DNA of 64,000 bases from Nitrospirota bacterium. GTDB taxonomy: Bacteria; Nitrospinota_A; UBA7883. Of the stretch, positions 1 through 64,000 are shown in pieces. The notes under the pieces were generated by a model. The model saw only the letters and a list, made by a program, of their open reading frames with translations, did not search any database and was not told the DNA's origin. Within the stretch, counting starts at the first letter, position 1. Each line of letters starts with the position of its first letter. The DNA lies in assembly GCA_024275315.1 (NCBI GenBank), contig JAJRZK010000009.1, forward strand, positions 1 through 64,000, given 5' to 3'. A program made the position numbers and the translations under genes.

Positions 1-1
1 A

Positions 2-115
2 CTTGCGTATGGTGTTGTGGTAAGCGTGATGGGCGTCATCAAAAAAGCTGGGGTGTCCAGGCTGGGTATGGTCACAATCCCCCCCGACACGGAGCCTCGA
101 AAAGGGAAAAGATAG
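2..115 (+). CDS. tolR: TolR/ExbD C-terminal end (partial)
   Basis: The window opens inside a reading frame whose last 37 residues remain, ending at TAG 113-115. The visible tail runs from LAYGVVVSVMGVIKKAGVSR to a GMVTIPP segment. This is the usual periplasmic C-terminal signature of TolR/ExbD, where a helix and strand follow a Y-x-x-V-V motif and end in G-x-V. TolR is an inner-membrane partner of TolQ and powers the Tol-Pal system with the proton motive force. The tolA-, tolB- and pal-like genes that follow on the same strand make tolR much more likely than exbD. The start is outside the window. Confidence 0.8.
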   Translation, partial: LAYGVVVSVMGVIKKAGVSRLGMVTIPPDTEPRKGKR

Positions 116-196
116 AAAAATGGAACTATCCATCAATATCCATATCCATCACGGCGCCGGAAAACGCGCTCCGGTGAAGGAGGATGGCCTTGTTCG

Positions 197-958
197 ATGA
201 GGGAAACGCAGGTACTATCACCGAGAGCGAGAGATTTAAACACTCCGCGGCAATTCATGCGATCCATCGGCGTATCGGCGGTTGTTCACGCCGCGCTGAT
301 CCTGGTGATGGCGCTGTATTCCATGTGGAGCTACAAACCCAAAATCATCCTGCCCGGATATACCGTGAACCTGGTGACACCGGAAGCCCTGAAACCGCAC
401 AGCCTCCTGGAGCCGGAGAAACCCGCTCCAAAAAAGCCGAAGATAAAAAAGAAAACCTATCCGAAAAAAAAGAAAAAGAAGCGATCGGTCACAAAAAAGA
501 AAATCAAGACCAAGGCAAAAAAAATAGTTCCGAAGAAAAAGCGGAAAAAACCGGTCCCCGCAGAAAAAAAACGGGTTCGCGAACCGGTGTCAAAAAAGAA
601 ATTAAAGAAAAAACCGGACTCCGCCAGCGCTCCGAAAAAAACTATAGTTACAGAGGGGCAGTCCTTCCCCTACATGTGGTATCTGAAAATAATAGAACGC
701 AAAGTGCAGGAGAGCTGGATTACGCATGGCATAGACATAACCGGCATGCGGGAAAACCCGGTGGTGCGCTTCCGGGTGCAAAAAAACGGCTCCGTGGCGG
801 GCCTTACAATAGAAAAATCTTCAGGGTCGGTCCCGCTGGACGCAAGCGCCCTGGAAGCGGTGACAAGAGCCCAGCCTTTCCCCCCGTTGCCGGAGGGATA
901 CAGGGGCAATTCTTTAGGAGTGCATTTTGGATTCAATTACGAACAGCGTGAAAGGTAA
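197..958 (+). CDS. tolA: TolA-like energy transducer (TonB/TolA C-terminal domain)
   Basis: This 253-residue protein has an N-terminal membrane anchor at about residues 22-45, a long linker at about 75-150 that is extremely rich in lysine and proline, and a TolA/TonB-type C-terminal domain at about 155-250. That domain contains the VRFRVQKNGSV and DASALEAV segments typical of the fold. In the Tol system TolA spans the periplasm, linking TolQR in the inner membrane to TolB and Pal. Its position between tolR and tolB supports TolA over TonB. An AAGGAGG at 177-183 precedes the ATG at 197 by 13 bases. An overlapping ATG at 184 opens only a shadow frame. The lysine linker in place of the usual Ala/Lys/Glu-rich helix is unusual. 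Confidence 0.75.
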   Translation: MRETQVLSPRARDLNTPRQFMRSIGVSAVVHAALILVMALYSMWSYKPKIILPGYTVNLVTPEALKPHSLLEPEKPAPKKPKIKKKTYPKKKKKKRSVTKKKIKTKAKKIVPKKKRKKPVPAEKKRVREPVSKKKLKKKPDSASAPKKTIVTEGQSFPYMWYLKIIERKVQESWITHGIDITGMRENPVVRFRVQKNGSVAGLTIEKSSGSVPLDASALEAVTRAQPFPPLPEGYRGNSLGVHFGFNYEQRER

Positions 959-2252
959 TTTGTCGATAGCGGTCCTCGTAGTCCTGCTTTTCGGTGTGGG
1001 CGAGGCGGCGGACGATGTTTACCTTAGCACCCAGAGAACCGAATCGAAGCTTATAGAGATTGCCGTGCCGCCCTTTCTTGTATCGGGGCGCGACACCAAT
1101 AATCTGGGCGAGCAGGTTTCCAGGATAATTAATTACGATCTGAAGTTCACCCGGTATTTCGAACCGAATACGAACCTGAATTTCCTGCGCCAGGCGGCTT
1201 CACGGGACATGAGACTGGGTAAAAAGATAAACTACGACGAATGGCGCACGTTAGCCTCCAATTTCGTGGTAAAAGGAAGCATAGGCGTGTCTGACAAGGA
1301 TACGCTGACCCTGGAAACAAGAGTGTACGACCTGCAGGCAAGGTCGCTTTTCTTTGCCAGGCGATACACCGGATCGCGCAAGCTTTTCCGGCAGATAGTC
1401 CACCAGTTCTCCGACGACATGCTGATGCGCCTCACGGGTGAAAAAGGTGTGGCGCGGACTAAGATCGCCTTCGTCTCCCGGGTCAAGGGGCACAAAGAAC
1501 TGGTCATCACCGATTATGACGGTTACAACCCCAGGACAATCACGTCCGACAGATCCATCGTACTTTTCCCGGACTGGAACCAGAAACAGAGGGACCTCAT
1601 CCTTTTTACCACGTACCGCTACCGCAACCCGGACATCTACGCCATAAACCTAAGAGCGAAAACGAGATACCCGATATCCCGCCGGGTTGGGCTTAATTCC
1701 ACCGGCGAATGGTCCCCGGACGGAGAAAAAGTGGTGTTTTCCTTGTCACGCAGAGGTAATTCGGACATTTTTATCGCCAACGCAGATGGTTCCAGAGCCA
1801 GGAGGTTGACATCCGCGCTATCGATCGAAACCAGCCCGACCTGGTCGCCCGACGGCAAATTCATCGCATACACATCAGACAGGTCAGGGTCTCCACAGAT
1901 ATACATCATGCGATCCGACGGTGGTGACAAGAGGAGGCTGACATATAAAGGCAGCTATAACGACAGCGCCACCTGGGCTCCCAAAGGAGAACTGATCGCC
2001 TACACATCGCTTCTCGGCCGAAAATTCGAAATCGCCCTGGTCAACGCCATAGACAAATCGATAACACGCCTTACCTTTGATCGCGGTCCCAACGAGTCGC
2101 CCACCTGGGCTCCGGACGGCAGGCACATAGCGTTCACCTCACATATCCGCGGGAAAAAGCAGATATTCACCATGAACTCCAACGGTTCGAATATCACCCG
2201 GATCACCCACCTTACAGGTGGCGGATACTCTCCTGCGTGGGGGCCGAACTGA
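927..2252 (+). CDS. tolB: TolB, periplasmic beta-propeller of the Tol-Pal system
   Basis: This 441-residue protein has a signal peptide (hydrophobic stretch about residues 12-27), a TolB N-terminal alpha/beta domain at about 35-170, and a six-bladed propeller of PD40-type repeats at about 180-440. The repeats recur as SPxWSPDGxxIAYTS variants. TolB is periplasmic, binds Pal and contacts TolA, and supports outer-membrane invagination at division. The start is taken as TTG 927, because AGGAG at 916-920 lies six bases upstream; a GTG at 948 is the alternative. It overlaps the tolA end by 32 bases, which suggests coupled translation. Length matches the family (about 430 residues). Confidence 0.93.
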   Translation: MDSITNSVKGNLSIAVLVVLLFGVGEAADDVYLSTQRTESKLIEIAVPPFLVSGRDTNNLGEQVSRIINYDLKFTRYFEPNTNLNFLRQAASRDMRLGKKINYDEWRTLASNFVVKGSIGVSDKDTLTLETRVYDLQARSLFFARRYTGSRKLFRQIVHQFSDDMLMRLTGEKGVARTKIAFVSRVKGHKELVITDYDGYNPRTITSDRSIVLFPDWNQKQRDLILFTTYRYRNPDIYAINLRAKTRYPISRRVGLNSTGEWSPDGEKVVFSLSRRGNSDIFIANADGSRARRLTSALSIETSPTWSPDGKFIAYTSDRSGSPQIYIMRSDGGDKRRLTYKGSYNDSATWAPKGELIAYTSLLGRKFEIALVNAIDKSITRLTFDRGPNESPTWAPDGRHIAFTSHIRGKKQIFTMNSNGSNITRITHLTGGGYSPAWGPN

Positions 2253-2293
2253 ACATATGGGCCCCGGAGTGTTATTTAATGTATATAATATCT

Positions 2294-2317
2294 CTTTTTC
2301 CCTTGTAATGGAAAAAG
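2294..2317 (+). terminator. Weak hairpin between tolB and pal
   Basis: An 8-bp stem (CTTTTTCC with GGAAAAAG) and an 8-base loop lie 40 bases after the tolB stop. Only a short imperfect T-rich stretch follows. It could trim or attenuate tolB-pal readthrough. A TATAAT at 2284-2289 just upstream has no convincing -35 partner, so I do not call a promoter. Confidence 0.3.
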
Positions 2318-2392
2318 GGGTTTGTTAGAGTGGCTCGGAGATTTATACGAGCCTTTGAATTTGGGTCTGCTTTCATGTTTAGGAGAGGGGCT

Positions 2393-2923
2393 ATGAGCCG
2401 ATACAAGAACAGATTTTTTATCATTGCGTCAATGGCGCTAGCGTTGACTTTCGCCCTTTCCCTGGGCGCTTGTTCGAAAAAGAAAAGTACGGAAGCTTTG
2501 CCGGAAACCGGCGCCGCCAGCGCTGAAGATTCGATGAGCGCTGAAGATCGCGAGCAAATGGGCCAGAGGGACATGGGCTACGCCGCGGAATCAGCGTTAC
2601 AGGATATCAACTTCGATTTCGACAAATCCGACATCCGGCCTGACAGCAGGGACATTCTCCAGAGCAATTCCGAGTGGATAAAGGCAAACAAGGATGTGAA
2701 AGTGCAGATCGAGGGGCATTGCGACGAGAGGGGCACGGAGGAGTACAACCTTGCCTTGGGTGAGCGCAGGGCCAACGCGGTCAAGAACTACCTCATATCC
2801 CTTGGCGTAGATGGAGACCGGCTCTACACGATCAGCTATGGAGAGGAACTGCCGCTCGATCCGGGTCATGACGAAGCGGCCTGGAGCAAAAACAGACGGG
2901 CGCACTTTCTGGCCACCCGATAA
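2393..2923 (+). CDS. pal: Pal, peptidoglycan-associated lipoprotein
   Basis: This 176-residue protein has a lipoprotein signal ending in the lipobox LGAC at about residues 23-26, a short charged spacer, and an OmpA-like peptidoglycan-binding domain at about 65-175. The domain shows [10 protein letters not shown], then [19 protein letters not shown] and a terminal NRRAHFL, all hallmarks of Pal. Pal sits in the outer membrane, binds peptidoglycan non-covalently and cycles between TolB and the wall. The ATG at 2393 is preceded by AGGAGAGGGG and begins directly at the signal peptide; an in-frame extension upstream to 2330 lacks such support. A strong terminator follows the gene. Confidence 0.95.
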
Positions 2924-2962
2924 CACAAAAGCGGAATCGGGATTTACGCGAAATTTTCCAGG

Positions 2963-3002
2963 CAGGGGGACCGCGCATAGAGCGGTTCCCCTGTTTTGTT
3001 TG
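2963..3002 (+). terminator. Rho-independent terminator after pal
   Basis: A 12-bp stem (2963-2974 with 2982-2993, one G-T pair) with a 7-base loop is followed directly by TTTTGTTT. This is a strong intrinsic terminator. It suggests that cpoB is transcribed either by partial readthrough or from its own promoter. Confidence 0.85.
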
Positions 3003-3052
3003 ATTCGCCCTTCTTTCCATATCGCGACAACTCTGGAATCGGTTTGAATTAC

Positions 3053-4018
3053 ATGACGCTGTTGAAATCAGAACCTCCACGGAAAGCTTGGCCGCTTAAA
3101 GCGGGGTGGTCCGTCGTATTGCTCACGCTTTTTATCGGGACCTACGGGTGCGGGTCGTCCAACAAAAAAGAGATGGACATCATGCTCCGGCAGATCAACA
3201 GCATAGATGAACGGACCAATTTTCTTTACAAAAACGTCAAGGTGCAGGCGGATATTTCCGCCAACCTGGAGCAACTTCACGCCACCATCACCGCGCTGAC
3301 CGGCCAGATCGAAGAGCTTAACGCCCGCTCCCAGATGTTGTCGGACAGGATGGACAAGCTTGGAAGCGGTCTTCCATCCCAACAACAGGTGATCGAAAAC
3401 ACCAGGGCCGCCAACATCAGGCTCGAGAGGATCAACGACAGGCTCAAAACCCTCTCCGCGGAGACGCTGGCGTTTATAAAACTCATGGAGCGTCGTAGCA
3501 AGATCAGCAAAAGAAGCCATCGCCAGGCGGTGGAAGAGATACTGGGCAAAGGCGAATCGCAAACCATGGCAACGGACAAAAGATCAAAAAAGACCGTCCC
3601 GCAAAGGCCCGCCGAATCTCCGGAGGAATTGTACCAGCGCGCCTACAACGCGTATTTGAGCGGCGATTATGACGTTTCCATCAAGGGTTTCACCGAATAC
3701 CTGAAACGATATCCCCAAACAGCCCTTTCAGACAACGCCGCATACTGGATCGGAGAATCCTATTACGGAAAAGCGTATTATGGTGACGCGTTAAAGGCGT
3801 TCGATGAGATGGTGGAAAATTATCCCAAGAGCAACAAGGCGCCGGCGGCTCTGCTCAAAAGCGCCTATGCCATGATCAAGCTGAGCAACGAACAGGCGGC
3901 GGCGGAGCGGTTCGGGCGGATCATAGAGCAATATCCCACATCCAACGAGGCTATCTTGGCTTCCGAGCGGCTGGAATCAAAAAAGAGCGGCTCATCACCC
4001 GGCGATGGGAGCCGGTAG
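3053..4018 (+). CDS. cpoB: CpoB/YbgF-type Tol-Pal associated TPR protein
   Basis: The product is about 321 residues. It starts with a signal segment ending in GTYGC, so it may be a lipoprotein. A coiled-coil region at about residues 45-150 (heptad-rich, with QINSIDERTNFLY and EELNARSQMLSDRMDKL) follows, then three TPR repeats at about 195-310, seen as YQRAYNAYLSGDYDVSIKGF and NAAYWIGESYYGKAYYGDAL. That architecture and the place after pal define YbgF/CpoB, a periplasmic protein that coordinates Tol function with peptidoglycan synthesis at division. The ATG at 3053 is chosen because it starts just before the signal; the frame is open back to 2996 without a signal-like start. Confidence 0.85.
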   Translation: MTLLKSEPPRKAWPLKAGWSVVLLTLFIGTYGCGSSNKKEMDIMLRQINSIDERTNFLYKNVKVQADISANLEQLHATITALTGQIEELNARSQMLSDRMDKLGSGLPSQQQVIENTRAANIRLERINDRLKTLSAETLAFIKLMERRSKISKRSHRQAVEEILGKGESQTMATDKRSKKTVPQRPAESPEELYQRAYNAYLSGDYDVSIKGFTEYLKRYPQTALSDNAAYWIGESYYGKAYYGDALKAFDEMVENYPKSNKAPAALLKSAYAMIKLSNEQAAAERFGRIIEQYPTSNEAILASERLESKKSGSSPGDGSR

Positions 4019-4042
4019 GAAATTCATACAGAGTAACCGCCG

Positions 4043-5626
4043 ATGCTAAATGTTTTTCGGGAAAGCGCCAAGTCATGGGGTATCCGACTGCTGATCTGGT
4101 TCGTGGCGCTCACTTTTGTCGGAGCCGCTTTTCTCGTGTGGGGAAAGGGTGACGCCCAGAGGGTCGATATCGTGGCCAAGGTCGGGGATATCATAATCAC
4201 CCGGTCGAGCCTGAGCGAGAAAACGCGCCAAACCGAAGAGATGTTCCGCCGGCAGTTTTCAGGCCAGATGAGCCCCGAAACATTAAAAACCCTCAACGCC
4301 CCGGCGGTAGCGCTGGACGCTCTTATCGAAAACGCTGTGCAGATCAGGCAAGCCAGGCGAGTGGGGCTTTTCGTTTCCGACCTGGAAATCAGCGACGCTG
4401 TCAAATCCCTTAAAGAGTTCCAGGTGGCTGGCGTTTTTGATTACAACCGATATATAGAACTGCTCCGGCTTAACGGTCTTACACCCAAAAAATTTGAAGG
4501 CAACCTCAGGCTGGACATTCTTGTCGGGAAGCTCAAAGCGCTGGTGGAGCGGACGGTGCGCGTGTCCGATATGGAGGTCGCAGACCAGTATCTCAACGAA
4601 AACCAGCCTGTCATAGTAAGTTATGTAAAGATAGATCCCACAAAGCTCGAGTCCAAGGTGATATTTACACAGGAGGAGCTCTTAAGCTGGTTCAAGAGTC
4701 GAAAAACAGAGTTTGAGCTTCCGGAATCCAGGTCTGTCTACGTCATCAAGGTGGCGTCAGAGCGTTTTAAGGAAGACGCAGAACCTTCAGAAGAAGAGCT
4801 CAGGGCGTATTTCAGGGATCATGAGGACAGCTTCGTCAAAAAAGAGAAAGTGGAAGCCAGGCATATACTTGCACAGGTGTCCATGGACGCTTCCGAGGAG
4901 AAATCGGAAGAAGCCAAGAAAAAAATCGAAGCGGCGCTGGCGAGAATCCGGGCGGGAGAGGATTTCGCGGCTGTGGCCGGGGATGTGTCCGACGGCCCGA
5001 CAGCGAAAAACGGCGGTTCCCTCGGGGTTTTTGGCAAGGGGCAGATGGTTCCGGAATTTGAGGATGTGGCCTTCCGCCTGGAGCCCGGCGAAATTTCAGA
5101 TCCGTTCAAGACCCAGTTCGGATGGCATATTGTCCAGACATTGTCCCACGACGAGGGCGGCCCGATGTCGTACGAAGAGGCGAAGGACATGGTAGTCGCG
5201 CTGGTGCGTGACTCCAAGACCCTATCGATGGCGCGGGCGCATATAAGCAAAATCGCAGAATCGACACCGGCGGACAAGTTTGCCGAGTTGGCCGAAACGG
5301 ATGACACCCTGGAGGTCAACAGTTACGAGGTGACCCGCGACCGGCCCCTTGAAGGTGTGCAGGAGTGGAAAACGATATCCGATACCGCGTTTGACCTGGA
5401 AATCGGTGAAAAATCCGAAGTGGTGGAGATCGATGACGGGTTTATAGTAGTCTCTCCATACGCCGTGACAAAAGCCCATACTCCCCCGATAGACCAGATA
5501 AGGAGCAAAGTAGAGGCCCGGTACAAGGTGGAGCGTTCCTATGAATTGGCGCGCCAGCTATCCCATAAAATAGAAGAGGCTGTAAAAACCGACGGAAAAG
5601 ATCTTGCCACAGCCGCCTCGGCCTAA
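4043..5626 (+). CDS. ppiD: PpiD/SurA-type peptidyl-prolyl isomerase, N-terminal and PPIase part
   Basis: This 527-residue product has an N-terminal transmembrane anchor at about residues 14-34, a SurA_N-like helical region at about 40-230, and a parvulin (PPIC) domain at about 265-365, with EARHILAQV, GGSLGVFGKGQMVPEFEDVAF and TQFGWHIVQ. PpiD is an inner-membrane periplasmic chaperone for outer-membrane protein folding. The frame ends at TAA 5624-5626, yet the same frame continues for 110 more residues that look like the missing PpiD C-terminus (next entry). The parvulin domain is intact, so the truncated protein may still work as a chaperone. It starts 24 bases after cpoB, probably in one transcription unit. 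Confidence 0.85.
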   Translation: MLNVFRESAKSWGIRLLIWFVALTFVGAAFLVWGKGDAQRVDIVAKVGDIIITRSSLSEKTRQTEEMFRRQFSGQMSPETLKTLNAPAVALDALIENAVQIRQARRVGLFVSDLEISDAVKSLKEFQVAGVFDYNRYIELLRLNGLTPKKFEGNLRLDILVGKLKALVERTVRVSDMEVADQYLNENQPVIVSYVKIDPTKLESKVIFTQEELLSWFKSRKTEFELPESRSVYVIKVASERFKEDAEPSEEELRAYFRDHEDSFVKKEKVEARHILAQVSMDASEEKSEEAKKKIEAALARIRAGEDFAAVAGDVSDGPTAKNGGSLGVFGKGQMVPEFEDVAFRLEPGEISDPFKTQFGWHIVQTLSHDEGGPMSYEEAKDMVVALVRDSKTLSMARAHISKIAESTPADKFAELAETDDTLEVNSYEVTRDRPLEGVQEWKTISDTAFDLEIGEKSEVVEIDDGFIVVSPYAVTKAHTPPIDQIRSKVEARYKVERSYELARQLSHKIEEAVKTDGKDLATAASA

Positions 5627-5959
5627 GGGTATCAAGCGGCCGAAACAAAGCCGTATACGTTGATGGATATGAGAAAACCCGGCGCGGAGCTGTCGGACGG
5701 AATGGCGCTTGACGCGCTGAACATGAACGTGGGCGAAATCAGGACCTTGCCGGGCAAGAAAAGCTTTCTCGTCATACTTGTAAAATCCCGCCCGGAAGTC
5801 GACCTTGCGGGGGCGAAAGAAACCCTGGCTAAAATCCGCAAGGAAATGATCCGCGCAAAACGCGGCAGGGCGTATTCGCAGTTTGTCCTTGCGCTGAAAA
5901 AACAGGCGGAAGACAAAGGCGAGATACAAATTTTTGTCGACCTGGGGAAATCCCTCTAA
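5627..5959 (+). pseudogene. ppiD: Severed C-terminal part of the PpiD gene, in frame after TAA
   Basis: Reading on in the frame of the upstream gene past TAA 5624-5626 gives GYQAAETKPYTLMDMRKPGA and then a segment with ALDALNMNVGEIRTLPGKKS, ending at TAA 5957-5959. The pattern (a second parvulin-like 'L..GEI..LPG....LVILVKSRPEVDL' strand pair followed by a basic helix) is what PpiD C-termini look like. No frameshift is needed; one G-to-T change (GAA to TAA) would explain it. It could be a nonsense mutation, an assembly error, a readthrough site, or a separately started fragment from an ATG near 5660. TAA is used as an ordinary stop elsewhere in the window. Confidence 0.75.
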
Positions 5960-7188
5960 TCCGTTTTTGCAGAAGCGCCATCTTCATCCGGCGCCTGCAA
6001 CCTGTCCACGTTCCGGAGCTTTTTGCCCATCGACCTTCGCCGTACATCGATTTCATTGATGGATTCCTCCGCCTCCCTGATTTTTCTCCTGGTCCGATCG
6101 AGCCTGTCTCCGAACTTTTCAAACTCCGTTCTCACCGCCCCCAGCAGTTTCCATATGTCGCTGGAGCGTTTTTGTATGGCCAGGGTCTGAAACCCCATGC
6201 GAAAGCTGTTCAGAATGGCCGCCAACGTGGTCGGGCCGGCGACCACGATGAAATATTCACGTCGAAGGTTGTCCAGCAGTCCAGGCGCCCTGGCCGCCTC
6301 TGCGTAGAGACCCTCGGTTGGCAAAAAAAGTATGGCGAACTCAGTCGTGTTTGGCGGATCTATATATTTTTCGCTGATTTTCTTCGCCTCCAGCTTAAGC
6401 CGGCCCACAAGCGCCTTGCCCGCCTCCACGGCCCCTGCATGGTCCTCCGCCTCGCGGGCCGCGATAAGTCTCTGATGGTCCTCGAGAGGGAACTTCGCGT
6501 CTATGGGCAACCATAGCGGACGATCGTCGGAGCCACCCGGCAAAGCAATGGCGAACTCCACCCTGTCCGATCCTTTTGCGCCTATGGCGACGTTCTTGGA
6601 GTATTGCTCCGGCGCCAAAATCTCCTCCAGCAGGGCTCCAAGCTGGGTCTCTCCCCAGGCCCCCCTGGCGCTGACGTTGGACATGATCCTTTTCAGGTCT
6701 CCAACACTGGAGGCCAAGGTGGTCATTTCACCCAGGCCCTTACTGACCTGCTCCAGCCTTTCGCTGACCATTTTGTACGATTCCCCAAGTTTTCGCTCCA
6801 GTGTGTTTTGGAGCTTTTCCTCCACTGTCGCCCTGATTTTCTCCAGTTTTTCGCTGTTGTCGTCACGAATAAGTTTCAGTCCCGATTCCAGCGACCTGCG
6901 CACAGAATCGAACCTGTGATCCATAGAATCGGTGAACGACTTCATGGAATCGCGGTTTTCATTCCTGTTCATTTGCGCAGAGGAGGCCAGCTCGCTCCGG
7001 ATTTGCGCGGATTCATCTTTTACCAGTCGCTCGAACAGCTCTATATTCCTTTCAAACGCGATAAACTTCAGTTCCGCTCTTTTCTCCTCACGCTCAACCC
7101 TGGATACCGCGCGCAACAACAATATCAGCAGAATAACGGCGAAAATGATGAGAACCGTTGAAACCGGGACAAGCATGTCAGCAGGCAT
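5956..7188 (-). CDS. rmuC: RmuC family DNA recombination-limiting protein
   Basis: This 410-residue protein has one N-terminal transmembrane helix at about residues 7-27, a long coiled coil at about 30-160, and the RmuC nuclease-like domain at about 170-370. The domain shows the family signatures GAWGETQLGALLEEILAPEQY, LWLPIDAKFPLEDHQRL and FLPTEGLYAEAARAPGLLD. RmuC limits recombination at inverted repeats in E. coli; biochemical activity is still poorly defined. It converges with ppiD, and the two stop codons overlap by four bases. No strong ribosome-binding site is visible before ATG 7188. Confidence 0.93.
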   Translation of the reverse strand: MPADMLVPVSTVLIIFAVILLILLLRAVSRVEREEKRAELKFIAFERNIELFERLVKDESAQIRSELASSAQMNRNENRDSMKSFTDSMDHRFDSVRRSLESGLKLIRDDNSEKLEKIRATVEEKLQNTLERKLGESYKMVSERLEQVSKGLGEMTTLASSVGDLKRIMSNVSARGAWGETQLGALLEEILAPEQYSKNVAIGAKGSDRVEFAIALPGGSDDRPLWLPIDAKFPLEDHQRLIAAREAEDHAGAVEAGKALVGRLKLEAKKISEKYIDPPNTTEFAILFLPTEGLYAEAARAPGLLDNLRREYFIVVAGPTTLAAILNSFRMGFQTLAIQKRSSDIWKLLGAVRTEFEKFGDRLDRTRRKIREAEESINEIDVRRRSMGKKLRNVDRLQAPDEDGASAKTD

Positions 7189-7502
7189 CGGAGGATTGTT
7201 TCTTGTAATTTAGCGTCAAAAAAACAGAATTATCAGGATCGAAATTCTTCAACTGTACCAGATGACTATAATACGTGTTTACAAAAAAGTGTTGGGATAA
7301 ATTACAAAAACAGGTACGCAGGCTCATGGCTTTTCAGCCGATCTTCCGCCACTAGCCCTGCCCCGCCCCGACCTCGCCTCGAACAATGCAGAGGGCGCGT
7401 CACCGACTTGCCTGGTATACCTCGCGGCATAACAGGAAGAACCAGTTTAATCCACGACGGCTGTATCGAGAAGTTAAACATCTCCTGGCGGTGGCATGAA
7501 AA
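7189..7502. other. Intergenic gap between rmuC and tRNA-Gly
   Basis: A gap of about 314 bases between the rmuC start and the 3' end of the minus-strand tRNA. The first 110 bases are A/T-rich and may hold the rmuC promoter. The remainder is G/C-rich. I recognise no gene, repeat or clear regulatory site; a minus-strand open frame here runs through the tRNA and is a shadow. Confidence 0.6.
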
Positions 7503-7577
<75 letters not shown>

Positions 7578-7669
7578 ATGCGACCGATAAAGCAGATATT
7601 CTAGCTGAAAAGAGTTGATTGTCAAGCGCCTGGCCAAGGGGCCATAGGACCGCTTATGTTTTGCCTGGG

Positions 7670-8452
7670 CTAATATTTTAGCGTTAGTTCTATTAACGAG
7701 GTGGTATCAAGCCTCACGGTGTCATCTGTTGTGATATTTCGATATCTTCCGTTTACGCTTGCAGACACACCCCAGCTCCTGGACAGTTTCAGTTCTGTCT
7801 TGATCTGCCCGTTGAGCTTGTAGTCCTCGTCGTCGGACAGGTTGACCTGGTAATACATTTTCGCCGAAAAACCGGCGGCTCCATGGTTGGATTCAACCTT
7901 GCTTTCCAGGGCCAGCGATACGTTTTTATTCTCTGTCTCACCGCTGAGTTTGAGCGACTGGTACAGCAATGACGCGTCCAGGTAGGCTTTGGTTACATTT
8001 GTCAACGCTAGCTGGCGTCTCGCCCCGAAGCCGATATTATTATCATAATCGACCTTCTGGATTTCATCCCACGCAAAGCTTTCAGAGAGGAACAAATCGT
8101 ACAGATTCGCCGTTTTGTACAGTTCCTTCAGTTCCAGCTCCACCCGGTTTTGCTCTGTGTCCCCACTTTCTTGACGATACTGATATTTTGATCCCAGCTC
8201 GCTCACGGATTTTTCATGCCGATATTTCATAGCGATCGACGCACCCAGTTCGCTGGTTTTGGTGTTGCCGGTGTTAAATGACCCACCGGCGGAAAAAGCT
8301 AGGGACAGGGGATTTTTATCTGCGCTTGTTTCGCCCTGCCCCGCCATAGCGCCGACGGCGCACGCCAATGGAGCGAGGGAAACGCACAGGATAAACCCGG
8401 CCATGAATCCGTTGTTCCGCCTCCGAAACAACAGGGGCGTTGTCATGACCAT
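7670..8452 (-). CDS. DUF481 (YdiY-like) outer-membrane beta-barrel protein
   Basis: This 260-residue protein has an N-terminal signal (hydrophobic about residues 17-37) and then alternating beta strands to a C-terminal aromatic (ending ELTLKY), as outer-membrane barrels do. The segments LAFSAGGSFNTGNTKTSELG and YRHEKSVSELGSKYQYRQES match the DUF481 / YdiY-like group, often labelled salt-induced outer-membrane proteins; function is unknown. Its ATG shares one base with the TAA of the upstream histidine kinase gene (TAATG), so translation is probably coupled. Alternative ATGs lie at 8446 and 8404. Confidence 0.75.
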   Translation of the reverse strand: MVMTTPLLFRRRNNGFMAGFILCVSLAPLACAVGAMAGQGETSADKNPLSLAFSAGGSFNTGNTKTSELGASIAMKYRHEKSVSELGSKYQYRQESGDTEQNRVELELKELYKTANLYDLFLSESFAWDEIQKVDYDNNIGFGARRQLALTNVTKAYLDASLLYQSLKLSGETENKNVSLALESKVESNHGAAGFSAKMYYQVNLSDDEDYKLNGQIKTELKLSRSWGVSASVNGRYRNITTDDTVRLDTTSLIELTLKY

Positions 8453-10881
8453 TAAAAAACAAACCTTTTCACCCTTGGAATGATGTCCTGCTCGGCGAAC
8501 GGCTTCTGGATATAGTCATTGGCCCCGGCAAGAAACACCAGTTCCCTGGTCGTCATGCTAGAGTCTGAGGTAATGGTTATAAATGGAATATCGCTGGCCG
8601 GGTGACCACCACGGCGCACTTTCTTCAACAGCTCGAGACCATCCATCTGCGGCATTATTATGTCGCAAATTACCAGATGCAACCCGCCATCGCTGATCAT
8701 ATCAAAAGCGTCGGCGCCGTTTTCGGCCACAACCGTGTCCACTTCAATTTTTTTCAACATCGAAACTATGAAACGCCGGGTTGTCTTGTCGTCATCCACC
8801 ACCAGTATCCTGGGCTTGACCGATGGCAAACTGGCGTAGAACACGCTTCCTTTCCCCACTTCCGTCTCCAGCGCCAGGTCTCCTCCATGGGCGGCCAGTA
8901 TGTCGTAGCTGTAAGGAAGCCCCAGCCCGGTTCCCCGTTCATCGGCTGTGCCCAAAGTGGTTGTCTTGATTTCGTGCTTGAACAGGTTCGGCAAAAGAGA
9001 GCTTGCGATTCCCGATCCGGTGTCTTTCACCGCTATCGTGGTTTCCCGCTCTTTCGGGGAGAATATTGATATCCGGTCTCCCGGCCTGCAAAATTTTATG
9101 GAATTGGAGACCAGGTTCTGTATGACCACACCAAACAACGCCGGGTCGGCGTACAGCCTCGTTCCCTGCCTGATTTTATTTTCGATCTCCACTCCCTTTT
9201 CATTCGCCACCTGCGAGAGATTACCTATGGCGCTCACCACCGCCATGTGGCCATCTATAAACTTTGGGCGGGGAGTGATCTTGCCTGTCTGTAGCAAGCT
9301 GATATTGAGAAGCTCCTCTATCATCCCGATCATATAGTCGCCATTATTGATCACGTGCTTGAGCATTTTTTGATGTTTGGGGGTCAAAACTCCCGCTCCT
9401 CCCGAGCTTATCAGCTTTAACAGGCTCATCGCCGATGACAGGGGTGATTTCAAGTCGTGGGCCACCAATGATACAAACTTGTCCTTGAGCCTGGTCGCTT
9501 TTTCCGCTTTTTCCTTCTCTTTTTGCAGTTCCTGCTCGCTCAGCTTTCGCCTGGTCACGTCGCGGTTGCTGGCCCGCCTTCCCATCCATTCCCCATCGGC
9601 GTTGTATACGCTTTGGCAATAATGTGATATCCATCGGGTCTGCCCGCTCCGTGAAATCACACGAAATTCCATGTGTTGAACATCTTTGCTTTCAAGGTTT
9701 TGCAGGTGTTTCGATACGATATCCCTGTCCTCGGGATGGGTGATTTTCATTTGCAGTGACGGGTCCTTTATAAACTCCTCGCGCGAATATCCCGTTATCC
9801 TTTCACACGACGGCGAAACATATACATAGCCGCCATCAGGCCCGCGCCATGTCTCCCAATCGAATGTAAAGTCTGCTATGGTTCTGAACCGTTCCTCGCT
9901 CTGCTTCAGTTCCGCCTCGGTCGACTCTCGCAATTGCTGGCTCTGGACCGCTTCAATAATGGTGGCGCATGTGCCTATAAGCGGGTGCAGATACTCGGCG
10001 AGACTGTTATCATACCCTCCTGGTCTGTTGGCTACTCCGATGGCCCCCACCAGCTTTCCGCCACTGTGGATCGGCAGTCCCATGAATGTGTCTAACGCGG
10101 GATGGCCCTCCGGGACGCCCCCGGATCTCTTGTCCACAGATGGGTTGTTGGAAATAACAGGTCGTTGGCTGTCGATGATTGCGCTGATCAGCGATGATCT
10201 GCTGTCGAACCTTAGCTCGCAAAACCTGTTCTCTTCGAAATACCGCTTTGTCTCATCGTCCCAGGCGATGTTGGTTATCGCCAAGGGACGAAGGTATGGA
10301 ATATCAACGCCGTTATCCACATATTCAGTGATAAATCCATACTGGCTTTTCGTGAAGGATAAAATTACGTTCAGCAAATCGTTGAAAACCTTGTAGGATT
10401 CCTTGCCGCTGATATATGTGGATTGGGCCTGGATGATGGCATCGAGCAGTCCGGTGACACTTTCTGCGGCCAGGGCGGACTCCTGTCTGTTTTCCTTTGC
10501 AATGGCCAGCACGAGGTTGTTGTTGCCGCAACACTGATATTTCAGGTTTAGCTCCGCCGGAAAGAAGGTTCCGTCGCTTCGTCTAATGGACATATGGAGA
10601 GTGAGACTTTGCGTTTTACGCAATTCATCCGCAATGGCGCTCCAATCCCGCCCCGCATGTGACGCTGAAAAAATGCCCGCAACCGGTTTTCCCGCGAGGC
10701 CCCCGCGCTCATACCCAAGGTTTTGTCTTGCGGCTGTGTTTGCGCTGCGAATGACACCCGTGTCTATATCGATGATGAAAAACGCATCGGAGCAACGCTC
10801 CAGAAGGCTTTCCAGCATCCTGCAGGTATGATCGGAGCCTGCGCCTGCTTTTTCCGGATTGTCAGGCATGATCTTTTTCAT
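8452..10881 (-). CDS. Hybrid sensor histidine kinase/response regulator (PAS-GAF-PAS-HisKA-HATPase-REC)
   Basis: This 809-residue protein has no membrane segment, so it is a cytoplasmic sensor. Domains are PAS at about 20-135, a GAF_2-type domain at about 150-315, a second PAS at about 325-445, HisKA at about 455-535 with phospho-acceptor His475 in SLVAHDLKSP, an HATPase domain at about 560-690 with DTGSG and GTGLGL boxes, and a C-terminal receiver at about 691-809 with phospho-acceptor Asp740 in VICDIIMPQ. The receiver lies directly after the kinase, so output must pass to an unseen partner. Cysteines near 117-118 and 220 could sense redox, but that is speculative. It is coupled to the DUF481 barrel gene downstream. 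The ligand is unknown. Confidence 0.9.
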   Translation of the reverse strand: MKKIMPDNPEKAGAGSDHTCRMLESLLERCSDAFFIIDIDTGVIRSANTAARQNLGYERGGLAGKPVAGIFSASHAGRDWSAIADELRKTQSLTLHMSIRRSDGTFFPAELNLKYQCCGNNNLVLAIAKENRQESALAAESVTGLLDAIIQAQSTYISGKESYKVFNDLLNVILSFTKSQYGFITEYVDNGVDIPYLRPLAITNIAWDDETKRYFEENRFCELRFDSRSSLISAIIDSQRPVISNNPSVDKRSGGVPEGHPALDTFMGLPIHSGGKLVGAIGVANRPGGYDNSLAEYLHPLIGTCATIIEAVQSQQLRESTEAELKQSEERFRTIADFTFDWETWRGPDGGYVYVSPSCERITGYSREEFIKDPSLQMKITHPEDRDIVSKHLQNLESKDVQHMEFRVISRSGQTRWISHYCQSVYNADGEWMGRRASNRDVTRRKLSEQELQKEKEKAEKATRLKDKFVSLVAHDLKSPLSSAMSLLKLISSGGAGVLTPKHQKMLKHVINNGDYMIGMIEELLNISLLQTGKITPRPKFIDGHMAVVSAIGNLSQVANEKGVEIENKIRQGTRLYADPALFGVVIQNLVSNSIKFCRPGDRISIFSPKERETTIAVKDTGSGIASSLLPNLFKHEIKTTTLGTADERGTGLGLPYSYDILAAHGGDLALETEVGKGSVFYASLPSVKPRILVVDDDKTTRRFIVSMLKKIEVDTVVAENGADAFDMISDGGLHLVICDIIMPQMDGLELLKKVRRGGHPASDIPFITITSDSSMTTRELVFLAGANDYIQKPFAEQDIIPRVKRFVF

Positions 10882-10966
10882 TATATGTAAAAATATCTCC
10901 TGCCAGCCAGACGCCTCTGTCTGGTGTGCGTTTTATTAATCAGAGAATAGTTACTATTAGGCAAAA

Positions 10967-10988
10967 TTGCAACAGCGCTGTGTTGCAA
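10967..10988. promoter_or_regulatory. Inverted repeat between divergent genes
   Basis: TTGCAACA (10967-10974) and TGTTGCAA (10981-10988) form a perfect 8-bp inverted repeat around a 6-base spacer, midway between the divergent histidine kinase gene and the secreted-protein gene at 11051. No T-run follows, so an operator is likelier than a terminator. The binding protein is unknown. Confidence 0.4.
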
Positions 10989-11050
10989 GGAATGCAACCT
11001 GTGGCAATTCAGGCGAAAGGGTTTATCATCCTTCCAACTGTTGATGAAGT

Positions 11051-11755
11051 GTGACATACTTTCTTGTCTGGGTTGTAATTATTATATCTGAATATTCGAC
11101 GGGACTTATCGAAATGATGTTTTTTTCTGGCAGGTTTTTCAAGGGCTTGATATTTTCAGACAATTGCGGTGGCCGCATACGCCGCGTTATCGACAGGTCG
11201 AAAAAAGTTTTTCATCGCCATGGTGTGAACGCGCTGATCCTGGTGTCGGTTTTCGTGTTTTGCGCATCCCCGGCGTTTGCGGAAAAGGATGTGTCCTCCG
11301 TGGATATAAATGGATTTCGCCTGGGCATGACACTCAAGCAGGTTAAGGATAAATATCCCGATTTCGCCGTCCAGGAGGTTAAACCTGACAACAAGCTGAC
11401 CATTGGTTATTCCGGCCGGGTGGGAAAAGTGACCCTGGATTTCACTTCAAAGGAGCTGGGGCAGAAGCTTTTCAACATAAGACTGACGGAAATATACGCC
11501 TCGAAGCGGGATCCGTATCCCATTTTCGAAAAGTTCAAGGCAAAGTATGGAATGCCGGACTACGCCGGTCGGCAGATGTTCCATATCCAGGCTTGCTGGG
11601 GGAAGTGTTTCGGAAAACACAAGAAACTCGAGTTCAGAATAAAGGTTGGCGGGATGGTTGGCAAACCGTTCCCCATGAGCCTGACACTGAGCGATGGAGA
11701 GCTGGAAAAGAAAAACCGAAGGTTGTTTTTCAGAAAAAGAGCCGCGGCCAAGTAA
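11051..11755 (+). CDS. Hypothetical secreted protein
   Basis: The frame gives up to 234 residues. A clear signal peptide appears only at residues 55-78, where a basic stretch (RSKKVFHRHG) is followed by a hydrophobic core and the cleavage-like ASPAFA site. The true start may therefore be downstream of the GTG at 11051, for example the GTG at 11225. The mature part, about 155 residues, begins with SVDINGFRLGMTLKQVKDKY, a pattern seen in small periplasmic proteins where a short G-M-x-x-x-x-V repeat precedes a BLIP-like fold; I do not recognise a specific family. Two cysteines occur in QACWGKCFGK. It converges with nirF (22-base gap), with no visible link to it. Confidence 0.6.
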   Translation: MTYFLVWVVIIISEYSTGLIEMMFFSGRFFKGLIFSDNCGGRIRRVIDRSKKVFHRHGVNALILVSVFVFCASPAFAEKDVSSVDINGFRLGMTLKQVKDKYPDFAVQEVKPDNKLTIGYSGRVGKVTLDFTSKELGQKLFNIRLTEIYASKRDPYPIFEKFKAKYGMPDYAGRQMFHIQACWGKCFGKHKKLEFRIKVGGMVGKPFPMSLTLSDGELEKKNRRLFFRKRAAAK

Positions 11756-11776
11756 TACGCGACATTCGCCGATTCA

Positions 11777-12946
11777 TCACAATCCGAACTTGGAAGATCT
11801 GGCGCTGCAAAATATCCCCGAAGGTTTTGCGGCGGGAATCTCTCTGATCAGCTCAAAAGTCTTTGTATCGTAAACCAATATCTTGTTATCACCGTTGGAT
11901 GATATGTATATGGCGTCTCCCTTGGGGGTGAACTGCATATGGAACACCCTGGCGCCCGGTTTTAGCTTCCTGATAACTTTCATCGACTTAACGTCTACGA
12001 CTTCAACCGTGTCGTGGTGCTCTCCCAGCACATAATTCGTCCATATCTGCCTCATGTCGGGGCGGGCCATGGCAAAAACCGGATAGGCCGACAGCGGAAT
12101 GAACTTTTTCATTTTCCAGGTTGTCGTGTCTATCGCGGCAAGACCGGAGCCTCCTATCACCGGCGCGAACAAGGTCTTTCCGGCCATAATCCAGCCCTCC
12201 AGGTGCGGTATTTTCAGAACAGGAGGCGCGTCCTCTTTGCCAGGGGGCCTGGGCAACGGTATTTTCGTTATATGCTCCGGGTTCCACATGTCCACCATCG
12301 CAACCCAGGGAGAGTGGAACAACCCGGCGATATACCATCTGCCGTCAGGGGTCAAAAGAGCGTCATACGGTTTTTCGCCGATATTTTCATATTTCCTTAT
12401 CACCGGAAAATCCGGATCGCCCGCGTCTATCACCCAGATAGAGTTTGCGTCCATCAGCGCCACTACAAGCAGGTCGTCGGGGGCGTCAACCAACCCCACC
12501 GTCTTCGAATCGTCCGCCTCGATGGTTTTTACCACTTTAAACGTCTTCTCATCGACTATCACTATGTTGCCGGGCTTATAGTTGCTGATGGCTATATATC
12601 TGTTATCCTGCGTCACAGCCAACCCGATGGCGCTGTCACCTACTTTCAGTTTTGACACGAGCTTAAGCTTGACAAGATCAATCTTGCTCAAGAAACCGTC
12701 ACGGCTGACCACATAACCATACCGCCCATCCCTGGAAAACGATATAGAGGCGTGATGAAGCGCCCCCAGGCCCTTTATGCGACCGAGAACCTTGTGATCC
12801 TGGGAAGAGTCTATGACAAGGACGGAGCCGGCTTCGCGCTCTACAACGACCATCAGGGCGCCTGTGCCCCAATCGGAAGACAGCGCCGGCCAGACCGTCG
12901 CCAGCAGGATAAAAAAAGCGGCCCCCCCTGACCTAATCAAACGCAT
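11777..12946 (-). CDS. nirF: NirF, heme d1 biosynthesis protein (cd1-like propeller)
   Basis: From ATG 12946 the product is 389 residues, the usual NirF length. It has a signal-like segment (about residues 6-23), then an eight-bladed d1-type propeller that resembles NirS without a cytochrome c domain. Recognisable parts are SISFSRDGRYGYVVSRDGFL, IAISNYKPGNIVIVD, WYIAGLFHSPWVAMVDMW and a C-terminal VFHMQFTPKGDAIYISS. NirF acts in the periplasm in the late steps of heme d1 formation, handing intermediates toward NirN and NirS. The same frame is open upstream to 13087, inside nirJ; ATG 13045 is an alternative start. It is the last gene of the nirS-nirN-nirJ-nirF unit. Confidence 0.88.
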   Translation of the reverse strand: MRLIRSGGAAFFILLATVWPALSSDWGTGALMVVVEREAGSVLVIDSSQDHKVLGRIKGLGALHHASISFSRDGRYGYVVSRDGFLSKIDLVKLKLVSKLKVGDSAIGLAVTQDNRYIAISNYKPGNIVIVDEKTFKVVKTIEADDSKTVGLVDAPDDLLVVALMDANSIWVIDAGDPDFPVIRKYENIGEKPYDALLTPDGRWYIAGLFHSPWVAMVDMWNPEHITKIPLPRPPGKEDAPPVLKIPHLEGWIMAGKTLFAPVIGGSGLAAIDTTTWKMKKFIPLSAYPVFAMARPDMRQIWTNYVLGEHHDTVEVVDVKSMKVIRKLKPGARVFHMQFTPKGDAIYISSNGDNKILVYDTKTFELIREIPAAKPSGIFCSARSSKFGL

Positions 12947-13010
12947 GGGGTTGAACCACGAAATAAAAGGGCGTCCATCACCTTTTTCAGAGCCCGGTTT
13001 GACAGCCGCT

Positions 13011-14189
13011 TTAAACAGCACAGGCCATCTCAACGCTGATCTCATCTTCCGTGAGGTAACAGGCGGGGTCCGAACCCCAGAAATCACCTGTCATCCTGTG
13101 GGCTCGGGCGCGATTGTTCCCTCCACACGCCTTTATCCAGACGCATCCGCCGCACCTGCCATTAATCTTGCGTGGCCTTGCACGTAACGCCTGCAGGACC
13201 GGATCATCAGAGTTGTTCCATATTTCACCAAAGGTCTTTTCCTTCACGTTGCCCAGCGTAACGCTCTGGATCAGCGGGTCGGGATGAACACAACCCTGCG
13301 CATCGATATTGGCGACGCCTATACCGGCGCTGTTACCGCCTGCCCGTTCCAGCGAAGAGAGCAGTTTCCGTGCGCCGCCGGCGTTTCGCTCCAGCATCCA
13401 CAGGAGAAGGAACACACCATCCGCGTCATTGTTGCCGGTGACTATCTGTGTTGGTGATCCGGATCGCCGATATTCATCGGCCTTTTCAAACACGCGCCGC
13501 ATAACACTTCTCATATCCGCGGGAGAAATGTCCTCCGATTTGTTGATATCACCCCTGCCAGAGTAGACAAGATGGGAAAGATAAAGTTTTTCTATCTCGT
13601 AGCGCTCCACCAAATCGAAAATATGGTGAAGATCCCCTATATTGATTTTTGTCAGCGTACAACGGACACCAACCTTCAGTTCCATCTCCTTCAGGCGCAA
13701 CAACCCTTCGATCGACTTGTCGTACGCTCCGGGCAATCCCCGGAACCGGTCGTGGGTCTCACGCGCGCCGTCGAGGCTGACGCCTATATAGTCAAACCCG
13801 GAAGCTTGCACCTGTTCCGCCCTGGTTTTGTTCAACAGGGTTCCGTTGGTGGAAAGGGTGACAGAAATCCCCAGCTCGCTTGCTCTGCGGGCAAGCAACT
13901 CCAGATCGCGACGCATCATTGGCTCTCCTCCGGAAAGAACCACGATGGAGACCCCGGCGGCTTTCAGGCCGTCCAGGACAAGCAGGGCCTGCTCCGTGGA
14001 GAGCTCCTCCGGCCGTTTGCCGGAATTGGCGGATGCGTAACAGTGGACGCATGTCAGGTTGCATGTCTTGGTCAGGTTCCAGATGACTATTGGCGCCACG
14101 CGGGATGGCGACGCGGAAAGCTCCCTTTTGGCGACAATCCCGGCGCCGTTGCGGCTGGCGTTGCGTAAAAGTCCGCTCAGTCTAAACAT
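13011..14189 (-). CDS. nirJ: NirJ-type radical SAM enzyme for heme d1 synthesis
   Basis: This 392-residue protein has the radical SAM cysteines C43, C47 and C50 in CNLTCVHC, a GGEPMMRR SAM-binding motif, and a C-terminal SPASM-like cysteine cluster (CGGCVWIKACGG with a later Cys) for a second [4Fe-4S] site. NirJ removes two propionate chains from 12,18-didecarboxysiroheme to give the d1 oxo precursor. Its assignment rests on position three bases after nirN and before nirF. It is clearly paralogous to the AhbC-like protein at 40726-42012: both carry HLVYSGRG and a GNNDADG/DNHVDG segment. The other d1 genes (nirE and the nirDLGH siroheme decarboxylases) are not in this window. Confidence 0.85.
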   Translation of the reverse strand: MFRLSGLLRNASRNGAGIVAKRELSASPSRVAPIVIWNLTKTCNLTCVHCYASANSGKRPEELSTEQALLVLDGLKAAGVSIVVLSGGEPMMRRDLELLARRASELGISVTLSTNGTLLNKTRAEQVQASGFDYIGVSLDGARETHDRFRGLPGAYDKSIEGLLRLKEMELKVGVRCTLTKINIGDLHHIFDLVERYEIEKLYLSHLVYSGRGDINKSEDISPADMRSVMRRVFEKADEYRRSGSPTQIVTGNNDADGVFLLLWMLERNAGGARKLLSSLERAGGNSAGIGVANIDAQGCVHPDPLIQSVTLGNVKEKTFGEIWNNSDDPVLQALRARPRKINGRCGGCVWIKACGGNNRARAHRMTGDFWGSDPACYLTEDEISVEMACAV

Positions 14190-14192
14190 GGT

Positions 14193-15917
14193 TCAATTGT
14201 CCTGCTTGAAACTCATTATATACGAAACTACGCCGTCTATCTGTTCTTTAGTCAATTTTATGGTCGACATGGAATTTCTGGCGTAACCAAGATGGGCGGC
14301 GCTTTGCTCTGGCGATGTAATGTGCCGCCTGATCTCGTCAGACGTGCGTATTTCAGCGATTTCAGCGAAAGGAGGGCCAAACGCCTCATATATCTGATGA
14401 TGGCAACCCATGCAATAATTGTCGAAAACATCTTTGCCAATCTCGATATCCGACCGTCTACCCGGCGATTCAATCACACGCTCGGGATAGGTTTTGTTGA
14501 CAGCGTTGTATTTGCCCATGGGCTTGTTAAACGGGATTGATTTAACTTCCTCCAGCGAGTTGGAGTCATATATTATGACGGAGCCGTCCTTTCCCGGCAT
14601 GGTGACAAGGGCAAACAGGCCATCGGTGGTGAATTCCACATGCATTGTCTGTCTGCCGGGTCTGGGTGTGAGTGTGCGCCGTTTGGAAAGGTCCTGTTTG
14701 GACACCAGCAGAAAACTGTCCGTAAATGTATCGACCCACAGCCAGGGCGAGGCTTTGTGCGACCGAACAAAAAAACCGGCCCCGGAAAGCTCTATGTCCT
14801 CCACATGCTTGAGCTTGTCGAGTGAGTATATGGTCAGAAACGGCTTTTTTATGTGATTGATAGCTACAAACAGCTCCCCTTTGCTCCTATAGAACGCCGC
14901 CGAAGCAAGGTGAGGCAGGCCGCTGGATTTCACCTTCGCTATTACTTCGCGCTTTTTATAGTTGTATATGTACAACATGTCGCTACCCCGCTTTGTCCCG
15001 ATCAAAAGTGGCCTGGTCGGACATATGGAAATATCCTCGAAAGGCTCGGGCAACGAGTGCTTGTCGATGGCGTACGGAGCGGTGTCGTCTATCATCCACA
15101 GCTCGTTTTTATTTCGGAAAGTAAGTATGAACTTGTGATCGGCGAGCATGTTGTAAAATCCCCCGGCCTTGCCCCCAAAGGTTATTTCTTTTACCGGGTC
15201 CAGGTTATCGTTGAAAAACACGATGTTCGAGGGCAGGTAGTTGGCGACGGCGATCGTCCTGTCGTCATGAGAAACCGCCAGGGATCGTGCGTTTATCCCG
15301 GCCTTCAGCCTGATTTTAGGCGATAACGTCGGAACATGAAACTTGGTCAGCACCCCGTCCCTGGCGATAGAATATATATTTTCCAGGGATGGGGAAAATT
15401 TTGGGCCGCCGTGCACATTTCCCACATAAAACTTTGTCAGAACAGAAAAATCGGCGCTCTTCATCACCGCCAGGCTCTTGGCGCCTTTTTCCATGATCAG
15501 TATGATTTCGTCGAGTTTCCCGGGGTTGATCCCTCGCGTCGCCTCATTTGGAGGAAACTCCTCTCGACTGGCTTTGATATCGTCAAAAGACCACGAAAGA
15601 TCGCCTGCCGGGGTCATTATATATTCGGCGATCTGGTTGATCTGTTTTTTGCCCAGCTTGCCCTTGAAAGCCGGCATCTGCGTCGCCGGCTCGCCGTTTG
15701 CTATTATGTTTCTGATACGCTCCAATGACTGTTTTTTCAGAAACTCCGGTACCAGCGGAGGAGCCGTTAGGCCCAAACGGCGGGGATGATGACAAGAAGC
15801 GCAATGCTTTTTGTAAAGATCAGCGCCTTTTTTGTTCGGCTGGGACCATGCGAAAGGAGGGAAAAACGCCAAGAAAAGCGCAATCACCCATAGCCATGGT
15901 CTAAGCATAGAAGCCAT
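14193..15917 (-). CDS. nirN: NirN-like cytochrome with two c-heme domains flanking a d1 propeller
   Basis: This 574-residue protein has a signal peptide (residues 1-25), an N-terminal cytochrome c domain with C39-x2-C42-H43, a d1-type propeller at about residues 120-485, and a second cytochrome c domain at the C-terminus with C502-x2-C505-H506. NirN is a periplasmic dehydrogenase that oxidises dihydro-heme d1 and passes d1 to NirS. Typical NirN has only the N-terminal c domain; the added C-terminal domain looks like a NirC-type monoheme cytochrome fused on. It lies 87 bases after nirS, behind a hairpin, and three bases before nirJ. ATG 15917 or 15908 may be the start. A diverged second nitrite reductase is less likely. 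Confidence 0.8.
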   Translation of the reverse strand: MASMLRPWLWVIALFLAFFPPFAWSQPNKKGADLYKKHCASCHHPRRLGLTAPPLVPEFLKKQSLERIRNIIANGEPATQMPAFKGKLGKKQINQIAEYIMTPAGDLSWSFDDIKASREEFPPNEATRGINPGKLDEIILIMEKGAKSLAVMKSADFSVLTKFYVGNVHGGPKFSPSLENIYSIARDGVLTKFHVPTLSPKIRLKAGINARSLAVSHDDRTIAVANYLPSNIVFFNDNLDPVKEITFGGKAGGFYNMLADHKFILTFRNKNELWMIDDTAPYAIDKHSLPEPFEDISICPTRPLLIGTKRGSDMLYIYNYKKREVIAKVKSSGLPHLASAAFYRSKGELFVAINHIKKPFLTIYSLDKLKHVEDIELSGAGFFVRSHKASPWLWVDTFTDSFLLVSKQDLSKRRTLTPRPGRQTMHVEFTTDGLFALVTMPGKDGSVIIYDSNSLEEVKSIPFNKPMGKYNAVNKTYPERVIESPGRRSDIEIGKDVFDNYCMGCHHQIYEAFGPPFAEIAEIRTSDEIRRHITSPEQSAAHLGYARNSMSTIKLTKEQIDGVVSYIMSFKQDN

Positions 15918-15936
15918 AGCCCACCAAAATAAATAA

Positions 15937-15965
15937 CGCCGGGACCAGATTACCCGGTCCCGGCG
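15937..15965 (-). terminator. Hairpin between nirS and nirN
   Basis: A perfect 10-bp stem (15937-15946 with 15956-15965) closes a 9-base loop. On the minus strand it is followed by TTATTTATTTT. It sits just after the nirS stop and before nirN, so it may act as a partial terminator or mRNA 3' stabiliser that lets nirS be made in excess over the cofactor genes. Confidence 0.65.
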
Positions 15966-16004
15966 ACTAGTTGTTACACTTAAACGACTTTACCCGTGTC
16001 TGGC

Positions 16005-17612
16005 CTAGTAAATATCGTGCATGGTGTTGTATACGTTGAACTTGCCTGTCGGTGTGACCAGCCCTGTGATCCTCTTTTTGATCTTCAGGGTCTTGTCATC
16101 GATAACGACTACCTGTCCATCTTTCTCCCACACACTTATCCAGACCTCGTCACCGGCTTTGTTGTACTCCATGTGCACAACTCGGGCTTTAGAGCCCTTG
16201 GGCGCGATTTTGATGCTCTTGAGCACGCCAGGCTTGTTGATGTCCATCACCTGAACACTCTGATAGCTTTCCTTATCCGTGTTAAGGGTGAAGTCTAGCC
16301 ACATGTGCTTGCTTTTCGGGTGGGTCTTCATGAAAAGACTGCCCGATCCGGGAGGCAACTCAATAGAACGAACAACTTTCCAGGCGTATTGGGGATGCCC
16401 TTTCGGATCCGAGCCCCAAACAGAAAGCAGACCTTCACCTATATGAACTGTGCCGGAAACAGGCCCGTACTTAGGATCGATCCAGTTGCCGCCGCGCCCT
16501 GGGTGGGGCTTGGTGCCGACAGTAAACTGCCCGACTTTCTTACGCTCCTTGGTGTCGATTATGACCATGGTGTCGCGCATGTTGGCCGCGGCCATGAAAT
16601 ACCTGTGAGTAGCGTCCCAGCCTCCATCGTGCAGGAACCGCTCTCCCTCGATCATGGAGATTTTCAGGTTGTCGATGTTGGAGTAATCGACCAGCCAGAT
16701 GTAGCCTGTCTCCTTGATATTGAGCACCCATTCCGGAGAATAGTGGGAGGATACGATGGCCGCAACGCGAGGCTCGGCGTGGTACGTAAACGTATCATAA
16801 GTGTAGCCGCGGGTGCTGACCACTTTTTTCGGCTCGAGACTCAGACCGTCGAGCACCACAAAATGCGGAGGCCAGTAACAACCAACTATCAACCACTTGT
16901 CCTCAAAACCATGGAACTTGCTGGAGTCTACCGAGCGGGCTTCAGCGCAGGTTTTTACGGTAGCGACAAGTGTCGGTTTTTTCATGAACAGGTCGATCAG
17001 GCCAACTTTGCCGTCCCGACCGATCGATACGAAATACCGCCCTGTGGCAGAGGACCGAAGAATATGCGTCGCATAGCCAGAATCGACCTTGTTGATAATT
17101 TCCTTCGTGTCGCCGTCAATAATGGCGATCTTGCCAGCGTCGCGCTCGACCACGCCGAAGAAGTTCTGCCAATTGCGTTTGTGCAACGGTTTGGAAGGCC
17201 TGTTTTTCACCGGCACGATAATCTTATGGGTCATTTTCATCTGCCCAATAGACATCTCGGGCGGAGCTACTGGCTTGTTCTGGATGAACCTGGCCATCAG
17301 GTTCGTTTCGGCCTTTGTGATCATTCCCGACTCACCAAAGTTGGGCATGCCGCCCGGCGTGCCTTCGTTGATGATCTCCTGGAGGGTTTCAGTGCCCATC
17401 TCCAAGGTTTTTTTCGGTTTCAGGTTTGGGCCTGTGGCGCCTTTGCGGAGTGTCCCGTGACACCCGGCGCAACGGTCAAAATAGATCTGCGTCGCCTTCT
17501 TCCACTCATCCTTGGTCAGCTTGGGCGCACCGGCGGCCATGGCTGCGGACGAGGAAAAAAGCAAGACAATTGAAAACAGCGAGATCCAATAGGCGTGTTT
17601 CCCTCTCATCAT
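16005..17612 (-). CDS. nirS: NirS, cytochrome cd1 nitrite reductase
   Basis: This 535-residue protein has a signal peptide (cut near residue 27), a cytochrome c domain with C48-x2-C51-H52, and an eight-bladed d1 propeller. His182 in ATHILRSS corresponds to the proximal d1-heme ligand, while His328 (RFLHDGGWDATH) and His370 (TKPHPGRGGN) match the two distal catalytic histidines. The protein ends in TGKFNVYNTMHDIY, almost the family consensus. NirS reduces nitrite to nitric oxide in the periplasm. It heads the nirS-nirN-nirJ-nirF unit. A perfect inverted repeat lies at 17713-17730, about 100 bases upstream, suggesting Crp/Fnr-type control. ATG 17612 or 17609 is the start; AGGGGGAATG lies just upstream. 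Confidence 0.97.
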   Translation of the reverse strand: MMRGKHAYWISLFSIVLLFSSSAAMAAGAPKLTKDEWKKATQIYFDRCAGCHGTLRKGATGPNLKPKKTLEMGTETLQEIINEGTPGGMPNFGESGMITKAETNLMARFIQNKPVAPPEMSIGQMKMTHKIIVPVKNRPSKPLHKRNWQNFFGVVERDAGKIAIIDGDTKEIINKVDSGYATHILRSSATGRYFVSIGRDGKVGLIDLFMKKPTLVATVKTCAEARSVDSSKFHGFEDKWLIVGCYWPPHFVVLDGLSLEPKKVVSTRGYTYDTFTYHAEPRVAAIVSSHYSPEWVLNIKETGYIWLVDYSNIDNLKISMIEGERFLHDGGWDATHRYFMAAANMRDTMVIIDTKERKKVGQFTVGTKPHPGRGGNWIDPKYGPVSGTVHIGEGLLSVWGSDPKGHPQYAWKVVRSIELPPGSGSLFMKTHPKSKHMWLDFTLNTDKESYQSVQVMDINKPGVLKSIKIAPKGSKARVVHMEYNKAGDEVWISVWEKDGQVVVIDDKTLKIKKRITGLVTPTGKFNVYNTMHDIY

Positions 17613-17712
17613 TCCCCCTCACATCATTATTAAGAAAAGTATATTAATTCTACAAGAACATAAGATTCTTGTGAATTTGTCGCCTATTGTCTTCAGTATT
17701 GAGTGAAAAGAA

Positions 17713-17730
17713 ATATGATTTAAGTCATAT
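17713..17730. promoter_or_regulatory. Palindrome A, candidate Crp/Fnr-family site upstream of nirS
   Basis: ATATGA-N6-TCATAT, perfect in six bases per arm with spacer TTTAAG, about 100 bases upstream of the nirS start. It shares the core TATGA-N6-TCATA with three other sites near nitrogen-oxide and heme-protein genes. The half-site spacing equals that of Crp/Fnr-superfamily operators. Confidence 0.7.
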
Positions 17731-17917
17731 CTTTGAACTTTTCTATCTTATTTGGCCTGAAATCATACTGGAACCGCTTTTAGGGACCCATCCACGGTCA
17801 AGGTGGTTTTGCCTGCCCATGAACTTGGCATGTCGATTATCATCCTGCTCTGTTAACCTGAGGTCAGCTGAGAACATGCCGGGTCCGGGCCATGTGACTT
17901 GAAAAGATTGGATCAAA

Positions 17918-17933
17918 CATGACTTTTGTCATA
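17918..17933. promoter_or_regulatory. Palindrome B, candidate Crp/Fnr-family site upstream of the NO reductase operon
   Basis: CATGA-CTTTTG-TCATA, one outer mismatch from the shared core but with an extended perfect inner dyad ATGAC-TTTT-GTCAT. It lies about 125 bases before the first small-subunit gene. Confidence 0.65.
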
Positions 17934-18056
17934 TATAGAGAGGCGCCTATCCGGTTAAATAACATCGCGGGGAACCTTAAGGGTATGTCTGTGCGATATT
18001 GCAGGCGTGCACAGATCGGTATAGTCTTTAAAATTTTTTATGGAGGGGGAATTCCT

Positions 18057-18236
18057 ATGACAGAAGAATCCCAAGCTCAAGAAAGTGGCGGGAAGCCAGC
18101 TTCCTATTGGGAGGTTTTTTATGACGACATTTTTCTGCTTTTTTTCCTGAGTATAGCGATATTGTATATCTCCTATACTGTTTGGGGTCTGATGGAGCTT
18201 GGCACCGTCGATCCTTCGCCACTTCTGAAACCATAA
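18057..18236 (+). CDS. Small membrane subunit of the CuA heme-copper reductase
   Basis: This 59-residue protein has one transmembrane helix at about residues 25-45 (DIFLLFFLSIAILYISYTVW), a polar N-terminus and a short proline-containing tail. It is preceded by TGGAGGGGG at a good distance from ATG 18057. It is the first gene of the unit and lies 31 bases before the CuA subunit, so it is probably an accessory subunit of the reductase, comparable in size to the single-helix subunits of other heme-copper enzymes. I do not recognise a named family. Confidence 0.75.
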   Translation: MTEESQAQESGGKPASYWEVFYDDIFLLFFLSIAILYISYTVWGLMELGTVDPSPLLKP

Positions 18237-18267
18237 CATAACAACCATAAATGAAGGGGGACGGTAA

Positions 18268-18798
18268 ATGAGTGTAACTTCGCCACAACCTGGTTGGTGG
18301 AACACTCCACTTCACAAAGAGGAGAAAATTTGGATCACCATAGCGTTCGTATGGTGCATCCTTATAACTTTGGCGATGCCTGCCTGGCATCTTTTCGGAA
18401 CACAAAACGCGGCGTCTGAATATTACAAGATATCAACGGAGGATTTTGGCTTCCTGACCGACGCTTTTATCGAGAAATATACAGTGGGCGAGGATTCGGG
18501 AGTCCCGGTCGTAGCCCCTCCCGCCGGCGCAGATATTTTTCTTCGCGGGCAACAGTGGGGATGGGATCCTGTCCTCAAGCTGAAACAGGGTTCGACCTAC
18601 AGGCTTCATCTTTCGTCTGTTGACGTGAACCACTCCATGTCCCTGTTGCCTATGAACATGAATTTTAAAGCGGTTCCGGGATGGGATAACGTATTGACGA
18701 TCACTCCTACGTCCAGCGGGAGTTTCAATCTAATCTGTAATGAATTTTGCGGCATCGGGCACCACTCGATGAACGGCAAGATTATAGTTGATTCCTAA
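18268..18798 (+). CDS. Heme-copper reductase subunit II with CuA site
   Basis: This 176-residue protein has a single N-terminal transmembrane anchor at about residues 22-44 and a cupredoxin domain at about 80-176. The CuA motif is complete: C157, E159, C161, H165 and M168 in CNEFCGIGHHSMNG, with the upstream histidine in VDVNHSMSL. The domain faces the periplasm and takes electrons from a cytochrome c or cupredoxin. The one-helix layout resembles B-family (ba3-like) subunit II rather than two-helix A-family subunits. Its partner subunit I starts 15 bases downstream. ATG 18268 follows a GAAGGGGGA ribosome-binding site. Confidence 0.92.
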   Translation: MSVTSPQPGWWNTPLHKEEKIWITIAFVWCILITLAMPAWHLFGTQNAASEYYKISTEDFGFLTDAFIEKYTVGEDSGVPVVAPPAGADIFLRGQQWGWDPVLKLKQGSTYRLHLSSVDVNHSMSLLPMNMNFKAVPGWDNVLTITPTSSGSFNLICNEFCGIGHHSMNGKIIVDS

Positions 18799-18813
18799 GG
18801 AGGGGGTGTGACA

Positions 18814-20328
18814 ATGGCATCAGGCAATTTCAGGACTTGTCCTACGACGGGGTTTAAAATACATATCCCCGCGCAGACTTTGATACAAACGAACGCCGTG
18901 ACGGCGATCGTGTTTCTTCTTGTCGGTGGCATCCTCGGGCTGGGGATGGTTCTCACCAGATGGCAGGCGGTTCATCTTCTTAACGACGAGTGGTTTTACA
19001 GGCTACTCACTCTCCACGGTATCGCAATGCTTGTGGCGTGGATCATTTTCTTCGAGATGGCCGTGCTCTATTTCGCCAGCGCTATCGTTTTAAGCAGCAG
19101 ACTCGCCGCCCCCTGGGCCGGTTGGTTGCAATATGTGTTAATGCTCGGCGGCGCGGCCCTTACGGCAGTCCAGATACTGCTGGGCAACGCGGACGTCATG
19201 TTTACTTCATATGTGCCGTTGCAGGCGAATCATCTTTATTATCTTGGTATTATTCTTTTCGCCGTCGGGGCGATAGTTGGTTGTATAGTTTTCTTTGCGA
19301 CCCTGGTCGTGGCCAAGACCGAAGGCACCTACAAGGGCTCTTTGCCCCTGGTAACTTTCGGCGCCGCCGCGGCGGCTATTATCGCTATAGCCACTCTTTC
19401 TCACGGCGCGATCGTTTTTATACCGACGTGGCTGTGGGCGGCGGGGATCATCCCGATGATGGACGCGGAGGTTTACCGCCTTTTGTTCTGGGGATTCGGT
19501 CACTCCTCCCAGCAGATCAACGTGTGCGCCATGGTATCCGTCTGGTACCTGTTGGGCACATTGACTGTCGGAGCGAAACCGATGAACGAGAAGGTATGCC
19601 GCACAGCGTTTGTTTTCTACATACTGTTCATCAACATCGCTTCTGAGCATCACCTTTTGACCGACCCGGGTCTTTCGGCCGCTCACAAAACCTGGAACAC
19701 CGGCTACTTCATGCACCTGGCGGTTCTGGCCAGCATGATCCACGCCTTCTCCATTCCCGGTTGTATAGAAGTGGCTCTTCGCAAGAAAGGGTATACGAGG
19801 GGCGCGTTCGAGTGGCTCAAGAAAGCCCCGTGGGGCAACCCCGGCTTTTCAGCGCTGGCGCTTTCCCTTTTTGGGTTTGGTTTTCTGGGCGGCATCACCG
19901 GTGTTGTTTACGGCACGGAGCAGGTCAACATAATCGCCCATAACAACCTGAGAATCCCGGGTCACTTTCACGCTACCGTGGTGGCGGGAACCACCCTGGC
20001 GTTCATGGGTATCACTTACTACGTTCTGCCTCTTATTTTCCGCCGTGAGGTGGCGTTCCCGGGGCTGGCCAAGCTTCAGCCGTATATTTTCGGTATTGCC
20101 ATGTATGTCGTGAGCGTTTCCATGATGTTCGCCGGCGGTTTCGGCGTATCGCGCAGAAGCTGGGACATGAACGGGGTGGACGGGCCTTTCCAGGTCAACT
20201 TTGGCCCCATCGTCGACATGGCGCTTGCCATAATGGGTATCGCTGGCGTCGTAGCCTGCATAGGCGGTGCGATGTACTGCATAATCGCCGTTGCGACGTT
20301 GCTTATCGGCAAAAAAATCGAGGCGTAA
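18814..20328 (+). CDS. Heme-copper reductase subunit I lacking the catalytic tyrosine (probable CuA nitric oxide reductase)
   Basis: This 504-residue protein has about 12 transmembrane helices. Low-spin heme ligands are H68 (TLHGIAM) and H386, the high-spin ligand is H384 (GHFHATV), and the copper ligands are H230 (FGHSSQQ) and the pair H279/H280 (ASEHHLL). In oxygen reductases the residue four after the first copper ligand is the cross-linked Tyr; here it is Gln234. Loss of that Tyr is typical of nitric oxide reductases in the superfamily, and the nirS neighbour points the same way. Together with CuA subunit II it resembles the non-canonical eNOR/sNOR-type groups, not cNor or qNor. An oxidase with a relocated Tyr cannot be excluded. 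ATG 18814 is favoured because GGAGGGGG at 18799-18806 is correctly spaced. Confidence 0.85.
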
Positions 20329-20353
20329 AGCCGGTTTAAAAGAGGAGTTACGT

Positions 20354-20479
20354 ATGTCACATAATCCTGATCACGCGCCGAAAGGCTCGTTTATCATAAT
20401 TATGATTTTCTTTGTTTGCTTTGTGCTGTTTTATCTGCTGAACTGGAAATACCTTACGGATGTATGGATAGTCGGCTAG
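20354..20479 (+). CDS. Small membrane subunit (IIa-like) of the heme-copper reductase
   Basis: This 41-residue protein has one transmembrane helix at about residues 12-32 ([19 protein letters not shown]) and a short charged N-terminus with His residues. AGAGGAG precedes ATG 20354. It is the last gene before a strong terminator. Its size and place after subunit I resemble the subunit IIa of ba3-type enzymes; homology cannot be shown at this length. Confidence 0.75.
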
Positions 20480-20500
20480 ATTGAAAGATCAGCAAATACG

Positions 20501-20535
20501 CCGACCGCCCCTTCGTGGGCGGTCGGTTTTTTTTT
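20501..20535 (+). terminator. Rho-independent terminator of the CuA reductase operon
   Basis: A perfect 10-bp G/C-rich stem (20501-20510 with 20517-20526) with a CTTCGT loop, followed by nine T residues. It ends the reductase unit 22 bases after the last small subunit gene. Confidence 0.95.
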
Positions 20536-20590
20536 ATCCAAGCCGACACCGTCCGCGAAGTCCTTAAATATCAATATAAAAATCAATCAT

Positions 20591-20606
20591 TATGATTTTC
20601 GTCATA
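20591..20606. promoter_or_regulatory. Palindrome C, candidate Crp/Fnr-family site upstream of sco-cytochrome b
   Basis: TATGA-TTTTCG-TCATA, a perfect match to the shared core, 74 bases before ATG 20680 and directly after the terminator of the reductase operon. It indicates that the SCO-cytochrome b genes have their own co-regulated promoter. Confidence 0.7.
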
Positions 20607-20679
20607 CAGAACTGATATTCGGTGATGTATCAAATTTGTATGGAAGTAATCTGATTATTTGCTTATCGCGGTATTTGTT

Positions 20680-21486
20680 ATGCGCCATTGTGTAGTATGT
20701 GTTGTTTGGTGCGTTGTGGCTTGCATATTCCAGGCAGATGACGCCGGCGCGATATCCGCTATCGAAAAGTCCCAGGCCTCCGTCGGGAAAACCGTCCGTA
20801 ACTACCGGCTTATAGACCAGGACGCCAGCTTTTTCGCTTTTTACAGCCTGAAAGGCAAACCGGTGCTTCTTACCTTCATTTACACCGAATGTCCGGGCCC
20901 GTGCCCCCTCATATGTGAAAGTATAAAAGCAATACATGAATCCATGGGACCGGAGTTGACCGAACAAATCTGGACTGTCGCGGTCAGTTTTGATCCACTA
21001 AACGACACTCCCGGACGACTTAAAGAGTTCGGGCTGGAGTTTGTGGATAATTTTGACAACTGGATTTTCGCCACCACCGATTATGACACTCTCGAGATGA
21101 TGGTCGACGATCTCGGTTTTCGGTTTGACAGAAATGAAAACGGCTTCGAGCATATGAACCGGTTGACGCTGATAGGGCGGGATGGCGTTGTGCTGAAGCA
21201 TTTTTATGGCACGGAGTACGATGTCAAGAATGTGGAAGACGCCGTCCGGTCAGCCCTGGAGGGGCGCACCATCAAAAGCGCCATTGCCGATTCATTCGAT
21301 TGGGCTTTGCTTTATTGTTCCAATTACGACCCGGCTACCAAAACCTACAAAATCGACTATCTTTTCGTTTTTGCCGTAATCGCCCAATATATTTTGATAG
21401 TAGGCACACTACTGTTTATTTTCCGGAAAAAAATCTGGGTATTTTTCTCGCATTTATTCAAACGAGGCTTTAACAATGTCAATTGA
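20680..21486 (+). CDS. SCO1/SenC-type copper chaperone with C-terminal membrane anchor
   Basis: About 268 residues. An N-terminal signal or anchor (about residues 3-20) precedes a thioredoxin-like SCO domain at about 30-190. The copper-binding cysteines are in ECPGPCP (C-x3-C) and the third ligand histidine is in the FEHMNRLTLI segment. A second transmembrane helix is near the C-terminus (about 225-250), as in SCO proteins of oxidase operons in several phyla. SCO proteins deliver copper to, or reduce, the CuA site of subunit II, so it probably serves the CuA reductase upstream. It overlaps the next gene by 11 bases. A TTG at 20659 is an alternative start. Confidence 0.88.
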   Translation: MRHCVVCVVWCVVACIFQADDAGAISAIEKSQASVGKTVRNYRLIDQDASFFAFYSLKGKPVLLTFIYTECPGPCPLICESIKAIHESMGPELTEQIWTVAVSFDPLNDTPGRLKEFGLEFVDNFDNWIFATTDYDTLEMMVDDLGFRFDRNENGFEHMNRLTLIGRDGVVLKHFYGTEYDVKNVEDAVRSALEGRTIKSAIADSFDWALLYCSNYDPATKTYKIDYLFVFAVIAQYILIVGTLLFIFRKKIWVFFSHLFKRGFNNVN

Positions 21487-23125
21487 TGAAACCAAGGACC
21501 CGGTGGCAAAGGCGCACAGGAAAGCTCCGCCAAGATCAAAGCAAACCAACCGTCTGATTCCCTGGGCCTTAAGACCTGGAAATACGATTCTTGTCTCCGT
21601 ACAGGAAATGTTCAACCGGTTTTTTACTCCAACGCTAAATCCTTTGTATTACCTGGGCGCTATCACATTTCTCCTGTTCTGGGTGGTGCTGGCTTCCGGT
21701 ATATATCTGTTCCTTTTCTATGATATGAGCTCCCATGGGGCGTACGAATCGGTCAGGCACATTACCCAGGACCAGAAGTATTACGGTGGTATCATGAGAT
21801 CACTTCACCGGTACGCCTCAGACGGGCTGGTGATAGTTATTCTCATTCATATGGCGCAGGTCTTTTTCTCTGACCGGTTCCGGCGCTATCGCTGGGTGGC
21901 GTGGGTCACGGGTGTGGTGATCATTCCAATAATTTGGTTTGAAGGTATTTCCGGTTATGTGCTGGTATGGGACCAGGCGGCCCAGGTAATGGCTCTTATT
22001 TTCGCTGATATACTGGACATTCTTCCGATAAATTCAGAGCCGATTCCCAGCTATTTTCTGACAAACGAGTCGGTCCATATGCTTTTTTTCGTGCTTAACT
22101 ATTTGCATGTGGCCATACCTTTCTTGCTTTTGATAATGGCGTGGGTGCATTGCATGCGGATTTCCATGCCCCTGATCAATCCTCCCAGGCAGGTGACTGT
22201 TGTCATATTGCTGTCGCTACTTGGCCTGTCATTGGTAAAACCGGCCGTAAGCGGCGCCCCGGCGGATCTATCCACCCTGGTGGGGCAGGCTCCTGTCGAT
22301 TGGTTTTTCGTTCCCTTTTTTCCCTTGGTCAGCGGCCTGAGCCTGTCGCCTGAAATGGTTTGGGTGTACGGCGGGATAGGATTTGCTCTTTTCACTTGCC
22401 TGCCGTGGCTGGTGCCGGAGCCGAAAAAACACAAGCAAACCGGATCATCGGTAACCCAATGCGTGGTGAATGTGGATCTTGAAAGTTGCAAGGGTTGTGT
22501 ATTATGCCAGCAGGCGTGCCCTTTCGAGGCGATGAAAGTTGTTCCGAGAACGGATGGAGAGCCGTACGAGCAGCAGGCGGAGGTTGTCCCGACAAGGTGT
22601 GCGGAATGCGGCTTTTGCGTTAACGCGTGCGAATTCAACGCGGTTTCCATGGGCGAATGGAGCAAATCGGCGTTCCAGGACCATATCGAATCCCTGCTCC
22701 AACCCGAATCCTCCGGCAATGGTTCCTCTGCAAAACCCAGCGTCATCGTATTCGTATGCGAGCGAAGTTTTGATCAGGAAAAGTTTTTCAATCCGAAAAA
22801 GACACGACTGGCCCATAACGAGGAAATCGCCTCCATGACGATACCTTGCATAGGCGTTGTCAGTCCCGCGATCGTCGATTACAGCATATCGGCGGGGGCC
22901 AAAGGGATAATCGTGGTAGGTTGCCGGGGCCTTGATTGTCACTACAGGGAAGCCCGCCGCCGCCTTGCGTTTACGGATAACTCCTCTATTTCCTACAGAT
23001 TTCTCGTGGAAAAGATGGATGAGCCGAACGTCAAGATCATGCTGGTCTCACCATTCGATGTGGATTCGACGATAAAGGAGATCGACGAATTCAACGAGCT
23101 GATAAAATCAAATAACCTGGCCTAG
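21476..23125 (+). CDS. Cytochrome b fused to two-cluster ferredoxin and MvhD-like domain
   Basis: This 549-residue fusion has an N-terminal cytochrome b/b6 domain at about residues 45-235 with bis-His heme pairs H111/H125 and H211/H225, and extra helices to about 312. A 2[4Fe-4S] ferredoxin domain follows, with C338-C341-C344-C348 and C375-C378-C381-C385. The C-terminal domain at about 420-545 resembles the delta subunit of methyl-viologen-reducing hydrogenase (MvhD/FrhD): cysteines C428, C458, C483 and C488 lie in VFVCERS, IPCIGV and VVGCRGLDCHY. It likely moves electrons between the quinone pool and cytoplasmic low-potential carriers, perhaps Hdr-like partners, none of which is in the window. 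No Rieske or cytochrome c1 gene is nearby. Confidence 0.87.
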   Translation: MSIDETKDPVAKAHRKAPPRSKQTNRLIPWALRPGNTILVSVQEMFNRFFTPTLNPLYYLGAITFLLFWVVLASGIYLFLFYDMSSHGAYESVRHITQDQKYYGGIMRSLHRYASDGLVIVILIHMAQVFFSDRFRRYRWVAWVTGVVIIPIIWFEGISGYVLVWDQAAQVMALIFADILDILPINSEPIPSYFLTNESVHMLFFVLNYLHVAIPFLLLIMAWVHCMRISMPLINPPRQVTVVILLSLLGLSLVKPAVSGAPADLSTLVGQAPVDWFFVPFFPLVSGLSLSPEMVWVYGGIGFALFTCLPWLVPEPKKHKQTGSSVTQCVVNVDLESCKGCVLCQQACPFEAMKVVPRTDGEPYEQQAEVVPTRCAECGFCVNACEFNAVSMGEWSKSAFQDHIESLLQPESSGNGSSAKPSVIVFVCERSFDQEKFFNPKKTRLAHNEEIASMTIPCIGVVSPAIVDYSISAGAKGIIVVGCRGLDCHYREARRRLAFTDNSSISYRFLVEKMDEPNVKIMLVSPFDVDSTIKEIDEFNELIKSNNLA

Positions 23126-23148
23126 TGTCACGATAGGGAATATTTACA

Positions 23149-23673
23149 ATGGATAATGAGAGACTTTCGCTACCGGCGATATTAATTCTTGTGGCGCCGG
23201 TTTTGTTGATCGGTTTTTTTTCCACCTCTCCGGCTTATGAATATAACAAGCCGGACGATTCGATGTTGATTGTTTCTTTCAAGAAATCGACTATGCGGCT
23301 TACACTGTGCACCCAGGAGGAGTTGAAAAAATTCAAGGCCGTCGCCAAGAGCAGGCGAAAACATATGCAACGCGCCTCCAGGGTGTGCGGAAGCCGCGAA
23401 CGTGCGCCCCTGGCCCTTACAATCTGGCTGGATGGTAAAAAGGTGACGGATAAACACATCTTCCCGTCAGGGCTCCGCAATGACGGGCTTGTGTTTGTAT
23501 ATGACCGGTTCAAGCTTCCAAAAGGAAATCATAAAGTGAAGATAAACATCAGCGACCATAGAAAAGATGGGAGCGGTGAAGCGGTGTCATTCTCTGAAAA
23601 CATAAAATTTGCCGAGCGTGAAGTCGTGGTGGTGGAGTATGACAAGGGAAGCAATAAACTGTTTGTATACTAA
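23149..23673 (+). CDS. Membrane-anchored periplasmic protein after the cytochrome b fusion
   Basis: This 174-residue protein has one N-terminal hydrophobic segment at about residues 8-28 ending near a cleavage-like SPAYE, then a beta-rich domain. Two cysteines (C53, C80; LTLCTQEE and SRVCGSRER) could form a disulphide. The segment with APLALTIWLDGKKVTDKHI followed by FKLPKGNHKVKINISD reads like a small immunoglobulin-type or PEGA-like beta domain, but I do not recognise a named family. It starts 23 bases after the cytochrome b fusion, in the same unit, so it may be a dedicated accessory protein of that complex. Confidence 0.65.
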   Translation: MDNERLSLPAILILVAPVLLIGFFSTSPAYEYNKPDDSMLIVSFKKSTMRLTLCTQEELKKFKAVAKSRRKHMQRASRVCGSRERAPLALTIWLDGKKVTDKHIFPSGLRNDGLVFVYDRFKLPKGNHKVKINISDHRKDGSGEAVSFSENIKFAEREVVVVEYDKGSNKLFVY

Positions 23674-23689
23674 CCCATGATCGCCCCGG

Positions 23690-24142
23690 ACCTGTCGCGC
23701 TATCCATGTCGGGGTTGACGACGGCGGGATCCGCCGTCGATTACGGCGTTCCTCCGCTGGAAGGATTGTGGGAGGCCGACGATATGAACGCGTTTACCTC
23801 CTCGCGCCGGATGGGTGGAAGTGGACGCTGATGATCATGCAACCGACGTTTATCACTAAAAATATATTCAAAGAAGCGCTGAAAATTACGAAAGACAAAA
23901 AAGGTCCGCCCGCGCTCGACAGCATACGGTTTGAAAGCTGCAAAGAGGGAAAGTCGGCGCAGATAACGCACATCGGCCCCTATGCCGACAAAGACCCACT
24001 ATGAAGCGTATACACTATTTTTCTAAAGGATAACAGTTTAATCCCCTCGGGCAAGCATCATGAGATATACATCAGCGATCCCCGCAAGACAGCGCCGGAA
24101 GAAATGAGAACTGTCCTTCGCCAACCTGTAAAAAAAGGATAA
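23690..24142 (+). pseudogene. Decayed GyrI-like small-molecule-binding domain gene
   Basis: Pieces of one protein are spread over different frames. VDYGVPPLEGLWEADDMNAF is read in the frame that ends at TGA 23829. KWTLMIMQPTFI through the FESCKEGKSAQITHIGPYAD segment is read in the frame of 23768-24004. MKRIHYF is in a third frame, then SGKHHEIYISDPRKTAPEEM and VLRQPVKKG end at TAA 24140. Joined in order, these match the GyrI-like domain family (ligand-binding relatives of the Rob/SbmC C-terminus). At least three frameshifts and the loss of the N-terminal third show it is dead. It probably plays no role in the adjacent respiratory genes. Confidence 0.8.
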
Positions 24143-24203
24143 AAACAGCCGGCCTGATTTTATTGCGCAGCTTCGCCCATCAGGATCGTCTGGTTCGACA
24201 CGC

Positions 24204-26096
24204 TCAAAGGCAGTCGTTGATTTTTTCCCAGCGGCCCCGTTTTACCCGCATGTATTTTTCCCAATAAAGGCGGTCGCTCCTGTAAAACCTCTTTTTCTTG
24301 TATCGTTTGATAAACTTGCGAAACTGGGAGGGACCGCCATTGTACATCGCATATACTATTCTCGACAAGATGTCATCGCTTATGGGATCTTTCGGATTCA
24401 TCTTGCGAAGCGCGTAACGACGCAGGTATAGCTCCAGGATCTCTCCGCCGGCCATGGCGTTATACCTGATGTCCCACCTCAAATGTTTAAGATTGTACAT
24501 TCCCCGCCAGACGCGCTCGTTAATCTGCATGATCCCGACGGATGTCTTGTTGTAGGACCGGATGTAGGTAATCTTTCTTTTCCTCACCCTGAACTGCCGA
24601 AAACAGCTCTCCTGCCACGCGGTGGACATCATGGTTCTCAAAAACAACATTTCATACTTTTTGTCCAGCTTTTTTTTCCTCATGGATCGAATAGCGGCGT
24701 CCCTGATCAGGGCTTTTACCTTGTCCAGGTACGAACCTCTGTTCTTCCTGGTTACAACCCACTGGCTTATCTCCCTTATGCCAGAAGTCCTGGGTTTGGA
24801 CCTGGCAAAAGCCGTCCCGTAAAAGTAACGCAGAAAAAAACCTGATAATGAATCAGATTCGATTTTGTCCACGGGATCGAGCTCTATCTCCTCCTTATCC
24901 AGGGCAGGCCCCGTCTCGTCCAGTGGCGCGCCCATATCGAACATTTTCCGGAGCTTCGGATCGACGGACAGATCGTATTGCAAAGTCGCAGGCTTGCCTT
25001 CGTTCAGAAGCCTCGCAAGTCTCAACAGCCCGTTTCGGCTGATCTCGATCCCCAAGGACGGCCCGAGCTTGTCCAGCGCGGCCAGAGCGTCTGTCGCGGT
25101 AAAAAAGACCAGGTAACCGAACACGCTCTTGCCGGGTTGGGAACCAAGATACCTTCTGAATATCGGCGACAGCCTGTTCCACGCGGAAACAAACTGTTCA
25201 CGGACGAAATCTTTGCCGAAATCCTTGCCGGACATTTCCACGGTAAAACGGCTTCTGGTCTCCAGCAGTGTATCAAGGAGAATCCGTCGTTCCCCGGCGG
25301 ACAGGGAATTTCCCCAAATCGAGTTGATCTGGTAGACCAGAAAAGAGTCCCAGGCTTCCCATATCCTGATGAACTTTCCAAGTTCGGCGGCGGTGAGTGA
25401 TTGTTCATCCATGACGGTCTGTTTTTCCTTTTCATGAGGCACATCTATCAGAATATCCGCCCGCACGGCGTCTGGCAGGACATGAATATCACCCGGCCTG
25501 ATGGTTTTTACAATCCTGCGCGCCCTGCCCTGCAAATGTTCGGGGAACAGCGTCGGTATAAAACCCCGCAGTTCGCCCACGGAAGGGGCCAGATCCACGG
25601 TGATCCGGTCCAAATATTCATGGACATACTTCTTAACCAGCCCCCACACGATGTTGGTGTAAACGGCGGGACGCCGGTCGGTGTCATACAACCGCGAATC
25701 AACCGTATTGAATTGCAGGGTCCAGCTGTCGTTTTTTACCCGTACATTCTGGACCACATCGATATACCCTTCCCAACCAACCGGGCTGTAGCATTTATCC
25801 ATCACGAAAGCGCCGGTCCGGATAGTAAATTTCATGGTGACCCGTACGCTGGATTTTTCAGGGCCGATCTCTGGCCTGGAAAGGGCTATATACTGGCAAC
25901 CATCATTTTCATTCAGCACTTCCGCGGTCTCCCCGGGCATGGGAAACGCCTTGTAGACCATTATGGACCGAAGCAACCGATAGTCCATTGTCACGGGAAG
26001 TATAACGGTTTCCGCCCCAACCGGGGCAGGACAGGCCTGGCCCAGTATAAAAGCGACGATCCATACCCGCCAGCCGATACGCAATCCAAGCTCCAT
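24204..26096 (-). CDS. Lytic transglycosylase (SLT domain) with large N-terminal region
   Basis: This 630-residue secreted protein has a signal peptide (about residues 1-28). The C-terminal 150 residues form a lysozyme-like SLT domain: the catalytic glutamate is in AWQESCFRQF, then TSVGIMQINERVWRGMYN and the late YAMYNGGP motif. It cleaves the glycan strands of peptidoglycan. The first 450 residues contain beta-rich DUF-like segments and a helical region (about 230-360) that I do not recognise; this length is greater than that of simple SLT enzymes. It stands alone, flanked by the pseudogene and a 327-base gap. Confidence 0.85.
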   Translation of the reverse strand: MELGLRIGWRVWIVAFILGQACPAPVGAETVILPVTMDYRLLRSIMVYKAFPMPGETAEVLNENDGCQYIALSRPEIGPEKSSVRVTMKFTIRTGAFVMDKCYSPVGWEGYIDVVQNVRVKNDSWTLQFNTVDSRLYDTDRRPAVYTNIVWGLVKKYVHEYLDRITVDLAPSVGELRGFIPTLFPEHLQGRARRIVKTIRPGDIHVLPDAVRADILIDVPHEKEKQTVMDEQSLTAAELGKFIRIWEAWDSFLVYQINSIWGNSLSAGERRILLDTLLETRSRFTVEMSGKDFGKDFVREQFVSAWNRLSPIFRRYLGSQPGKSVFGYLVFFTATDALAALDKLGPSLGIEISRNGLLRLARLLNEGKPATLQYDLSVDPKLRKMFDMGAPLDETGPALDKEEIELDPVDKIESDSLSGFFLRYFYGTAFARSKPRTSGIREISQWVVTRKNRGSYLDKVKALIRDAAIRSMRKKKLDKKYEMLFLRTMMSTAWQESCFRQFRVRKRKITYIRSYNKTSVGIMQINERVWRGMYNLKHLRWDIRYNAMAGGEILELYLRRYALRKMNPKDPISDDILSRIVYAMYNGGPSQFRKFIKRYKKKRFYRSDRLYWEKYMRVKRGRWEKINDCL

Positions 26097-26423
26097 TGAT
26101 TTTGATTGCTCGAAAGGTTAATGAAAATCGGTTCATTATACCGCCATAACGCATTTTACCAATCAACAAAAGCCCCACGGGGGGCGCCACGGGGGCGTAC
26201 GGACCGCACGCAAATGTTCCTGCTATGCGCGGCCCACACAAGGTTCCACGTGCGATCTGGCGAAACAGGGCGCCACTCGAGCCCAACGTAAGGTATAATC
26301 CTTAGTGACAATGCCCAGTGGCGAATCAAAACCCACTAATTTGGTTGGAAGTCTTTACTTGTAACATAGAAACGCGAGCCGAAGACGATTCGGACAACCA
26401 CAAAACGCCAGGTTCCGGTTTAT
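26097..26423. other. Intergenic gap before the glycosyltransferase genes
   Basis: A gap of about 327 bases between divergent genes. It holds a G/C-rich stretch with GGGGGCGCCACGGGGGCG near 26178 and a TATAAT at 26294-26299 without a recognisable -35. I see no gene or strong terminator. Confidence 0.5.
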
Positions 26424-27374
26424 ATGAGGATATACTTCTACTGCTTCGACAACAACAAACCGGTTGGCGGTATCAGGCAGATATACAGGCAAGTTGATAT
26501 TCTTAATGGACTCGGCTACAAAGCCTGCGTATTGCATGACACGCAGGGGTTCAGATGTTCGTGGTTTGAAAACAGCACCGAGATAGAATATACACCATCG
26601 GTGAACCTGTCTCAAAGCGACATACTTGTTGCGCCGGAGCTTGTCGGGCCTGCTTTTACCAACACGGCCAAAGGTGTTCGCAAGGTTATATTCAACCAGA
26701 ATTGCTATTTTACGTTCAACGCCTACAGCCTGGATAAAAACGACCTGCAAAACCCTTATCATCACGAAGACCTGCTGGGTGTTATCACCGTCTCTGAAGA
26801 TAGCAGGCGTTATTTGCGATACGTATTCCCGAACATTCCCATTTACAGGATTAAATACGGTCTGGACCGGGATCTATTTAGCCATAACGCAAACAAATCG
26901 CAGATTATATCGTTTATGCCACGCAAAAACCCCCATGCGGTGACGCAGGTTGTCAATATGCTCAAGTTCCGGGGAGCGCTCGGAGACTTTGAACTGCGGC
27001 CGATAGATTCGCTGACACAATCACAGGTGGCCCGGGTCATGAAAGAGTCCATGATTTTTCTGAGTTTTGGTTTCCCCGAGGGGTTCGGGTTGCCGGCGGC
27101 CGAAGCGATGGCGTGTGGTTGCGTGGTTATCGGGTTTCATGGCGGAGGTGGGAGGGAGTTTTTCCTGCCGGAGTTTTCATACCCGATCGAGCAAGAGGAT
27201 ATTGTCGGCTACGCCAGGACAGTCGAGCAGGTGATATCCTTGTTCGACACCGACCCGGACAGGATGCGACGCATGTCATCGGCGGCGGCGGATTTTGTCC
27301 TGAGAGAATATTCGCGGGAGAGCGAGGTGGAGGCCACCGCACACACCTGGGACAAGATCACCTCTGCCATGTAA
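26424..27374 (+). CDS. Glycosyltransferase family 4-type protein
   Basis: This 316-residue protein starts with a Rossmann-like strand and the glycine motif GGIRQIYRQVDIL, where GT4 enzymes bind acceptor and donor. The C-terminal domain has SFGFPEGFGLPAAEAMACGC, the usual GT4 nucleotide-sugar motif, followed by DIVGYARTVEQV. It is somewhat shorter than typical GT4 enzymes (about 370 residues). Substrates cannot be read from sequence. The next gene, 56 bases on, is a Maf-like/CgeB-like protein, suggesting both modify a surface structure or flagellin. Confidence 0.85.
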   Translation: MRIYFYCFDNNKPVGGIRQIYRQVDILNGLGYKACVLHDTQGFRCSWFENSTEIEYTPSVNLSQSDILVAPELVGPAFTNTAKGVRKVIFNQNCYFTFNAYSLDKNDLQNPYHHEDLLGVITVSEDSRRYLRYVFPNIPIYRIKYGLDRDLFSHNANKSQIISFMPRKNPHAVTQVVNMLKFRGALGDFELRPIDSLTQSQVARVMKESMIFLSFGFPEGFGLPAAEAMACGCVVIGFHGGGGREFFLPEFSYPIEQEDIVGYARTVEQVISLFDTDPDRMRRMSSAAADFVLREYSRESEVEATAHTWDKITSAM

Positions 27375-27430
27375 CTGCGTGTTTCAGGTTTTCATATCCG
27401 GACACCACCATGTAATTTGAATCGGGGTTT

Positions 27431-29167
27431 ATGTTTTTCGATCGCAACATCGCATCTCTTGAAAAATTCCACAGGAATACGTGCGCCGAGCTTGAGCGCC
27501 AGACCGGTAAAGCCGGTGGACGTTTTAGTGTGGAGCGGGCGAAAAAAGGGGCGCCCACACTTTTGCTCACCGGGGGCGATGGAAAAAGAAAATATTTCCA
27601 CAGCGGCTACGACCCCGTGCAAGAAGCGGAAAAAACCGCCAAATTATTAACCGAAAGGATAAAGGGGGAATCGTCGATCATTTTCCTCGGCATGGGTCTG
27701 GGCTACCTTCCCATAGCCACCGCTCCTGGCCTCAGCCAGGATCAGAAACTGGTTATCATTGAGCCCTCCCCGGAAGTGTTCAGATTGTCGCTTCGGCATA
27801 TGGATCTGACCCCGATATTAGACAGGCCGAACACCCGTATTTTCGTGGGCCCCGCCGCCACAGAATGGCTCGATGACATGCGGCAGGAACGGAACCTCAA
27901 AACCGTTTATCATCTATATCCTCCGTACGCATCGGTGTTTCCGGAGCTTGCGGTTTTTGCAGAACGTTTGGACCTGTTGTCGGGAGCGGGTATCAAACAT
28001 GCCCTGGATTACCCGAAGTTCGCCAACGATCCGCCAAGAGCACTGGTTTTCGAGGGAGGTTTTTTCCTGGAAAAAGAGCTTGTAACGGCTTTTGACATGT
28101 CAAATGTGGATTACAAAACCATCCCCGTCAGGATTTCCGGCAAGGCCGATTCCGGTTTTGTAAAAGAATTGATGACCGAGCTGACCCGTTTCAAGCCCGA
28201 TTTCGTGCTGTCAGTAAATCAGATAGGATTCGATATCGATGGGAAGCTTGCGAGGTTGCTTTCCTACTATAAAATACCGTTTGTATGCTGGTTTGTGGAT
28301 AATCCGTCGCCTCTGCTCCAATGCTCCGGCGCCAACGCGGCTGAATACGGGATCTACCTTACCTGGGACAGGTCGTATGTCCCCCCGATGAAAGCTCTCG
28401 GGTTCGACAAAACAGAGTACCTGCCATACGCCACCGATTCCACAATATTCCACCCGCCAGACACACCAGCCGAAAAAAAATATCCGGTATCCTTTGTCGG
28501 CAATTCCATGGCAGGGATAATAAATACCCGATTAAGAGAGCTTGAAAAAAGCCCGGACCTGCTCCGTGTCTATGAGAAGTTAAAGGATATCCCCGAGGGA
28601 CCGGATGGGACCATCACCGCCGCAGAGGCCATCGGTGCGGTGGGGGCTTCTCATGGAGCCAGGGCGTCTCTTGAGGCGGCGCTGGTGTCGGAGTGGACCA
28701 GACGAAAGCGTGTAAAACATCTCATGGCTCTCGAGCGGTTCAGGCCCCATGTTTTCGGCGATGACGGGTGGAAAAAGCTTCTGACACCATCTTTTACAAT
28801 TCATCCACCCGTCGACTACCGCGCGAAATTGCCGGATGTATACAGAGCTTCAGTAATAAACCTGAACATTTTAAACGTGCAATCGCTCGACTCGCCGAAC
28901 CAGAGACTATTCGATGTTTCCGCCTGCGGGTCACTGCTCCTCACCGACGGAGTCGGCTCCGCCTCGCAGTTTCTCGAGCCTGGCGTAAGTGTTGAAACAT
29001 ACCGTACGCGGGGCGAGTTGAGGGACAAGACCGGTTATTATCTGGACAACCCGCAAAAACGAATCAAGATCGAAAGATCGGCGAGCGAAACCATACTGGC
29101 GCGGCACACCTACAGCCACCGCATCCATGAGCTTTTCAATATTCTCAGAAAAAGGTTCCAGTCATAA
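27431..29167 (+). CDS. Maf-like N-terminal domain fused to CgeB-type glycosyltransferase
   Basis: This 578-residue protein begins with a region (about residues 20-150) like the N-terminal part of motility accessory factor (Maf) proteins: HSGYDPVQEAEKTAKLL, IIFLGMGLGYLPI and VIIEPSPEVFRLSL. The C-terminal half (about 220-575) looks like CgeB/DUF3880 glycosyltransferases, with FVGNSMAGIINTRL, DSPNQRLFDVSACGSLLLTD and a closing ARHTYSHRIHELFNIL. Maf proteins add nonulosonic acids or related sugars to flagellin. The domain boundary is approximate. A FlaG-like gene faces it 43 bases downstream, which strengthens the link with flagellin glycosylation. Confidence 0.75.
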   Translation: MFFDRNIASLEKFHRNTCAELERQTGKAGGRFSVERAKKGAPTLLLTGGDGKRKYFHSGYDPVQEAEKTAKLLTERIKGESSIIFLGMGLGYLPIATAPGLSQDQKLVIIEPSPEVFRLSLRHMDLTPILDRPNTRIFVGPAATEWLDDMRQERNLKTVYHLYPPYASVFPELAVFAERLDLLSGAGIKHALDYPKFANDPPRALVFEGGFFLEKELVTAFDMSNVDYKTIPVRISGKADSGFVKELMTELTRFKPDFVLSVNQIGFDIDGKLARLLSYYKIPFVCWFVDNPSPLLQCSGANAAEYGIYLTWDRSYVPPMKALGFDKTEYLPYATDSTIFHPPDTPAEKKYPVSFVGNSMAGIINTRLRELEKSPDLLRVYEKLKDIPEGPDGTITAAEAIGAVGASHGARASLEAALVSEWTRRKRVKHLMALERFRPHVFGDDGWKKLLTPSFTIHPPVDYRAKLPDVYRASVINLNILNVQSLDSPNQRLFDVSACGSLLLTDGVGSASQFLEPGVSVETYRTRGELRDKTGYYLDNPQKRIKIERSASETILARHTYSHRIHELFNILRKRFQS

Positions 29168-29193
29168 AACCTGTTCGGGCTCTGCGCGTGGGG

Positions 29194-29222
29194 TCACAAC
29201 CCGATTGGGATCACAACCCGAT
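29194..29222. repeat. 12-bp direct repeat at the end of flaG
   Basis: TCACAACCCGAT occurs at 29194-29205 and 29211-29222, period 17. The second copy includes the minus-strand flaG stop codon, so the first looks like a small local duplication. No function is apparent. Confidence 0.5.
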
Positions 29223-29699
29223 CATATCCAGAAATTTGCGAAAAGCGGTCTTGTAGGCAAGCTGCGCCTTGCTGGGGTATTGCCGGATCACTTCGGACCG
29301 GTCCTTGCGATTGACGATCTTGACCACAAGCTCCCTGTCATCCGAAAGATCGTAGTCATAGTCGGTATTCTCTTTAGACCAGCCAGAGTCCGGAACGCCG
29401 GGGCCGTAACGCTCGCCATCTTCTCTGACATCCTCCCTGGGCGCAGACGGCTTGTTCACACTTGCAGGTTCCGCCTGGACTTTTTCATTTTCAACTTTAA
29501 CACCATCGCCGGAGAGTGAATCCGCCTTTTTAACAACGGTCTTGTAATCGACCTTGTCCTGGTGATCAGGGATCCTGCCGCCAGACGCGCCAGCTTCCTT
29601 GGCGTACTCACGGATGGTGGAGGCGGATCTGTACCTTGTCGGAGAGGACCTGTCCACCACTTTGTTGACTGTTCCAGCGATGATCTCGATGGCAACCAT
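29211..29699 (-). CDS. flaG: FlaG-like protein
   Basis: About 162 residues from ATG 29699, which has AAAGGTGAA upstream; an ATG at 29717 is less well placed. The C-terminal 45 residues carry the FlaG signature: ELVVKIVNRKDRSEVIRQYP followed by a helical IGL end. The N-terminal two thirds are low-complexity and charged, rich in Lys, Asp and Ser, much longer than in usual FlaG proteins (about 110-130 residues). FlaG proteins influence flagellar filament length. No other flagellar structural gene is in the window. Confidence 0.75.
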   Translation of the reverse strand: MVAIEIIAGTVNKVVDRSSPTRYRSASTIREYAKEAGASGGRIPDHQDKVDYKTVVKKADSLSGDGVKVENEKVQAEPASVNKPSAPREDVREDGERYGPGVPDSGWSKENTDYDYDLSDDRELVVKIVNRKDRSEVIRQYPSKAQLAYKTAFRKFLDMIGL

Positions 29700-29833
29700 G
29701 ATTTCACCTTTGCTCACACCTATATTTCTAGCTTCTTATCGGCGAAAACATGAATTTCCTTAATGCAAACTTTCAGGCGGACATCCTAAAAGCCTTGTAT
29801 ATCAAGTGGATACAGAAAAATGTGATGGCCGGA

Positions 29834-32800
29834 TCACTCCAGAAAAACACTCTCCTCCCCGAGTAGCTGTTCTATCTCGTTTACGAGGTCATCTCCGGCG
29901 GCGACCCCGGATACGCCCGAACGCATCGCAAGCTCTCCTTTGCCCGGCACCCGGAAATGAATAACCACGGCGCTGGACCCTTTGTGGGCTGAAAGAATAT
30001 CCTTCAGTTCTTCTAGAGTCTCGGTCTGCAACCCCGGGGTGGAGACTGTGATATGGACGGAATTGGTGAACTTGCGTTTTGCCTGGGGTATCGTGTACAG
30101 CTCCTGGGCGATTACCTTCGCCCCTTTTTCATCATTCACATCCGCAGCGCCCTTTATAAAAATAGGCTCCTCGCTTTCGACCAGCTCAATCTGTTTTTTA
30201 TACAAATCGGGCCACACGAGCACCTCCACCACCCCGTGCAAATCCTCCAGGGTCAGGTACGCCATGCGTTCACCATTCTTTGTTGTCTTGTCCTTGCGTT
30301 CTATCACTATCCCCCCCATATGTACTTCGGCCTTGTGGGGGGCGTTGTTTATTGTGGATGTGTTGAACGTTCCCAGCCGGCGAAGGTCTGTCGCAAACTC
30401 CTGTAGCGGGTGGCCGGAAATGTAAAAACCGAGCGATTCCTTTTCGAACGCCAGCTTCTCCCTCTCGGCCCATTCAGGAGAGTTTTCGATCCGCACCGCC
30501 ACAGCCTCTTCATCCGCCCCTGTCATGGCGCTGAATATGTCAAACTGCCCCATTTTGCGATCTTTCTGTGTTTTCTGGGCCGTGTTGACCACATCCCCGA
30601 TCGAATTAAAAAGCGCCTGGCGGGAATACCCCGTAAAATCAAACGCGCCGCTTTTTACCAGCGCTTCCAGGCTCCGCTTGTTCAGGCCGGAAGAATCCAC
30701 CGATTCGGCGAAATGCAGCATCGATTTGAACCGCCCGGTTTTTTCACGGGCCGATATGAAAGAATCGGCCGCGGCGGCCCCGATTCCCTTGATAGCCGCC
30801 AGCCCGAACCTGATGGACTCTCCCGCGACGGAAAAATCACTGATCGACTCGTTGATATCGGGCGGTTTTATGGTAATCCCCATATCACGGCATTCCTGTA
30901 TATAGCGCACAATTTTTGTCGAATTGTCCATCTCCGACGACATCAGCGCCGCCATGTATTCGGCGGGGTAACGAGCCTTCAGATACGCCGTCTGGTACGC
31001 CACCAGGGCGTAACAGGCCGAGTGGGACTTGTTGAACCCATACTCCCCGAATTTCTCCAGTTGCCCCCACAGCTTCTCTATTTTATTTTTGTCATGCCTG
31101 TTTTTGGCGGCGCCATTGACGAACTGCTCTTTCACTTCCGCCATGATGTTCATGTTCTTTTTGCCCATGGCCTTGCGAAGCACATCGGCCTGCCCCAGGG
31201 TGAACCCAGCCAGTACATTGGCAATCTTCATCACCTGCTCCTGGTAAACAGGAACACCATACGTTTCACCCAAAATCGGCTCGAGCTCCGAAAACTCGAA
31301 GGTCACCTTCTCATGACCATGTTTGCGGCGCACATACTGGTCCGCCATGCCCGATTGTATGGGACCGGGCCGGAACAGGGCGACCAACGCCACGATATCG
31401 TGAAAATCGCTCGGGTTCATTTTCCGGATCAGGTCGCGCATGCCCGACGATTCAAGCTGGAACACGCCAAACGTCGCGGCGTCGCACAACAGCTTGAACG
31501 TATCGGAGTCATCCAATGGTATTGTGTCGATATCGAAATTGTGATCGTGGTTTTTCCTGACCTGGATCACGGTGTTGTTGATGACTGTAAGAGTGCGCAG
31601 ACCCAGAAAATCCATTTTTAACAGTCCCAGTTTTTCCACATCCTTCATCTGGTACTGGGTGGTAACCTCGTTTGAGCTGGTCTTGAACACGGGCATGAAC
31701 TCGGTCAGCGGTTTCGGGCTTATCACCACCCCTGCGGCGTGGGTGGACGCGTGGCGGGCCGTCCCCTCCAGCGAGCGGGAAATCCTCAGCAGTTTCTCCA
31801 CCTCCTCGCTTTCCTCTTCCATTTTTCTGAGACGCGGCTCTTCTTTGAGCGCCCTGTCTATGGTGATCTTAAGGTCGGTGGGAATAAGTTTCGCGATTTT
31901 ATCCGCCAGGGAATATGGCAGGTCCATCACTCGCGCCACGTCGCGGACAACCGCCCTGGCTTTCATTTTGCCAAAGGTGATTATCTGGGCCACATGGGTC
32001 TGTCCGCCATATTTTTCACGCACATAGTCGATGACCTCCCCGCGCCGGTCCATGCAGAAGTCTATATCGATATCGGGCATGGATATGCGCTCCGGGTTCA
32101 AAAACCGCTCAAAAATCAACCCATGCTCGATGGGGTCGATCTCTGTGATACGTAAAGCGTAAGCCACTATGGACCCCGCCGCCGAGCCGCGACCAGGGCC
32201 GACAGGAATGTTTCTGTCCCGGGCATACCGTATAAAATCCCAGGTGATAAGAAAATATCCCGAAAACCCCATCTTCTGGATGGTGGCAAGCTCCCATTTG
32301 AGCCGCGCACGGTATTGCTTGCGCATCTCGGCGGTAACCTCGCCACCCTTTTTTTCTTTATCGCTTAATCTTTTATCAAGTCCATCTATGGCTATCTGCT
32401 CCAGGTATATATCTATGTTCGTATCGTCGGGGACGGTAAAATCCGGCAAATGGTATTTCTTGTCGTCAAAACTGAAATTAAGCTCTTCTGCCACCCGCAA
32501 GGTATTGCTCAGCGCTTCAGGTATCTCTCCGAACAGGGCCATCATCTCCTCGGCCGATTTCACATAAAACTGGTCCCCCTCGTACCGGAGCCGGTTTTCA
32601 TCGCTGATCAATTTGCCCGAACCTATGCACAACAGGGCGTCATGAGCTTCGGCGTCTTCACGGTTCAGGTAATGCGCGTCATTGGTGGCCACCAGTGGCA
32701 GCCCCATATCCCTGGCAAGACGGACCATCTTCGGATTTACATCACGTTGACGGGCGATGCCATGGTCCTGGATCTCAAGATAGAACCGGCCGGGGAATAT

Positions 32801-33310
32801 CTGCTTGTAGAAATCCGCGGCGTCTTTGGCTCTGTCTGTCTGTCCGTTACCCAAAGCCCTGGAGACCTCTCCCTGCAGACAGGCGGAAAGAGCGATGAGA
32901 CCTTCGGAATGCTCTTCAAGAAGTTGCTTGTCCACCCTGGGCTTGTAGTAGAAACCTTCCGTATAGCCGGCGGACACCAGCTTGCACAGGTTCTGATACC
33001 CTTTCGAATTCTGCGCCAGCAGAACCAGGTGATGTGTCCTGTCAGATCCGGAACTGGAGGAGATATGGGTTTTGTCGAACCTGCTTTTGGGGGCGACATA
33101 GGCTTCGCAACCTATTATCGGTTTGACGCCGATGTTCAGCGCCTTGTAATAAAACTCCAACGCGCCATGCATGGAGCCGTGGTCGGTGACGGCGACGGCG
33201 GGCATCTTAAGGCGTTCGATTTTTTCCAGTAACGGGTCGAGCCTGATCGCCCCGTCAAGAAGGCTGTATTGGCTGTGGAGATGAAGGTGGACAAATTCGC
33301 TGTGTTTCAA
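29834..33310 (-). CDS. dnaE: DNA polymerase III subunit alpha
   Basis: This 1158-residue protein has an N-terminal PHP domain (HLHLHSQYSLLDGA, about residues 8-80), the C-family polymerase palm with PDIDIDFCMDRRGEVIDYV (catalytic aspartates near residues 400-405) and VGPGRGSAAGS, fingers and a helix-hairpin-helix region at about 820-880, and an OB-fold tRNA_anti domain at about 985-1060. The size is normal for DnaE1. It is the replicative polymerase subunit in the cytoplasm. It is transcribed away from a zinc-ribbon gene and is not clearly in an operon. Confidence 0.97.
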   Translation of the reverse strand: MKHSEFVHLHLHSQYSLLDGAIRLDPLLEKIERLKMPAVAVTDHGSMHGALEFYYKALNIGVKPIIGCEAYVAPKSRFDKTHISSSSGSDRTHHLVLLAQNSKGYQNLCKLVSAGYTEGFYYKPRVDKQLLEEHSEGLIALSACLQGEVSRALGNGQTDRAKDAADFYKQIFPGRFYLEIQDHGIARQRDVNPKMVRLARDMGLPLVATNDAHYLNREDAEAHDALLCIGSGKLISDENRLRYEGDQFYVKSAEEMMALFGEIPEALSNTLRVAEELNFSFDDKKYHLPDFTVPDDTNIDIYLEQIAIDGLDKRLSDKEKKGGEVTAEMRKQYRARLKWELATIQKMGFSGYFLITWDFIRYARDRNIPVGPGRGSAAGSIVAYALRITEIDPIEHGLIFERFLNPERISMPDIDIDFCMDRRGEVIDYVREKYGGQTHVAQIITFGKMKARAVVRDVARVMDLPYSLADKIAKLIPTDLKITIDRALKEEPRLRKMEEESEEVEKLLRISRSLEGTARHASTHAAGVVISPKPLTEFMPVFKTSSNEVTTQYQMKDVEKLGLLKMDFLGLRTLTVINNTVIQVRKNHDHNFDIDTIPLDDSDTFKLLCDAATFGVFQLESSGMRDLIRKMNPSDFHDIVALVALFRPGPIQSGMADQYVRRKHGHEKVTFEFSELEPILGETYGVPVYQEQVMKIANVLAGFTLGQADVLRKAMGKKNMNIMAEVKEQFVNGAAKNRHDKNKIEKLWGQLEKFGEYGFNKSHSACYALVAYQTAYLKARYPAEYMAALMSSEMDNSTKIVRYIQECRDMGITIKPPDINESISDFSVAGESIRFGLAAIKGIGAAAADSFISAREKTGRFKSMLHFAESVDSSGLNKRSLEALVKSGAFDFTGYSRQALFNSIGDVVNTAQKTQKDRKMGQFDIFSAMTGADEEAVAVRIENSPEWAEREKLAFEKESLGFYISGHPLQEFATDLRRLGTFNTSTINNAPHKAEVHMGGIVIERKDKTTKNGERMAYLTLEDLHGVVEVLVWPDLYKKQIELVESEEPIFIKGAADVNDEKGAKVIAQELYTIPQAKRKFTNSVHITVSTPGLQTETLEELKDILSAHKGSSAVVIHFRVPGKGELAMRSGVSGVAAGDDLVNEIEQLLGEESVFLE

Positions 33311-33424
33311 CTAACCGCTCCAGGGGGCTCGGTCATTCAGACCGGGCCTCGCCTATTATATAACGCCCGCCAACAGTACGATGCCCGACGGCAAGAATCC
33401 CATTATGATCAAAGCGGGAAAAAC

Positions 33425-33721
33425 CTAGAAATCCTCGTCCCCAACACCATTTATTTCAAGGTGATCCCCGTCAGGATCAAAAGCCTCGTCATCAGCGTCC
33501 TTTATGGGGAAATCCGATATATTCTCCCCTGTTACATCTTCCTCGGCTTCAAACTCATCCGCCGGAACCAACGACTTGACAGTTTTAACGCTCGGTTTTT
33601 TGGGGGCTTTTTTCTGGTTCGCCCCGCATTTCGGGCACAGCGGCTCCGGCCGTCCCATCGTATAAAATTTTGTTCCGCACTGGAAACACTCGTATCTATC
33701 ACCATATTTCGGGTGTGCCAT
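33425..33721 (-). CDS. Zinc-ribbon protein of the FYDLN/TIGR02300 type
   Basis: This 98-residue protein starts with a zinc ribbon (C12, C15, C29, C32) around the family-like stretch CGTKFYTMGRPEPLCPKCGA. A lysine-rich segment at about 36-50 and a very acidic C-terminal tail (about 55-98, many Asp and Glu) follow. TIGR02300 proteins have this layout with an FYDLN motif, here FYTMG. Function is unknown; the charged tail suggests binding to a basic partner. It lies 109 bases downstream of the guaA stop on the same strand. Confidence 0.75.
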   Translation of the reverse strand: MAHPKYGDRYECFQCGTKFYTMGRPEPLCPKCGANQKKAPKKPSVKTVKSLVPADEFEAEEDVTGENISDFPIKDADDEAFDPDGDHLEINGVGDEDF

Positions 33722-33830
33722 TTTACTCCCCAGACCGAGTTGATCTTAAATATCTGGATAGTGATACCCAAACTTGAAGCAAAAGGCAACAGATTTTTTC
33801 CCGCCCGATTCGCTTCCGGAAAGCCTTCTT

Positions 33831-35378
33831 TCACTCCCACTCGATCGTTCCCGGCGGCTTCGAGGTAATGTCCAGAACCACCCTGTTGACACCCCTGGTT
33901 TCGCCGATAATCCGGTTGGAAATCAATCCGAGCACGTCGTAGGGTATCGGAGCCCAATCGGCGGTCATGGCGTCACGGCTGGTGACGGCCCGAATGGCCA
34001 GCACGTTCTCATACGTCCTCTCGTCTCCCATCACCCCGACCGATTTTGCAGACAATAACACCCCGAAAGCCTGCCACACCTTGTCGTGCCACCCGGCCTT
34101 GACCAGCTCGTCTAAGATAATCTCGTCGGCTCCTCTTAAAATTTCCAGCCGCTCCCGGGTCACTTCGCCTATCACCCGAATGGCCAGTCCCGGGCCGGGG
34201 AAGGGGTGGCGCCAGACTATCTCCCTGGGAAGCCCCAGCTCCTCGCCCACAGCGCGGACCTCGTCCTTGAAAAGCTCCCGCAACGGCTCTATCAGCGCAA
34301 GATCCAGCAGGTCGCCAAGCTCTAGATTGTGATGGGTTTTAATCACGGCGGAAGGGCCGCCTTTGAAACTGACAGATTCTATAACATCAGGGTAAAGAGT
34401 CCCCTGCGCAAGGAATTTTACACCCGCTATTTTGCGCGATTCCTCCATGAAGACTTCAACGAAAGCGGGACCGATTATTTTTCTCTTCTCCTGGGGGTCG
34501 ACAACGCCCTTGAGCCTGCCGAGAAAAAGATCGGCGGCGTTGACCATTACGACTTTCATGTGAAAATGCTCGGCGTAGGTGGACATGATCATTTCCACCT
34601 CCCCCTTGCGCAACAATCCGTTGTCAACGAAAATGCATGTGAGCTGATCGCCGATCGCCTCACTTAAAAGCTTGGCGACAACCGAGGAATCGACCCCTCC
34701 GGACAGCCCGCAAACCACATGCGCGTCCCCCACCAGTTCCCTAAGCGATTTAACGGAGCTTTCCACGAACGACCGCATCGTCCAGTCTCCTTTAAGCCCG
34801 GCTATCTTGAAAAGAAAATTGCCCAACATCGCCGTTCCGCGGGGCGTATGAGCCACTTCAGGATGGAACTGAATGCCGTACAGCCGTTTGTCCGGCCGTT
34901 CTATCGCCGCCACTTCAGAGCTTTCGGTCCTGCCGATCCGGATAAATCCATCCGGCTCTTTTTCTATCCTGTCCCCGTGGCTCATCCAGACATCCTGTTT
35001 TTCCCCCAGGCCGGCGAAAAGATCGGAACCATGATCCAGCTCAAGCCTGGCGTATCCGTATTCGCGGCGCGCGGATTCCCCCACAACGCCCCCCAGAAGG
35101 TGGGCCATCAACTGCATCCCGTAACAGATACCCAGGACCGGAACGCCCAGCTCGAACACCTGGACATCGATCATGGGGGCGTCTTCCGATTTCACAAAGC
35201 CCGGGCCGCCGGAGAGTATTATCCCATCCGCGCCGAACGAGGATATTTTGTCAAAACCGATATTGAACGGATGAATCTCGCAATAAACGCGCATCTCTCT
35301 TATGCGCCTTGCGATGAGCTGAGTGTATTGCGATCCGAAATCGAGTATCAGGACTTTCTGGTGGGCGGTGGAGTTCAT
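33831..35378 (-). CDS. guaA: GMP synthase (glutamine-hydrolysing)
   Basis: This 515-residue protein has a class I glutamine amidotransferase domain at about residues 1-195, with the catalytic Cys in GICYGMQLMAHLLGG and His/Glu in FHPEVAHT, an ATP pyrophosphatase domain at about 200-390 (SGGVDSSVVAKLL P-loop), and a C-terminal dimerisation domain ending in KPPGTIEWE. It converts XMP to GMP. Its ATG overlaps the guaB TGA by four bases, so the two genes are translated together. Confidence 0.98.
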   Translation of the reverse strand: MNSTAHQKVLILDFGSQYTQLIARRIREMRVYCEIHPFNIGFDKISSFGADGIILSGGPGFVKSEDAPMIDVQVFELGVPVLGICYGMQLMAHLLGGVVGESARREYGYARLELDHGSDLFAGLGEKQDVWMSHGDRIEKEPDGFIRIGRTESSEVAAIERPDKRLYGIQFHPEVAHTPRGTAMLGNFLFKIAGLKGDWTMRSFVESSVKSLRELVGDAHVVCGLSGGVDSSVVAKLLSEAIGDQLTCIFVDNGLLRKGEVEMIMSTYAEHFHMKVVMVNAADLFLGRLKGVVDPQEKRKIIGPAFVEVFMEESRKIAGVKFLAQGTLYPDVIESVSFKGGPSAVIKTHHNLELGDLLDLALIEPLRELFKDEVRAVGEELGLPREIVWRHPFPGPGLAIRVIGEVTRERLEILRGADEIILDELVKAGWHDKVWQAFGVLLSAKSVGVMGDERTYENVLAIRAVTSRDAMTADWAPIPYDVLGLISNRIIGETRGVNRVVLDITSKPPGTIEWE

Positions 35379-36850
35379 GACTCGATCGAATAGTTTGGAG
35401 CTTCCTTGGTGACCTGGATGTCGTGAACGTGGCTCTCCTTGAGCCCGGAGGCGGAAATACGCACAAACCGGCCGTTTTTCTTCAAATCTTCTATGCTTAC
35501 CGCGCCACAGTAACCCATGCCGGAGCGAAGCCCGCCAACCAGCTGGTGGATCACAAAGCTAAGCTCGCCCTTATACGGAACCCGACCTTCAACACCTTCC
35601 GGCACCAGCTTAACCCCGGAAAGATCGCTTTCCTGAAAATACCTGTCCGCGCTTCCTTCCGTCATGGCGCCAATAGAGCCCATGCCCCTGTATTCTTTGT
35701 AGACCCGGCCCTGGTAAAGTATTTTCTCGCCGGGCGACTCCTCCACACCAGCCAGTAACGACCCTATCATAACCAGATCGGCGCCGGCGGCGATGGCTTT
35801 TGCCACGTCCCCGGAATGCTTGATGCCGCCATCGGCGATGACCGGCACACCATGCTTAGCGGCTTCGGTGGCGCAATCATTGATGGCTGTGATTTGTGGC
35901 ACCCCGACCCCGGCCACTATCCGGGTGGTACAGATGGACCCGGGTCCGATCCCCACCTTGATCGCGTTGGCTCCGGCCTTTATAAGATCCCTGGTGGCTT
36001 CGGCTGTCGCGACGTTGCCGGCTATGATCTGGACATCGTCAGATATGGATCGGAGTTGGCCAACGGTTTCGATAACGGCTTTGGAGTGTCCATGGGCTGT
36101 GTCCACAACCACGACGTCGCAACCATACTTTATCAGTTCCCGGGCTCTTTCCACCCTGTCCGCCCCGGCGCCGACGGCTCCACCGACCCTGAGCCTGCCC
36201 TTGGGGTCCTTGGCGGCGTTTGGATATTTCTGGCTCTCCTCTATATCCTTTATGGTCATCAGCCCTTTTAAGGCGCCCTGATCGTCCACTATAAGCAGCT
36301 TTTCTATTTTCCGCTGGTGCAGGAGGATTTTAGCTTTTTCTATGGAAATACCTTCAGGGGCGGTCACCAGGTTTTCCCGCGTGGTCATTACCTCCCGTAT
36401 GGGCATGTTCATATCGGTCACAAACCGTATGTCCCGGTTCGACAATATGCCTACCAGCTGAACGCCGCTGGTGACGGGGAATCCGGAAAAACCATATTTC
36501 TTTACCAGCTTGTGCGCATCCCCGACTTTCTGATCCTGGTCTATCGTGATGGGGTCCACTATCATCCCGGTGACATGGCGTTTGACCCTGTCCACCTCTT
36601 TTCTCTGTTTTTCGATGGACATGTTCTTGTGTATGATTCCGATGCCACCTTCAAGCGCCAGGGCAATGGCCAGAGGGCTTGTTGTGACGGTGTCCATGGG
36701 AGCGGACATTATCGGAATATTCAACCCGATCTTTTGGGTCAACCTGCTTTTTATGTCCGAATCCGAAGGTAGCACCTCTGAGCGGCTGGGTACGAGCAGT
36801 ACGTCGTCGAATGTGAGCGCAAGTTTTATATCCTTGAACTTATTTACCAT
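35375..36850 (-). CDS. guaB: IMP dehydrogenase
   Basis: This 491-residue protein has a TIM-barrel catalytic domain interrupted by a pair of CBS domains at about residues 95-205. The catalytic cysteine lies in [18 protein letters not shown], and the flap is [11 protein letters not shown]. It oxidises IMP to XMP with NAD, the first committed step to guanine nucleotides, directly upstream of guaA in the same unit. Length and motifs are standard. Confidence 0.98.
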
Positions 36851-36935
36851 AAGTCGGCCTCTGAAAGCGTCGGGTTTTATCCATGATAATTACCGGTAAT
36901 CGCATGTGATAGATATTTATAATTAAAGCTCGGTT

Positions 36936-37787
36936 TTAGCGCAAGCTTTTTGCCTGTTTCGCCTGTTTGACGCTGGAGAGAACCGCCCTGCACTTCCGGT
37001 CCAAATCGGGAGGAAACGTCGGCAGAAGAGTTGATGCGGCGAGCGTCAGGGTGTGGGTCTTGTCCCATGGGAGAATATACACCTTCGCTGTAACCCTCTG
37101 TTTGCCGACCGGTGTGGAATTCACGAAGGCGTATCCCTCACGTGACCCGGCCTTCAGCGATTCCCTCCTGGAAGAAATCGCCGGGTTCGTCAGCGTTTTG
37201 GCCACTTTTTTCATCATAGCCGCCATGGGGATTCTCAAAAGCTGAATGGTCAGGTTTTCCGTCGGTTGCGGTATCCCGGCTTCGTAATAGTGGACAAGCT
37301 GATCCATTTCATAGTCGGTCGATTTCTTGCCGCGTTTTCCCGCCAGAAACTCCACGTTGGAGACCCATCCGGCGGGAACCTTGAACTCAAACCCCTTGCG
37401 GCGAACGGTTATATCCACGGTTTTGTCATCCAGCCGTGAATAATTCGCGACCGGCTCGCCCTCCCTTTTGAACATGAGCTTGTCTTTCTTAAGCCACAGG
37501 CCCACTTTTTCCACCCGCCCCTCGGAGTGGTTGTTGACAAAGTTTATGACGTATCTGTACTGATTGCCCTTGACTGGGACCAGGCGTCCATGTATCGTTT
37601 TTTTCCCCTCCAGGAGGATCAATTTTCCTCGGCGAACGATCAGACGGTCTGATGCGGATTCCGATCCGTCAAGCCGCCATGCGCCGGAAAAATCGACCCT
37701 GCGGGCGCCATGCGCCGAGGAGGCGAAAGCCGGGTAAACCCCGGAGAATAAAACAAGAGCGGCAAGCAATGATCCGATTTTGGTCAT
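36936..37787 (-). CDS. Hypothetical secreted protein
   Basis: This 283-residue product starts at ATG 37787 (the same frame is open to 37901 without a signal-like start). It has a clear signal peptide ending in PAFA near residue 21. Two parts follow: a beta-rich segment with DFSGAWRLDGSES and MFKREGEPVANYSRLD, lipocalin- or DUF-like, and a C-terminal part (about 130-283) with VPAGWVSNVEFL and HTLTLAASTLLPTFPPDLDR, reminiscent of PsbP/MOG1-fold domains. I do not recognise a specific family. It is divergent from hisG and downstream of guaB by an unrelated direction; no functional link is apparent. Confidence 0.6.
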   Translation of the reverse strand: MTKIGSLLAALVLFSGVYPAFASSAHGARRVDFSGAWRLDGSESASDRLIVRRGKLILLEGKKTIHGRLVPVKGNQYRYVINFVNNHSEGRVEKVGLWLKKDKLMFKREGEPVANYSRLDDKTVDITVRRKGFEFKVPAGWVSNVEFLAGKRGKKSTDYEMDQLVHYYEAGIPQPTENLTIQLLRIPMAAMMKKVAKTLTNPAISSRRESLKAGSREGYAFVNSTPVGKQRVTAKVYILPWDKTHTLTLAASTLLPTFPPDLDRKCRAVLSSVKQAKQAKSLR

Positions 37788-37960
37788 GGAACAGTTTTTA
37801 CTAGATATTGAACAAAAAAGCAAAGATTTCACCAGGAGATCCTCAAGCCGCCCGGGCCAGGGAACGGATGAATATACCGCGCGACAGAAATAATTTCCCA
37901 CAAACCATTTACTATGCGTACCCTGTTGGGTATCATTAATGTTTTGCTGGAATATGGAAA

Positions 37961-38896
37961 ATGAGCTACGGAAAGAAAGATAACAAGCTGTATATTGGCA
38001 TACCTTCCGGAAGCCTTAACGAGCAAGTGGTGCGGTTGCTTGAAAAATCGGGCAGGCCTGTCGTAAAGGGGCGCCAGTACGAGCTTTCCACCCCTTATGA
38101 CGACGAGGTCATCTTCCGCATACTCGACAGGAAGGAGATGCCGGCCAAAGTGTCGCAGGGAATAGTCGATTGCGGCATCACGGGCAAGGATTATATATTC
38201 GAAGCCGGCATGGAAGACAAGGTGGAGGTGATCGGCGACTTTATCTTTTCCAAACGGACCAACCAGCCTTCGCGGCTGGTGCTTGCCACCAGGCCCGAAA
38301 AGGGCATCGAGAAGCCGGAGGACTGCCGGGGCAAAACCATCGCCACCGAACTTCCCAACCTCACCCGCCGCAGGATGGAGGAGCTTTACGGGGTCGGCGA
38401 TGTGAAAATTCTTCGTAGCGAAGGGAAAACCGAGGCCAAAGTTTTCATGGGCGAATCGGATGCGTTTACAGACATCACGGAGACAGGCAGGACCTTGAAG
38501 GATAATGGAAACATTATCGTCGCACAGCTCTTCGAGTCCAACCCGCAGCTTATAGCCAATCCAGACGCTGTGAAAGACAAGTTCATGCTGGACAAGATGG
38601 ATGATATCCGGGTGGGAATAGAATCCGTGCTCCAGGCGGAAAAAGAGCCGGTATACATGGTGTTCATGGATGTTCCCGTCAATGTGCTGGGTTCGGTTGA
38701 AGACATGCTCCCCGCCATAGTCTCCCCTACCGTAAGCCCCGTTGTCAGGGATGATTGGGTGAGCGTGTCGGCTGTTATCAGGGAAACGGAACTGAACCTT
38801 TTGGCGCCAAAGCTCCTGAGGATGGGTGTGGAGGGTATCGTGCCTATTCCTGCGCCGAAAGTATTCTCGCAAAATATGGTGAAAAAAAGAGTCTGA
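37961..38896 (+). CDS. hisG: ATP phosphoribosyltransferase, long form
   Basis: This 311-residue protein is a long-form HisG: two periplasmic-binding-protein-like catalytic lobes (about residues 10-215, with IGIPSGSLNEQVVRLLEKSG and GITGKDYIFEAG, and the PRPP loop ESDAFTDITETGRTL) and a C-terminal regulatory domain (about 230-305, with the late PKLLRMGVEGIVPIP) that binds histidine. It carries out the first step of histidine synthesis. The product of the next gene acts later in the pathway; the other his genes are not in the window. Confidence 0.95.
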   Translation: MSYGKKDNKLYIGIPSGSLNEQVVRLLEKSGRPVVKGRQYELSTPYDDEVIFRILDRKEMPAKVSQGIVDCGITGKDYIFEAGMEDKVEVIGDFIFSKRTNQPSRLVLATRPEKGIEKPEDCRGKTIATELPNLTRRRMEELYGVGDVKILRSEGKTEAKVFMGESDAFTDITETGRTLKDNGNIIVAQLFESNPQLIANPDAVKDKFMLDKMDDIRVGIESVLQAEKEPVYMVFMDVPVNVLGSVEDMLPAIVSPTVSPVVRDDWVSVSAVIRETELNLLAPKLLRMGVEGIVPIPAPKVFSQNMVKKRV

Positions 38897-38939
38897 CACG
38901 ATCAATACATCTGCGCAAAGCGCTTGGAGGGTTGAAAAA

Positions 38940-39335
38940 TTGGATAAAAAGGCGATTGAAGAGGGAACCGAGCTTGGTATAAATTTCGCCAAACGAGGCG
39001 GGTTGGTCCCGACCGTCGTTCAGGATGTGTCCGATGGCCGGATTCTCATGATAGCCTACGTTAACGAGGAAGCGTTTTTAGAGACCATGAACTCCGGCAT
39101 GGCGACTTTCTGGTCTACCTCCCGAAACGAGCTCTGGAAAAAGGGGGCCACATCTGGAGATTTCCTGAAGATTGTCGGTGTCCTGACCGATTGTGATCAG
39201 GACGCGCTTGTATACCGGGTGGAGCCGCAGGGGGCGGGAGCGTGCCATACAAAGGACCCGGCGTCAGGCGTGGCGAGAAAAAGTTGCTTTTACAGGGAAA
39301 TAGACTTGCAGAAAAAAAAGCTTGTCCATTTATAA
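38940..39335 (+). CDS. hisI: Phosphoribosyl-AMP cyclohydrolase
   Basis: This 131-residue protein has the metal-binding motifs of HisI: AYVNEEAFLETM, FWSTSRNELWKKGATSG, DCDQDALVYRVEP and the late ACHTKD followed by a SCFYR segment. It opens the purine ring of phosphoribosyl-AMP, the third histidine step. The TTG start at 38940 is supported by GGAGG at 38926-38930, nine bases upstream. It follows hisG by 43 bases. Confidence 0.93.
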   Translation: MDKKAIEEGTELGINFAKRGGLVPTVVQDVSDGRILMIAYVNEEAFLETMNSGMATFWSTSRNELWKKGATSGDFLKIVGVLTDCDQDALVYRVEPQGAGACHTKDPASGVARKSCFYREIDLQKKKLVHL

Positions 39336-39370
39336 GCTTCTGTTCTTAATTTTTGCGGAAACCTGTAAAT

Positions 39371-39754
39371 TCAACTTTTGTCCACACTGAATTTCCCGGG
39401 ACCAGCCGCCATGACCAACAACAACCCCCCCGCCAGACCCAGATTTTTTAACGTGTGGATTATCTGTGCCTTGGAGCCAAAGTCAAAATGAAAAAAATAT
39501 GTGGCCGGCGCCAGGTATATCAATAGAGCCAGCGCCGCCAACCGGGCTCTCCAGCCTATGACAAGACTTGCGCTCCCAACGCCCAATACCGCTATAACGA
39601 CCGCATACGCCAGCCCGGGATAAGCGATCCCCGCAGACTCAATTTTATGTATCGCCGCAGACGGGTTGATAATCTCGACTATGGCGGACCAGATGAACAC
39701 GGCCGAAATAAACAACCTTCCAAGAAGCTTGAACAGGTTTTCGAATCTAACCAT
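39371..39754 (-). CDS. DoxX family membrane protein
   Basis: This 127-residue protein has four predicted transmembrane helices. The N-terminal FKLLGRLFISAVFIWSAIVE, the central GVGSASLVIGWRARLAALAL and the C-terminal LKNLGLAGGLLLVMAAGP follow the DoxX pattern. DoxX proteins are small inner-membrane proteins with loose links to redox or thiol metabolism; the role here is unknown. It converges with hisI. Confidence 0.85.
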   Translation of the reverse strand: MVRFENLFKLLGRLFISAVFIWSAIVEIINPSAAIHKIESAGIAYPGLAYAVVIAVLGVGSASLVIGWRARLAALALLIYLAPATYFFHFDFGSKAQIIHTLKNLGLAGGLLLVMAAGPGKFSVDKS

Positions 39755-39800
39755 GGCCAGACACTACCAGAAAAAATGCGCTCATGTTGCAATACCCGTC

Positions 39801-39840
39801 AAATCCGGATAGCTAACGAGGAAAACCGCCTTCCGGATTT
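39801..39840. repeat. 9-bp inverted repeat upstream of the nuclease gene
   Basis: AAATCCGGA (39801-39809) and TCCGGATTT (39832-39840) form a perfect inverted repeat with a 22-base spacer, next to a CATATAATTATATATG stretch. It may be an operator or simple dyad; no relation to the TATGA-N6-TCATA sites. Confidence 0.35.
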
Positions 39841-39978
39841 CATATAATTATATATGAATAATAGCAAAAGATTATTGAAATAAGCTAATTGAAGCTATAA
39901 AATGCGGTATTTGCTGATAAAGTGATCGGAAGAACTGTATTCAGCAATCGGATGTTCCCAATAAACGAATTAAACGGC

Positions 39979-40569
39979 ATGATTTTATTTCCAGGCAATA
40001 CACAGTCAAACGCTTCTGGCGCGTCAAACGCTGGATTGTCGAGGTTGTTGTCGCTGGTCATGGTTTTGCAATTGTCGGGATTTACGGTCACCGCGCTCGC
40101 CCAGGACACCCAGGATCTGGTCTGGGGCAAGGTAATCCAGATTTACGATGGCGATACCATCGCCATAAAAAGCGACCGGAACAAGGTCATCCGTGTACAA
40201 CTCGCCTATGTGGACGCGCCGGACAAGGACCCCAAGACAGGAAAAACACAGCCGCTTCACGACGAATCGCTCAAAACTCTCAAGGATATGATAATCGGCA
40301 AGGAAGTTATCATCGAATCGATGGGAACCGACAAGTTTAAAAGGATCGTGGGAATTATTTTCCTTGACAAGCTTAACATCAACGCCGAAATGGTTAGAAA
40401 AGGAATGGCTGAGATCTATTATCCTGTACGTATGAACCCTTCGAGGTATAACGAAAACTACGTCAATCTGCTCAAAACGGCCGAATCTCAAGCCAAAAAC
40501 AGCAAGACAGGTATTTGGGACCATCCTGGCTACGTCTCACCCTATAAATTCCGTCGAGGGAGCAAATAG
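39979..40569 (+). CDS. Thermonuclease (SNase-like) family protein
   Basis: Up to about 196 residues from ATG 39979. The start is uncertain because the frame is open to 39922 and a compact signal peptide (LLSLVMVLQLSGFTVTALAQ) begins near 40042. The mature domain shows the SNase pattern: VIQIYDGDTIAIK, AYVDAPDKD, FKRIVGIIFLD and ENYVNLLKTAESQAKNSKTG. Catalytic Arg and Asp positions appear present (VQLAYVDAPD; RIVG; YDGDT). It would be a secreted, calcium-dependent nuclease. It lies upstream of ahbC with a terminator between. Confidence 0.85.
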   Translation: MILFPGNTQSNASGASNAGLSRLLSLVMVLQLSGFTVTALAQDTQDLVWGKVIQIYDGDTIAIKSDRNKVIRVQLAYVDAPDKDPKTGKTQPLHDESLKTLKDMIIGKEVIIESMGTDKFKRIVGIIFLDKLNINAEMVRKGMAEIYYPVRMNPSRYNENYVNLLKTAESQAKNSKTGIWDHPGYVSPYKFRRGSK

Positions 40570-40607
40570 CCCGGCGTACCCGTCGTGGGTCCGGGGCGGT
40601 ATTTTTG
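40570..40607 (+). terminator. Probable terminator after the nuclease gene
   Basis: CCCGG-x3-ACCC pairs with GGGT-CCGGG around a five-base loop, with a three-base bulge, and TATTTTTG follows. The bulge weakens it. It would separate the nuclease from ahbC. Confidence 0.5.
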
Positions 40608-40725
40608 TTTCCCCAAGAAACGCTTGCCAGATTTCAGAACGTAATGTTAGTCTAGTTATTATTGCTGGTGGTCACTTGATACCCGCCATGTTTTAATCAC
40701 CTCGTCATTTTACGGAGGACAATAG

Positions 40726-42012
40726 ATGATTGGCATATCCGCCTTGTATTGCAGCACGGAAAACGAAGGCGACGCCATACGATACGGCAAGCAGTCCCAC
40801 GGCATGAAGGCGCGTCCGAACGCGCATACCGTTCCGAAGTCCGCCGCAGAGCGCAGGCCCGTGACCGCATGGAACATCACGCGCACTTGCAACCTTAAAT
40901 GCGTCCACTGCTACAGCAACTCTGAGGAAAAAGCATATAGCGGCGAGTTGACGACGGACGAAGGCAAAAACCTGATAACCGACCTGGCCGGGTTCAATAT
41001 CCCCGCATTGCTTTTTTCCGGTGGGGAGCCATTGGTACGCAAGGATATCTGGGAGCTTGCCGAACATGCGAAAAAAGAGAAGCTTCGCCTTACTCTTTCG
41101 ACAAACGGCGTCCTTATCGACGAGCAAACCGCCAGAAGAATAAAGGATATAGGTTTTACATATGTAGGTATCAGCCTTGACGGTATCGGCGCGGTTAACG
41201 ACAAGTTCCGTGGCAAGAGCGGAGCTTTTAAAAAGGCCATGCGCGGATTTAAAAACTGCGTCTCTGTCGGCCAGAAAGTAGGGTTGCGGATGACGCTGAC
41301 CCGTCATAACTTTGAAAACCTGCACGAAATTTTCGATTTCATCGAAGCAGAAGAGATACAGCGGGCCTGTTTCTATCACCTTGTCTATTCCGGCAGGGGC
41401 GAGGGGATATCGGACGAGGACCTGACCCATGAAGAGACCCGTGGCGCAATGGACATCATACTGGAGCGCACCGAGGATTTTCACAAGCGGGGCCTTAACA
41501 AGGATATCCTGACAGTCGACAATCATGTGGACGGGCCATACATGTACCTCAAGTTGCTGGAAAAAAATGAAAAACAGGCCGAGGAGGTCAAAAAATCGTT
41601 GGAATGGAACGGGGGCGGAAGATATTCGTCCGGCGTTTCTTTCGCCGATATCGACTTTTTAGGCAACGTGCACGCGGACCAGTTCTGGATGCACTACACC
41701 TTTGGCAACATAAGGGAGCGCCGGTTTAGCGAAATTTGGCAGGACACCTCCGATAAGCTGATGAACATCCTGAAAAACAGGCTGGACAACCTCAAAGGTA
41801 AATGCACGAAGTGCAGATTCCTGATGATGTGCGGCGGCAGTTTGCGAGTCCGGGCGGACCTGGTATATTCCGATCCATGCGCCCCGGACCCGGCTTGTTA
41901 CCTGACGGATGAAGAGTGCGGCATATCACCGGCCGACCGTGCGGAGCTGAAATCCCGCGGAGAGGATTTTCCCGTGCCGGAGCGTCTTTTGGCGAAATCA
42001 ACCGCGGTTTAA
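40726..42012 (+). CDS. ahbC: AhbC-like radical SAM enzyme (NirJ1-type)
   Basis: This 428-residue protein has radical SAM cysteines C55, C59 and C62 in CNLKCVHC, a SGGEPLVRKD motif, and C-terminal SPASM-type cysteines in CTKCRFLMMCGG and DPACYLTDEECG. It shares HLVYSGRG and DNHVDGPYMYLKLLEKN-type segments with the NirJ protein at 13011-14189. Next to the AhbD-like gene it most likely is AhbC, which removes two acetates' carboxyls from didecarboxysiroheme to form iron-coproporphyrin III in siroheme-dependent heme synthesis. A role in d1 synthesis cannot be excluded. ATG 40726 follows TACGGAGGACAATAG. Confidence 0.8.
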   Translation: MIGISALYCSTENEGDAIRYGKQSHGMKARPNAHTVPKSAAERRPVTAWNITRTCNLKCVHCYSNSEEKAYSGELTTDEGKNLITDLAGFNIPALLFSGGEPLVRKDIWELAEHAKKEKLRLTLSTNGVLIDEQTARRIKDIGFTYVGISLDGIGAVNDKFRGKSGAFKKAMRGFKNCVSVGQKVGLRMTLTRHNFENLHEIFDFIEAEEIQRACFYHLVYSGRGEGISDEDLTHEETRGAMDIILERTEDFHKRGLNKDILTVDNHVDGPYMYLKLLEKNEKQAEEVKKSLEWNGGGRYSSGVSFADIDFLGNVHADQFWMHYTFGNIRERRFSEIWQDTSDKLMNILKNRLDNLKGKCTKCRFLMMCGGSLRVRADLVYSDPCAPDPACYLTDEECGISPADRAELKSRGEDFPVPERLLAKSTAV

Positions 42013-42060
42013 GGGACTTCATCCCTTTCCGTTTACCCGCTCTATCTAAAGAGAAGCAAT

Positions 42061-43263
42061 ATGCCACATCCATCGAAACCCAATGATTCCAACCCTTCAG
42101 ACGAAAAACGCAAGGGGACGATCAAGCAAGTCTATCAATCCATAAAGGACAAGGACGATGGCCACAGCCACGCCCGCAAATTCATGATGAAAGACCAGCT
42201 TCGGCTGGTGTTTTGGGAGACAACAGCCGGTTGCAACTTAGAATGCGTTCATTGCCGCCGTCTCGACGTGGCCCACGAAATGATGAAAAGCGACCTTACC
42301 ACGGAACAGTCGAAACAGTTAATGGACAATATAGCCGCCGAGTCGAAATGCATCCTGGTGCTCTCCGGCGGGGAACCCCTTTTTCGGCCGGATATTTACG
42401 AGTTGGCGGAATATGGCCATTCTATAGGGTTGACCATGGCGCTTGCCACAAACGGCACTTTGGTGACCCACGAAGTGGCGCAAAAGATCGTAGACGCGAA
42501 GATACAGAGAGTATCCATATCGCTGGACGGCGCCTCCGCGCAAACTCATGACAAGTTCCGCAATCTTCCCGGCTCCTTCGAGTCTGCCATGCGGGGTCTT
42601 AAAAACCTCCAGGCGCTGGGCATGGAGACCCAGATAAACTCCACGATAGCAAAACACAACGTGCACGAGGTCAAACAGCTATACCAGAACGCCATAGACC
42701 TGGGTGTCGAGGCGTTGCACATTTTCATGCTGGTGCCTGTGGGGTGTGGTGTGAAGATCGCTGATGACGCCATGCTCGAAGCGGAGAAATACGAGGAAGT
42801 GCTCAACTGGTTCTACGAGATATCCAGAGAGGGTAAAATCCAGACAAAAGCCACCTGCGCCCCTCATTATTTCCGCATAATGCGGCAACGGGCCAAAAAG
42901 GAGGGTATAACCATATCTCCGAAAACCCACGGCATGGCCGCCATGACCAAAGGGTGTCTTGCGGGGCAGAGTATCTGTTTCATCTCCCACAAAGGGGAGG
43001 TGTTCCCCTGCGGTTACCTGCCAGTAGAGGCTGGCCACGTGCTAAAACAGCCATTTACGGAGATATGGAACAAGTCGCAGGTGTTCACCGACCTGCGCGA
43101 CCAAGACAAACTGGGCGGTAAATGTGGCGTGTGCGAATATAAAAAGGTGTGCGAAGGATGCCGTGCCCGCGCCTTTTTCGACACACAGGGAGACTATATG
43201 GCAGAAGAGCCGTACTGCATTTACGAGCCCACGAGTATCAAACAGGCGCTGGACGGAAAGTAG
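42061..43263 (+). CDS. ahbD: AhbD-like radical SAM heme synthase
   Basis: This 400-residue protein has radical SAM cysteines C58, C62 and C65 in CNLECVHC, the leading FWETTAGC stretch, SGGEPLFRPD, and a C-terminal cluster CGVCEYKKVCEGCRARAF followed by AEEPYCIYEP, closely matching AhbD. AhbD oxidatively decarboxylates the two propionates of iron-coproporphyrin III to heme b. It lies 48 bases after ahbC in one unit. Together they supply heme anaerobically for the many heme proteins of this region. AhbA/AhbB and siroheme genes are not in view. Confidence 0.88.
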   Translation: MPHPSKPNDSNPSDEKRKGTIKQVYQSIKDKDDGHSHARKFMMKDQLRLVFWETTAGCNLECVHCRRLDVAHEMMKSDLTTEQSKQLMDNIAAESKCILVLSGGEPLFRPDIYELAEYGHSIGLTMALATNGTLVTHEVAQKIVDAKIQRVSISLDGASAQTHDKFRNLPGSFESAMRGLKNLQALGMETQINSTIAKHNVHEVKQLYQNAIDLGVEALHIFMLVPVGCGVKIADDAMLEAEKYEEVLNWFYEISREGKIQTKATCAPHYFRIMRQRAKKEGITISPKTHGMAAMTKGCLAGQSICFISHKGEVFPCGYLPVEAGHVLKQPFTEIWNKSQVFTDLRDQDKLGGKCGVCEYKKVCEGCRARAFFDTQGDYMAEEPYCIYEPTSIKQALDGK

Positions 43264-43267
43264 CGTA

Positions 43268-43286
43268 CCAACCCGGCCCGGGTTGG
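43268..43286 (+). repeat. Hairpin after ahbD
   Basis: CCAACCCG (43268-43275) pairs with CGGGTTGG (43279-43286) around a three-base loop, five bases after the ahbD stop. No T-run follows directly, so it may be an mRNA-stabilising hairpin or a weak terminator. Confidence 0.45.
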
Positions 43287-43314
43287 CGCCGTTACAGTGA
43301 AACGTCAGCGCGGA

Positions 43315-43351
43315 ACAAAAAAAACCCCCGAAAGCGCATGGCCTTCGGGGG
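43315..43351 (-). terminator. Terminator for the secreted monoheme-type gene
   Basis: On the minus strand CCCCCGAA and TTCGGGGG (43344-43351 with 43325-43332) form an 8-bp stem with an 11-base loop followed by eight T residues. It lies 26 bases beyond the minus-strand stop codon. It could also stop transcripts coming from ahbD. Confidence 0.85.
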
Positions 43352-43377
43352 CGGTTGGCGAAACCGGTGTTACGCGG

Positions 43378-43875
43378 TTATCTTATTTCCCTGTTTCCGC
43401 AGACATAACCAACGCACACACCATCAAAAGAGGCGTGACATTTTGCGCAGGTTTCAGGGTTCAGCGGGTGGCCGGGCTCGCTTGAAGCGATTGATGTGCC
43501 ATCCGATATCTTCAAAACATTGTAAATCGGCTTGCCATTCTTGTGGTCAGTGGCGAAGACAGCGTCGATTGAAGGGAAAATCAAAACTGCGGTTTTCCCA
43601 TCGGGATAATACTTGGCTTGCGCTTTGTAAGCCTTCATGGCTTTGGGATTAATCTTCGAAGTGTACGACCCCGGCTTGATACCACAATAAATATCAACGG
43701 TCTCCTGCAGGATATCATCGCCGCCAAGCGGCAGAACGTTCACGCCACAATCAGGCATGGGACCCTTGGCCTTGCCTTCAGCCCAGTTGTCCCAGTAATT
43801 ACCGGCGAAGCTTGGACCTGCGGTACCCATAAGGAACAAGGAAAAAATCGTGAGTGTAAAAAAAGCTTTCTTCAT
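43378..43875 (-). CDS. Secreted protein with a C-terminal heme c motif (CxxCH)
   Basis: This 165-residue protein has a signal peptide (about residues 1-24, ending SFAGN). One heme-attachment motif, CAKCHASFDG, is near residue 145, followed by two more cysteines in GVCVGYVCG. The middle part (about 35-130) has beta-like segments and two cysteines. There is no obvious cytochrome c fold around the motif, so it may be a heme- or metal-binding relay protein in the periplasm. I do not recognise the family. A perfect TATGA-N6-TCATA palindrome lies 178 bases upstream of its start. Confidence 0.7.
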   Translation of the reverse strand: MKKAFFTLTIFSLFLMGTAGPSFAGNYWDNWAEGKAKGPMPDCGVNVLPLGGDDILQETVDIYCGIKPGSYTSKINPKAMKAYKAQAKYYPDGKTAVLIFPSIDAVFATDHKNGKPIYNVLKISDGTSIASSEPGHPLNPETCAKCHASFDGVCVGYVCGNREIR

Positions 43876-44270
43876 GTCTCCCCCTCGTAAAAATCATTTA
43901 GTCGACCCGATAAACCTTGAATAATCATGGTTTATACCATAATATTGGACGAAAAATGTATCCCATTCCCCGGTCCGGCGATTTGGGAAAAACCTTTTCT
44001 CCCCCGCCCTACAATACTATCGCGTTTTATAGCGGCAATGGGCGCCTGCCGCTATGATAAAAGTCATAAAATGACCATCCAGATATCGCTTCTAACTATG
44101 GTAAATGCGCAATCACAGTTTGACCAAAAATCCTTAAAACCAAAATCATGATCGTTTTTCCTAGACGGAGCGTTTTGTTGTTAATATAATTATACGTTGA
44201 TGGAATGTGTCAAAATAGCAGGCGGTTATTGGTCGCGTAACTAACAAAATTATAAAAGATCATTCTAATT
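43876..44270. other. Intergenic gap before the pilB-like gene
   Basis: A gap of about 395 bases, A/T-rich, between divergent genes. It contains palindrome D (44053-44068) and no credible gene. An ATCATGAT dyad is near 44146. Confidence 0.6.
44053..44068. promoter_or_regulatory. Palindrome D, candidate Crp/Fnr-family site
   Basis: TATGA-TAAAAG-TCATA, a perfect match to the core seen at palindromes A and C and, with one mismatch, B. It lies 178 bases upstream of the secreted heme-motif gene and about 200 bases upstream of the pilB-like gene. The heme-protein gene is the likelier target. Confidence 0.6.
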
Positions 44271-46484
44271 ATGGCGCAAATAGCGGAGAAGAAATCCAGC
44301 TTCAGAAAAAGCATCCAGGACGAGTCCTCCGGCGAAGTGCTCGGCAAGTTGCTGAGTAAAGACGGTCAGGTCACCCGCTCCCAACTGAAAGAAGCCGAGG
44401 AGATCCAGAAAAAGTCGAAAGAAAAAATCGGCAAAATTCTCCAGCGTCTCGGGTATATAGACGAAGACTCCATAATCAAGTTCATCGCCCGCCAGCTTTC
44501 GATTCCCATAACAAATATCGAGGATGACAAACCGGACCTCAACCTGCTGAAGCTTATTCCCTGGGAAAAGGCCAAGGAGCACATGATTTTCCCCATACGG
44601 TCAGATGGGAAAACCTTGCGCCTCGCCATGATGGATCCCACCTTCTACAGCACTATAGAAATTCTCGGGGCCGAGCTTAAACAAACCATAAAACCCTTGG
44701 TGGTTGGCGAAAGAGCGCTCATTGACGCATTCAAGAAATATTACAAGATATCGGACAAGGAATACGAGGCCCTTCTTAAGTCAGGTCTCGAAGATGACCA
44801 GGCCGAAGACGATGGCACAGTCAATATGGATGCGTATGACGATATCGGCGGGCTGATCTCTGACGCCACCGAAGAGCTCGAAATAGACCAGTCCATAGAG
44901 GACGACGAGACAGACCAGCTCGGAAGCGCCGGTGACGCGGCCATTATCAAGCTGGTCAACAGCATATTGTTAAAAGCCGTCAACGAAGGCGCGTCGGACA
45001 TTCACGTGGAGCCTTTCGAAAAAAGCTTCCAGGTGCGCTACAGGATGGATGGGACCCTGCATCGGGCGATGAACCTGCCGAGCACTGTCAAATCGGCCCT
45101 TATCTCCCGTTTCAAGATCATGGCCAACCTCAACATAGCGGAGAAGCGCCGCCCCCAGGACGGGCGGATAAAGCTCAAACTGGGCAAGGGCAGAGCCATC
45201 GACTTTCGCGTAAGCGTGTTGCCGACCCTGTTCGGCGAATCGATAGTTCTTCGTCTGCTGGATCAGTCCAAGCTCCAGATAGACATGACCAAACTCGGGT
45301 TTTCCAAAGGAATGCTATCCCGGTTCATGAATTTGATCAAAAGGCCCCAGGGCCTTGTTCTTGTCACGGGTCCCACCGGGTCGGGCAAGACAAACACGCT
45401 ATATTCGGGGGTTAATATACTTAACAAACCCGATGTTAAAATACTCACCGCCGAGGACCCTGTCGAATTTAACTTCGCTGGAATAAACCAGGTCAACGTC
45501 CGCCCCGAAGTGGGGCTCACTTTCGCCTCGGCGCTCAAGGCGTTTTTGAGGCAGGATCCGGAAGTTATTCTTCTTGGTGAGATTCGTGATCTTGAAACAG
45601 CGGAAATAGCCCTGAAAGCGGCGATGACGGGACACATGGTTTTCTCCACCCTTCATACCAACGACTGTCCATCTACCGTCGGCAGGTTGCTGGACATAGG
45701 AATCCCCGGATACATGATCTCCTCGTCTCTTACCGTGGTTTTGGCCCAGAGGCTGTTGAGGAGAATTTGCTCCAAGTGCAAACAGGAAGTTAAAAATTTC
45801 AACAGGCAGGAACTTGCCGACGCAGGTGTTGAAAAAGAGCGTTTGTCGGAATTCAGGGTCTTCAAGGGCAAGGGGTGTCCTGCATGTTCTGGCACAGGCT
45901 ACAAAGGCCGTCTGGGCGTGTTCGAGATGATGGAGGCCACAACAGCCGTGAAGGACGCGATCACAGCGCAGGTTCCCGAAGCGCAGCTTCGCAAGATCGC
46001 CATAAAAGAGGGCATGTGGACGTTGCGTAAGGACGCGCTGGAAAAAGTCAACCTGGGCATGACATCCCTTGAGGAAGTTCTTGGCAAAACGGTTCTTGCC
46101 AAAGAGGCTTTGCCGGCGTACCTGCTGAACCCGGACGAGCTTACGTTCGAAGACGGGGACCTGATTATCAAAGAAGGCAACACGGACAAAAATTTCTATC
46201 AGCTACTGCAGGGAAGCCTGATAATCATCAAAAACGGCCGGATTGTCGGTGATGTGTCCCAGCCTGGAGAATATTTTGGAGAAATGTCTGCATTGCTGGA
46301 TCAGCCGAGAACCGCCACCATTAAATCCAAGGGTAAAAGCATCGTAAAGGTCTTCCCCGGAGACAAGCTCAACCAGACCATAGAGAACTATCCGGAAATC
46401 GCCCTGAAAATCATCCATTCCCTCGTGATACGCCTTACAATAGCCGACAAGAAATTATCCAGAATTGGTGACCGGGCCCAGTGA
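44271..46484 (+). CDS. PilB/GspE-type ATPase fused to a C-terminal cyclic-nucleotide-binding domain
   Basis: This 737-residue protein has a GspE N-terminal domain (about residues 20-160), a linker rich in Asp/Glu (about 172-215), and the secretion ATPase domain (about 220-600) with Walker A GPTGSGKT at 367-374, an Asp-box DPVEF, Walker B VILLGEIRD at 432-440 and the zinc cysteines C500, C503, C536 and C539. Residues about 625-725 form a Crp-type cyclic-nucleotide-binding domain: FEDGDLIIKEGNTDKNFYQL, GEYFGEMSALLDQPRTATI. Usual PilB ends before this. The fusion suggests that assembly is controlled by cAMP, c-di-GMP or a related ligand. It precedes a TolC-like gene by six bases, not pilC/pilT. 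Confidence 0.9.
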   Translation: MAQIAEKKSSFRKSIQDESSGEVLGKLLSKDGQVTRSQLKEAEEIQKKSKEKIGKILQRLGYIDEDSIIKFIARQLSIPITNIEDDKPDLNLLKLIPWEKAKEHMIFPIRSDGKTLRLAMMDPTFYSTIEILGAELKQTIKPLVVGERALIDAFKKYYKISDKEYEALLKSGLEDDQAEDDGTVNMDAYDDIGGLISDATEELEIDQSIEDDETDQLGSAGDAAIIKLVNSILLKAVNEGASDIHVEPFEKSFQVRYRMDGTLHRAMNLPSTVKSALISRFKIMANLNIAEKRRPQDGRIKLKLGKGRAIDFRVSVLPTLFGESIVLRLLDQSKLQIDMTKLGFSKGMLSRFMNLIKRPQGLVLVTGPTGSGKTNTLYSGVNILNKPDVKILTAEDPVEFNFAGINQVNVRPEVGLTFASALKAFLRQDPEVILLGEIRDLETAEIALKAAMTGHMVFSTLHTNDCPSTVGRLLDIGIPGYMISSSLTVVLAQRLLRRICSKCKQEVKNFNRQELADAGVEKERLSEFRVFKGKGCPACSGTGYKGRLGVFEMMEATTAVKDAITAQVPEAQLRKIAIKEGMWTLRKDALEKVNLGMTSLEEVLGKTVLAKEALPAYLLNPDELTFEDGDLIIKEGNTDKNFYQLLQGSLIIIKNGRIVGDVSQPGEYFGEMSALLDQPRTATIKSKGKSIVKVFPGDKLNQTIENYPEIALKIIHSLVIRLTIADKKLSRIGDRAQ

Positions 46485-46490
46485 TCCGCA

Positions 46491-48056
46491 ATGTCCCGAT
46501 TGCTCAGATTGTTCCCCTTCTGTCTCTTGCTGATAATATTTTCGTTCGGAGCGGCTTCTGCGGACAGGCAAAAACACGTCTATAAAATTTCGCTTGTCGA
46601 AGCTATATCGCAGACGCTTCAAAACAATTTCGAGGTTGTCCTTGAGCGGATAAACACCAATATAGCCACCCATGACCGGGCTGTGGCCGAATCGGAGTTC
46701 GATCCTGTTTTAGGCGGGTCTGTTTCTGCGGGCTCGAGCAGAGACCCGAGCGCGTCGGCCTTTTCCGATCCTGAGATCAGCGAGATAAACACAGCCAACA
46801 CCGATATTTCCTTATCAGGCGTGTCAGAGCTGGGATCGGAATACAAGCTTTCCCTGGGGCTCGAGCAGATCGAATCGAATTCAACCTACAGCAGTATTGA
46901 CCCGACCTTAAAGACCGGTATTGAGATTTCAGTCACCCAGCCGTTGCTGAAGGACGCCGGCAGAACGGTTAATCGCTGGAAGATTATCACCGGTATCAAC
47001 AACGAGGCGGTGGCTGTAAAAAAACTGCACGCAAAACTTAACGACGTGGTGACCAGAACCCATGAGACATATTGGGAATACGTTTTCCTGACCGAAGACC
47101 TCGAAGTAAAAAAAGAGTTCCTCGACAGAGCCAAAGACCTGGAAAAAAGAGTGCGTATCCAGGTGGACGTCGGATCCCTCGCCCAGATAGAGATCGTGCA
47201 AGCCCAGGCGTCCGTCGCTTCCAGGGAAGAGCTGGTGATAGAGGCCCAGAACAAGGTCGACCAGATGGCGGACAGGCTTTTGCGGCTGATGAACCCTCTG
47301 GAGGACTCGGGCATGTGGAACAGTTATTTGGAACCTGTGGACGCGCCCAGTGTGGAACCTATGGCGGTTGACCTTGAAAAAAGCGTTGAGGCGGCGATTG
47401 CAAACAGGCCGGAAATAGCTATCGCCAAAAAAGAGATCGACAACAGTAGCGTGGCGATGGTCCATTATGAAAACCAGAAATCGCCGAGGCTGGATATCGT
47501 GGGTTCGCTCCGTCTTAACGGCCTCAGGGGACCCGCCCAACCGGTAACGGACTTCAACACCGGAGGGACCGTGTTATCGGACCTGGACGGCGGGTGGGGG
47601 GACAGCTTCGCAGATTCGGTATCTGGACAGTATTACAACTATAGCGTCGGTCTCCAGCTAACATATCCACTAGGCTCCAGACGCGCCCGTGGCGAATACG
47701 CCAGGGCCAATCTCAATCACCAAATAGCGGAAATCCGGCTTAAAAGCCTGAAGCAGGAGATCAGGCTCGATGTTCGTGACGCCGTGCGTAATATTGAAAA
47801 CGGGCTCAAGCAGATAGCGGCCGCCACCGCCGCAAGACGGCTGGCACAGGAAAAGCTGGAAGCCGAAATTCGGAAATTCGAGGTGGGGTCTTCCACTTCC
47901 TTCAACGTTTTGGAATACCAGAAAGATGTCGCCGCAGAACGTAGCAACGAATTGCGGGCCAAGGTCGAATACAACAAGGCAGTGGCCCGGTTCAACAGGG
48001 CGATCGGAAGAACTCTTGAGGCTAATGGGATTTCTTTTCATCAGCGTGACAGATAA
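46491..48056 (+). CDS. TolC family outer-membrane efflux protein
   Basis: This 521-residue protein has a signal peptide (about residues 1-24) and two OEP repeats: about 40-260 and 275-505. The repeats start at ISLVEAISQTLQNNFEVVLE and VDLEKSVEAAIANRPEIAIA; the second ends in NVLEYQKDVAAERSNELRAK and AVARFNRAIGR, which are typical alpha-barrel sequences. TolC proteins form the outer-membrane channel of efflux or type I secretion systems. Neither an ABC nor an RND partner lies nearby, and it sits directly after the PilB-like ATPase, so the partner is unclear. Confidence 0.87.
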   Translation: MSRLLRLFPFCLLLIIFSFGAASADRQKHVYKISLVEAISQTLQNNFEVVLERINTNIATHDRAVAESEFDPVLGGSVSAGSSRDPSASAFSDPEISEINTANTDISLSGVSELGSEYKLSLGLEQIESNSTYSSIDPTLKTGIEISVTQPLLKDAGRTVNRWKIITGINNEAVAVKKLHAKLNDVVTRTHETYWEYVFLTEDLEVKKEFLDRAKDLEKRVRIQVDVGSLAQIEIVQAQASVASREELVIEAQNKVDQMADRLLRLMNPLEDSGMWNSYLEPVDAPSVEPMAVDLEKSVEAAIANRPEIAIAKKEIDNSSVAMVHYENQKSPRLDIVGSLRLNGLRGPAQPVTDFNTGGTVLSDLDGGWGDSFADSVSGQYYNYSVGLQLTYPLGSRRARGEYARANLNHQIAEIRLKSLKQEIRLDVRDAVRNIENGLKQIAAATAARRLAQEKLEAEIRKFEVGSSTSFNVLEYQKDVAAERSNELRAKVEYNKAVARFNRAIGRTLEANGISFHQRDR

Positions 48057-48075
48057 TGGTTCCCGCCGTTTGTGA

Positions 48076-49344
48076 ATGGCCCAGCCGGAATCGCACAGCA
48101 TCTCCGGTTGTATGACTGATCCCGTCCTTCACCTCCCAAGCGTCAGGTTCGACCATGGGCCGGAGATTTTCGATATTCCCGAAGCCGACTACCGCAGGAT
48201 GGAGACCGGATATAAACGGCTGTCTTCAAGAGCGCTTCTGATGGCAGGCGAGAATGACACCGTAATCATAAGTGCGCCAGTCGATACCGAATACCTTGCG
48301 CTACTTAAAGCGTGCCGATCTGGCGGAGCTGCGCACATGATCCCTGTCCCGCAAAGTGGCTCCTGCCTTACGGATGATGTGATCAAATGCAAAACAACTT
48401 TTAATTTCATCAGATCGTGGCATGGACGCATAGAGCCATACATGATGACTCGATCCGAGGAAACGCTGGGTGAGCGCACCGGACGCAAGATAAACCGGTG
48501 CAACGCCTCGGCGGCCGATCTGCTGAACGACAAGTCCTTTTTCATAAGAATGGTTGAAGACCTCGGGTTGCCATCGATAGAAACCATAGTCGGATCCTCC
48601 GACGCCATATCGTCCCGGCTGGCAAAGCATAGCCCGGATCCCGTGATTGTACGAAGATCAAGAAGCCTGGGTGGGGCTGGCGTATGGGCGGCAAACAACG
48701 CTTTACAGCGTAACGATTTGAAAAAATTGATCGAAAGGAGCTTACACAAAGGTGTGTACTTGCTCCAGCCTCTTCTTCCGGCGATCCTGTCACCCAATTT
48801 GCAGCTTTACATCGGAGATGAAAACATATGCCTTCTGGGAGAAACACAGCAGATATTAACCAGGTCGCTGGAGCATTCAGGCAACCTGTTCGACCCTGTA
48901 GAAGACGCCGCCGTGCGCAGGGCCCTAATCAGCCAGTCCAGAGCGATCGCCGATGAGGCGGCCCTGATGGGATATCGCGGGTTGCTGGGTGTGGATTTTG
49001 TCGTGCAGGATAATGGCGATGTTTTCGCTGTGGAGATAAACGCAAGACATAACACTTCCACCCACGCTTTATGGTTCGTAAACAGGTTTTTTAACAATGA
49101 TCCGTTTATGCCGACCGAACCCGGCGCGACAGCGTTCGCCAGGTTTGGCTCAAGAGAATCTCGCACGGCGACACAGTGGTTGCGTATTCTGGGCGACCTT
49201 GCGTTCGATCCCGACAGTGGCGAGGGGATTTTGCCTTACGACACGCAGGGACAAAACCTGGAGGCGGTTATTTCAGGCAGGGACGCCGAACACCGGCGAT
49301 GGTTGATGGATAAGGCCTCCATGATCGCATCGCAGTCCCTGTAG
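48076..49344 (+). CDS. ATP-grasp family enzyme
   Basis: This 422-residue protein has an ATP-grasp fold at about residues 155-335: PDPVIVRRSRSLGGAGVWA around the glycine-rich loop, and the magnesium-binding GVDFVVQDNGDVFAVEINAR at the end, where Asp/Glu and Asn coordinate metal. The C-terminal part (about 340-420) contains PTEPGATAFARFGSRES. ATP-grasp enzymes join a carboxylate to an amine, thiol or other nucleophile. The substrate is unknown. It starts 19 bases after the TolC-like gene, so it may belong to the same unit, possibly making a modified peptide or cofactor. Confidence 0.75.
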   Translation: MAQPESHSISGCMTDPVLHLPSVRFDHGPEIFDIPEADYRRMETGYKRLSSRALLMAGENDTVIISAPVDTEYLALLKACRSGGAAHMIPVPQSGSCLTDDVIKCKTTFNFIRSWHGRIEPYMMTRSEETLGERTGRKINRCNASAADLLNDKSFFIRMVEDLGLPSIETIVGSSDAISSRLAKHSPDPVIVRRSRSLGGAGVWAANNALQRNDLKKLIERSLHKGVYLLQPLLPAILSPNLQLYIGDENICLLGETQQILTRSLEHSGNLFDPVEDAAVRRALISQSRAIADEAALMGYRGLLGVDFVVQDNGDVFAVEINARHNTSTHALWFVNRFFNNDPFMPTEPGATAFARFGSRESRTATQWLRILGDLAFDPDSGEGILPYDTQGQNLEAVISGRDAEHRRWLMDKASMIASQSL

Positions 49345-49396
49345 CCTCCCGCTTATTGCGTCGCCACGGCAGGGACGCAGGGGAGAGGTGTTTGTG

Positions 49397-50098
49397 TTAT
49401 CCGGTTTTATCAGAGATCGGCGTCCGGCCGGGCAATGAATCGCCGTTATTGGCTCCGGTCGTTTCTGTTTCCCCGGCAAAAGGCGGGGTCACCAAGCCTC
49501 CTGATACAATCATTTTTATCCCGTCTTCCACGGTCATTTCCATTTCCATAAGATCCTCGCTGGGCACCAACAGAAAAAATCCGGATGTGGGGTTTGGCGT
49601 AGTGGGAAGAAAGATGTTTATCAGCTCTTTGCCGGTTCGCGCCTGCGCTTCACCCTTGGTTCTTCCCGTGATAAACGCCAGGCAATAAATTCCTTTTCTT
49701 GGATACTCTACCATGACAACCTTGCTGAAGCTCTGGTTGCCGCTTAATGCGATCGTGTCGATGATTTGCTTTGCGCCTATATAAACAGAGCGGATAACCG
49801 GAATCTGGGCCAGGAGCCATTCGCCAAGACGCAGTAGCTTTCTGCCGATAAAATTGGTGGTAAACAACCCCAACAACAGGACAAGTAAAAAAGTAGCGAC
49901 AACCCCGATGCCGGGCGTCTGGTAGTTTTGGGCGATGGGCAAACCCGCCTGCCTCAGAAGATGGGTCACGATGGGGCCCAGAAAATTGTCCAGTGTTTCG
50001 AAGGCGAACTTGAATACCAGAATGGTGATGGCAAGGGGAAGGGTTACAAGCAGGCCGGCCAGAAAAAGCCTGCGGATTTTAAGGACGACAGCTTTCAT
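49397..50098 (-). CDS. DUF502 family membrane protein
   Basis: This 233-residue protein has two transmembrane helices at about residues 10-35 and 60-85, and the DUF502 motifs PLAITILVFKFAFETLDNFL, FTTNFIGRKLLRLGEWLLAQIPVIRSVY and a C-terminal TTPNPTSGFFLLVP. The function is unknown; members occur in many Gram-negative bacteria. It is downstream of, and may be co-transcribed with, the MBL-HDOD pair, which lies 25 bases upstream. Confidence 0.85.
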   Translation of the reverse strand: MKAVVLKIRRLFLAGLLVTLPLAITILVFKFAFETLDNFLGPIVTHLLRQAGLPIAQNYQTPGIGVVATFLLVLLLGLFTTNFIGRKLLRLGEWLLAQIPVIRSVYIGAKQIIDTIALSGNQSFSKVVMVEYPRKGIYCLAFITGRTKGEAQARTGKELINIFLPTTPNPTSGFFLLVPSEDLMEMEMTVEDGIKMIVSGGLVTPPFAGETETTGANNGDSLPGRTPISDKTG

Positions 50099-50123
50099 GA
50101 ATGAATTATAAGAAATGAATTTT

Positions 50124-51014
50124 TTAAAGAGTGATCACGAGTTGTTCTCTGGCGAGCCGGACGGGTATGGTTCCGCTGAGCGGGCTCCACGACCTGTTCT
50201 GCAGGTCGCTAAGGATTATCTGAAGATCCGCGTCGGTTCGATCGGGGTCGTGATGAAACAGAATGACCTCCTTCGCGCCGGATTCCTTGCCAAGCTGATA
50301 CGAGTGATCCACCGAAGAATGGCCCCACCCAACCCTGGATTTGTATTCTTTCGGCGTATACTGCCCGTCCACGCAAAGGGTGTCGACGCCATCGAGAAAA
50401 TCTATCAGAGCGTCGGTCTGCTCCTGCGCCACCAGGCGGCCCTCCTCCCGGTCGTTTTCATTTCCGTCGGCGAACAGGTTCCTGTAGGGTTCATGATCGG
50501 TGGCATAGATAAACGACTTGCCATTAACCATGATTTTATACGCCAGGCAAACCACCGGGTGATTAACGTATTTTGTCGATATTTTCACTTCTTTACCGAT
50601 ACAAAAATCAGTCTCCGCAATATCATGAAAACTGAGATTAGCCGCCAGTTCCTGCACACGGACGGGGAAGTATGTATACTCCATCTGCTGGCTGAGGATC
50701 TGCTCCAGATTTTTCGAGTAGTGAACCGGGCCATACAGCTTGATTGTATATTTGGGACTGAAAAGAGGTAAGAAAAAGGGTAACCCTTGTATGTGGTCCC
50801 AGTGTGTGTGTGAGAAGAATATATGAATTTCGCTAACCGATTTATCTTGCATTATGTCAAGACCGAGTTTCCTGATTCCGGTGCCGGCGTCCAGTATTAT
50901 CAGGGGCTCGTTTTCATTTCTGATTTCGACACAGGGCGTGTTTCCCCCAAACTGTGAAGTGTCGGGGCCGGGTGAGGGAATGGACCCTCTTACTCCCCAG
51001 AACTTGATATCCAT
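50124..51014 (-). CDS. MBL-fold metallohydrolase
   Basis: This 296-residue protein starts MDIKFWGVRGSIPSPGPDTS, a hallmark of one MBL-fold subgroup, and has the metal motif HTHWDH at about residues 70-75, a YATDHE segment and a later SVDHSYQLGKESGAKEVILF. It is cytoplasmic, probably a zinc-dependent phosphodiesterase or related hydrolase. The start lies one base after the HDOD gene stop, so the two are co-translated. Substrate is not visible. Confidence 0.85.
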   Translation of the reverse strand: MDIKFWGVRGSIPSPGPDTSQFGGNTPCVEIRNENEPLIILDAGTGIRKLGLDIMQDKSVSEIHIFFSHTHWDHIQGLPFFLPLFSPKYTIKLYGPVHYSKNLEQILSQQMEYTYFPVRVQELAANLSFHDIAETDFCIGKEVKISTKYVNHPVVCLAYKIMVNGKSFIYATDHEPYRNLFADGNENDREEGRLVAQEQTDALIDFLDGVDTLCVDGQYTPKEYKSRVGWGHSSVDHSYQLGKESGAKEVILFHHDPDRTDADLQIILSDLQNRSWSPLSGTIPVRLAREQLVITL

Positions 51015-51015
51015 C

Positions 51016-51885
51016 TCAATCCCCCACTACCTGCAGAAAAATCTTGGCTTTTTCAAGGGTGTCCTCCATTTCATCAAGACTTTGCGCCGTCTGTTCTTTA
51101 TCAAGCTTAAATGAATTCCAAACTTCTTCGGGAATATTAACAGGATTTATCAATGGGTGAGTACTAATATTTTTCTCATTACAAAAGTAATTGGCTATAT
51201 AGATAATGGTTCGCAGAAGGTGGTTTTCCTCCACGCCCTCCATTGGGTTGTGGTGTTTTGCGATACCATCCACCAGCGATTCCGGAAATTTCCATTGCTT
51301 CGCTATAATACCGCCCAGATCAGCGTGCGTCATACCGAACCTTTCTTTTTCCAATTCCTCGCGAAGCCTGTCCGGCTCGTAAACCGGATCGTAAATCTCC
51401 TCGCAATCGCTGGTAAAGGCGTGGATCATCAAAGTTTTGCCAATATCGTGCAGAAGCCCCCCGATAAAATATTCCTCAAGATCCAGAACGCTTATTCCAG
51501 CCTTGAGCGCTATCGCCTTGGACGCCACGGCGCAGGCCAGGCTGTGCTCCCAATATTGATCCCTTGAAAACCATTTGAAATTTTCCTTAACTTTTATTGT
51601 CCCGGCGACGCTGATTGAAAGAGTAACATTTTTTACGGTGTTAAACCCAAGCATTATCACCGCCCTGTTCAAAGAAACAATCGGTTGTCGCAGGCCAAAA
51701 TAGGCGGAGTTGATAAGTTTCAGTAATTTTGCAGTAAGAACCGGATCCATGGTGATTGTATTAACCAGGTCTGAGGGAGAGGACTGCGGATTGTTGGCCA
51801 GCGAGATTACTTTGGCGACGGTAGTTGAGAACGCAGGCATTTTTTCGACGAGTTCGAATAACCGCCCGTTGTCAACATTTGCCAT
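51016..51885 (-). CDS. HDOD domain signalling protein
   Basis: This 289-residue protein is mostly one HDOD domain (about residues 10-250): LVEKMPAFSTTVAKVISLAN, LLKLINSAYFGLRQPIVSLN and an intact-looking HDIGK within LLHDIGKTLMIHAF. HDOD proteins act in cell signalling, often linked to cyclic-di-GMP or stress, though most lack HD phosphodiesterase activity. No membrane segment is present. It is the first gene of the HDOD-MBL-DUF502 minus-strand group. Confidence 0.88.
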   Translation of the reverse strand: MANVDNGRLFELVEKMPAFSTTVAKVISLANNPQSSPSDLVNTITMDPVLTAKLLKLINSAYFGLRQPIVSLNRAVIMLGFNTVKNVTLSISVAGTIKVKENFKWFSRDQYWEHSLACAVASKAIALKAGISVLDLEEYFIGGLLHDIGKTLMIHAFTSDCEEIYDPVYEPDRLREELEKERFGMTHADLGGIIAKQWKFPESLVDGIAKHHNPMEGVEENHLLRTIIYIANYFCNEKNISTHPLINPVNIPEEVWNSFKLDKEQTAQSLDEMEDTLEKAKIFLQVVGD

Positions 51886-51988
51886 TTCACGCCTGTTTTT
51901 TTTTGGTGTTTTATTGTAGCATATAGGGATGTTTGCGCTACAAAATCAATAATATTTAGGTTTTTCGCCAGATACCGGAGCTTACAAG

Positions 51989-52294
51989 ATGATTAGACAT
52001 ATAGTGCTGTTCAAATTCAAACCCGAAGCTACGAAAAAGGAAATGGAAAACCTCATTATCGAGCTGGAAAGCCTGAAAAACAACATCGAAACCATTCGGT
52101 CCATAGAGGTGGCGCGCGACATCGGCGGGAAGCATAACTCCTGCGACCTGGTTATAAACGCCCTTTTCGACAGCATAGACGATGTAAACGCCTACTTAGC
52201 GCATCCCGCCCATGTCAAGGCGCTGGATTCTGTCACCAAGCTGTGCGAGCCTACATACAAGATCGACTATGTGACCAATTGGGTCGCCATGTAA
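51989..52294 (+). CDS. Dabb (stress-responsive alpha/beta barrel) domain protein
   Basis: This 101-residue protein is a single Dabb domain: MIRHIVLFKFKPEATKKEME and then DVNAYLAHPAHVKALDSVTK. Dabb proteins are small dimeric ferredoxin-like barrels; the function is usually unassigned. It is flanked by genes on the opposite strand. Confidence 0.9.
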   Translation: MIRHIVLFKFKPEATKKEMENLIIELESLKNNIETIRSIEVARDIGGKHNSCDLVINALFDSIDDVNAYLAHPAHVKALDSVTKLCEPTYKIDYVTNWVAM

Positions 52295-52302
52295 TCCGGA
52301 TA

Positions 52303-54915
52303 TTACGGCTCTTCGACTTTTTCTATCCTGATTGAATCAACGAATAGTCGGGATAACCCCGTTGTCTCCACTTTGTATTCAACAGCGGTCTTTGTCTTCA
52401 GCTCAAATTCCAGGCTGGTTTCACCATACATTTCGGCTCCGGGCAACTGGTCCATCTTTACCATCCGCGCGGCCAGTTCTTTCCATGTGGATCCGGATGA
52501 CGCGCTCAATCTGGCGATGGCGGTGTCGGGGCTGGCCTGTGTGGATTTAAGACGAAACCAGGCCCGGTAACGACCGGCGTTAAGCATACGGCCGGGACCA
52601 CGAATCACCCAATCCACAGGGTCGCGCCCGGGGGTCCATAACACGGCTTTACCACCTGAAGCGCCTGGATCATCGACTATCCTGCCGGTATGAAACAGGT
52701 CTTCCGTCTCATATTCCCATTGAGGATCGACGCTTTGGGCCAAGCGGATATATATGGAATCGACAAATACCTGCACGTCGCTTAGCATATGAGTCCTGAA
52801 TTCGAGCATCCAGATATTGTTCGGTTGCAAAATGTAATCTAGCGTAAACTCCTGATAAACACCCGGTTTTATAAAATCGGTCCCTTTGATATCTTTTTTG
52901 ACCACAAATTGGGTGCCTTCCCTGTTCACTATGTCAAGGCGCGCCACGGGAGCGTCCACGGTGTTGTCGGCCACCTTGATCCGAAACGTGGCTTTATATG
53001 CCCCACCGGGAAACGTCTTGTATGGACCGGCGTTCAGAGGGCCTCTTTTTGCCGCATCCGGGTCTCCTGTGAGAGCCCACCCGGTAAGCGCGTCGCTGTC
53101 CCTTACATCTTTACCGGCGACCTTGCCCAATCTTTCCGCGTGAAGGAAAAAGGCCAGGGGCGATGTGATCTCCGTTTTAGGCGTGCGTCGCGGGTTTTTT
53201 ACCGGTTTAAAGACCCACAACGGCTCCTCTTTTTTGACAAGCTCAAGATAGCCTGACCCAACAAGCTTTGACAGGGCGTAATAGGAGGGAAACGCCGAAA
53301 CCTTGAATGGATACGCCTCCTCGTGAAAAACAACAAATCCCACATTCAGCTTTTCCAGAAGTTTTATATGCTTTGCGGTTACGTCTCCGCCGTTCATGAC
53401 AAAAAGAGGCCAGAAGACGTTGTTGACATACTCCTTTGACACAACCGGGGAATAGCCGTTTATGGTGGGCACCTTGCTTTGGATGGCGTAATATTCGTAT
53501 ATTGACCCCCAGGAGCTTTCCCCTGGCCACACTGGTATGTTCAGCACATATTTACCGTCGGCGTTATCTGATATGTACCTGAAAGCCTCGCTCTGTTCAT
53601 GCATCACGCAAAGACCTATGTTTCTTTTGGGATGATAGTCGTATGCGGTAAGGACAATCAGCGCGGCGCATGCGACCCGGATCAGGGTCTTTCCTTTTTT
53701 GGCCCTGGCGGCGAAACTTATCGCGTACGCCACGAGCGCCGCGGACATGGTGATGACAATAACCATGATCTTCGCGGGAAACCTGGAAAAACTGAAATAT
53801 GGGAAAAATTTGTAAAAAATCGTGTAAACAGGAATATACGAATCCAGCGTGGTCCCAAAAGCCAATATATAACTGACAAAAAAGCAGGAAAAGAAAAACA
53901 AAACGTCGCCTCGTCCGGGCCACCTGGCCTTGCTTGTAAACATGGCCGCCGCAACACCAAACGCGGCTATAAGAGGGAAACCCAAATATACTATGAACCC
54001 GTTATGGGCCGGGTTCCACAAGGCGGAGAGGGCGGGAGAAAAACCCGACACCAGATCAAGGTTTCTTCCAGCCGCAAAGGTCCCTTTTTCGACCATTACT
54101 TTTTTAAAATGAAACATCCACCCGATTCCCGCCAAGGCCCCCAGGGCAAATGGAACACCAGCCACAAGCAATCGCCTTATCTCCGCGCCGCCGCCGGACA
54201 TCCCCTCTCGTTTCCACTTCAGCGCATATGGCGCAAGCCGCCAGGGAATATAGGCCATCAGGAACATCAGCAGGTAATAGCTGAAATACATATACTCGAA
54301 TGAAAGCGTGGCAAGGGACAAACCGGCCATGGCGGAATAGCCCAGGCTCAACCGCAATATCGCCCGGTCGAAAAAAAAGAGTGTCAGCGGAAAAAGACAT
54401 AGGGCGAACCCCGAAGGGTGCCCTCCATATATCTCCGCCATCCTGATCGGGATAAAATCAAACACAACCCCGGCGACCAACGCTGAAACCCGGGAACCGG
54501 TGAGGTCTTTCGCCCAAAGGTACATCGCCAGGCCGGACAGGCCGAACGAGATTAGAATGAACGTGTTATAGGCGAAAGGTAAAGATATTATCGTGAAAGG
54601 AAGATACAAAAACGATAATGGAGTAAAGTAGCTTGCAAACCTCGCTTGCTGGTATTCGGTGGCGAACTCATACGGGTTGGTAAACCAGTCGATACGACCA
54701 AGGACGGCCTCTTTAAGCAACCCAAGATGATAATAGAACTGAAGATGGTCGCCCTGTACAAGCTTTATCTTGCTATAGTTGGGGGTGGGATCAAGAACAT
54801 ACGGTATTGTGTCGAACATGTTCGCCGCCAGGGGCCAGGAGTATACAACCCCCAACAGCATGTAAAAGAAAAATACAGTGAGCGGAAACAGATATCGAAA
54901 ACGACCTTGGGTCAT
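52303..54915 (-). CDS. Large membrane protein with C-terminal tandem jelly-roll-like repeats (YfhO/GT-C-like)
   Basis: This 870-residue protein has about 10-12 transmembrane helices in residues 8-450, with QGDHLQFYYHLGLLKEAVLG near residue 49 typical of YfhO/GT-C lipid-linked sugar transferases. The periplasmic C-terminus (about 610-870) contains two similar beta domains, both with an A-[RD]-A-[WT]-F-R-[IL]-K segment and closing DSIYIRL / DSIRIEK. The second also has DDPGASGGKAV, as in carbohydrate-binding modules. It probably transfers or modifies a surface sugar. The ATG at 54915 overlaps the stop of the upstream acyltransferase gene by four bases; a longer frame to 55062 only copies that gene in another frame. 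Confidence 0.75.
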   Translation of the reverse strand: MTQGRFRYLFPLTVFFFYMLLGVVYSWPLAANMFDTIPYVLDPTPNYSKIKLVQGDHLQFYYHLGLLKEAVLGRIDWFTNPYEFATEYQQARFASYFTPLSFLYLPFTIISLPFAYNTFILISFGLSGLAMYLWAKDLTGSRVSALVAGVVFDFIPIRMAEIYGGHPSGFALCLFPLTLFFFDRAILRLSLGYSAMAGLSLATLSFEYMYFSYYLLMFLMAYIPWRLAPYALKWKREGMSGGGAEIRRLLVAGVPFALGALAGIGWMFHFKKVMVEKGTFAAGRNLDLVSGFSPALSALWNPAHNGFIVYLGFPLIAAFGVAAAMFTSKARWPGRGDVLFFFSCFFVSYILAFGTTLDSYIPVYTIFYKFFPYFSFSRFPAKIMVIVITMSAALVAYAISFAARAKKGKTLIRVACAALIVLTAYDYHPKRNIGLCVMHEQSEAFRYISDNADGKYVLNIPVWPGESSWGSIYEYYAIQSKVPTINGYSPVVSKEYVNNVFWPLFVMNGGDVTAKHIKLLEKLNVGFVVFHEEAYPFKVSAFPSYYALSKLVGSGYLELVKKEEPLWVFKPVKNPRRTPKTEITSPLAFFLHAERLGKVAGKDVRDSDALTGWALTGDPDAAKRGPLNAGPYKTFPGGAYKATFRIKVADNTVDAPVARLDIVNREGTQFVVKKDIKGTDFIKPGVYQEFTLDYILQPNNIWMLEFRTHMLSDVQVFVDSIYIRLAQSVDPQWEYETEDLFHTGRIVDDPGASGGKAVLWTPGRDPVDWVIRGPGRMLNAGRYRAWFRLKSTQASPDTAIARLSASSGSTWKELAARMVKMDQLPGAEMYGETSLEFELKTKTAVEYKVETTGLSRLFVDSIRIEKVEEP

Positions 54916-55658
54916 TTGCGCTCTTTGATCGGTTTGGCCGGAGCGCCGACCGCGACCACATTCGCAGGCAGGTTCCTGGTAACCACCGCCGCCGCCCCCA
55001 CTACCGTGTTTGGCCCGACAGTCACTCCGTCCAGGACAGAAACCTTGGCTCCCAACCAGCAATTCTCGCCGATGCTCACACCCTTGCTGCTCCAGCCCTG
55101 CTCAAGTATTGGCTTGTCCACGCTATTGAAATTGTGCATGGTGGCGAATATGGATGTATATGGTCCCAGCATGGTCTTGGAGCCGATGGTTATTTTGGAG
55201 TTGGAGGAGATGTTGCACCAGGTTGAAATATTCACCATTTCATCAAGAATAATGTCCCCCTCCTTACAGCTTAATATCGACCCACGGCCGATATAGCAGT
55301 TGCTTCCTATCACTATCCCCTTGTTGGTCGATCCCTTGGCGTCGATCAAAACCCCGTCATCGATGATCGCTCCCTGCGCAATATGGATTTTCTTGGGGTG
55401 CCGTAGCAACACATCCATGCCGAATATCACGCCGGAGCCGACTTCGCCTAAAACCATGGGATAAAATATTTTTCGAAGCAAGATACCAAGCGCCCCGGGT
55501 ATCCTGCTAAATAGAAGGGTGATGATTTCGAATTTCAATGTAAACAGCAAAGAGCGATCACCGATTACCAGATCCTGATATTGCAACAGCCTGGATTTGC
55601 CTGGCTTTGCGATTTCGCCCTGAATCTGAAAACTCAGATTTTTTTCTAGCTCATCCAC
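54912..55658 (-). CDS. Left-handed beta-helix acyltransferase (WbbJ-like)
   Basis: This 248-residue protein has an N-terminal helical part and hexapeptide repeats (about residues 80-245), with VLIDAKGSTNKGIVIGSNC and the C-terminal GVSIGENCWLGAKVSVLDG, TVVGAAAVVTRNLPANVVAV. These are the marks of trimeric O-acetyl- or acyl-transferases of polysaccharide synthesis. The catalytic His is probably in FATMHNFNS. It is translated with the downstream membrane protein (ATGA overlap) and points to acetylation of a surface polymer. Confidence 0.88.
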   Translation of the reverse strand: MDELEKNLSFQIQGEIAKPGKSRLLQYQDLVIGDRSLLFTLKFEIITLLFSRIPGALGILLRKIFYPMVLGEVGSGVIFGMDVLLRHPKKIHIAQGAIIDDGVLIDAKGSTNKGIVIGSNCYIGRGSILSCKEGDIILDEMVNISTWCNISSNSKITIGSKTMLGPYTSIFATMHNFNSVDKPILEQGWSSKGVSIGENCWLGAKVSVLDGVTVGPNTVVGAAAVVTRNLPANVVAVGAPAKPIKERK

Positions 55659-55871
55659 TTGACCTATCCAATATTAACACCAACGTAGCAGTTTATCCTA
55701 TTACAAAATATGGATCCAGCAAAATAACACTTTAAAGCCCCTTTTTTGTGGCGCTGTTTGCATGATGAAAATGCGACAGCTCTTTCTTGACAAAAGACCA
55801 ACTCCACCTCACACTGAACCTGACAACGTATCTACATACACACACCACAATTACAAGTTACGCTAATCCAT

Positions 55872-57266
55872 ATGAGAACGCTATTTGTTTATACAGACAT
55901 AGGAGTAAAGGGCGGAGCGAGAAGCTATCATTTTGGGCTGGGGCTCCTGTCCTCTGTGTTGCGCAGGGCCGGCCACACCACAGGGCTTCATTACATGTTC
56001 GACCAGTGGGACCCGGCGGGCTTCGAGTCCCACGTGGACCGGTTCAAGCCGGACGTGATCGCCTACACATCGGATTCGTCCCAGATAAGGCACGTGGCCA
56101 AGCTTGCAAGCCTGATGAAGGACCGTGCCCTGATTCAGATCGCGGGCGGGACCCATCCCTCGCTCTATCCCAAATGCCTGGAGCGGATAGATGGATTGAA
56201 CGCCATTTGCCAGGGAGAGGGAGAGGCTGTCATGCTCAATCTGGCTAACGCGGTGGAAAACGGAACGGACTGGACAGGTTTTGCGGGGTTGATGGTAAAG
56301 AACAGCGACGGTTCCATCAAGCGCAACGCGATGGGCTGTTTCACCCAGGATCTTGACAGCCTTCCTTTTGGTGACAGGGAGATGTTCGGTTACCAGCGGG
56401 TGATCGAGTCGGATTATGATCGTATAACCGTGATGATGTCACGGGGATGCCCGTATAATTGCAATTATTGCGGTAGCCCCTCCATGGGCAAGCTGGCCGA
56501 GGGCAAATATGTCCGTTTCCGAAGCGTGGAGAACGGAATTGCGGAGATAAAGGAGATAGTGTCCAACTATAACGTCAAATCGGTCTTTTTCGCGGACGAC
56601 GTGTTTACTATCGACAGAAAATATGTCAGGAAATTCTGTGAGGCGTACGCCAGGGAAATAGGCCTTCCTTTCGAGGTGACAACCAGGGTGGAAAGCTCCT
56701 GCTATGACACGTTCAAATATCTTGCGGACGCAGGATGCACCCGTGTGGCCATGGGTATAGAATCGGGCAGTGAAGAGCTTCGCAGAAAAGCTCTAAACCG
56801 TAAAATGACCAACAAAAAAATCATTGAAGCTTTCAAGGACGCCCGGGCCGCGGGGCTGAAAACCAAATCATACAACATAGTCGGATTTCCGTTCGAAACA
56901 AAGGCGATGCACCAGGATACAATCGAGCTTAACCAAAGGATCAACCCGGACAGCCTTGTCTGTTATATTTTCAACCCGTATCCAGGCACGGAGCTTTTCA
57001 ACATTTCCATCAAGGAGGGTTTCCTGTCGCCTGATTTCATGGACGAGGATTTCATATCCCGAACAGACACACCGCTGGACATGCCTGATTTCCCCCGTGA
57101 AGAGATATTGAAATGCTACAGAAATTTCGCGTTCAACGTTTACAAGGCGAATTCGGTAAAAAAAGCAATCCTTTACAAGGTCTATTACTCCAGGTTTGGA
57201 GAGCCTCTGATCCGCGCCCTGGATTCCGTAAAAAAACCGATACAACGTCTTGCCATGGGAACATAA
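55872..57266 (+). CDS. B12-binding radical SAM protein
   Basis: This 464-residue protein has an N-terminal cobalamin-binding domain (about residues 1-140, without the full DxHxxG motif) and a radical SAM domain (about 190-400) with SRGCPYNCNYCG (C-x3-C-x2-C), FFADDVFTIDRKYV and VAMGIESGSEELRRK. Such enzymes do methylations or other radical steps on natural products, lipids or sugars. Next to polysaccharide genes it may modify a surface lipid or sugar. The substrate cannot be told from sequence. Confidence 0.85.
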   Translation: MRTLFVYTDIGVKGGARSYHFGLGLLSSVLRRAGHTTGLHYMFDQWDPAGFESHVDRFKPDVIAYTSDSSQIRHVAKLASLMKDRALIQIAGGTHPSLYPKCLERIDGLNAICQGEGEAVMLNLANAVENGTDWTGFAGLMVKNSDGSIKRNAMGCFTQDLDSLPFGDREMFGYQRVIESDYDRITVMMSRGCPYNCNYCGSPSMGKLAEGKYVRFRSVENGIAEIKEIVSNYNVKSVFFADDVFTIDRKYVRKFCEAYAREIGLPFEVTTRVESSCYDTFKYLADAGCTRVAMGIESGSEELRRKALNRKMTNKKIIEAFKDARAAGLKTKSYNIVGFPFETKAMHQDTIELNQRINPDSLVCYIFNPYPGTELFNISIKEGFLSPDFMDEDFISRTDTPLDMPDFPREEILKCYRNFAFNVYKANSVKKAILYKVYYSRFGEPLIRALDSVKKPIQRLAMGT

Positions 57267-57314
57267 AACCTGTAGCCTCAATAGCTGTTTTGTTTGCCCC
57301 TGGCCATTTTGAAC

Positions 57315-58433
57315 ATGGCCATCAGTTTGCACTGGAAACCTGGGAAAGAATTGCGTAATCTTTCGATAAATCTGGCCTTGTCGCTACTAAGTGTTGTGGT
57401 ATGTGTGGCGGCGCTGGAGTTGCTGGTCCGGGTTTTTGTGCCACCATGGTACCCCCCCTACGCATTCACCGCTGACAAGGATATTGGCTATACGAACACG
57501 CCGAACATGAACCTCAGATGGACTGGAGGGGAGTTTGATTTTTCGGCCAGGACAAACGCGCTGGGGTTTCGGGATTATCCGTTTAAAAAGGACGGGCGCA
57601 AGGTGGTTCTGGCTCTGGGTGATTCGTTCTGTTGGGGTTTCGGGGTGGATTTTGAGAAAATATATCTCACCATTCTGGAAAAATCTGTCGGAACGAGGAT
57701 CCTAAAGGCCGGAGTGTGCGGGTATGGAACCCTTCACGCGGAAGAGCTTTTAAAGAAAATCGGGCCGCAAATCCAGCCCGACATCGTGATGCTAAACTTT
57801 TTCATAGGCAACGATTTTTATGAAAATACCGGCGTACGCAATCTTACGGTTGTCGATGGGCGTTTCCGGGAGGTCCCTCCGCGGACCAGCTCGTTTGTTC
57901 ACAAGGCCATAACCATGTTGCGCGGCAGATTGCGCCTTGTGGAGTTCGCCATAAGCAAAATCAAAAGCTCTCCGCCACTGTTCGGGTTTGTGCGAAGGCT
58001 GGGCCTGGCGGGAAACGACCTGATAGGTGAAATGGACCTTTACACCGCCACGGAAAATCCGCAGGTGACCGGAGCGTACGCCGTTACGAAAAAAATAATA
58101 GTGAAGCTGAATCGATCGGCTAATAGTATCGGCGCGAAACTCGTTGTGGTCTTAATCCCCACCAAAAACCAGGTAGACCCGGAAAGGTTCGAAAACGAGC
58201 TCAGGAGGATGGGGCTCGACCCCGCCGGGTATGACCTGGACCGCCCGAACCGCCTTTTGAAAAAGACGCTCGATGAATTGGGAATAGAATCGTTGGACCT
58301 CCTCCCCGGCTTCCGGGCGAACCGGAAAAGCAAACCGGACGTCGAGCTTTATTTCACAGTCGACAAACACTGGACCGAGTCAGGTCACCAACTCGCCGCC
58401 AGGCTCATAGCGAAGTCCAGGTTGTTGCGTTAA
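57315..58433 (+). CDS. SGNH/GDSL hydrolase, membrane-anchored
   Basis: About 372 residues. A transmembrane anchor at about residues 15-37 is followed by an extracytoplasmic SGNH domain: the catalytic serine is in LALGDSFCWGFG, the Asn in FIGNDFYEN, and Asp/His in TVDKHWTESGHQ. It resembles esterases that remove or transfer acyl groups on polysaccharides. The ATG at 57315 is chosen; a TTG at 57294 is an alternative. It follows the B12-radical SAM gene. Confidence 0.85.
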   Translation: MAISLHWKPGKELRNLSINLALSLLSVVVCVAALELLVRVFVPPWYPPYAFTADKDIGYTNTPNMNLRWTGGEFDFSARTNALGFRDYPFKKDGRKVVLALGDSFCWGFGVDFEKIYLTILEKSVGTRILKAGVCGYGTLHAEELLKKIGPQIQPDIVMLNFFIGNDFYENTGVRNLTVVDGRFREVPPRTSSFVHKAITMLRGRLRLVEFAISKIKSSPPLFGFVRRLGLAGNDLIGEMDLYTATENPQVTGAYAVTKKIIVKLNRSANSIGAKLVVVLIPTKNQVDPERFENELRRMGLDPAGYDLDRPNRLLKKTLDELGIESLDLLPGFRANRKSKPDVELYFTVDKHWTESGHQLAARLIAKSRLLR

Positions 58434-58488
58434 CAGCGGCGCAGGTAAAGTATTGTGGCGCAACCGGGCTCTCGTATAAAATAAAACC

Positions 58489-58770
58489 ATGGACAAGGTA
58501 AGGGTTCACGCTTTTGTATCGGGCCGTGTGCAGGGCGTCTTTTTCCGGGCGTCAACAATGGACGAAGCCGCCAGCATCGGGGGATTGACCGGGTGGGTGC
58601 GCAATCTCTCCGATGGCAGGGTAGAGGTCGTATGTGAAGGTGACAGAGACAACGTGGAGCGATTGACCAAATGGCTCCATCGAGGCCCGTCTGGCGCCCT
58701 GGTTTCCGGTGTTGATGTAAAAACGGAAAAACCCACTGGTGAGTTCGCCGATTTTGATATGAGATTCTGA
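58489..58770 (+). CDS. acyP: Acylphosphatase
   Basis: This 93-residue protein is a complete acylphosphatase: catalytic Arg20 in GRVQGVFFRAST and Asn39 in GWVRNLSDGRVEV. It hydrolyses carboxyl-phosphate bonds. It directly abuts the next glycosyltransferase gene, with no gap. Confidence 0.95.
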   Translation: MDKVRVHAFVSGRVQGVFFRASTMDEAASIGGLTGWVRNLSDGRVEVVCEGDRDNVERLTKWLHRGPSGALVSGVDVKTEKPTGEFADFDMRF

Positions 58771-60315
58771 TTGGAAAAAACGCTTAAACCGATACGGCTT
58801 GTCCATTGCGCCACCACCACACAGATCGGCGGGGGAATAGAGCGGATGGATGCGCTGTACCACCGGTTTTTGAACCGTTCCCTGGTCGATCCGCAATTCG
58901 TCGTCACGCAGACAAGGCAAGCCGGGGTCGCCATGTATGATGACACCATCTCATATCATTACACCGGCGTGGATGACCGATTCGAACAGTTGGTCAAGCT
59001 GTTTTCCACCGCCGATATTGTACAGTTCTCCGGCGGGTACGAGCCGATGATATGCGAAGCGGCGAAAGCTTCCGGGGCGCCGTTATTGATAGAGCTTATG
59101 CACCTGACGGAACCGGGCCAGCTGTACCCGTATATCGATATGACAATATGCGTATCCGAAACGGTCCGCCACGCACAGCCGGATATGGACAGGACCGTGG
59201 TGATCCACAACGGAATCGACCTGGAACTTTTCCCGTTTAACGAAAACCCGAGAGTCGAAGGCAAGGTGGTGTTGCTGGAATCCGCTCGCCGTGAAAAAAG
59301 GATGTATTTCCACCTTGACGAGTTGGAGGACGGGATTGTCGCAACCAACCCGCAGGCGGAACTGTGGCTTGCAGGACGCGAGCAGACAGGGAAATCTACG
59401 CGCCATGTGAAATTTCTCGGGCTGAGGACAGACATGTCGGACATATACATGCAGGCCGATTTTCTTGTGATGCTGTCAAGGCTGGAACCGTTCGGCCTGA
59501 TCGCGCTGGAAGCCATGGCGTCCGGCGCTTTGCCTATCGTGGCCGATGATGGCGGCATGGCGGAGATCGTAACCGACGGGGTGGATGGATGGATGGTTCC
59601 GGCGCATGACACTGACGCCGTGCTGGGCGCCATTGACACCGCCATAAAGTTGCGGGGGACGGATCAATGGCGCGAAATGCGTAAAGCGGCGAGAAAGAAG
59701 GTGGAGACCAGGTTTAACGCAAGACGGTGCGTGGCGGAATACGAGCGAGTGTATGCGGATCTGATAAAGAGCAAGCCCGCGCGGACCCGCAGGGTGTCAG
59801 ACGTCGACCCGTCGCCGGAGGCGCTGCTGAGCGACGCTATCCTGTTTTTCAATTCCGGTATGTGGGAAAACCTGTCCGAGACAGTGCGAAAAATATCCGG
59901 GTCTCCCAAAAAAATCACCATAGACAGATGCGCACATTCCATGGAGCTGTTGGCAAGACAGTTTCTGGCCAGAGAAAAATTCCATCTGGCCGATCTGCTT
60001 TTCACCAAGCTTTTCCGGTCCGGATACGGAAAAGCGGACTGGATCAAGGATTGGCTGGAGATTATCCCTGACGGCTCTTTGGCGTTTGATGTGGCCAACG
60101 AGCTGTTGACATTGGCCCCCGGGGATCCGGATTGCGTGTTGCTGGCCGCGGAGCTGTACATAAATGGTGGCAGACCGGAAGACGCCCTTGAAATCCTGCG
60201 GGCCGGGGTGCGCGCTATCCCGGATTCCGAGCCTGTAAGACAGGTGTTTGCCGCTCTTTGTGAAAAAATCAACCCGGCCGCAAAGGGCCAGCGAAGCGAC
60301 GGTGATATCCAATGA
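58771..60315 (+). CDS. Glycosyltransferase family 4 with C-terminal TPR-like region
   Basis: This 514-residue protein has a GT4 N-terminal domain, GGGIERMDALYHR near residue 20, and a GT4 C-terminal domain with MLSRLEPFGLIALEAMASGA and VPAHDTDAVLGAI (about 230-300). The last 160 residues are helical, TPR-like, with LLARQFLAREKFHLADLLFT and PEDALEILRAGVRAIPDSEP, unusual for a GT4. The TTG start at 58771 directly follows the acyP stop. It overlaps the next GT gene by four bases, ATGA, so both are made together. Confidence 0.85.
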   Translation: MEKTLKPIRLVHCATTTQIGGGIERMDALYHRFLNRSLVDPQFVVTQTRQAGVAMYDDTISYHYTGVDDRFEQLVKLFSTADIVQFSGGYEPMICEAAKASGAPLLIELMHLTEPGQLYPYIDMTICVSETVRHAQPDMDRTVVIHNGIDLELFPFNENPRVEGKVVLLESARREKRMYFHLDELEDGIVATNPQAELWLAGREQTGKSTRHVKFLGLRTDMSDIYMQADFLVMLSRLEPFGLIALEAMASGALPIVADDGGMAEIVTDGVDGWMVPAHDTDAVLGAIDTAIKLRGTDQWREMRKAARKKVETRFNARRCVAEYERVYADLIKSKPARTRRVSDVDPSPEALLSDAILFFNSGMWENLSETVRKISGSPKKITIDRCAHSMELLARQFLAREKFHLADLLFTKLFRSGYGKADWIKDWLEIIPDGSLAFDVANELLTLAPGDPDCVLLAAELYINGGRPEDALEILRAGVRAIPDSEPVRQVFAALCEKINPAAKGQRSDGDIQ

Positions 60316-61418
60316 GAAAAATCAGGGTGGTCGAGTTTACCAACAGCCTGGGGTTCGGTGGAACAGAAAAAACGCTTTGCACATTCAGCCGGCTGTTGAA
60401 CAGTGAGAAGTTCGATGTGCACGTAGTGGCGTTTGAATCAGATCCCGCAAGCGGGCGCGAGGACGACCTGCGAAACCATGGGATCAACACACGTATCTCG
60501 TCGAAAAAATATCTTAAAACCTATCTTAAAAGCCTGAACGCCGATATTTTTCACATCCACCGGGGGGGATGGGCGGAAACGGGGCCGATTACCGCCGCCA
60601 AGGACGCCGGTATACCGATAATCATCGAGCACAACGTGTTCGGAAGGGTGGATAACAGCAGGGAAAACGACCTGATTGATTGTCATATTTTCATTTCATA
60701 CAGTTGCGCCGCCCGATACCAGATGTGGGTGGGACACCCTTTGGTCAATTCCACGTATGAAATTCTTTATTATCCGGTGGAGATCGACAGCTTCGACCAG
60801 TACGGATTCGACGGCCGGGATTTTTCCAGGAAATCGGTCGGGCGAATTGGCAGGGCGGACAACACCAAGTGGGAGTTTCGATACCTAGAAGCGCTCGGGG
60901 TTGTGGCGAAGACTTTTCCCGATCTGGAGTTTCACGTGATAGGTCTCACTCCGGAGGTCAGGGAAAAACTGATACACATGGGCATGGAGAAAAACATCGT
61001 CGAACACCCCATGTCCACAAGCGAAAAGGAGATCATGGATTTTTACTCCGGGATCAGCGTCATGACTCATTTTGCCGATATGGGAGAAACCTTCGGGCTG
61101 GTTCTGGCTGAAGCCATGGCGGCGAAGTTGCCAGTGGTCACCCATCACACACAATCGCCCAAAGACAGCGCCCAGGCGGAGCTTGTAAACAGCGGATACA
61201 ACGGACTGGTGGCGATGGATCCCCAGATGTACGCCGATGCGGTGAACATGCTGTTGTCATCGCCGGAAAACGCCAGGCGGGTGGGGCAAAACGGGTATGA
61301 AAAAGCCAGGGCGTGTTATGACGCGCCTGTGATAACCCGCGGTCTTGAGCGGATATTCATCCACCAGGCGTACCTGAAAAGCGCCGCCGGGAATTCGGAA
61401 GCGGGCGCTTGGATTTGA
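60312..61418 (+). CDS. Glycosyltransferase family 4
   Basis: This 368-residue protein has SLGFGGTEKTLCTFSRLL near the N-terminus (donor/acceptor loop), and a C-terminal MGETFGLVLAEAMAAKLPVV motif with the usual GT4 glutamates. Start ATG 60312 overlaps the upstream gene by four bases. It acts with the preceding GT on the same polymer; the sugar is unknown. Confidence 0.9.
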   Translation: MRKIRVVEFTNSLGFGGTEKTLCTFSRLLNSEKFDVHVVAFESDPASGREDDLRNHGINTRISSKKYLKTYLKSLNADIFHIHRGGWAETGPITAAKDAGIPIIIEHNVFGRVDNSRENDLIDCHIFISYSCAARYQMWVGHPLVNSTYEILYYPVEIDSFDQYGFDGRDFSRKSVGRIGRADNTKWEFRYLEALGVVAKTFPDLEFHVIGLTPEVREKLIHMGMEKNIVEHPMSTSEKEIMDFYSGISVMTHFADMGETFGLVLAEAMAAKLPVVTHHTQSPKDSAQAELVNSGYNGLVAMDPQMYADAVNMLLSSPENARRVGQNGYEKARACYDAPVITRGLERIFIHQAYLKSAAGNSEAGAWI

Positions 61419-61714
61419 ATTCTGGCTGATACTCCCCAGGTGTCCGCGAATTTAAAACATTCCTGACGGCTACATCAGCGTCAACCGCGCAACGGGATTT
61501 TCCGCGGATGCCGGCGTGCGGCAAAACCCGGTTCCCGGCCGATTTCCGCCCTGTCCACCAGGTCGGCGAACACGCTCTCTTGGCTCCTTTGGGAATAGTG
61601 GCGTAAAGCTGGCGCCAGGTCATAGCCTCGATCACCAACAGTTCCTTGTTTTTTTTCGTTTCGCCTGTTTATCTTTGGTTGCGGTTTATTTCCTGACATT
61701 TCCATTATGAAAAA
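61419..61714. other. Intergenic gap before tRNA-Val
   Basis: A gap of about 296 bases. Minus-strand frames here contain no recognisable motif. A T-rich stretch lies near 61650. I see no clear repeat of the tRNA 3' end that would mark an attachment site. Confidence 0.5.
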
Positions 61715-61790
61715 TGGTGGGCGGAGAGGGGTTCGAACCCCCGACATCCAGCTTGTAAGGCTGGCGCTCTCCCAACTGAGCTATCCGCCC
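61715..61790 (-). tRNA. tRNA-Val (TAC)
   Basis: On the minus strand the acceptor stem GGGCGGA (61790-61784) pairs with TCCGCCC (61725-61719). The D-arm has AGCTCAGTTGGGAGAGC, the anticodon stem-loop gives CTTACAA with anticodon TAC, and the T-loop is GTTCGAACC. Discriminator A and an encoded CCA (61717-61715) follow. Confidence 0.97.
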
Positions 61791-61959
61791 TTCTCAAGAT
61801 TGTACACCACCTGCTGACGATTGGATTCTCTTTATTTGCGTAACAAATAAATCCACCCAACAGAGAGCTTGGCGTCGCGTATCCAAAGCGGGCCAGCGAC
61901 AACCCGAGGCGACGGCAGATGTCTGAAACCGGGTGATCGCGCTGAGGCATATTGGCCAT

Positions 61960-61988
61960 TGACATTATAAAATATAGCTCCTATTCTG
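61960..61988 (+). promoter_or_regulatory. Candidate sigma-70 promoter for the Cys/Met-rich secreted protein
   Basis: TTGACA at 61960-61965 and TATTCT at 61983-61988 are separated by 17 bases, about 23 bases before ATG 62012. The -35 is perfect and the -10 matches four of six. Confidence 0.5.
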
Positions 61989-62011
61989 AAAAATAGTTTT
62001 TTTTGGGGAAA

Positions 62012-62518
62012 ATGAAGTACGCAACCTTTTATTTGGTGGCAGTTTGTGTTTTGACACTTGGGTCGACCGGTCCTGTGTCGGCCATGGCGGACATGCCGGA
62101 TCACGGCATGGGCAAGCGCCATTGCGTAACCACCGGAGAGAAGGCCGGACCTGCCGTCGCCACACGGGCCGCATCCGCAGATTATCAGCGCGAAGACACG
62201 GCCGATGAGAGAATCCGGAGAATATTGGAGATAATAAAACATAAATCCGGATCGGCCATGTGTATGATGCGCCGTAATTGCAAAATCTGTCCATTGAAAA
62301 TCATGCCTGGCAAGGGAAGGATGGGCTGTTGTTTGCGAAAATGCGGCGGCTTCACCCCTGACAACACCAACGTCGTGTCCACAATCAAAATGGACCCGGC
62401 CCGGCCCGTGGGCTTTATATTTCCCGTAATCGCAGGTACGCTCTGCGAATATTTAGGTCCTGACTTTTTTTCCGACCGCACTGACCGTCCCAATCCTCAC
62501 CCTCCCCGGCGAGTCTAG
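62012..62518 (+). CDS. Hypothetical secreted Cys-rich protein
   Basis: About 168 residues with a signal peptide (about 1-24). The mature part has seven to eight cysteines, including CMMRRNCKICPLK and MGCCLRKCGG, and clusters of His and Met at the N-terminus (MADMPDHGMGKRHC). The late part is hydrophobic (PVGFIFPVIAGTLCEYLG). The cysteine pairs and His/Met suggest binding of a soft metal such as copper in the periplasm, but I do not recognise the family. It precedes a Met-rich barrel protein on the same strand. Confidence 0.6.
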   Translation: MKYATFYLVAVCVLTLGSTGPVSAMADMPDHGMGKRHCVTTGEKAGPAVATRAASADYQREDTADERIRRILEIIKHKSGSAMCMMRRNCKICPLKIMPGKGRMGCCLRKCGGFTPDNTNVVSTIKMDPARPVGFIFPVIAGTLCEYLGPDFFSDRTDRPNPHPPRRV

Positions 62519-62682
62519 ATTTATCTTCCTTCAATCACGGCCATAGGGCTTGTTGCGCCTTTAAACGGGGAACCTGCGTGATAAAGCGGGGTTTTCGAGC
62601 CGTGATTACCAGAGATTCACATGTGGAACGGCGCTTTGCGTCTTGCTCCACTATTATTCAGGGAGTGATGAGGATAATGAGG

Positions 62683-63876
62683 ATGAAGAAAACAATCACA
62701 GCGCTAGTAGCGATGTATGTTTCACTGTATCCGGCTTTTGCCGGAGCGTATGTGGGGCTGTGTTGCGGCAAGTGCGGCGGGAACATGCCGATGAATATTC
62801 CCGGCGCCGGAGTGCCGGAAACCCACGAATTCCGTTTCAAGATCAGCCCCATGATCATGAACATGAGCGGACTGCGTGACGGAACCGATTCCGTCAGTTC
62901 AGACAGCCTGCTCAGCCCTCAGGATATGGGCATGATGGGCGGAGGCATGGACACCTCTTCGGGGGGAGATTTCATGGCCGTCCCGGAGAGCATGGATATG
63001 AACATGCTGAACATGGCCATGGGATACAGCTTTACCGACAACTTTTTCGGTGGGCTGATGTTCATGTGGAAAAACAACACAATGCCGATGAAATTCAACT
63101 CCATGATGGAGTCGATGACCGGCAAGAGCGGATTCAACATGGAGTCGTCCGGCATGGCCGACACCATGCTGATGACCAAATACCGGTTATACGCGGACGA
63201 TCCGCTGATCCCCACCAAGCAGGTTTCTCTTTTTATGGGCTTAAGCCTCCCCACCGGCTCCATCGACGAAAAGAACGAAACCCATCCCGTATCGGCCAGG
63301 AGGTCGGAGCTGTTGCCCTATTCGATGCAACTGGGTTCCGGAACGTTCGACCCGATGCTCGGCGTGGTATACCAGGGGTCCGCGTCTCCATGGTGGTGGG
63401 GGGCGAACCTGATATACACGTTCAGGCCTTTTGAAAACGCCAGGGGTTACAGCCTGGGCGACGAGTTGAGCCTGGATTTTTACAGTATGTACCAGGTGCG
63501 GTATGACATTGTGGTTCAATTCCAGTTGAACGGCAGGATCAAGAACTCCATCAGCGGCGAGATGGATGAGGCCGTGTCGGGCGAGTCTGGAATGACGACC
63601 CGGGGCGACGCCTCTTCGGGCTATATGAGCCCTTTGTGGAATCCGGATAACTATGGGGGGACGAGCCTGTTCGCCACAGTCGGTGCGCAATGGCAACCGC
63701 TCCCGTTGCATATAATCGACCTGAGCTTCGGCTTGCCAATATACCAGAACCTGAACGGACCTCAACTCGAGGAGAACTACCGCGTGATGTTGACGTGGTA
63801 CATGGAAGTTCCAACTCCATCGAGCGTTCGGTATACAGGGAAGGACAAACAGGGCAAAAGCCGGCTTGGATTCTAA
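62683..63876 (+). CDS. Met-rich outer-membrane beta-barrel protein
   Basis: About 397 residues. A signal peptide (ending PAFAGA) is followed by LCCGKCGGNMP, then a stretch of about 130 residues very rich in Met (SPMIMNMSGL, MGMMGGGMD, MNMLNMAMGYS), and a beta-barrel-like region (about 165-395) with alternating strands such as GLMFMWKNN, TFDPMLGVVYQG and WWWGANLIYTFRP. It resembles transporter-like barrel proteins of metal or aromatic-degradation operons. Methionine clusters suggest copper(I) handling at the cell surface. Start ATG 62683 is chosen for its classic signal peptide; 62668 and 62677 are in-frame alternatives. Downstream, 19 bases on, is a lipoprotein gene. Confidence 0.7.
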   Translation: MKKTITALVAMYVSLYPAFAGAYVGLCCGKCGGNMPMNIPGAGVPETHEFRFKISPMIMNMSGLRDGTDSVSSDSLLSPQDMGMMGGGMDTSSGGDFMAVPESMDMNMLNMAMGYSFTDNFFGGLMFMWKNNTMPMKFNSMMESMTGKSGFNMESSGMADTMLMTKYRLYADDPLIPTKQVSLFMGLSLPTGSIDEKNETHPVSARRSELLPYSMQLGSGTFDPMLGVVYQGSASPWWWGANLIYTFRPFENARGYSLGDELSLDFYSMYQVRYDIVVQFQLNGRIKNSISGEMDEAVSGESGMTTRGDASSGYMSPLWNPDNYGGTSLFATVGAQWQPLPLHIIDLSFGLPIYQNLNGPQLEENYRVMLTWYMEVPTPSSVRYTGKDKQGKSRLGF

Positions 63877-63895
63877 TTGACAGGAGATTGTAACA

Positions 63896-64000
63896 ATGAA
63901 AAAGACAATAGTCTTTTTAGCGTTTTCTTTTATCGCCGCCTGCGCGGCCAGGCAAACCCCCATACCGGACCCCGGGTCCGGCGCGGCGAAGCTATTCGCG
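63896..64000 (+). CDS. N-terminus of a lipoprotein, possibly a c-type cytochrome (partial)
   Basis: The first 35 codons are visible. MKKTIVFLAFSFIAACAA is a lipoprotein signal with lipobox IAAC, and the mature part ends GSGAAKLFA, which commonly precedes a CxxCH heme motif in small cytochromes. CAGGAG lies 10 bases before ATG 63896. It continues past the window, so its class is unknown. Confidence 0.55.
   Translation, partial: MKKTIVFLAFSFIAACAARQTPIPDPGSGAAKLFA

What the first reader, a model, noticed from the sequence alone, without database searches (positions are those of the whole stretch)
17713..44068. A shared 16-bp palindrome, TATGA-N6-TCATA, marks a putative nitrogen-oxide regulon
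Four dyads share this core: 17713-17730 (nirS), 17918-17933 (NO-reductase operon, one mismatch), 20591-20606 (sco-cytochrome b) and 44053-44068 (near a secreted heme-motif gene 23 kb away). Three are within 140 bases of a start codon. Half-site geometry is that of Crp/Fnr-superfamily operators, but the core differs from the usual TTGAT-N4-ATCAA. I found no clear further copy by reading the window.
Basis: partly seen in the sequence, partly recalled or inferred. Interest (0 to 1): 0.82.

Follow-up and report, generated by a model that had tools for sequence, protein, structure and literature searches.

The report
Nitrospinota Crp/Fnr nitrogen-oxide regulon operator
A short DNA palindrome repeated in front of nitrite- and nitric-oxide-handling genes of a Nitrospinota bacterium is very probably the docking site of one Crp/Fnr-type gene switch encoded elsewhere in the same genome, and it differs from the docking site used by the standard denitrification switches.

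Summary
TATGA-N6-TCATA is exact at 17714-17729, 20591-20606 and 44053-44068, with one mismatch at 17918-17933. TATGAYNNNNRTCATA has 7 exact copies in the genome, 6 intergenic. One lies between a Crp/Fnr gene (P0001, another contig) and a divergent COX1-like gene. Across the order the palindrome recurs upstream of orthologs of nirS, an sNOR-like oxidase operon, sco-cytochrome b, the 43378 heme-motif gene and the regulator/COX1-like pair. A relative in which no regulator was found lacks clear sites. Several Gammaproteobacteria and Magnetococcales nirS loci carry the classic TTGA-N6-TCAA box instead. In 35 of 50 site-gene pairs a -10-like hexamer starts 21-22 bases after the palindrome (0 of 5000 shuffles reach this), the spacing of a class II activator. 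The regulator has no invariant Cys, His or Met in its sensor domain, and Phe and Glu at CRP positions 180 and 184 of a recognition helix invariant across the order. This is a probably autoregulated Crp/Fnr regulon with a non-standard operator: a new variant of a known kind. Binding, activation and the signal (presumably NO or nitrite) are inferred, not shown.

The parts
17714..17729 (.). Operator palindrome of nirS (TATGATTTAAGTCATA); 101 bases before the nirS start
   Evidence: conserved upstream of nirS in 7 of 8 order genomes with nirS
17686..17691 (-). -10-like hexamer GACAAT for nirS, 22 bases after the palindrome
   Evidence: weak match (4 of 6), position supported by the pattern over 50 sites
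16005..17612 (-). nirS, cytochrome cd1 nitrite reductase
   Evidence: Cytochrom_D1 E 2.7e-123 plus cytochrome c domain
17918..17933 (.). Operator palindrome of the sNOR-like oxidase operon (CATGACTTTTGTCATA)
   Evidence: 11-12 of 12 positions in 9 of 11 order genomes with the operon
17955..17960 (+). -10-like hexamer TTAAAT for the oxidase operon, 21 bases after the palindrome
18057..18236 (+). Small one-helix membrane protein, first gene of the operon
   Evidence: same small gene in relatives
18268..18798 (+). CuA-type oxidase subunit II (NorS-like)
   Evidence: COX2 E 6.9e-07, CoxB E 5.8e-14
18808..20328 (+). B-family heme-copper oxidase subunit I (NorY-like); the stretch aligned to HPIVY of ba3 is HSSQQ
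   Evidence: COX1 E 5.1e-61; ba3 alignment
20500..20535 (+). Terminator-like hairpin that ends the oxidase operon
   Evidence: 11-pair stem followed by a T run
20591..20606 (.). Operator palindrome of the sco-cytochrome b operon (TATGATTTTCGTCATA)
   Evidence: present upstream of sco in 6 of 11 order genomes
20628..20633 (+). -10-like hexamer TATCAA for sco, 21 bases after the palindrome
20659..21486 (+). SCO1/SenC protein
   Evidence: SCO1-SenC E 1.1e-14
21476..23125 (+). Cytochrome b fused to 4Fe-4S and FlpD-like domains
44053..44068 (.). Operator palindrome of the 43378 gene (TATGATAAAAGTCATA)
   Evidence: present upstream of its ortholog in 7 of 8 order genomes
44026..44031 (-). -10-like hexamer TATAAA for the 43378 gene, 21 bases after the palindrome
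43378..43875 (-). Secreted protein of unknown family with a CAKCH heme motif; probable regulon member
   Evidence: No Pfam or NCBIfam match; ortholog sits beside the sco/cytochrome b genes with its own operator in G008/L083

Best explanation
The palindrome is the operator of one Crp/Fnr-family regulator, P0001 (G000 contig C36:17209-17907). As a homodimer it binds TATGAY-N4-RTCATA centred near -41.5 and recruits RNA polymerase (class II activation) at nirS, the sNOR-like oxidase operon, sco-cytochrome b and the 43378 cytochrome-like gene. It also binds between its own gene and a divergent COX1-like gene, so it is probably autoregulated. The signal is most likely NO or nitrite. Shown here: the sites, their conservation gene by gene, the spacing to -10-like hexamers, the single credible regulator with a site at its promoter, and its invariant unusual recognition helix. 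Inferred: binding, activation, the signal and the enzyme activities. Confidence about 0.85 for a P0001 operator regulon, 0.8 for class II activation at most targets, 0.6 for NO or nitrite as the signal.
For: Seven exact copies of TATGAYNNNNRTCATA, 6 intergenic; 3 of the 4 copies outside the window are intergenic, p about 0.002. One gene passes the HTH_Crp_2 cut-off and has a copy 125 bases before its start. Orthologous promoters carry 11-12 of 12 positions across the order. G004, in which no regulator ortholog was found, keeps the oxidase operon and COX1-like gene but has no clear site there. A -10-like hexamer starts 21-22 bases after the site in 35 of 50 pairs, against 11% at other offsets and at most 14 in 5000 shuffles. 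Recognition segment FEVVER is invariant in ten orthologs. The second Crp-like gene (C20) scores below the Pfam cut-off and has Lys where CRP has Glu181.
Against: No binding or expression data. Four of ten order genomes have no site before the regulator gene itself, and G009 lacks sites at nirS, the oxidase operon and the 43378 gene. The -10 rule fails for the regulator's own promoter (1 of 6) and is weak for the COX1-like gene (4 of 11). Site-gene pairs from related genomes are not independent. Genome-wide counts are raised only about threefold over other phyla.
Confidence: 0.8

Rival explanations
1. Same regulator and operator, but the regulon answers low oxygen or general redox state rather than nitrogen oxides; the sNOR-like enzyme would be a high-affinity terminal oxidase.
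For: In Nitrosomonas europaea the sNOR genes rise in oxygen limitation and an oxidase role has been proposed (PMC6967387). The sensor domain gives no direct hint of NO.
Against: nirS is among the most consistently sited targets. The regulator lacks the FNR cysteines. The oxidase has HSSQQ where ba3 has HPIVY, so the tyrosine normal for oxygen reduction is absent.
Confidence: 0.25
2. The palindrome is bound as described, but P0001 represses these genes.
For: The COX1-like/regulator sites do not follow the -10 spacing; many Crp/Fnr proteins repress at some promoters.
Against: At nirS, oxidase, sco and 43378 promoters the spacing is that of class II activation, where the site takes the place of the -35 box.
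Confidence: 0.1
3. A different transcription factor binds the palindrome; P0001 is only adjacent to one copy.
For: Four order genomes lack a site before the regulator gene, and binding is untested. G010 has sites with no regulator found (73% complete genome).
Against: TGA-N6-TCA geometry is that of Crp/Fnr dimers; P0001 is the only family member over the cut-off; presence and absence of sites follow the regulator.
Confidence: 0.07
4. The shared palindromes are chance, helped by base or codon composition.
For: The looser 14-mer ATGAY-N4-RTCAT is common in coding DNA: 39 exact, most inside ORFs.
Against: Gene-by-gene conservation, co-occurrence with the regulator, A/T in 99% at the unselected spacer centre, and the fixed -10 distance.
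Confidence: 0.01

Closest known systems
DNR/NNR and NnrR regulons of denitrifying Proteobacteria (PMC1274295)
   Same: A Crp/Fnr-family regulator controls nir and NO-reductase-type genes through a TGA-N6-TCA palindrome
   Different: Operator half-site TATGA instead of TTGAT-type; Phe at CRP position 180; no invariant His in the sensor domain; not closer to DNR than to CRP by sequence
HcpR regulons (PMC1274295; HcpR structure PMC12750200, PDB 9DAY)
   Same: Cysteine-free-type Crp/Fnr regulators of nitrogen-oxide stress, with operators that vary together with the recognition helix
   Different: Published HcpR motifs are TGTGA-, TTGAC- and GTAAC-type; targets centre on hcp; Met68, the proposed heme ligand, has no invariant Met counterpart here
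DnrT of the Thermus thermophilus nitrate respiration element (PMC5748679)
   Same: Cysteine-free Crp/Fnr activator of denitrification genes and of its own operon; a Thermus Crp/Fnr protein next to a GAF protein and nitrate reductase is among the nearest plasmid relatives (31%)
   Different: 31% identity only; different recognition helix; no GAF partner found beside P0001
norSY-senC (sNOR) cluster of Nitrosomonas (PMC6967387)
   Same: CuA subunit II, B-family subunit I and a SCO/SenC protein encoded together
   Different: Here sco is in a second operon with a cytochrome b/ferredoxin fusion and has its own operator

Membership tests
Crp/Fnr superfamily (P0001) | Cyclic-nucleotide-type sensor fold plus Crp-type helix-turn-helix | tested here: met
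   PF00027 E 4.1e-23 and PF13545 E 2.1e-18, both over cut-off
Crp/Fnr superfamily (operator) | Palindrome with TGA-N6-TCA core | tested here: met
   Positions 3-5 and 12-14 invariant in 50 site instances (sites were selected for 11 of 12 matches)
FNR (iron-sulfur type) | Cluster-binding cysteines | tested here: not met
   0 or 1 Cys in the sensor part, none invariant; far below the NCBIfam Fnr cut-off (67.8 of 228 bits)
CRP (cAMP type) | Over the curated CRP cut-off; Arg-Ser of the phosphate-binding cassette | tested here: not met
   81 of 266 bits; PYPA(S/T) in place of that segment
DNR/NnrR | FNR-like operator TTGAT-N4-ATCAA | tested here: not met
   Operator is TATGA-N6-TCATA
DNR/NnrR | Phylogenetic placement with DNR or NnrR | tested here: inconclusive
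   DNR structure 56 bits against 61-63 for CRP and 95 for actinobacterial relatives; no tree with named DNR/NnrR was made
DNR/NnrR | NO sensing through heme | not testable with these tools
   No invariant His or Met, which does not exclude heme
HcpR | Control of hcp | not tested
   hcp was not searched for; P0003 carries an Hcp-associated disulfide domain (TIGR03980)
sNOR (NorSY-SenC) | CuA subunit II, B-family subunit I, SCO/SenC nearby | tested here: met
sNOR (NorSY-SenC) | NO reductase activity | not testable with these tools
   Only indirect: ba3 HPIVY is HSSQQ here
Class II (-41.5) activated promoters | -10 hexamer about 21-22 bases after the operator | tested here: met
   35 of 50 pairs; 0 of 5000 shuffles; not met at the regulator's own promoter

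The most novel reading that the evidence does not exclude
Nitrospinota have their own lineage of Crp/Fnr nitrogen-oxide regulator with a distinct operator code: Phe180/Glu184 (CRP numbering) with TATGA half-sites. In the sister family f6 the helix is FEVAVR (FEVVVR in one genome) and the regulator/COX1-like site becomes a hybrid TTGAY-N4-RTCATA, so protein and operator changed together. Its sensor would work unlike FNR clusters or His-ligated heme.
Probability: 0.45. Interest if true: 0.55.

Novelty: new variant of a known kind. Interest (0 to 1): 0.45.

Why it matters
Nitrospinota matter for nitrite turnover, and to my knowledge no nitrogen-oxide regulator has been described for them; a full-text search of the held library found no paper with this motif. 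The finding names the regulator, its operator and a compact target list, and so links uncharacterised genes (the 43378 cytochrome-like protein, the COX1-like/DUF1858 protein) to nitrite and NO metabolism. It also adds a case (TATGA with Phe180/Glu184) to the known relation between recognition helix and operator in this family, testable with one gel-shift series.

Tried and rejected
(2) The looser 14-mer ATGAY-N4-RTCAT is swamped by coding matches: 39 exact, most inside ORFs; the backwards-pattern control underestimates that background and is not used. (3) Exact copies in a motA-like gene (C10:49738) and in a large ORF (C50:20868, without the Y/R ends) are taken as chance; C21:44985, between an ETF-like and a YrdC/Sua5-like gene, is undecided. 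(4) The Alginate_exp porin (C10:6903) has a good site, but it recurs at only one other order ortholog (G001, 11 of 12): possible own-genome member, not core. (5) In family f6, nirS, oxidase and 43378 orthologs have no such site, except G021's oxidase operon. (7) Palindrome as an RNA hairpin: not pursued, since the fixed spacing to -10-like hexamers points to DNA.
Full report
OBSERVATION. The palindrome is present as described: exact at 17714-17729, 20591-20606 and 44053-44068, one mismatch at 17918-17933. A terminator-like hairpin with a T run at 20500-20535 separates the oxidase operon from the sco operon, so the 20591 site belongs to its own promoter.

GENOME. The window lies in a 2.9 Mb, 63-contig genome. 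Named contigs that encode its closest nirS relatives are mostly Nitrospinota metagenome bins. TATGANNNNNNTCATA has 8 exact copies. TATGAYNNNNRTCATA has 7, with 0 for the reversed control, and 6 of the 7 are intergenic. With a coding fraction of about 0.92 (estimated on the window), 6 of 7 has a binomial probability of about 2e-6. In 55 genomes of other phyla the pattern occurs at 0.33 per Mb; in the ten order genomes with the regulator it occurs at 1.07 per Mb. The count is raised only about threefold; the location carries the argument.

REGULATOR. Only one gene passes the HTH_Crp_2 cut-off: P0001, 232 aa, C36:17209-17907. One exact copy (C36:17068-17083) lies 125 bases before its start and 86 bases before a divergent COX1-like gene (P0002), which is followed by a DUF1858/TIGR03980 protein (P0003). 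P0001 falls far below the NCBIfam cut-offs for CRP, FNR, FixK and NtcA and is no closer to the DNR or HcpR structures than to CRP (9DAY is HcpR). In ten orthologs of the order the recognition segment F194-E-V-V-E-R199 is invariant. Aligned to CRP (S-R180-E181-T-V-G184-R185, from my own knowledge) this puts Phe at 180, Glu at 181, Glu at 184 and Arg at 185. Rodionov et al. (PMC1274295) found that residue 180 tracks one base of the half-site: Arg with the G of TGTGA, Ser or Pro with T. Here the base is A and the residue is Phe, a pairing not mentioned in the passages I read.

CONSERVATION BY ORTHOLOG (500 bases upstream, best match to 12 informative positions, shuffled controls). COX1-like gene: 11-12 of 12 in all ten order genomes with the regulator, 11 in G010, 9 in G004. 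Regulator gene: 12 of 12 in six of ten. nirS: 11-12 in seven of eight (not G009). Oxidase operon: nine of eleven (not G009, G004). sco: six of eleven. 43378 gene: seven of eight (not G009). G010 has sites without a detected regulator, but is only 73% complete. In G008 (and the matching contig L083) the 43378 ortholog sits beside the sco/cytochrome b genes with its own operator, which ties that remote gene to the cluster.

OTHER PHYLA. In nirS loci of Gammaproteobacteria and Magnetococcales, TTGA-N6-TCAA boxes lie near nirS in several (L092, L094, L095, L097, L098, L102), and no TATGA box was found upstream of nirS there. The Nitrospinota box looks like a replacement of the usual one at a related gene cluster. 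Several loci show neither box.

HOW IT LIKELY WORKS. Counting from the 3' end of the palindrome towards the gene, a hexamer with at least 4 of 6 matches to TATAAT begins at offset 21 or 22 in 35 of 50 site-gene pairs. Other offset pairs give 11% on average and 20% at most. None of 5000 shuffles reaches 35; the maximum is 14. This puts the centre near -41.5, the class II activator position (established knowledge of CRP/FNR promoters). It holds for nirS (7 of 8, counting the second G008 site), the oxidase operon (9 of 10), sco (6 of 6) and the 43378 gene (7 of 8), weakly for the COX1-like gene (4 of 11), and not for the regulator itself (1 of 6). Pairs from related genomes and shared divergent sites are not independent, so the shuffle count overstates significance; the pattern by gene is the better guide. 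The spacer centre (positions 8-9) is A or T in 99%, a feature not used to select sites.

SIGNAL. There are no FNR-type cysteines and no His, Cys or Met that is invariant in the sensor domain. PYPA(S/T) replaces the segment that holds the cAMP-binding Arg-Ser in CRP. NO or nitrite is inferred only from the targets. Among the nearest annotated plasmid-borne relatives are Thermus proteins, one beside a GAF protein and nitrate reductase, the DnrS-DnrT arrangement; DnrT is a cysteine-free, oxygen-insensitive activator (PMC5748679). The 'NO reductase' is best called sNOR-like: CuA subunit II, B-family subunit I and SCO, as in norSY-senC. Whether sNOR reduces NO or O2 is debated (PMC6967387). That HPIVY of ba3, with the cross-linked Tyr, is HSSQQ here argues against an ordinary oxygen reductase.

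HELIX AND OPERATOR CHANGE TOGETHER. In family f6 (same class) the segment is mostly FEVAVR (FEVVVR in G020), and the site between regulator and COX1-like gene is a hybrid: TTTGATAAAAGTCATA (G018, G012), GTTGACGAAAATCATA (G016), GTTGACAAAAGTCATA (G020), ATTGACGAAAATCATA (G015), ATTGACAAATATCATT (G013). Other f6 targets carry no TATGA box, except G021's oxidase operon. This looks like co-evolution, but rests on one promoter per genome.

VERDICT. It is a Crp/Fnr regulon of nitrite/NO-type genes with a non-standard half-site, now with a candidate regulator and cross-genome support: a new variant of a known kind.

Noticed in passing
L004 440-1414 (G000 C36:16007-16981): The COX1-like protein P0002 and the DUF1858/TIGR03980 protein P0003 are two ORFs here, but one ORF of about 325 aa in G001 and G007: a real split, or a frameshift in this assembly.
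   Followed up: partly
G000 contig C15, about 7.5-60 kb: Matches on C15 come in mirrored pairs (7538/60160, 15804/51894, 18201/49497; start plus partner end is always 67713), so the contig holds a long inverted duplication, perhaps an assembly artefact.
   Followed up: no
L153 389-2464 (G001 C32) and L121 (G016 C97): Exact TATGAYNNNNRTCATA copies lie just upstream of a chemoreceptor gene in G001 (MCP signal domain) and upstream of a gene that looks like a chemoreceptor in G016: chemotaxis may be a regulon member in some species.
   Followed up: partly
window 11051-11755: Protein without a Pfam match whose look-alike relatives sit just before the oxidase operon in G002, G005 and G009; function unknown.
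   Followed up: partly
window 8452-10881: PAS/GAF hybrid histidine kinase with receiver domain on the same strand next to the nir/heme-d1-type genes.
   Followed up: no
window 11777-15917: Two further cytochrome d1-type proteins (11777-13087, 14193-15917) and a radical SAM/SPASM protein (13011-14189) follow nirS on the same strand, probably heme d1 maturation and NirN/NirF-like genes.
   Followed up: partly
window 40726-43263: Two ORFs that look like radical SAM proteins by eye (CNLKCVHC, CNLECVHC) lie next to the 43378 gene on the other strand; not searched against a library.
   Followed up: no

What the first reader, a model, noticed from the sequence alone, without database searches (positions are those of the whole stretch)
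21476..23125. Cytochrome b fused to a two-cluster ferredoxin and an MvhD-like domain
A bis-heme b6-type domain (H111/H125, H211/H225) is fused to eight ferredoxin cysteines and an MvhD-like domain with four cysteines. It joins a membrane quinone module to the type of module that connects hydrogenases to Hdr flavin bifurcation. No Rieske, cytochrome c1 or Hdr gene is next to it. Sitting after sco and under palindrome C, it may feed or bypass the NO-reducing chain.
Basis: partly seen in the sequence, partly recalled or inferred. Interest (0 to 1): 0.8.

Follow-up and report, generated by a model that had tools for sequence, protein, structure and literature searches.

The report
Cytosol-wired cytochrome b of NO-reductase operons
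This gene encodes a membrane cytochrome b that lacks its usual Rieske partner and instead carries an iron-sulfur wire into the cytoplasm; it travels with an unusual nitric-oxide reductase (eNOR) in several bacterial phyla, which suggests that N2O-forming respiration is directly coupled to the cell's NAD(P)H or ferredoxin pool.

Summary
Window 21476-23125 encodes a 549-aa fusion of a b6-type di-heme cytochrome b, an eight-cysteine ferredoxin and an FlpD/MvhD domain. The cytochrome part also holds two subunit-IV-like helices in which the quinol-site motif PEWY has become x-D-W-F. It is a regular member of eNOR operons (CuA subunit, Gln-type eNOR, SCO, this protein, a membrane-anchored partner) in Nitrospinota, Nitrospirota and several proteobacterial lineages; 53 of 57 relatives with enough upstream DNA have eNOR in the same locus. 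Its cytoplasmic arm varies: a NuoF-like subunit lies beside the fusion in 11 loci, and in betaproteobacteria a paralogue nested inside this family carries a [2Fe-2S]-FAD-NAD reductase instead. HdrA is not the general partner: 15 of 18 proteobacterial genomes tested lack an HdrA-like flavoprotein. I infer a Rieske-free cytochrome b that couples quinol and eNOR to the NAD(P)H/ferredoxin pool, perhaps by quinol bifurcation. This rests on genomics alone and the direction of flow is not shown. No paper I could read, and no public annotation I saw, assigns it a function; the main eNOR paper (Murali et al. 2024) was not available.

The parts
21476..23125 (+). Cytochrome b - 2[4Fe-4S] ferredoxin - FlpD/MvhD fusion (CFM), 549 aa
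21623..22162 (+). b6-type domain, residues 50-229, heme ligands H111/H125 and H211/H225
   Evidence: PF00033 E=3e-23; His conserved 104-105/105; PDB b6 chains E=2e-21
22181..22414 (+). Subunit-IV-like helices E and F, residues ~236-313; DWF (275-277, nt 22298-22306) in place of PEWY
   Evidence: profile match to PDB cyt b extends to profile position ~291; D 102/105, W 105/105, F 95/105; helices 238-254 and 292-307 in the model
22469..22642 (+). 2[4Fe-4S] ferredoxin domain, residues 332-389
   Evidence: PF00037/PF12838; 8 Cys near-invariant; profile matches HdrA C-terminal ferredoxin 5odc_A 574-651
22742..23107 (+). FlpD/MvhD domain, residues 423-544, four Cys
   Evidence: PF02662; profile E=2e-19 to MvhD-type chains
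23149..23673 (+). Membrane-anchored beta-sandwich partner, 174 aa; fused to the C-terminus of CFM in about 32 relatives
   Evidence: alignment A4, model pLDDT 91, HMM E<=1e-38 on CFM extensions
20659..21486 (+). SCO1/SenC copper chaperone
   Evidence: PF02630 E=1e-14
18808..20328 (+). eNOR catalytic subunit (HCO with Gln236 where oxidases have the cross-linked Tyr)
   Evidence: PF00115 E=5e-61; GHSSQQ, HH, HFH motifs; Q in all eNOR-type sequences that have that column
18268..18798 (+). eNOR subunit II with CuA motif CNEFCGIGHHSM
   Evidence: PF00116; CuA motif in 45 of 47 homologues by strict pattern
18057..18236 (+). Small single-TM protein, 59 aa, probable eNOR small subunit
   Evidence: homologues in 14 named loci, upstream of COX2 where both are seen
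20354..20479 (+). 41-aa single-TM peptide after eNOR, similar ORF in most of the phylum; probable small subunit
20494..20540 (+). Intrinsic-terminator-like hairpin between eNOR and the sco-CFM unit
   Evidence: inverted repeat followed by T-run
20591..20606 (.). Operator-like palindrome TATGATTTTCGTCATA upstream of sco-CFM
   Evidence: similar sites upstream of sco in several relatives
17714..17729 (.). Same palindrome in the divergent nirS/eNOR intergenic region
   Evidence: similar sites upstream of eNOR in several relatives
17918..17933 (.). Third copy, 2 mismatches, upstream of the eNOR unit
16005..17612 (-). NirS-type cytochrome cd1 nitrite reductase (NO source), divergent from eNOR
   Evidence: PF02239 E=3e-123 plus a cytochrome c domain

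Best explanation
CFM is the dedicated cytochrome b of an eNOR electron-transfer complex. It keeps the two b hemes and a p-side quinol site of changed chemistry (DWF for PEWY) but has no Rieske protein. On the cytoplasmic side an HdrA/MvhD-type chain (FlpD [2Fe-2S], then two [4Fe-4S]) connects the n-side heme to the NAD(P)H or ferredoxin pool. Most likely it bifurcates quinol: one electron goes on the p side to the CuA of eNOR, where NO is reduced to N2O, and the other goes through the hemes and Fe-S chain to NAD(P)+ or ferredoxin. Shown: the domains, the conserved ligands and the operon linkage. Inferred from relatives: the NAD(P)H/ferredoxin end. Inferred only: the direction, direct transfer to CuA, and bifurcation. 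I put the bridge itself at about 0.75 and the bifurcating direction at about 0.4; the cytoplasmic partner in the window organism is unknown.
For: Domains and ligands. Operon linkage: 53 of 57 Fd-type relatives with at least 4.5 kb upstream have eNOR in the locus; 59 of 60 on the same strand, median gap 1.8 kb. In the phylum 18 of 24 genomes have eNOR and 20 of 24 have a CFM relative; only one eNOR genome lacks it. NADH end: a NuoF-like subunit (PF01512 E=6e-44) beside CFM in 11 loci, between two CFM genes in most complete ones. The Fer2-FAD-NAD version forms a clade of 12 (100/96) sister to the CFM of the same betaproteobacterial operons (100/99), which indicates duplication and exchange of the cytoplasmic module. 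The conserved ef-loop Asp-Trp argues for a working p-side site. CuA is present. In the model the Fd-FlpD arm follows helix F, on the n side by positive-inside and bc-type topology. Precedent: anammox Rieske/cytochrome b complexes with a cytoplasmic NAD(P) oxidoreductase, proposed to make NAD(P)H by quinol bifurcation (PMC12954380).
Against: No Rieske protein or other obvious one-electron acceptor is encoded in the locus, and direct quinol-to-CuA transfer has no precedent that I know. eNOR is reported to take electrons from cytochrome c (PMC8879329, citing Murali et al.). Nitrospinota genomes G004 and G007 (and probably G005, truncated) have only the cytochrome b part in the operon, so the cytoplasmic arm is dispensable there. 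The window locus itself has no NADH module; its two NuoF-like genes lie on other contigs. BenC-like reductases normally oxidise NADH, which favours the opposite direction.
Confidence: 0.4

Rival explanations
1. Same bridge, opposite direction: NAD(P)H or reduced ferredoxin feeds electrons through FlpD and the ferredoxin to the b hemes, and from there to quinone and eNOR, giving a dedicated NO-reducing branch that bypasses complex I and bc1.
For: The cytoplasmic modules seen in relatives, NuoF and a BenC/MmoC-like reductase, are normally NADH-oxidising. In the HdrA-MvhD complex electrons enter through MvhD (PMC9012536). NO poisons ordinary heme enzymes, so a separate feed is plausible.
Against: It wastes energy in autotrophs, the argument made for the anammox complexes (PMC12954380). 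It gives no clear reason for the conserved p-side D-W-F motif.
Confidence: 0.3
2. CFM is an ordinary quinol dehydrogenase for eNOR; the Fd-FlpD arm is regulatory or used only under some conditions.
For: Nitrospinota genomes G004 and G007 have the cytochrome b without the arm in the same operon. A few paralogues have lost single FlpD cysteines.
Against: All twelve arm cysteines are kept in at least 101 of 105 homologues across several phyla, and the arm is replaced elsewhere by another electron-transfer module rather than simply lost.
Confidence: 0.15
3. One reading: the MvhD domain plugs into an HdrA-type flavin-bifurcating complex.
For: The Fd-FlpD part is similar to the HdrA C-terminal ferredoxin and MvhD; the window genome has QmoA/QmoB, which are HdrA-like.
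Against: 15 of 18 proteobacterial genomes with CFM have no HdrA/Qmo-like protein; their best HdrA match is CFM itself. No hdr gene was seen among the shared neighbours in 79 loci.
Confidence: 0.04
4. CFM serves eNOR assembly or redox sensing rather than catalysis.
For: It sits next to SCO and often to the heme o synthase CtaB and a hemerythrin.
Against: Four heme ligands, twelve Fe-S cysteines and a quinol-site motif are all conserved.
Confidence: 0.05

Closest known systems
Anammox Rieske/cytochrome b complexes Kuste4569-4574 and Kustd1480-1485 (PMC12954380)
   Same: b6-type cytochrome b with subunit-IV-like part, a cytoplasmic module for the pyridine-nucleotide pool reached over an Fe-S chain, and a nitrogen-oxide reaction as the proposed exergonic branch (for Kuste4569-4574)
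   Different: They have Rieske proteins and multiheme cytochromes c; CFM operons have neither, but a CuA-type eNOR. The window locus has no NAD module of its own.
HdrA C-terminal ferredoxin + MvhD (e.g. 5ODC)
   Same: The same two kinds of Fe-S module side by side, by profile and cysteine conservation
   Different: No HdrA flavin domain, no HdrBC, no hydrogenase; the wire ends on a membrane cytochrome b
Cytochrome b6/subunit IV of b6f and bc1 cytochrome b
   Same: Four heme ligands, helices A-F, ef-loop acid/aromatic motif
   Different: xDWF instead of PEWY, no later C-terminal helices, no Rieske partner in the operon, added cytoplasmic arm
Archaeal SoxABCD quinol oxidase (SoxC cytochrome b; from memory, apart from a weak NCBIfam match)
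   Same: A cytochrome b dedicated to one heme-copper enzyme
   Different: No Fe-S/FlpD arm; reduces O2, not NO
QmoABC with AprAB, present elsewhere in this genome
   Same: FlpD- and ferredoxin-bearing subunit linked to a quinone-reactive membrane cytochrome
   Different: QmoC is a different cytochrome family (own knowledge), and electrons go to APS reductase

Membership tests
bc/b6-type cytochrome b | Two pairs of axial heme histidines | tested here: met
   H111/H125/H211/H225, 104-105 of 105
bc/b6-type cytochrome b | PEWY motif at the quinol-oxidation site | tested here: not met
   xDWF: D 102/105, W 105/105; the canonical copy on C24 has PEWY
bc/b6-type cytochrome b | Rieske partner gene beside it | tested here: not met
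   No Rieske in the window operon; PF00355 hits in this genome lie on C24 and C41
FlpD/MvhD | Sequence family membership and cluster cysteines | tested here: met
   PF02662 above cut-off; four Cys at least 101/105; MvhD profile match
FlpD/MvhD | Hydrogenase and HdrA partners | tested here: not met
   None in the operon; HdrA-like proteins absent in 15 of 18 proteobacterial genomes; hydrogenases were not searched genome-wide
eNOR operon | Gln at the position of the cross-linked Tyr in subunit I | tested here: met
   Q236; criterion from PMC8756737
eNOR operon | CuA subunit II | tested here: met
   CNEFCGIGHHSM
eNOR operon | NO reductase activity | not testable with these tools
   Sequence only
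Anammox-type NAD(P)-linked Rieske/cytochrome b complex | Cytoplasmic NAD(P) oxidoreductase module | tested here: inconclusive
   Not in the window locus; NuoF-like gene beside CFM in 11 loci and a Fer2-FAD-NAD arm on a clade of 12 paralogues, confirmed by Pfam in one member
Anammox-type NAD(P)-linked Rieske/cytochrome b complex | High-potential Rieske protein | tested here: not met
   No Rieske in the operon

The most novel reading that the evidence does not exclude
A Rieske-free quinol-bifurcating complex in which the CuA of a nitric-oxide reductase takes the high-potential electron while a cytochrome b, through an HdrA/MvhD-type or NADH-dehydrogenase arm, sends the low-potential electron uphill to NAD(P)+ or ferredoxin, so that NO reduction to N2O would directly pay for reducing power.
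Probability: 0.25. Interest if true: 0.9.

Novelty: new variant of a known kind. Interest (0 to 1): 0.7.

Why it matters
How eNOR, a widespread N2O-forming enzyme, is fed and whether it conserves energy are open questions. A conserved cytochrome b partner with a cytoplasmic Fe-S arm, interchangeable with NADH modules, makes a testable prediction: NO reduction in these bacteria is coupled directly to the NAD(P)H or ferredoxin pool. That would change energy budgets for iron oxidisers, Nitrospinota and other low-energy denitrifiers, and add a second case beside anammox of cytochrome b complexes tied to pyridine nucleotides. In the one annotated record found, the genes are called only 'cytochrome b N-terminal domain-containing protein' and 'hypothetical protein', so gene surveys would miss them.

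Tried and rejected
HdrA as partner: rejected as a general mechanism. Canonical FNR/NnrR box TTGAY-N4-RTCAA as the regulator site: not above chance (6 hits, 7.9 expected); the shared element is TATGATTTNNGTCATA instead. The beta-sandwich partner (23149-23673) as a known fold: no PDB match with E<=0.001. The same partner as a redox metal site: unlikely, because the two Cys that are invariant in the stand-alone form are both missing in some fused forms. First genome-contig scan with the single protein found nothing; the alignment query succeeded. The script's first attempt to label the FNR fusions by motif failed; they appear as 'other' and were identified by Pfam in one member, the rest by clade; one 'other' row (L095_21) groups with the canonical cytochrome b. 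Literature: ten searches found no paper describing this partner; Murali et al. (PNAS 2024) was not held.

Full report
Observation. The ORF at 21476-23125 is real and has the stated architecture: cytochrome b N-terminal domain, two-cluster ferredoxin, FlpD/MvhD. An alignment with relatives from the same small phylum shows the four heme histidines and almost all Fe-S cysteines invariant; over 105 homologues of the Fd-FlpD type the figures are 104-105 for the histidines and at least 101 for each cysteine. Profile searches place the cytochrome on b6 and bc1 cytochrome b, the ferredoxin on the C-terminal ferredoxin of HdrA (among other ferredoxins), and the last domain on MvhD. The AlphaFold2 model is confident (pLDDT 88.3, pTM 0.87) and its best PDB matches are bc1 cytochromes b over about 290-360 columns.

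Anatomy. Beyond the b6 part, residues ~236-313 resemble the first two helices of subunit IV. Where canonical subunit IV has PEWY (seen in this genome's own Rieske/b6/subunit IV set on contig C24), this family has x-D-W-F, with D in 102 and W in 105 of 105. Six membrane helices and the positive-inside pattern put the Fd-FlpD arm in the cytoplasm (inference). The gene overlaps sco by 11 nt and is followed by a membrane-anchored beta-sandwich protein (23149-23673). In about 32 relatives that protein is fused to the C-terminus of CFM (HMM E<=1e-38), so the two very probably form one complex.

Surroundings. Upstream on the same strand are a 59-aa TM peptide, a CuA subunit, a heme-copper enzyme with the GHSSQQ motif, and a 41-aa TM peptide, then a terminator-like hairpin. 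The Gln in place of the cross-linked Tyr is the published mark of eNOR (PMC8756737). Divergent from these lie a cytochrome cd1 nitrite reductase, a NirN-like protein and NirJ. The palindrome TATGATTTNNGTCATA occurs in the nirS/eNOR intergenic region and again before sco-CFM (6 hits, 0.32 expected), and similar sites lie at the same places in several relatives. This suggests, but does not show, joint regulation.

Distribution. In the phylum, which matches named Nitrospinota contigs by length and place, eNOR is in 18 of 24 genomes and a CFM relative in 20 of 24. One eNOR genome (G011) lacks CFM; of the CFM genomes without eNOR, G005 and G010 have the operon cut by a contig end and G001 has only a weak cytochrome b match. 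A scan of one genome per species found 232 relatives; the best 80 gave 79 loci from Nitrospinota, Nitrospirota, 'Deltaproteobacteria' and Alpha-, Beta-, Gamma- and Zetaproteobacteria. Of 57 Fd-type genes with at least 4.5 kb upstream, 53 have eNOR in the same locus; 59 of 60 pairs are on the same strand. Counts are of the best matches only and include some of the same Nitrospinota genomes, so they are not an unbiased survey.

The cytoplasmic end. In 11 loci of Nitrospirota, Nitrospinota and deltaproteobacterial MAGs a NuoF-like gene lies beside CFM, between two CFM genes in most of those whose contig is complete enough. In Gallionellaceae, Nitrosomonadales and Polaromonas the operon has two cytochromes b: one CFM and one paralogue whose arm is a [2Fe-2S] ferredoxin, FAD and NAD domain. 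In the tree this paralogue is a clade of 12 (100/96), sister to the CFM of the same operons (100/99), inside the proteobacterial CFM (midpoint root, long branches flagged). The simplest reading is duplication followed by exchange of the cytoplasmic module. Together these suggest that the Fd-FlpD arm serves the same purpose: electron exchange with NAD(P)H or ferredoxin. HdrA-like flavoproteins are absent from 15 of 18 proteobacterial genomes tested, so Hdr is not the general partner.

Mechanism. The bridge between quinone/eNOR and the cytosolic pool is my main inference (about 0.75). For the direction I prefer quinol bifurcation (about 0.4) over NAD(P)H feed (about 0.3): the p-side motif is strongly conserved, many hosts are thought to be autotrophs for which NADH is costly, and anammox complexes of similar build are proposed to work so (PMC12954380). 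Against it, no Rieske protein is present, eNOR is reported to use cytochrome c (PMC8879329), the arm is missing in some Nitrospinota, and the reductase families involved normally oxidise NADH. None of this was measured.

Novelty. None of the eNOR papers I could read describes this partner. The library does not hold the main eNOR study, so priority is unsettled. Each module is known; the combination, its tie to eNOR and the exchangeable arms make it a new variant of a known kind.

Noticed in passing
L074:12210-13682, L076:7419-8822 and 33 more; G000:C19:61413-62711: A second heme-copper-like family with GGHxxQF in helix VI and no HH in helix VII, i.e. apparently without two CuB ligands, often beside CFM genes and present once in the window genome away from eNOR; no NCBIfam match.
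   Followed up: partly
window 44053-44068: A fourth near-copy of the palindrome (2 mismatches), far from the nir/eNOR region and downstream of two radical SAM genes (40726-43263).
   Followed up: no
window 14193-15917 (-): NirN-like protein with two cytochrome c domains around a d1-type propeller, conserved next to nirS in relatives.
   Followed up: no
G000:C58, locus L051: AprA-QmoA-QmoB-QmoC gene set and a Sat-like gene: sulfur-compound metabolism in the same genome.
   Followed up: partly
L049:8741-10588, L048, L050: Distant CFM relatives (26-29% identity) next to a kinase-like gene and without a heme-copper gene in the stretch read.
   Followed up: no
L161 (NZ_CP156080.1): The complete eNOR-CFM operon on a plasmid of an alphaproteobacterium (Defluviimonas), followed by a hemerythrin gene.
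   Followed up: partly
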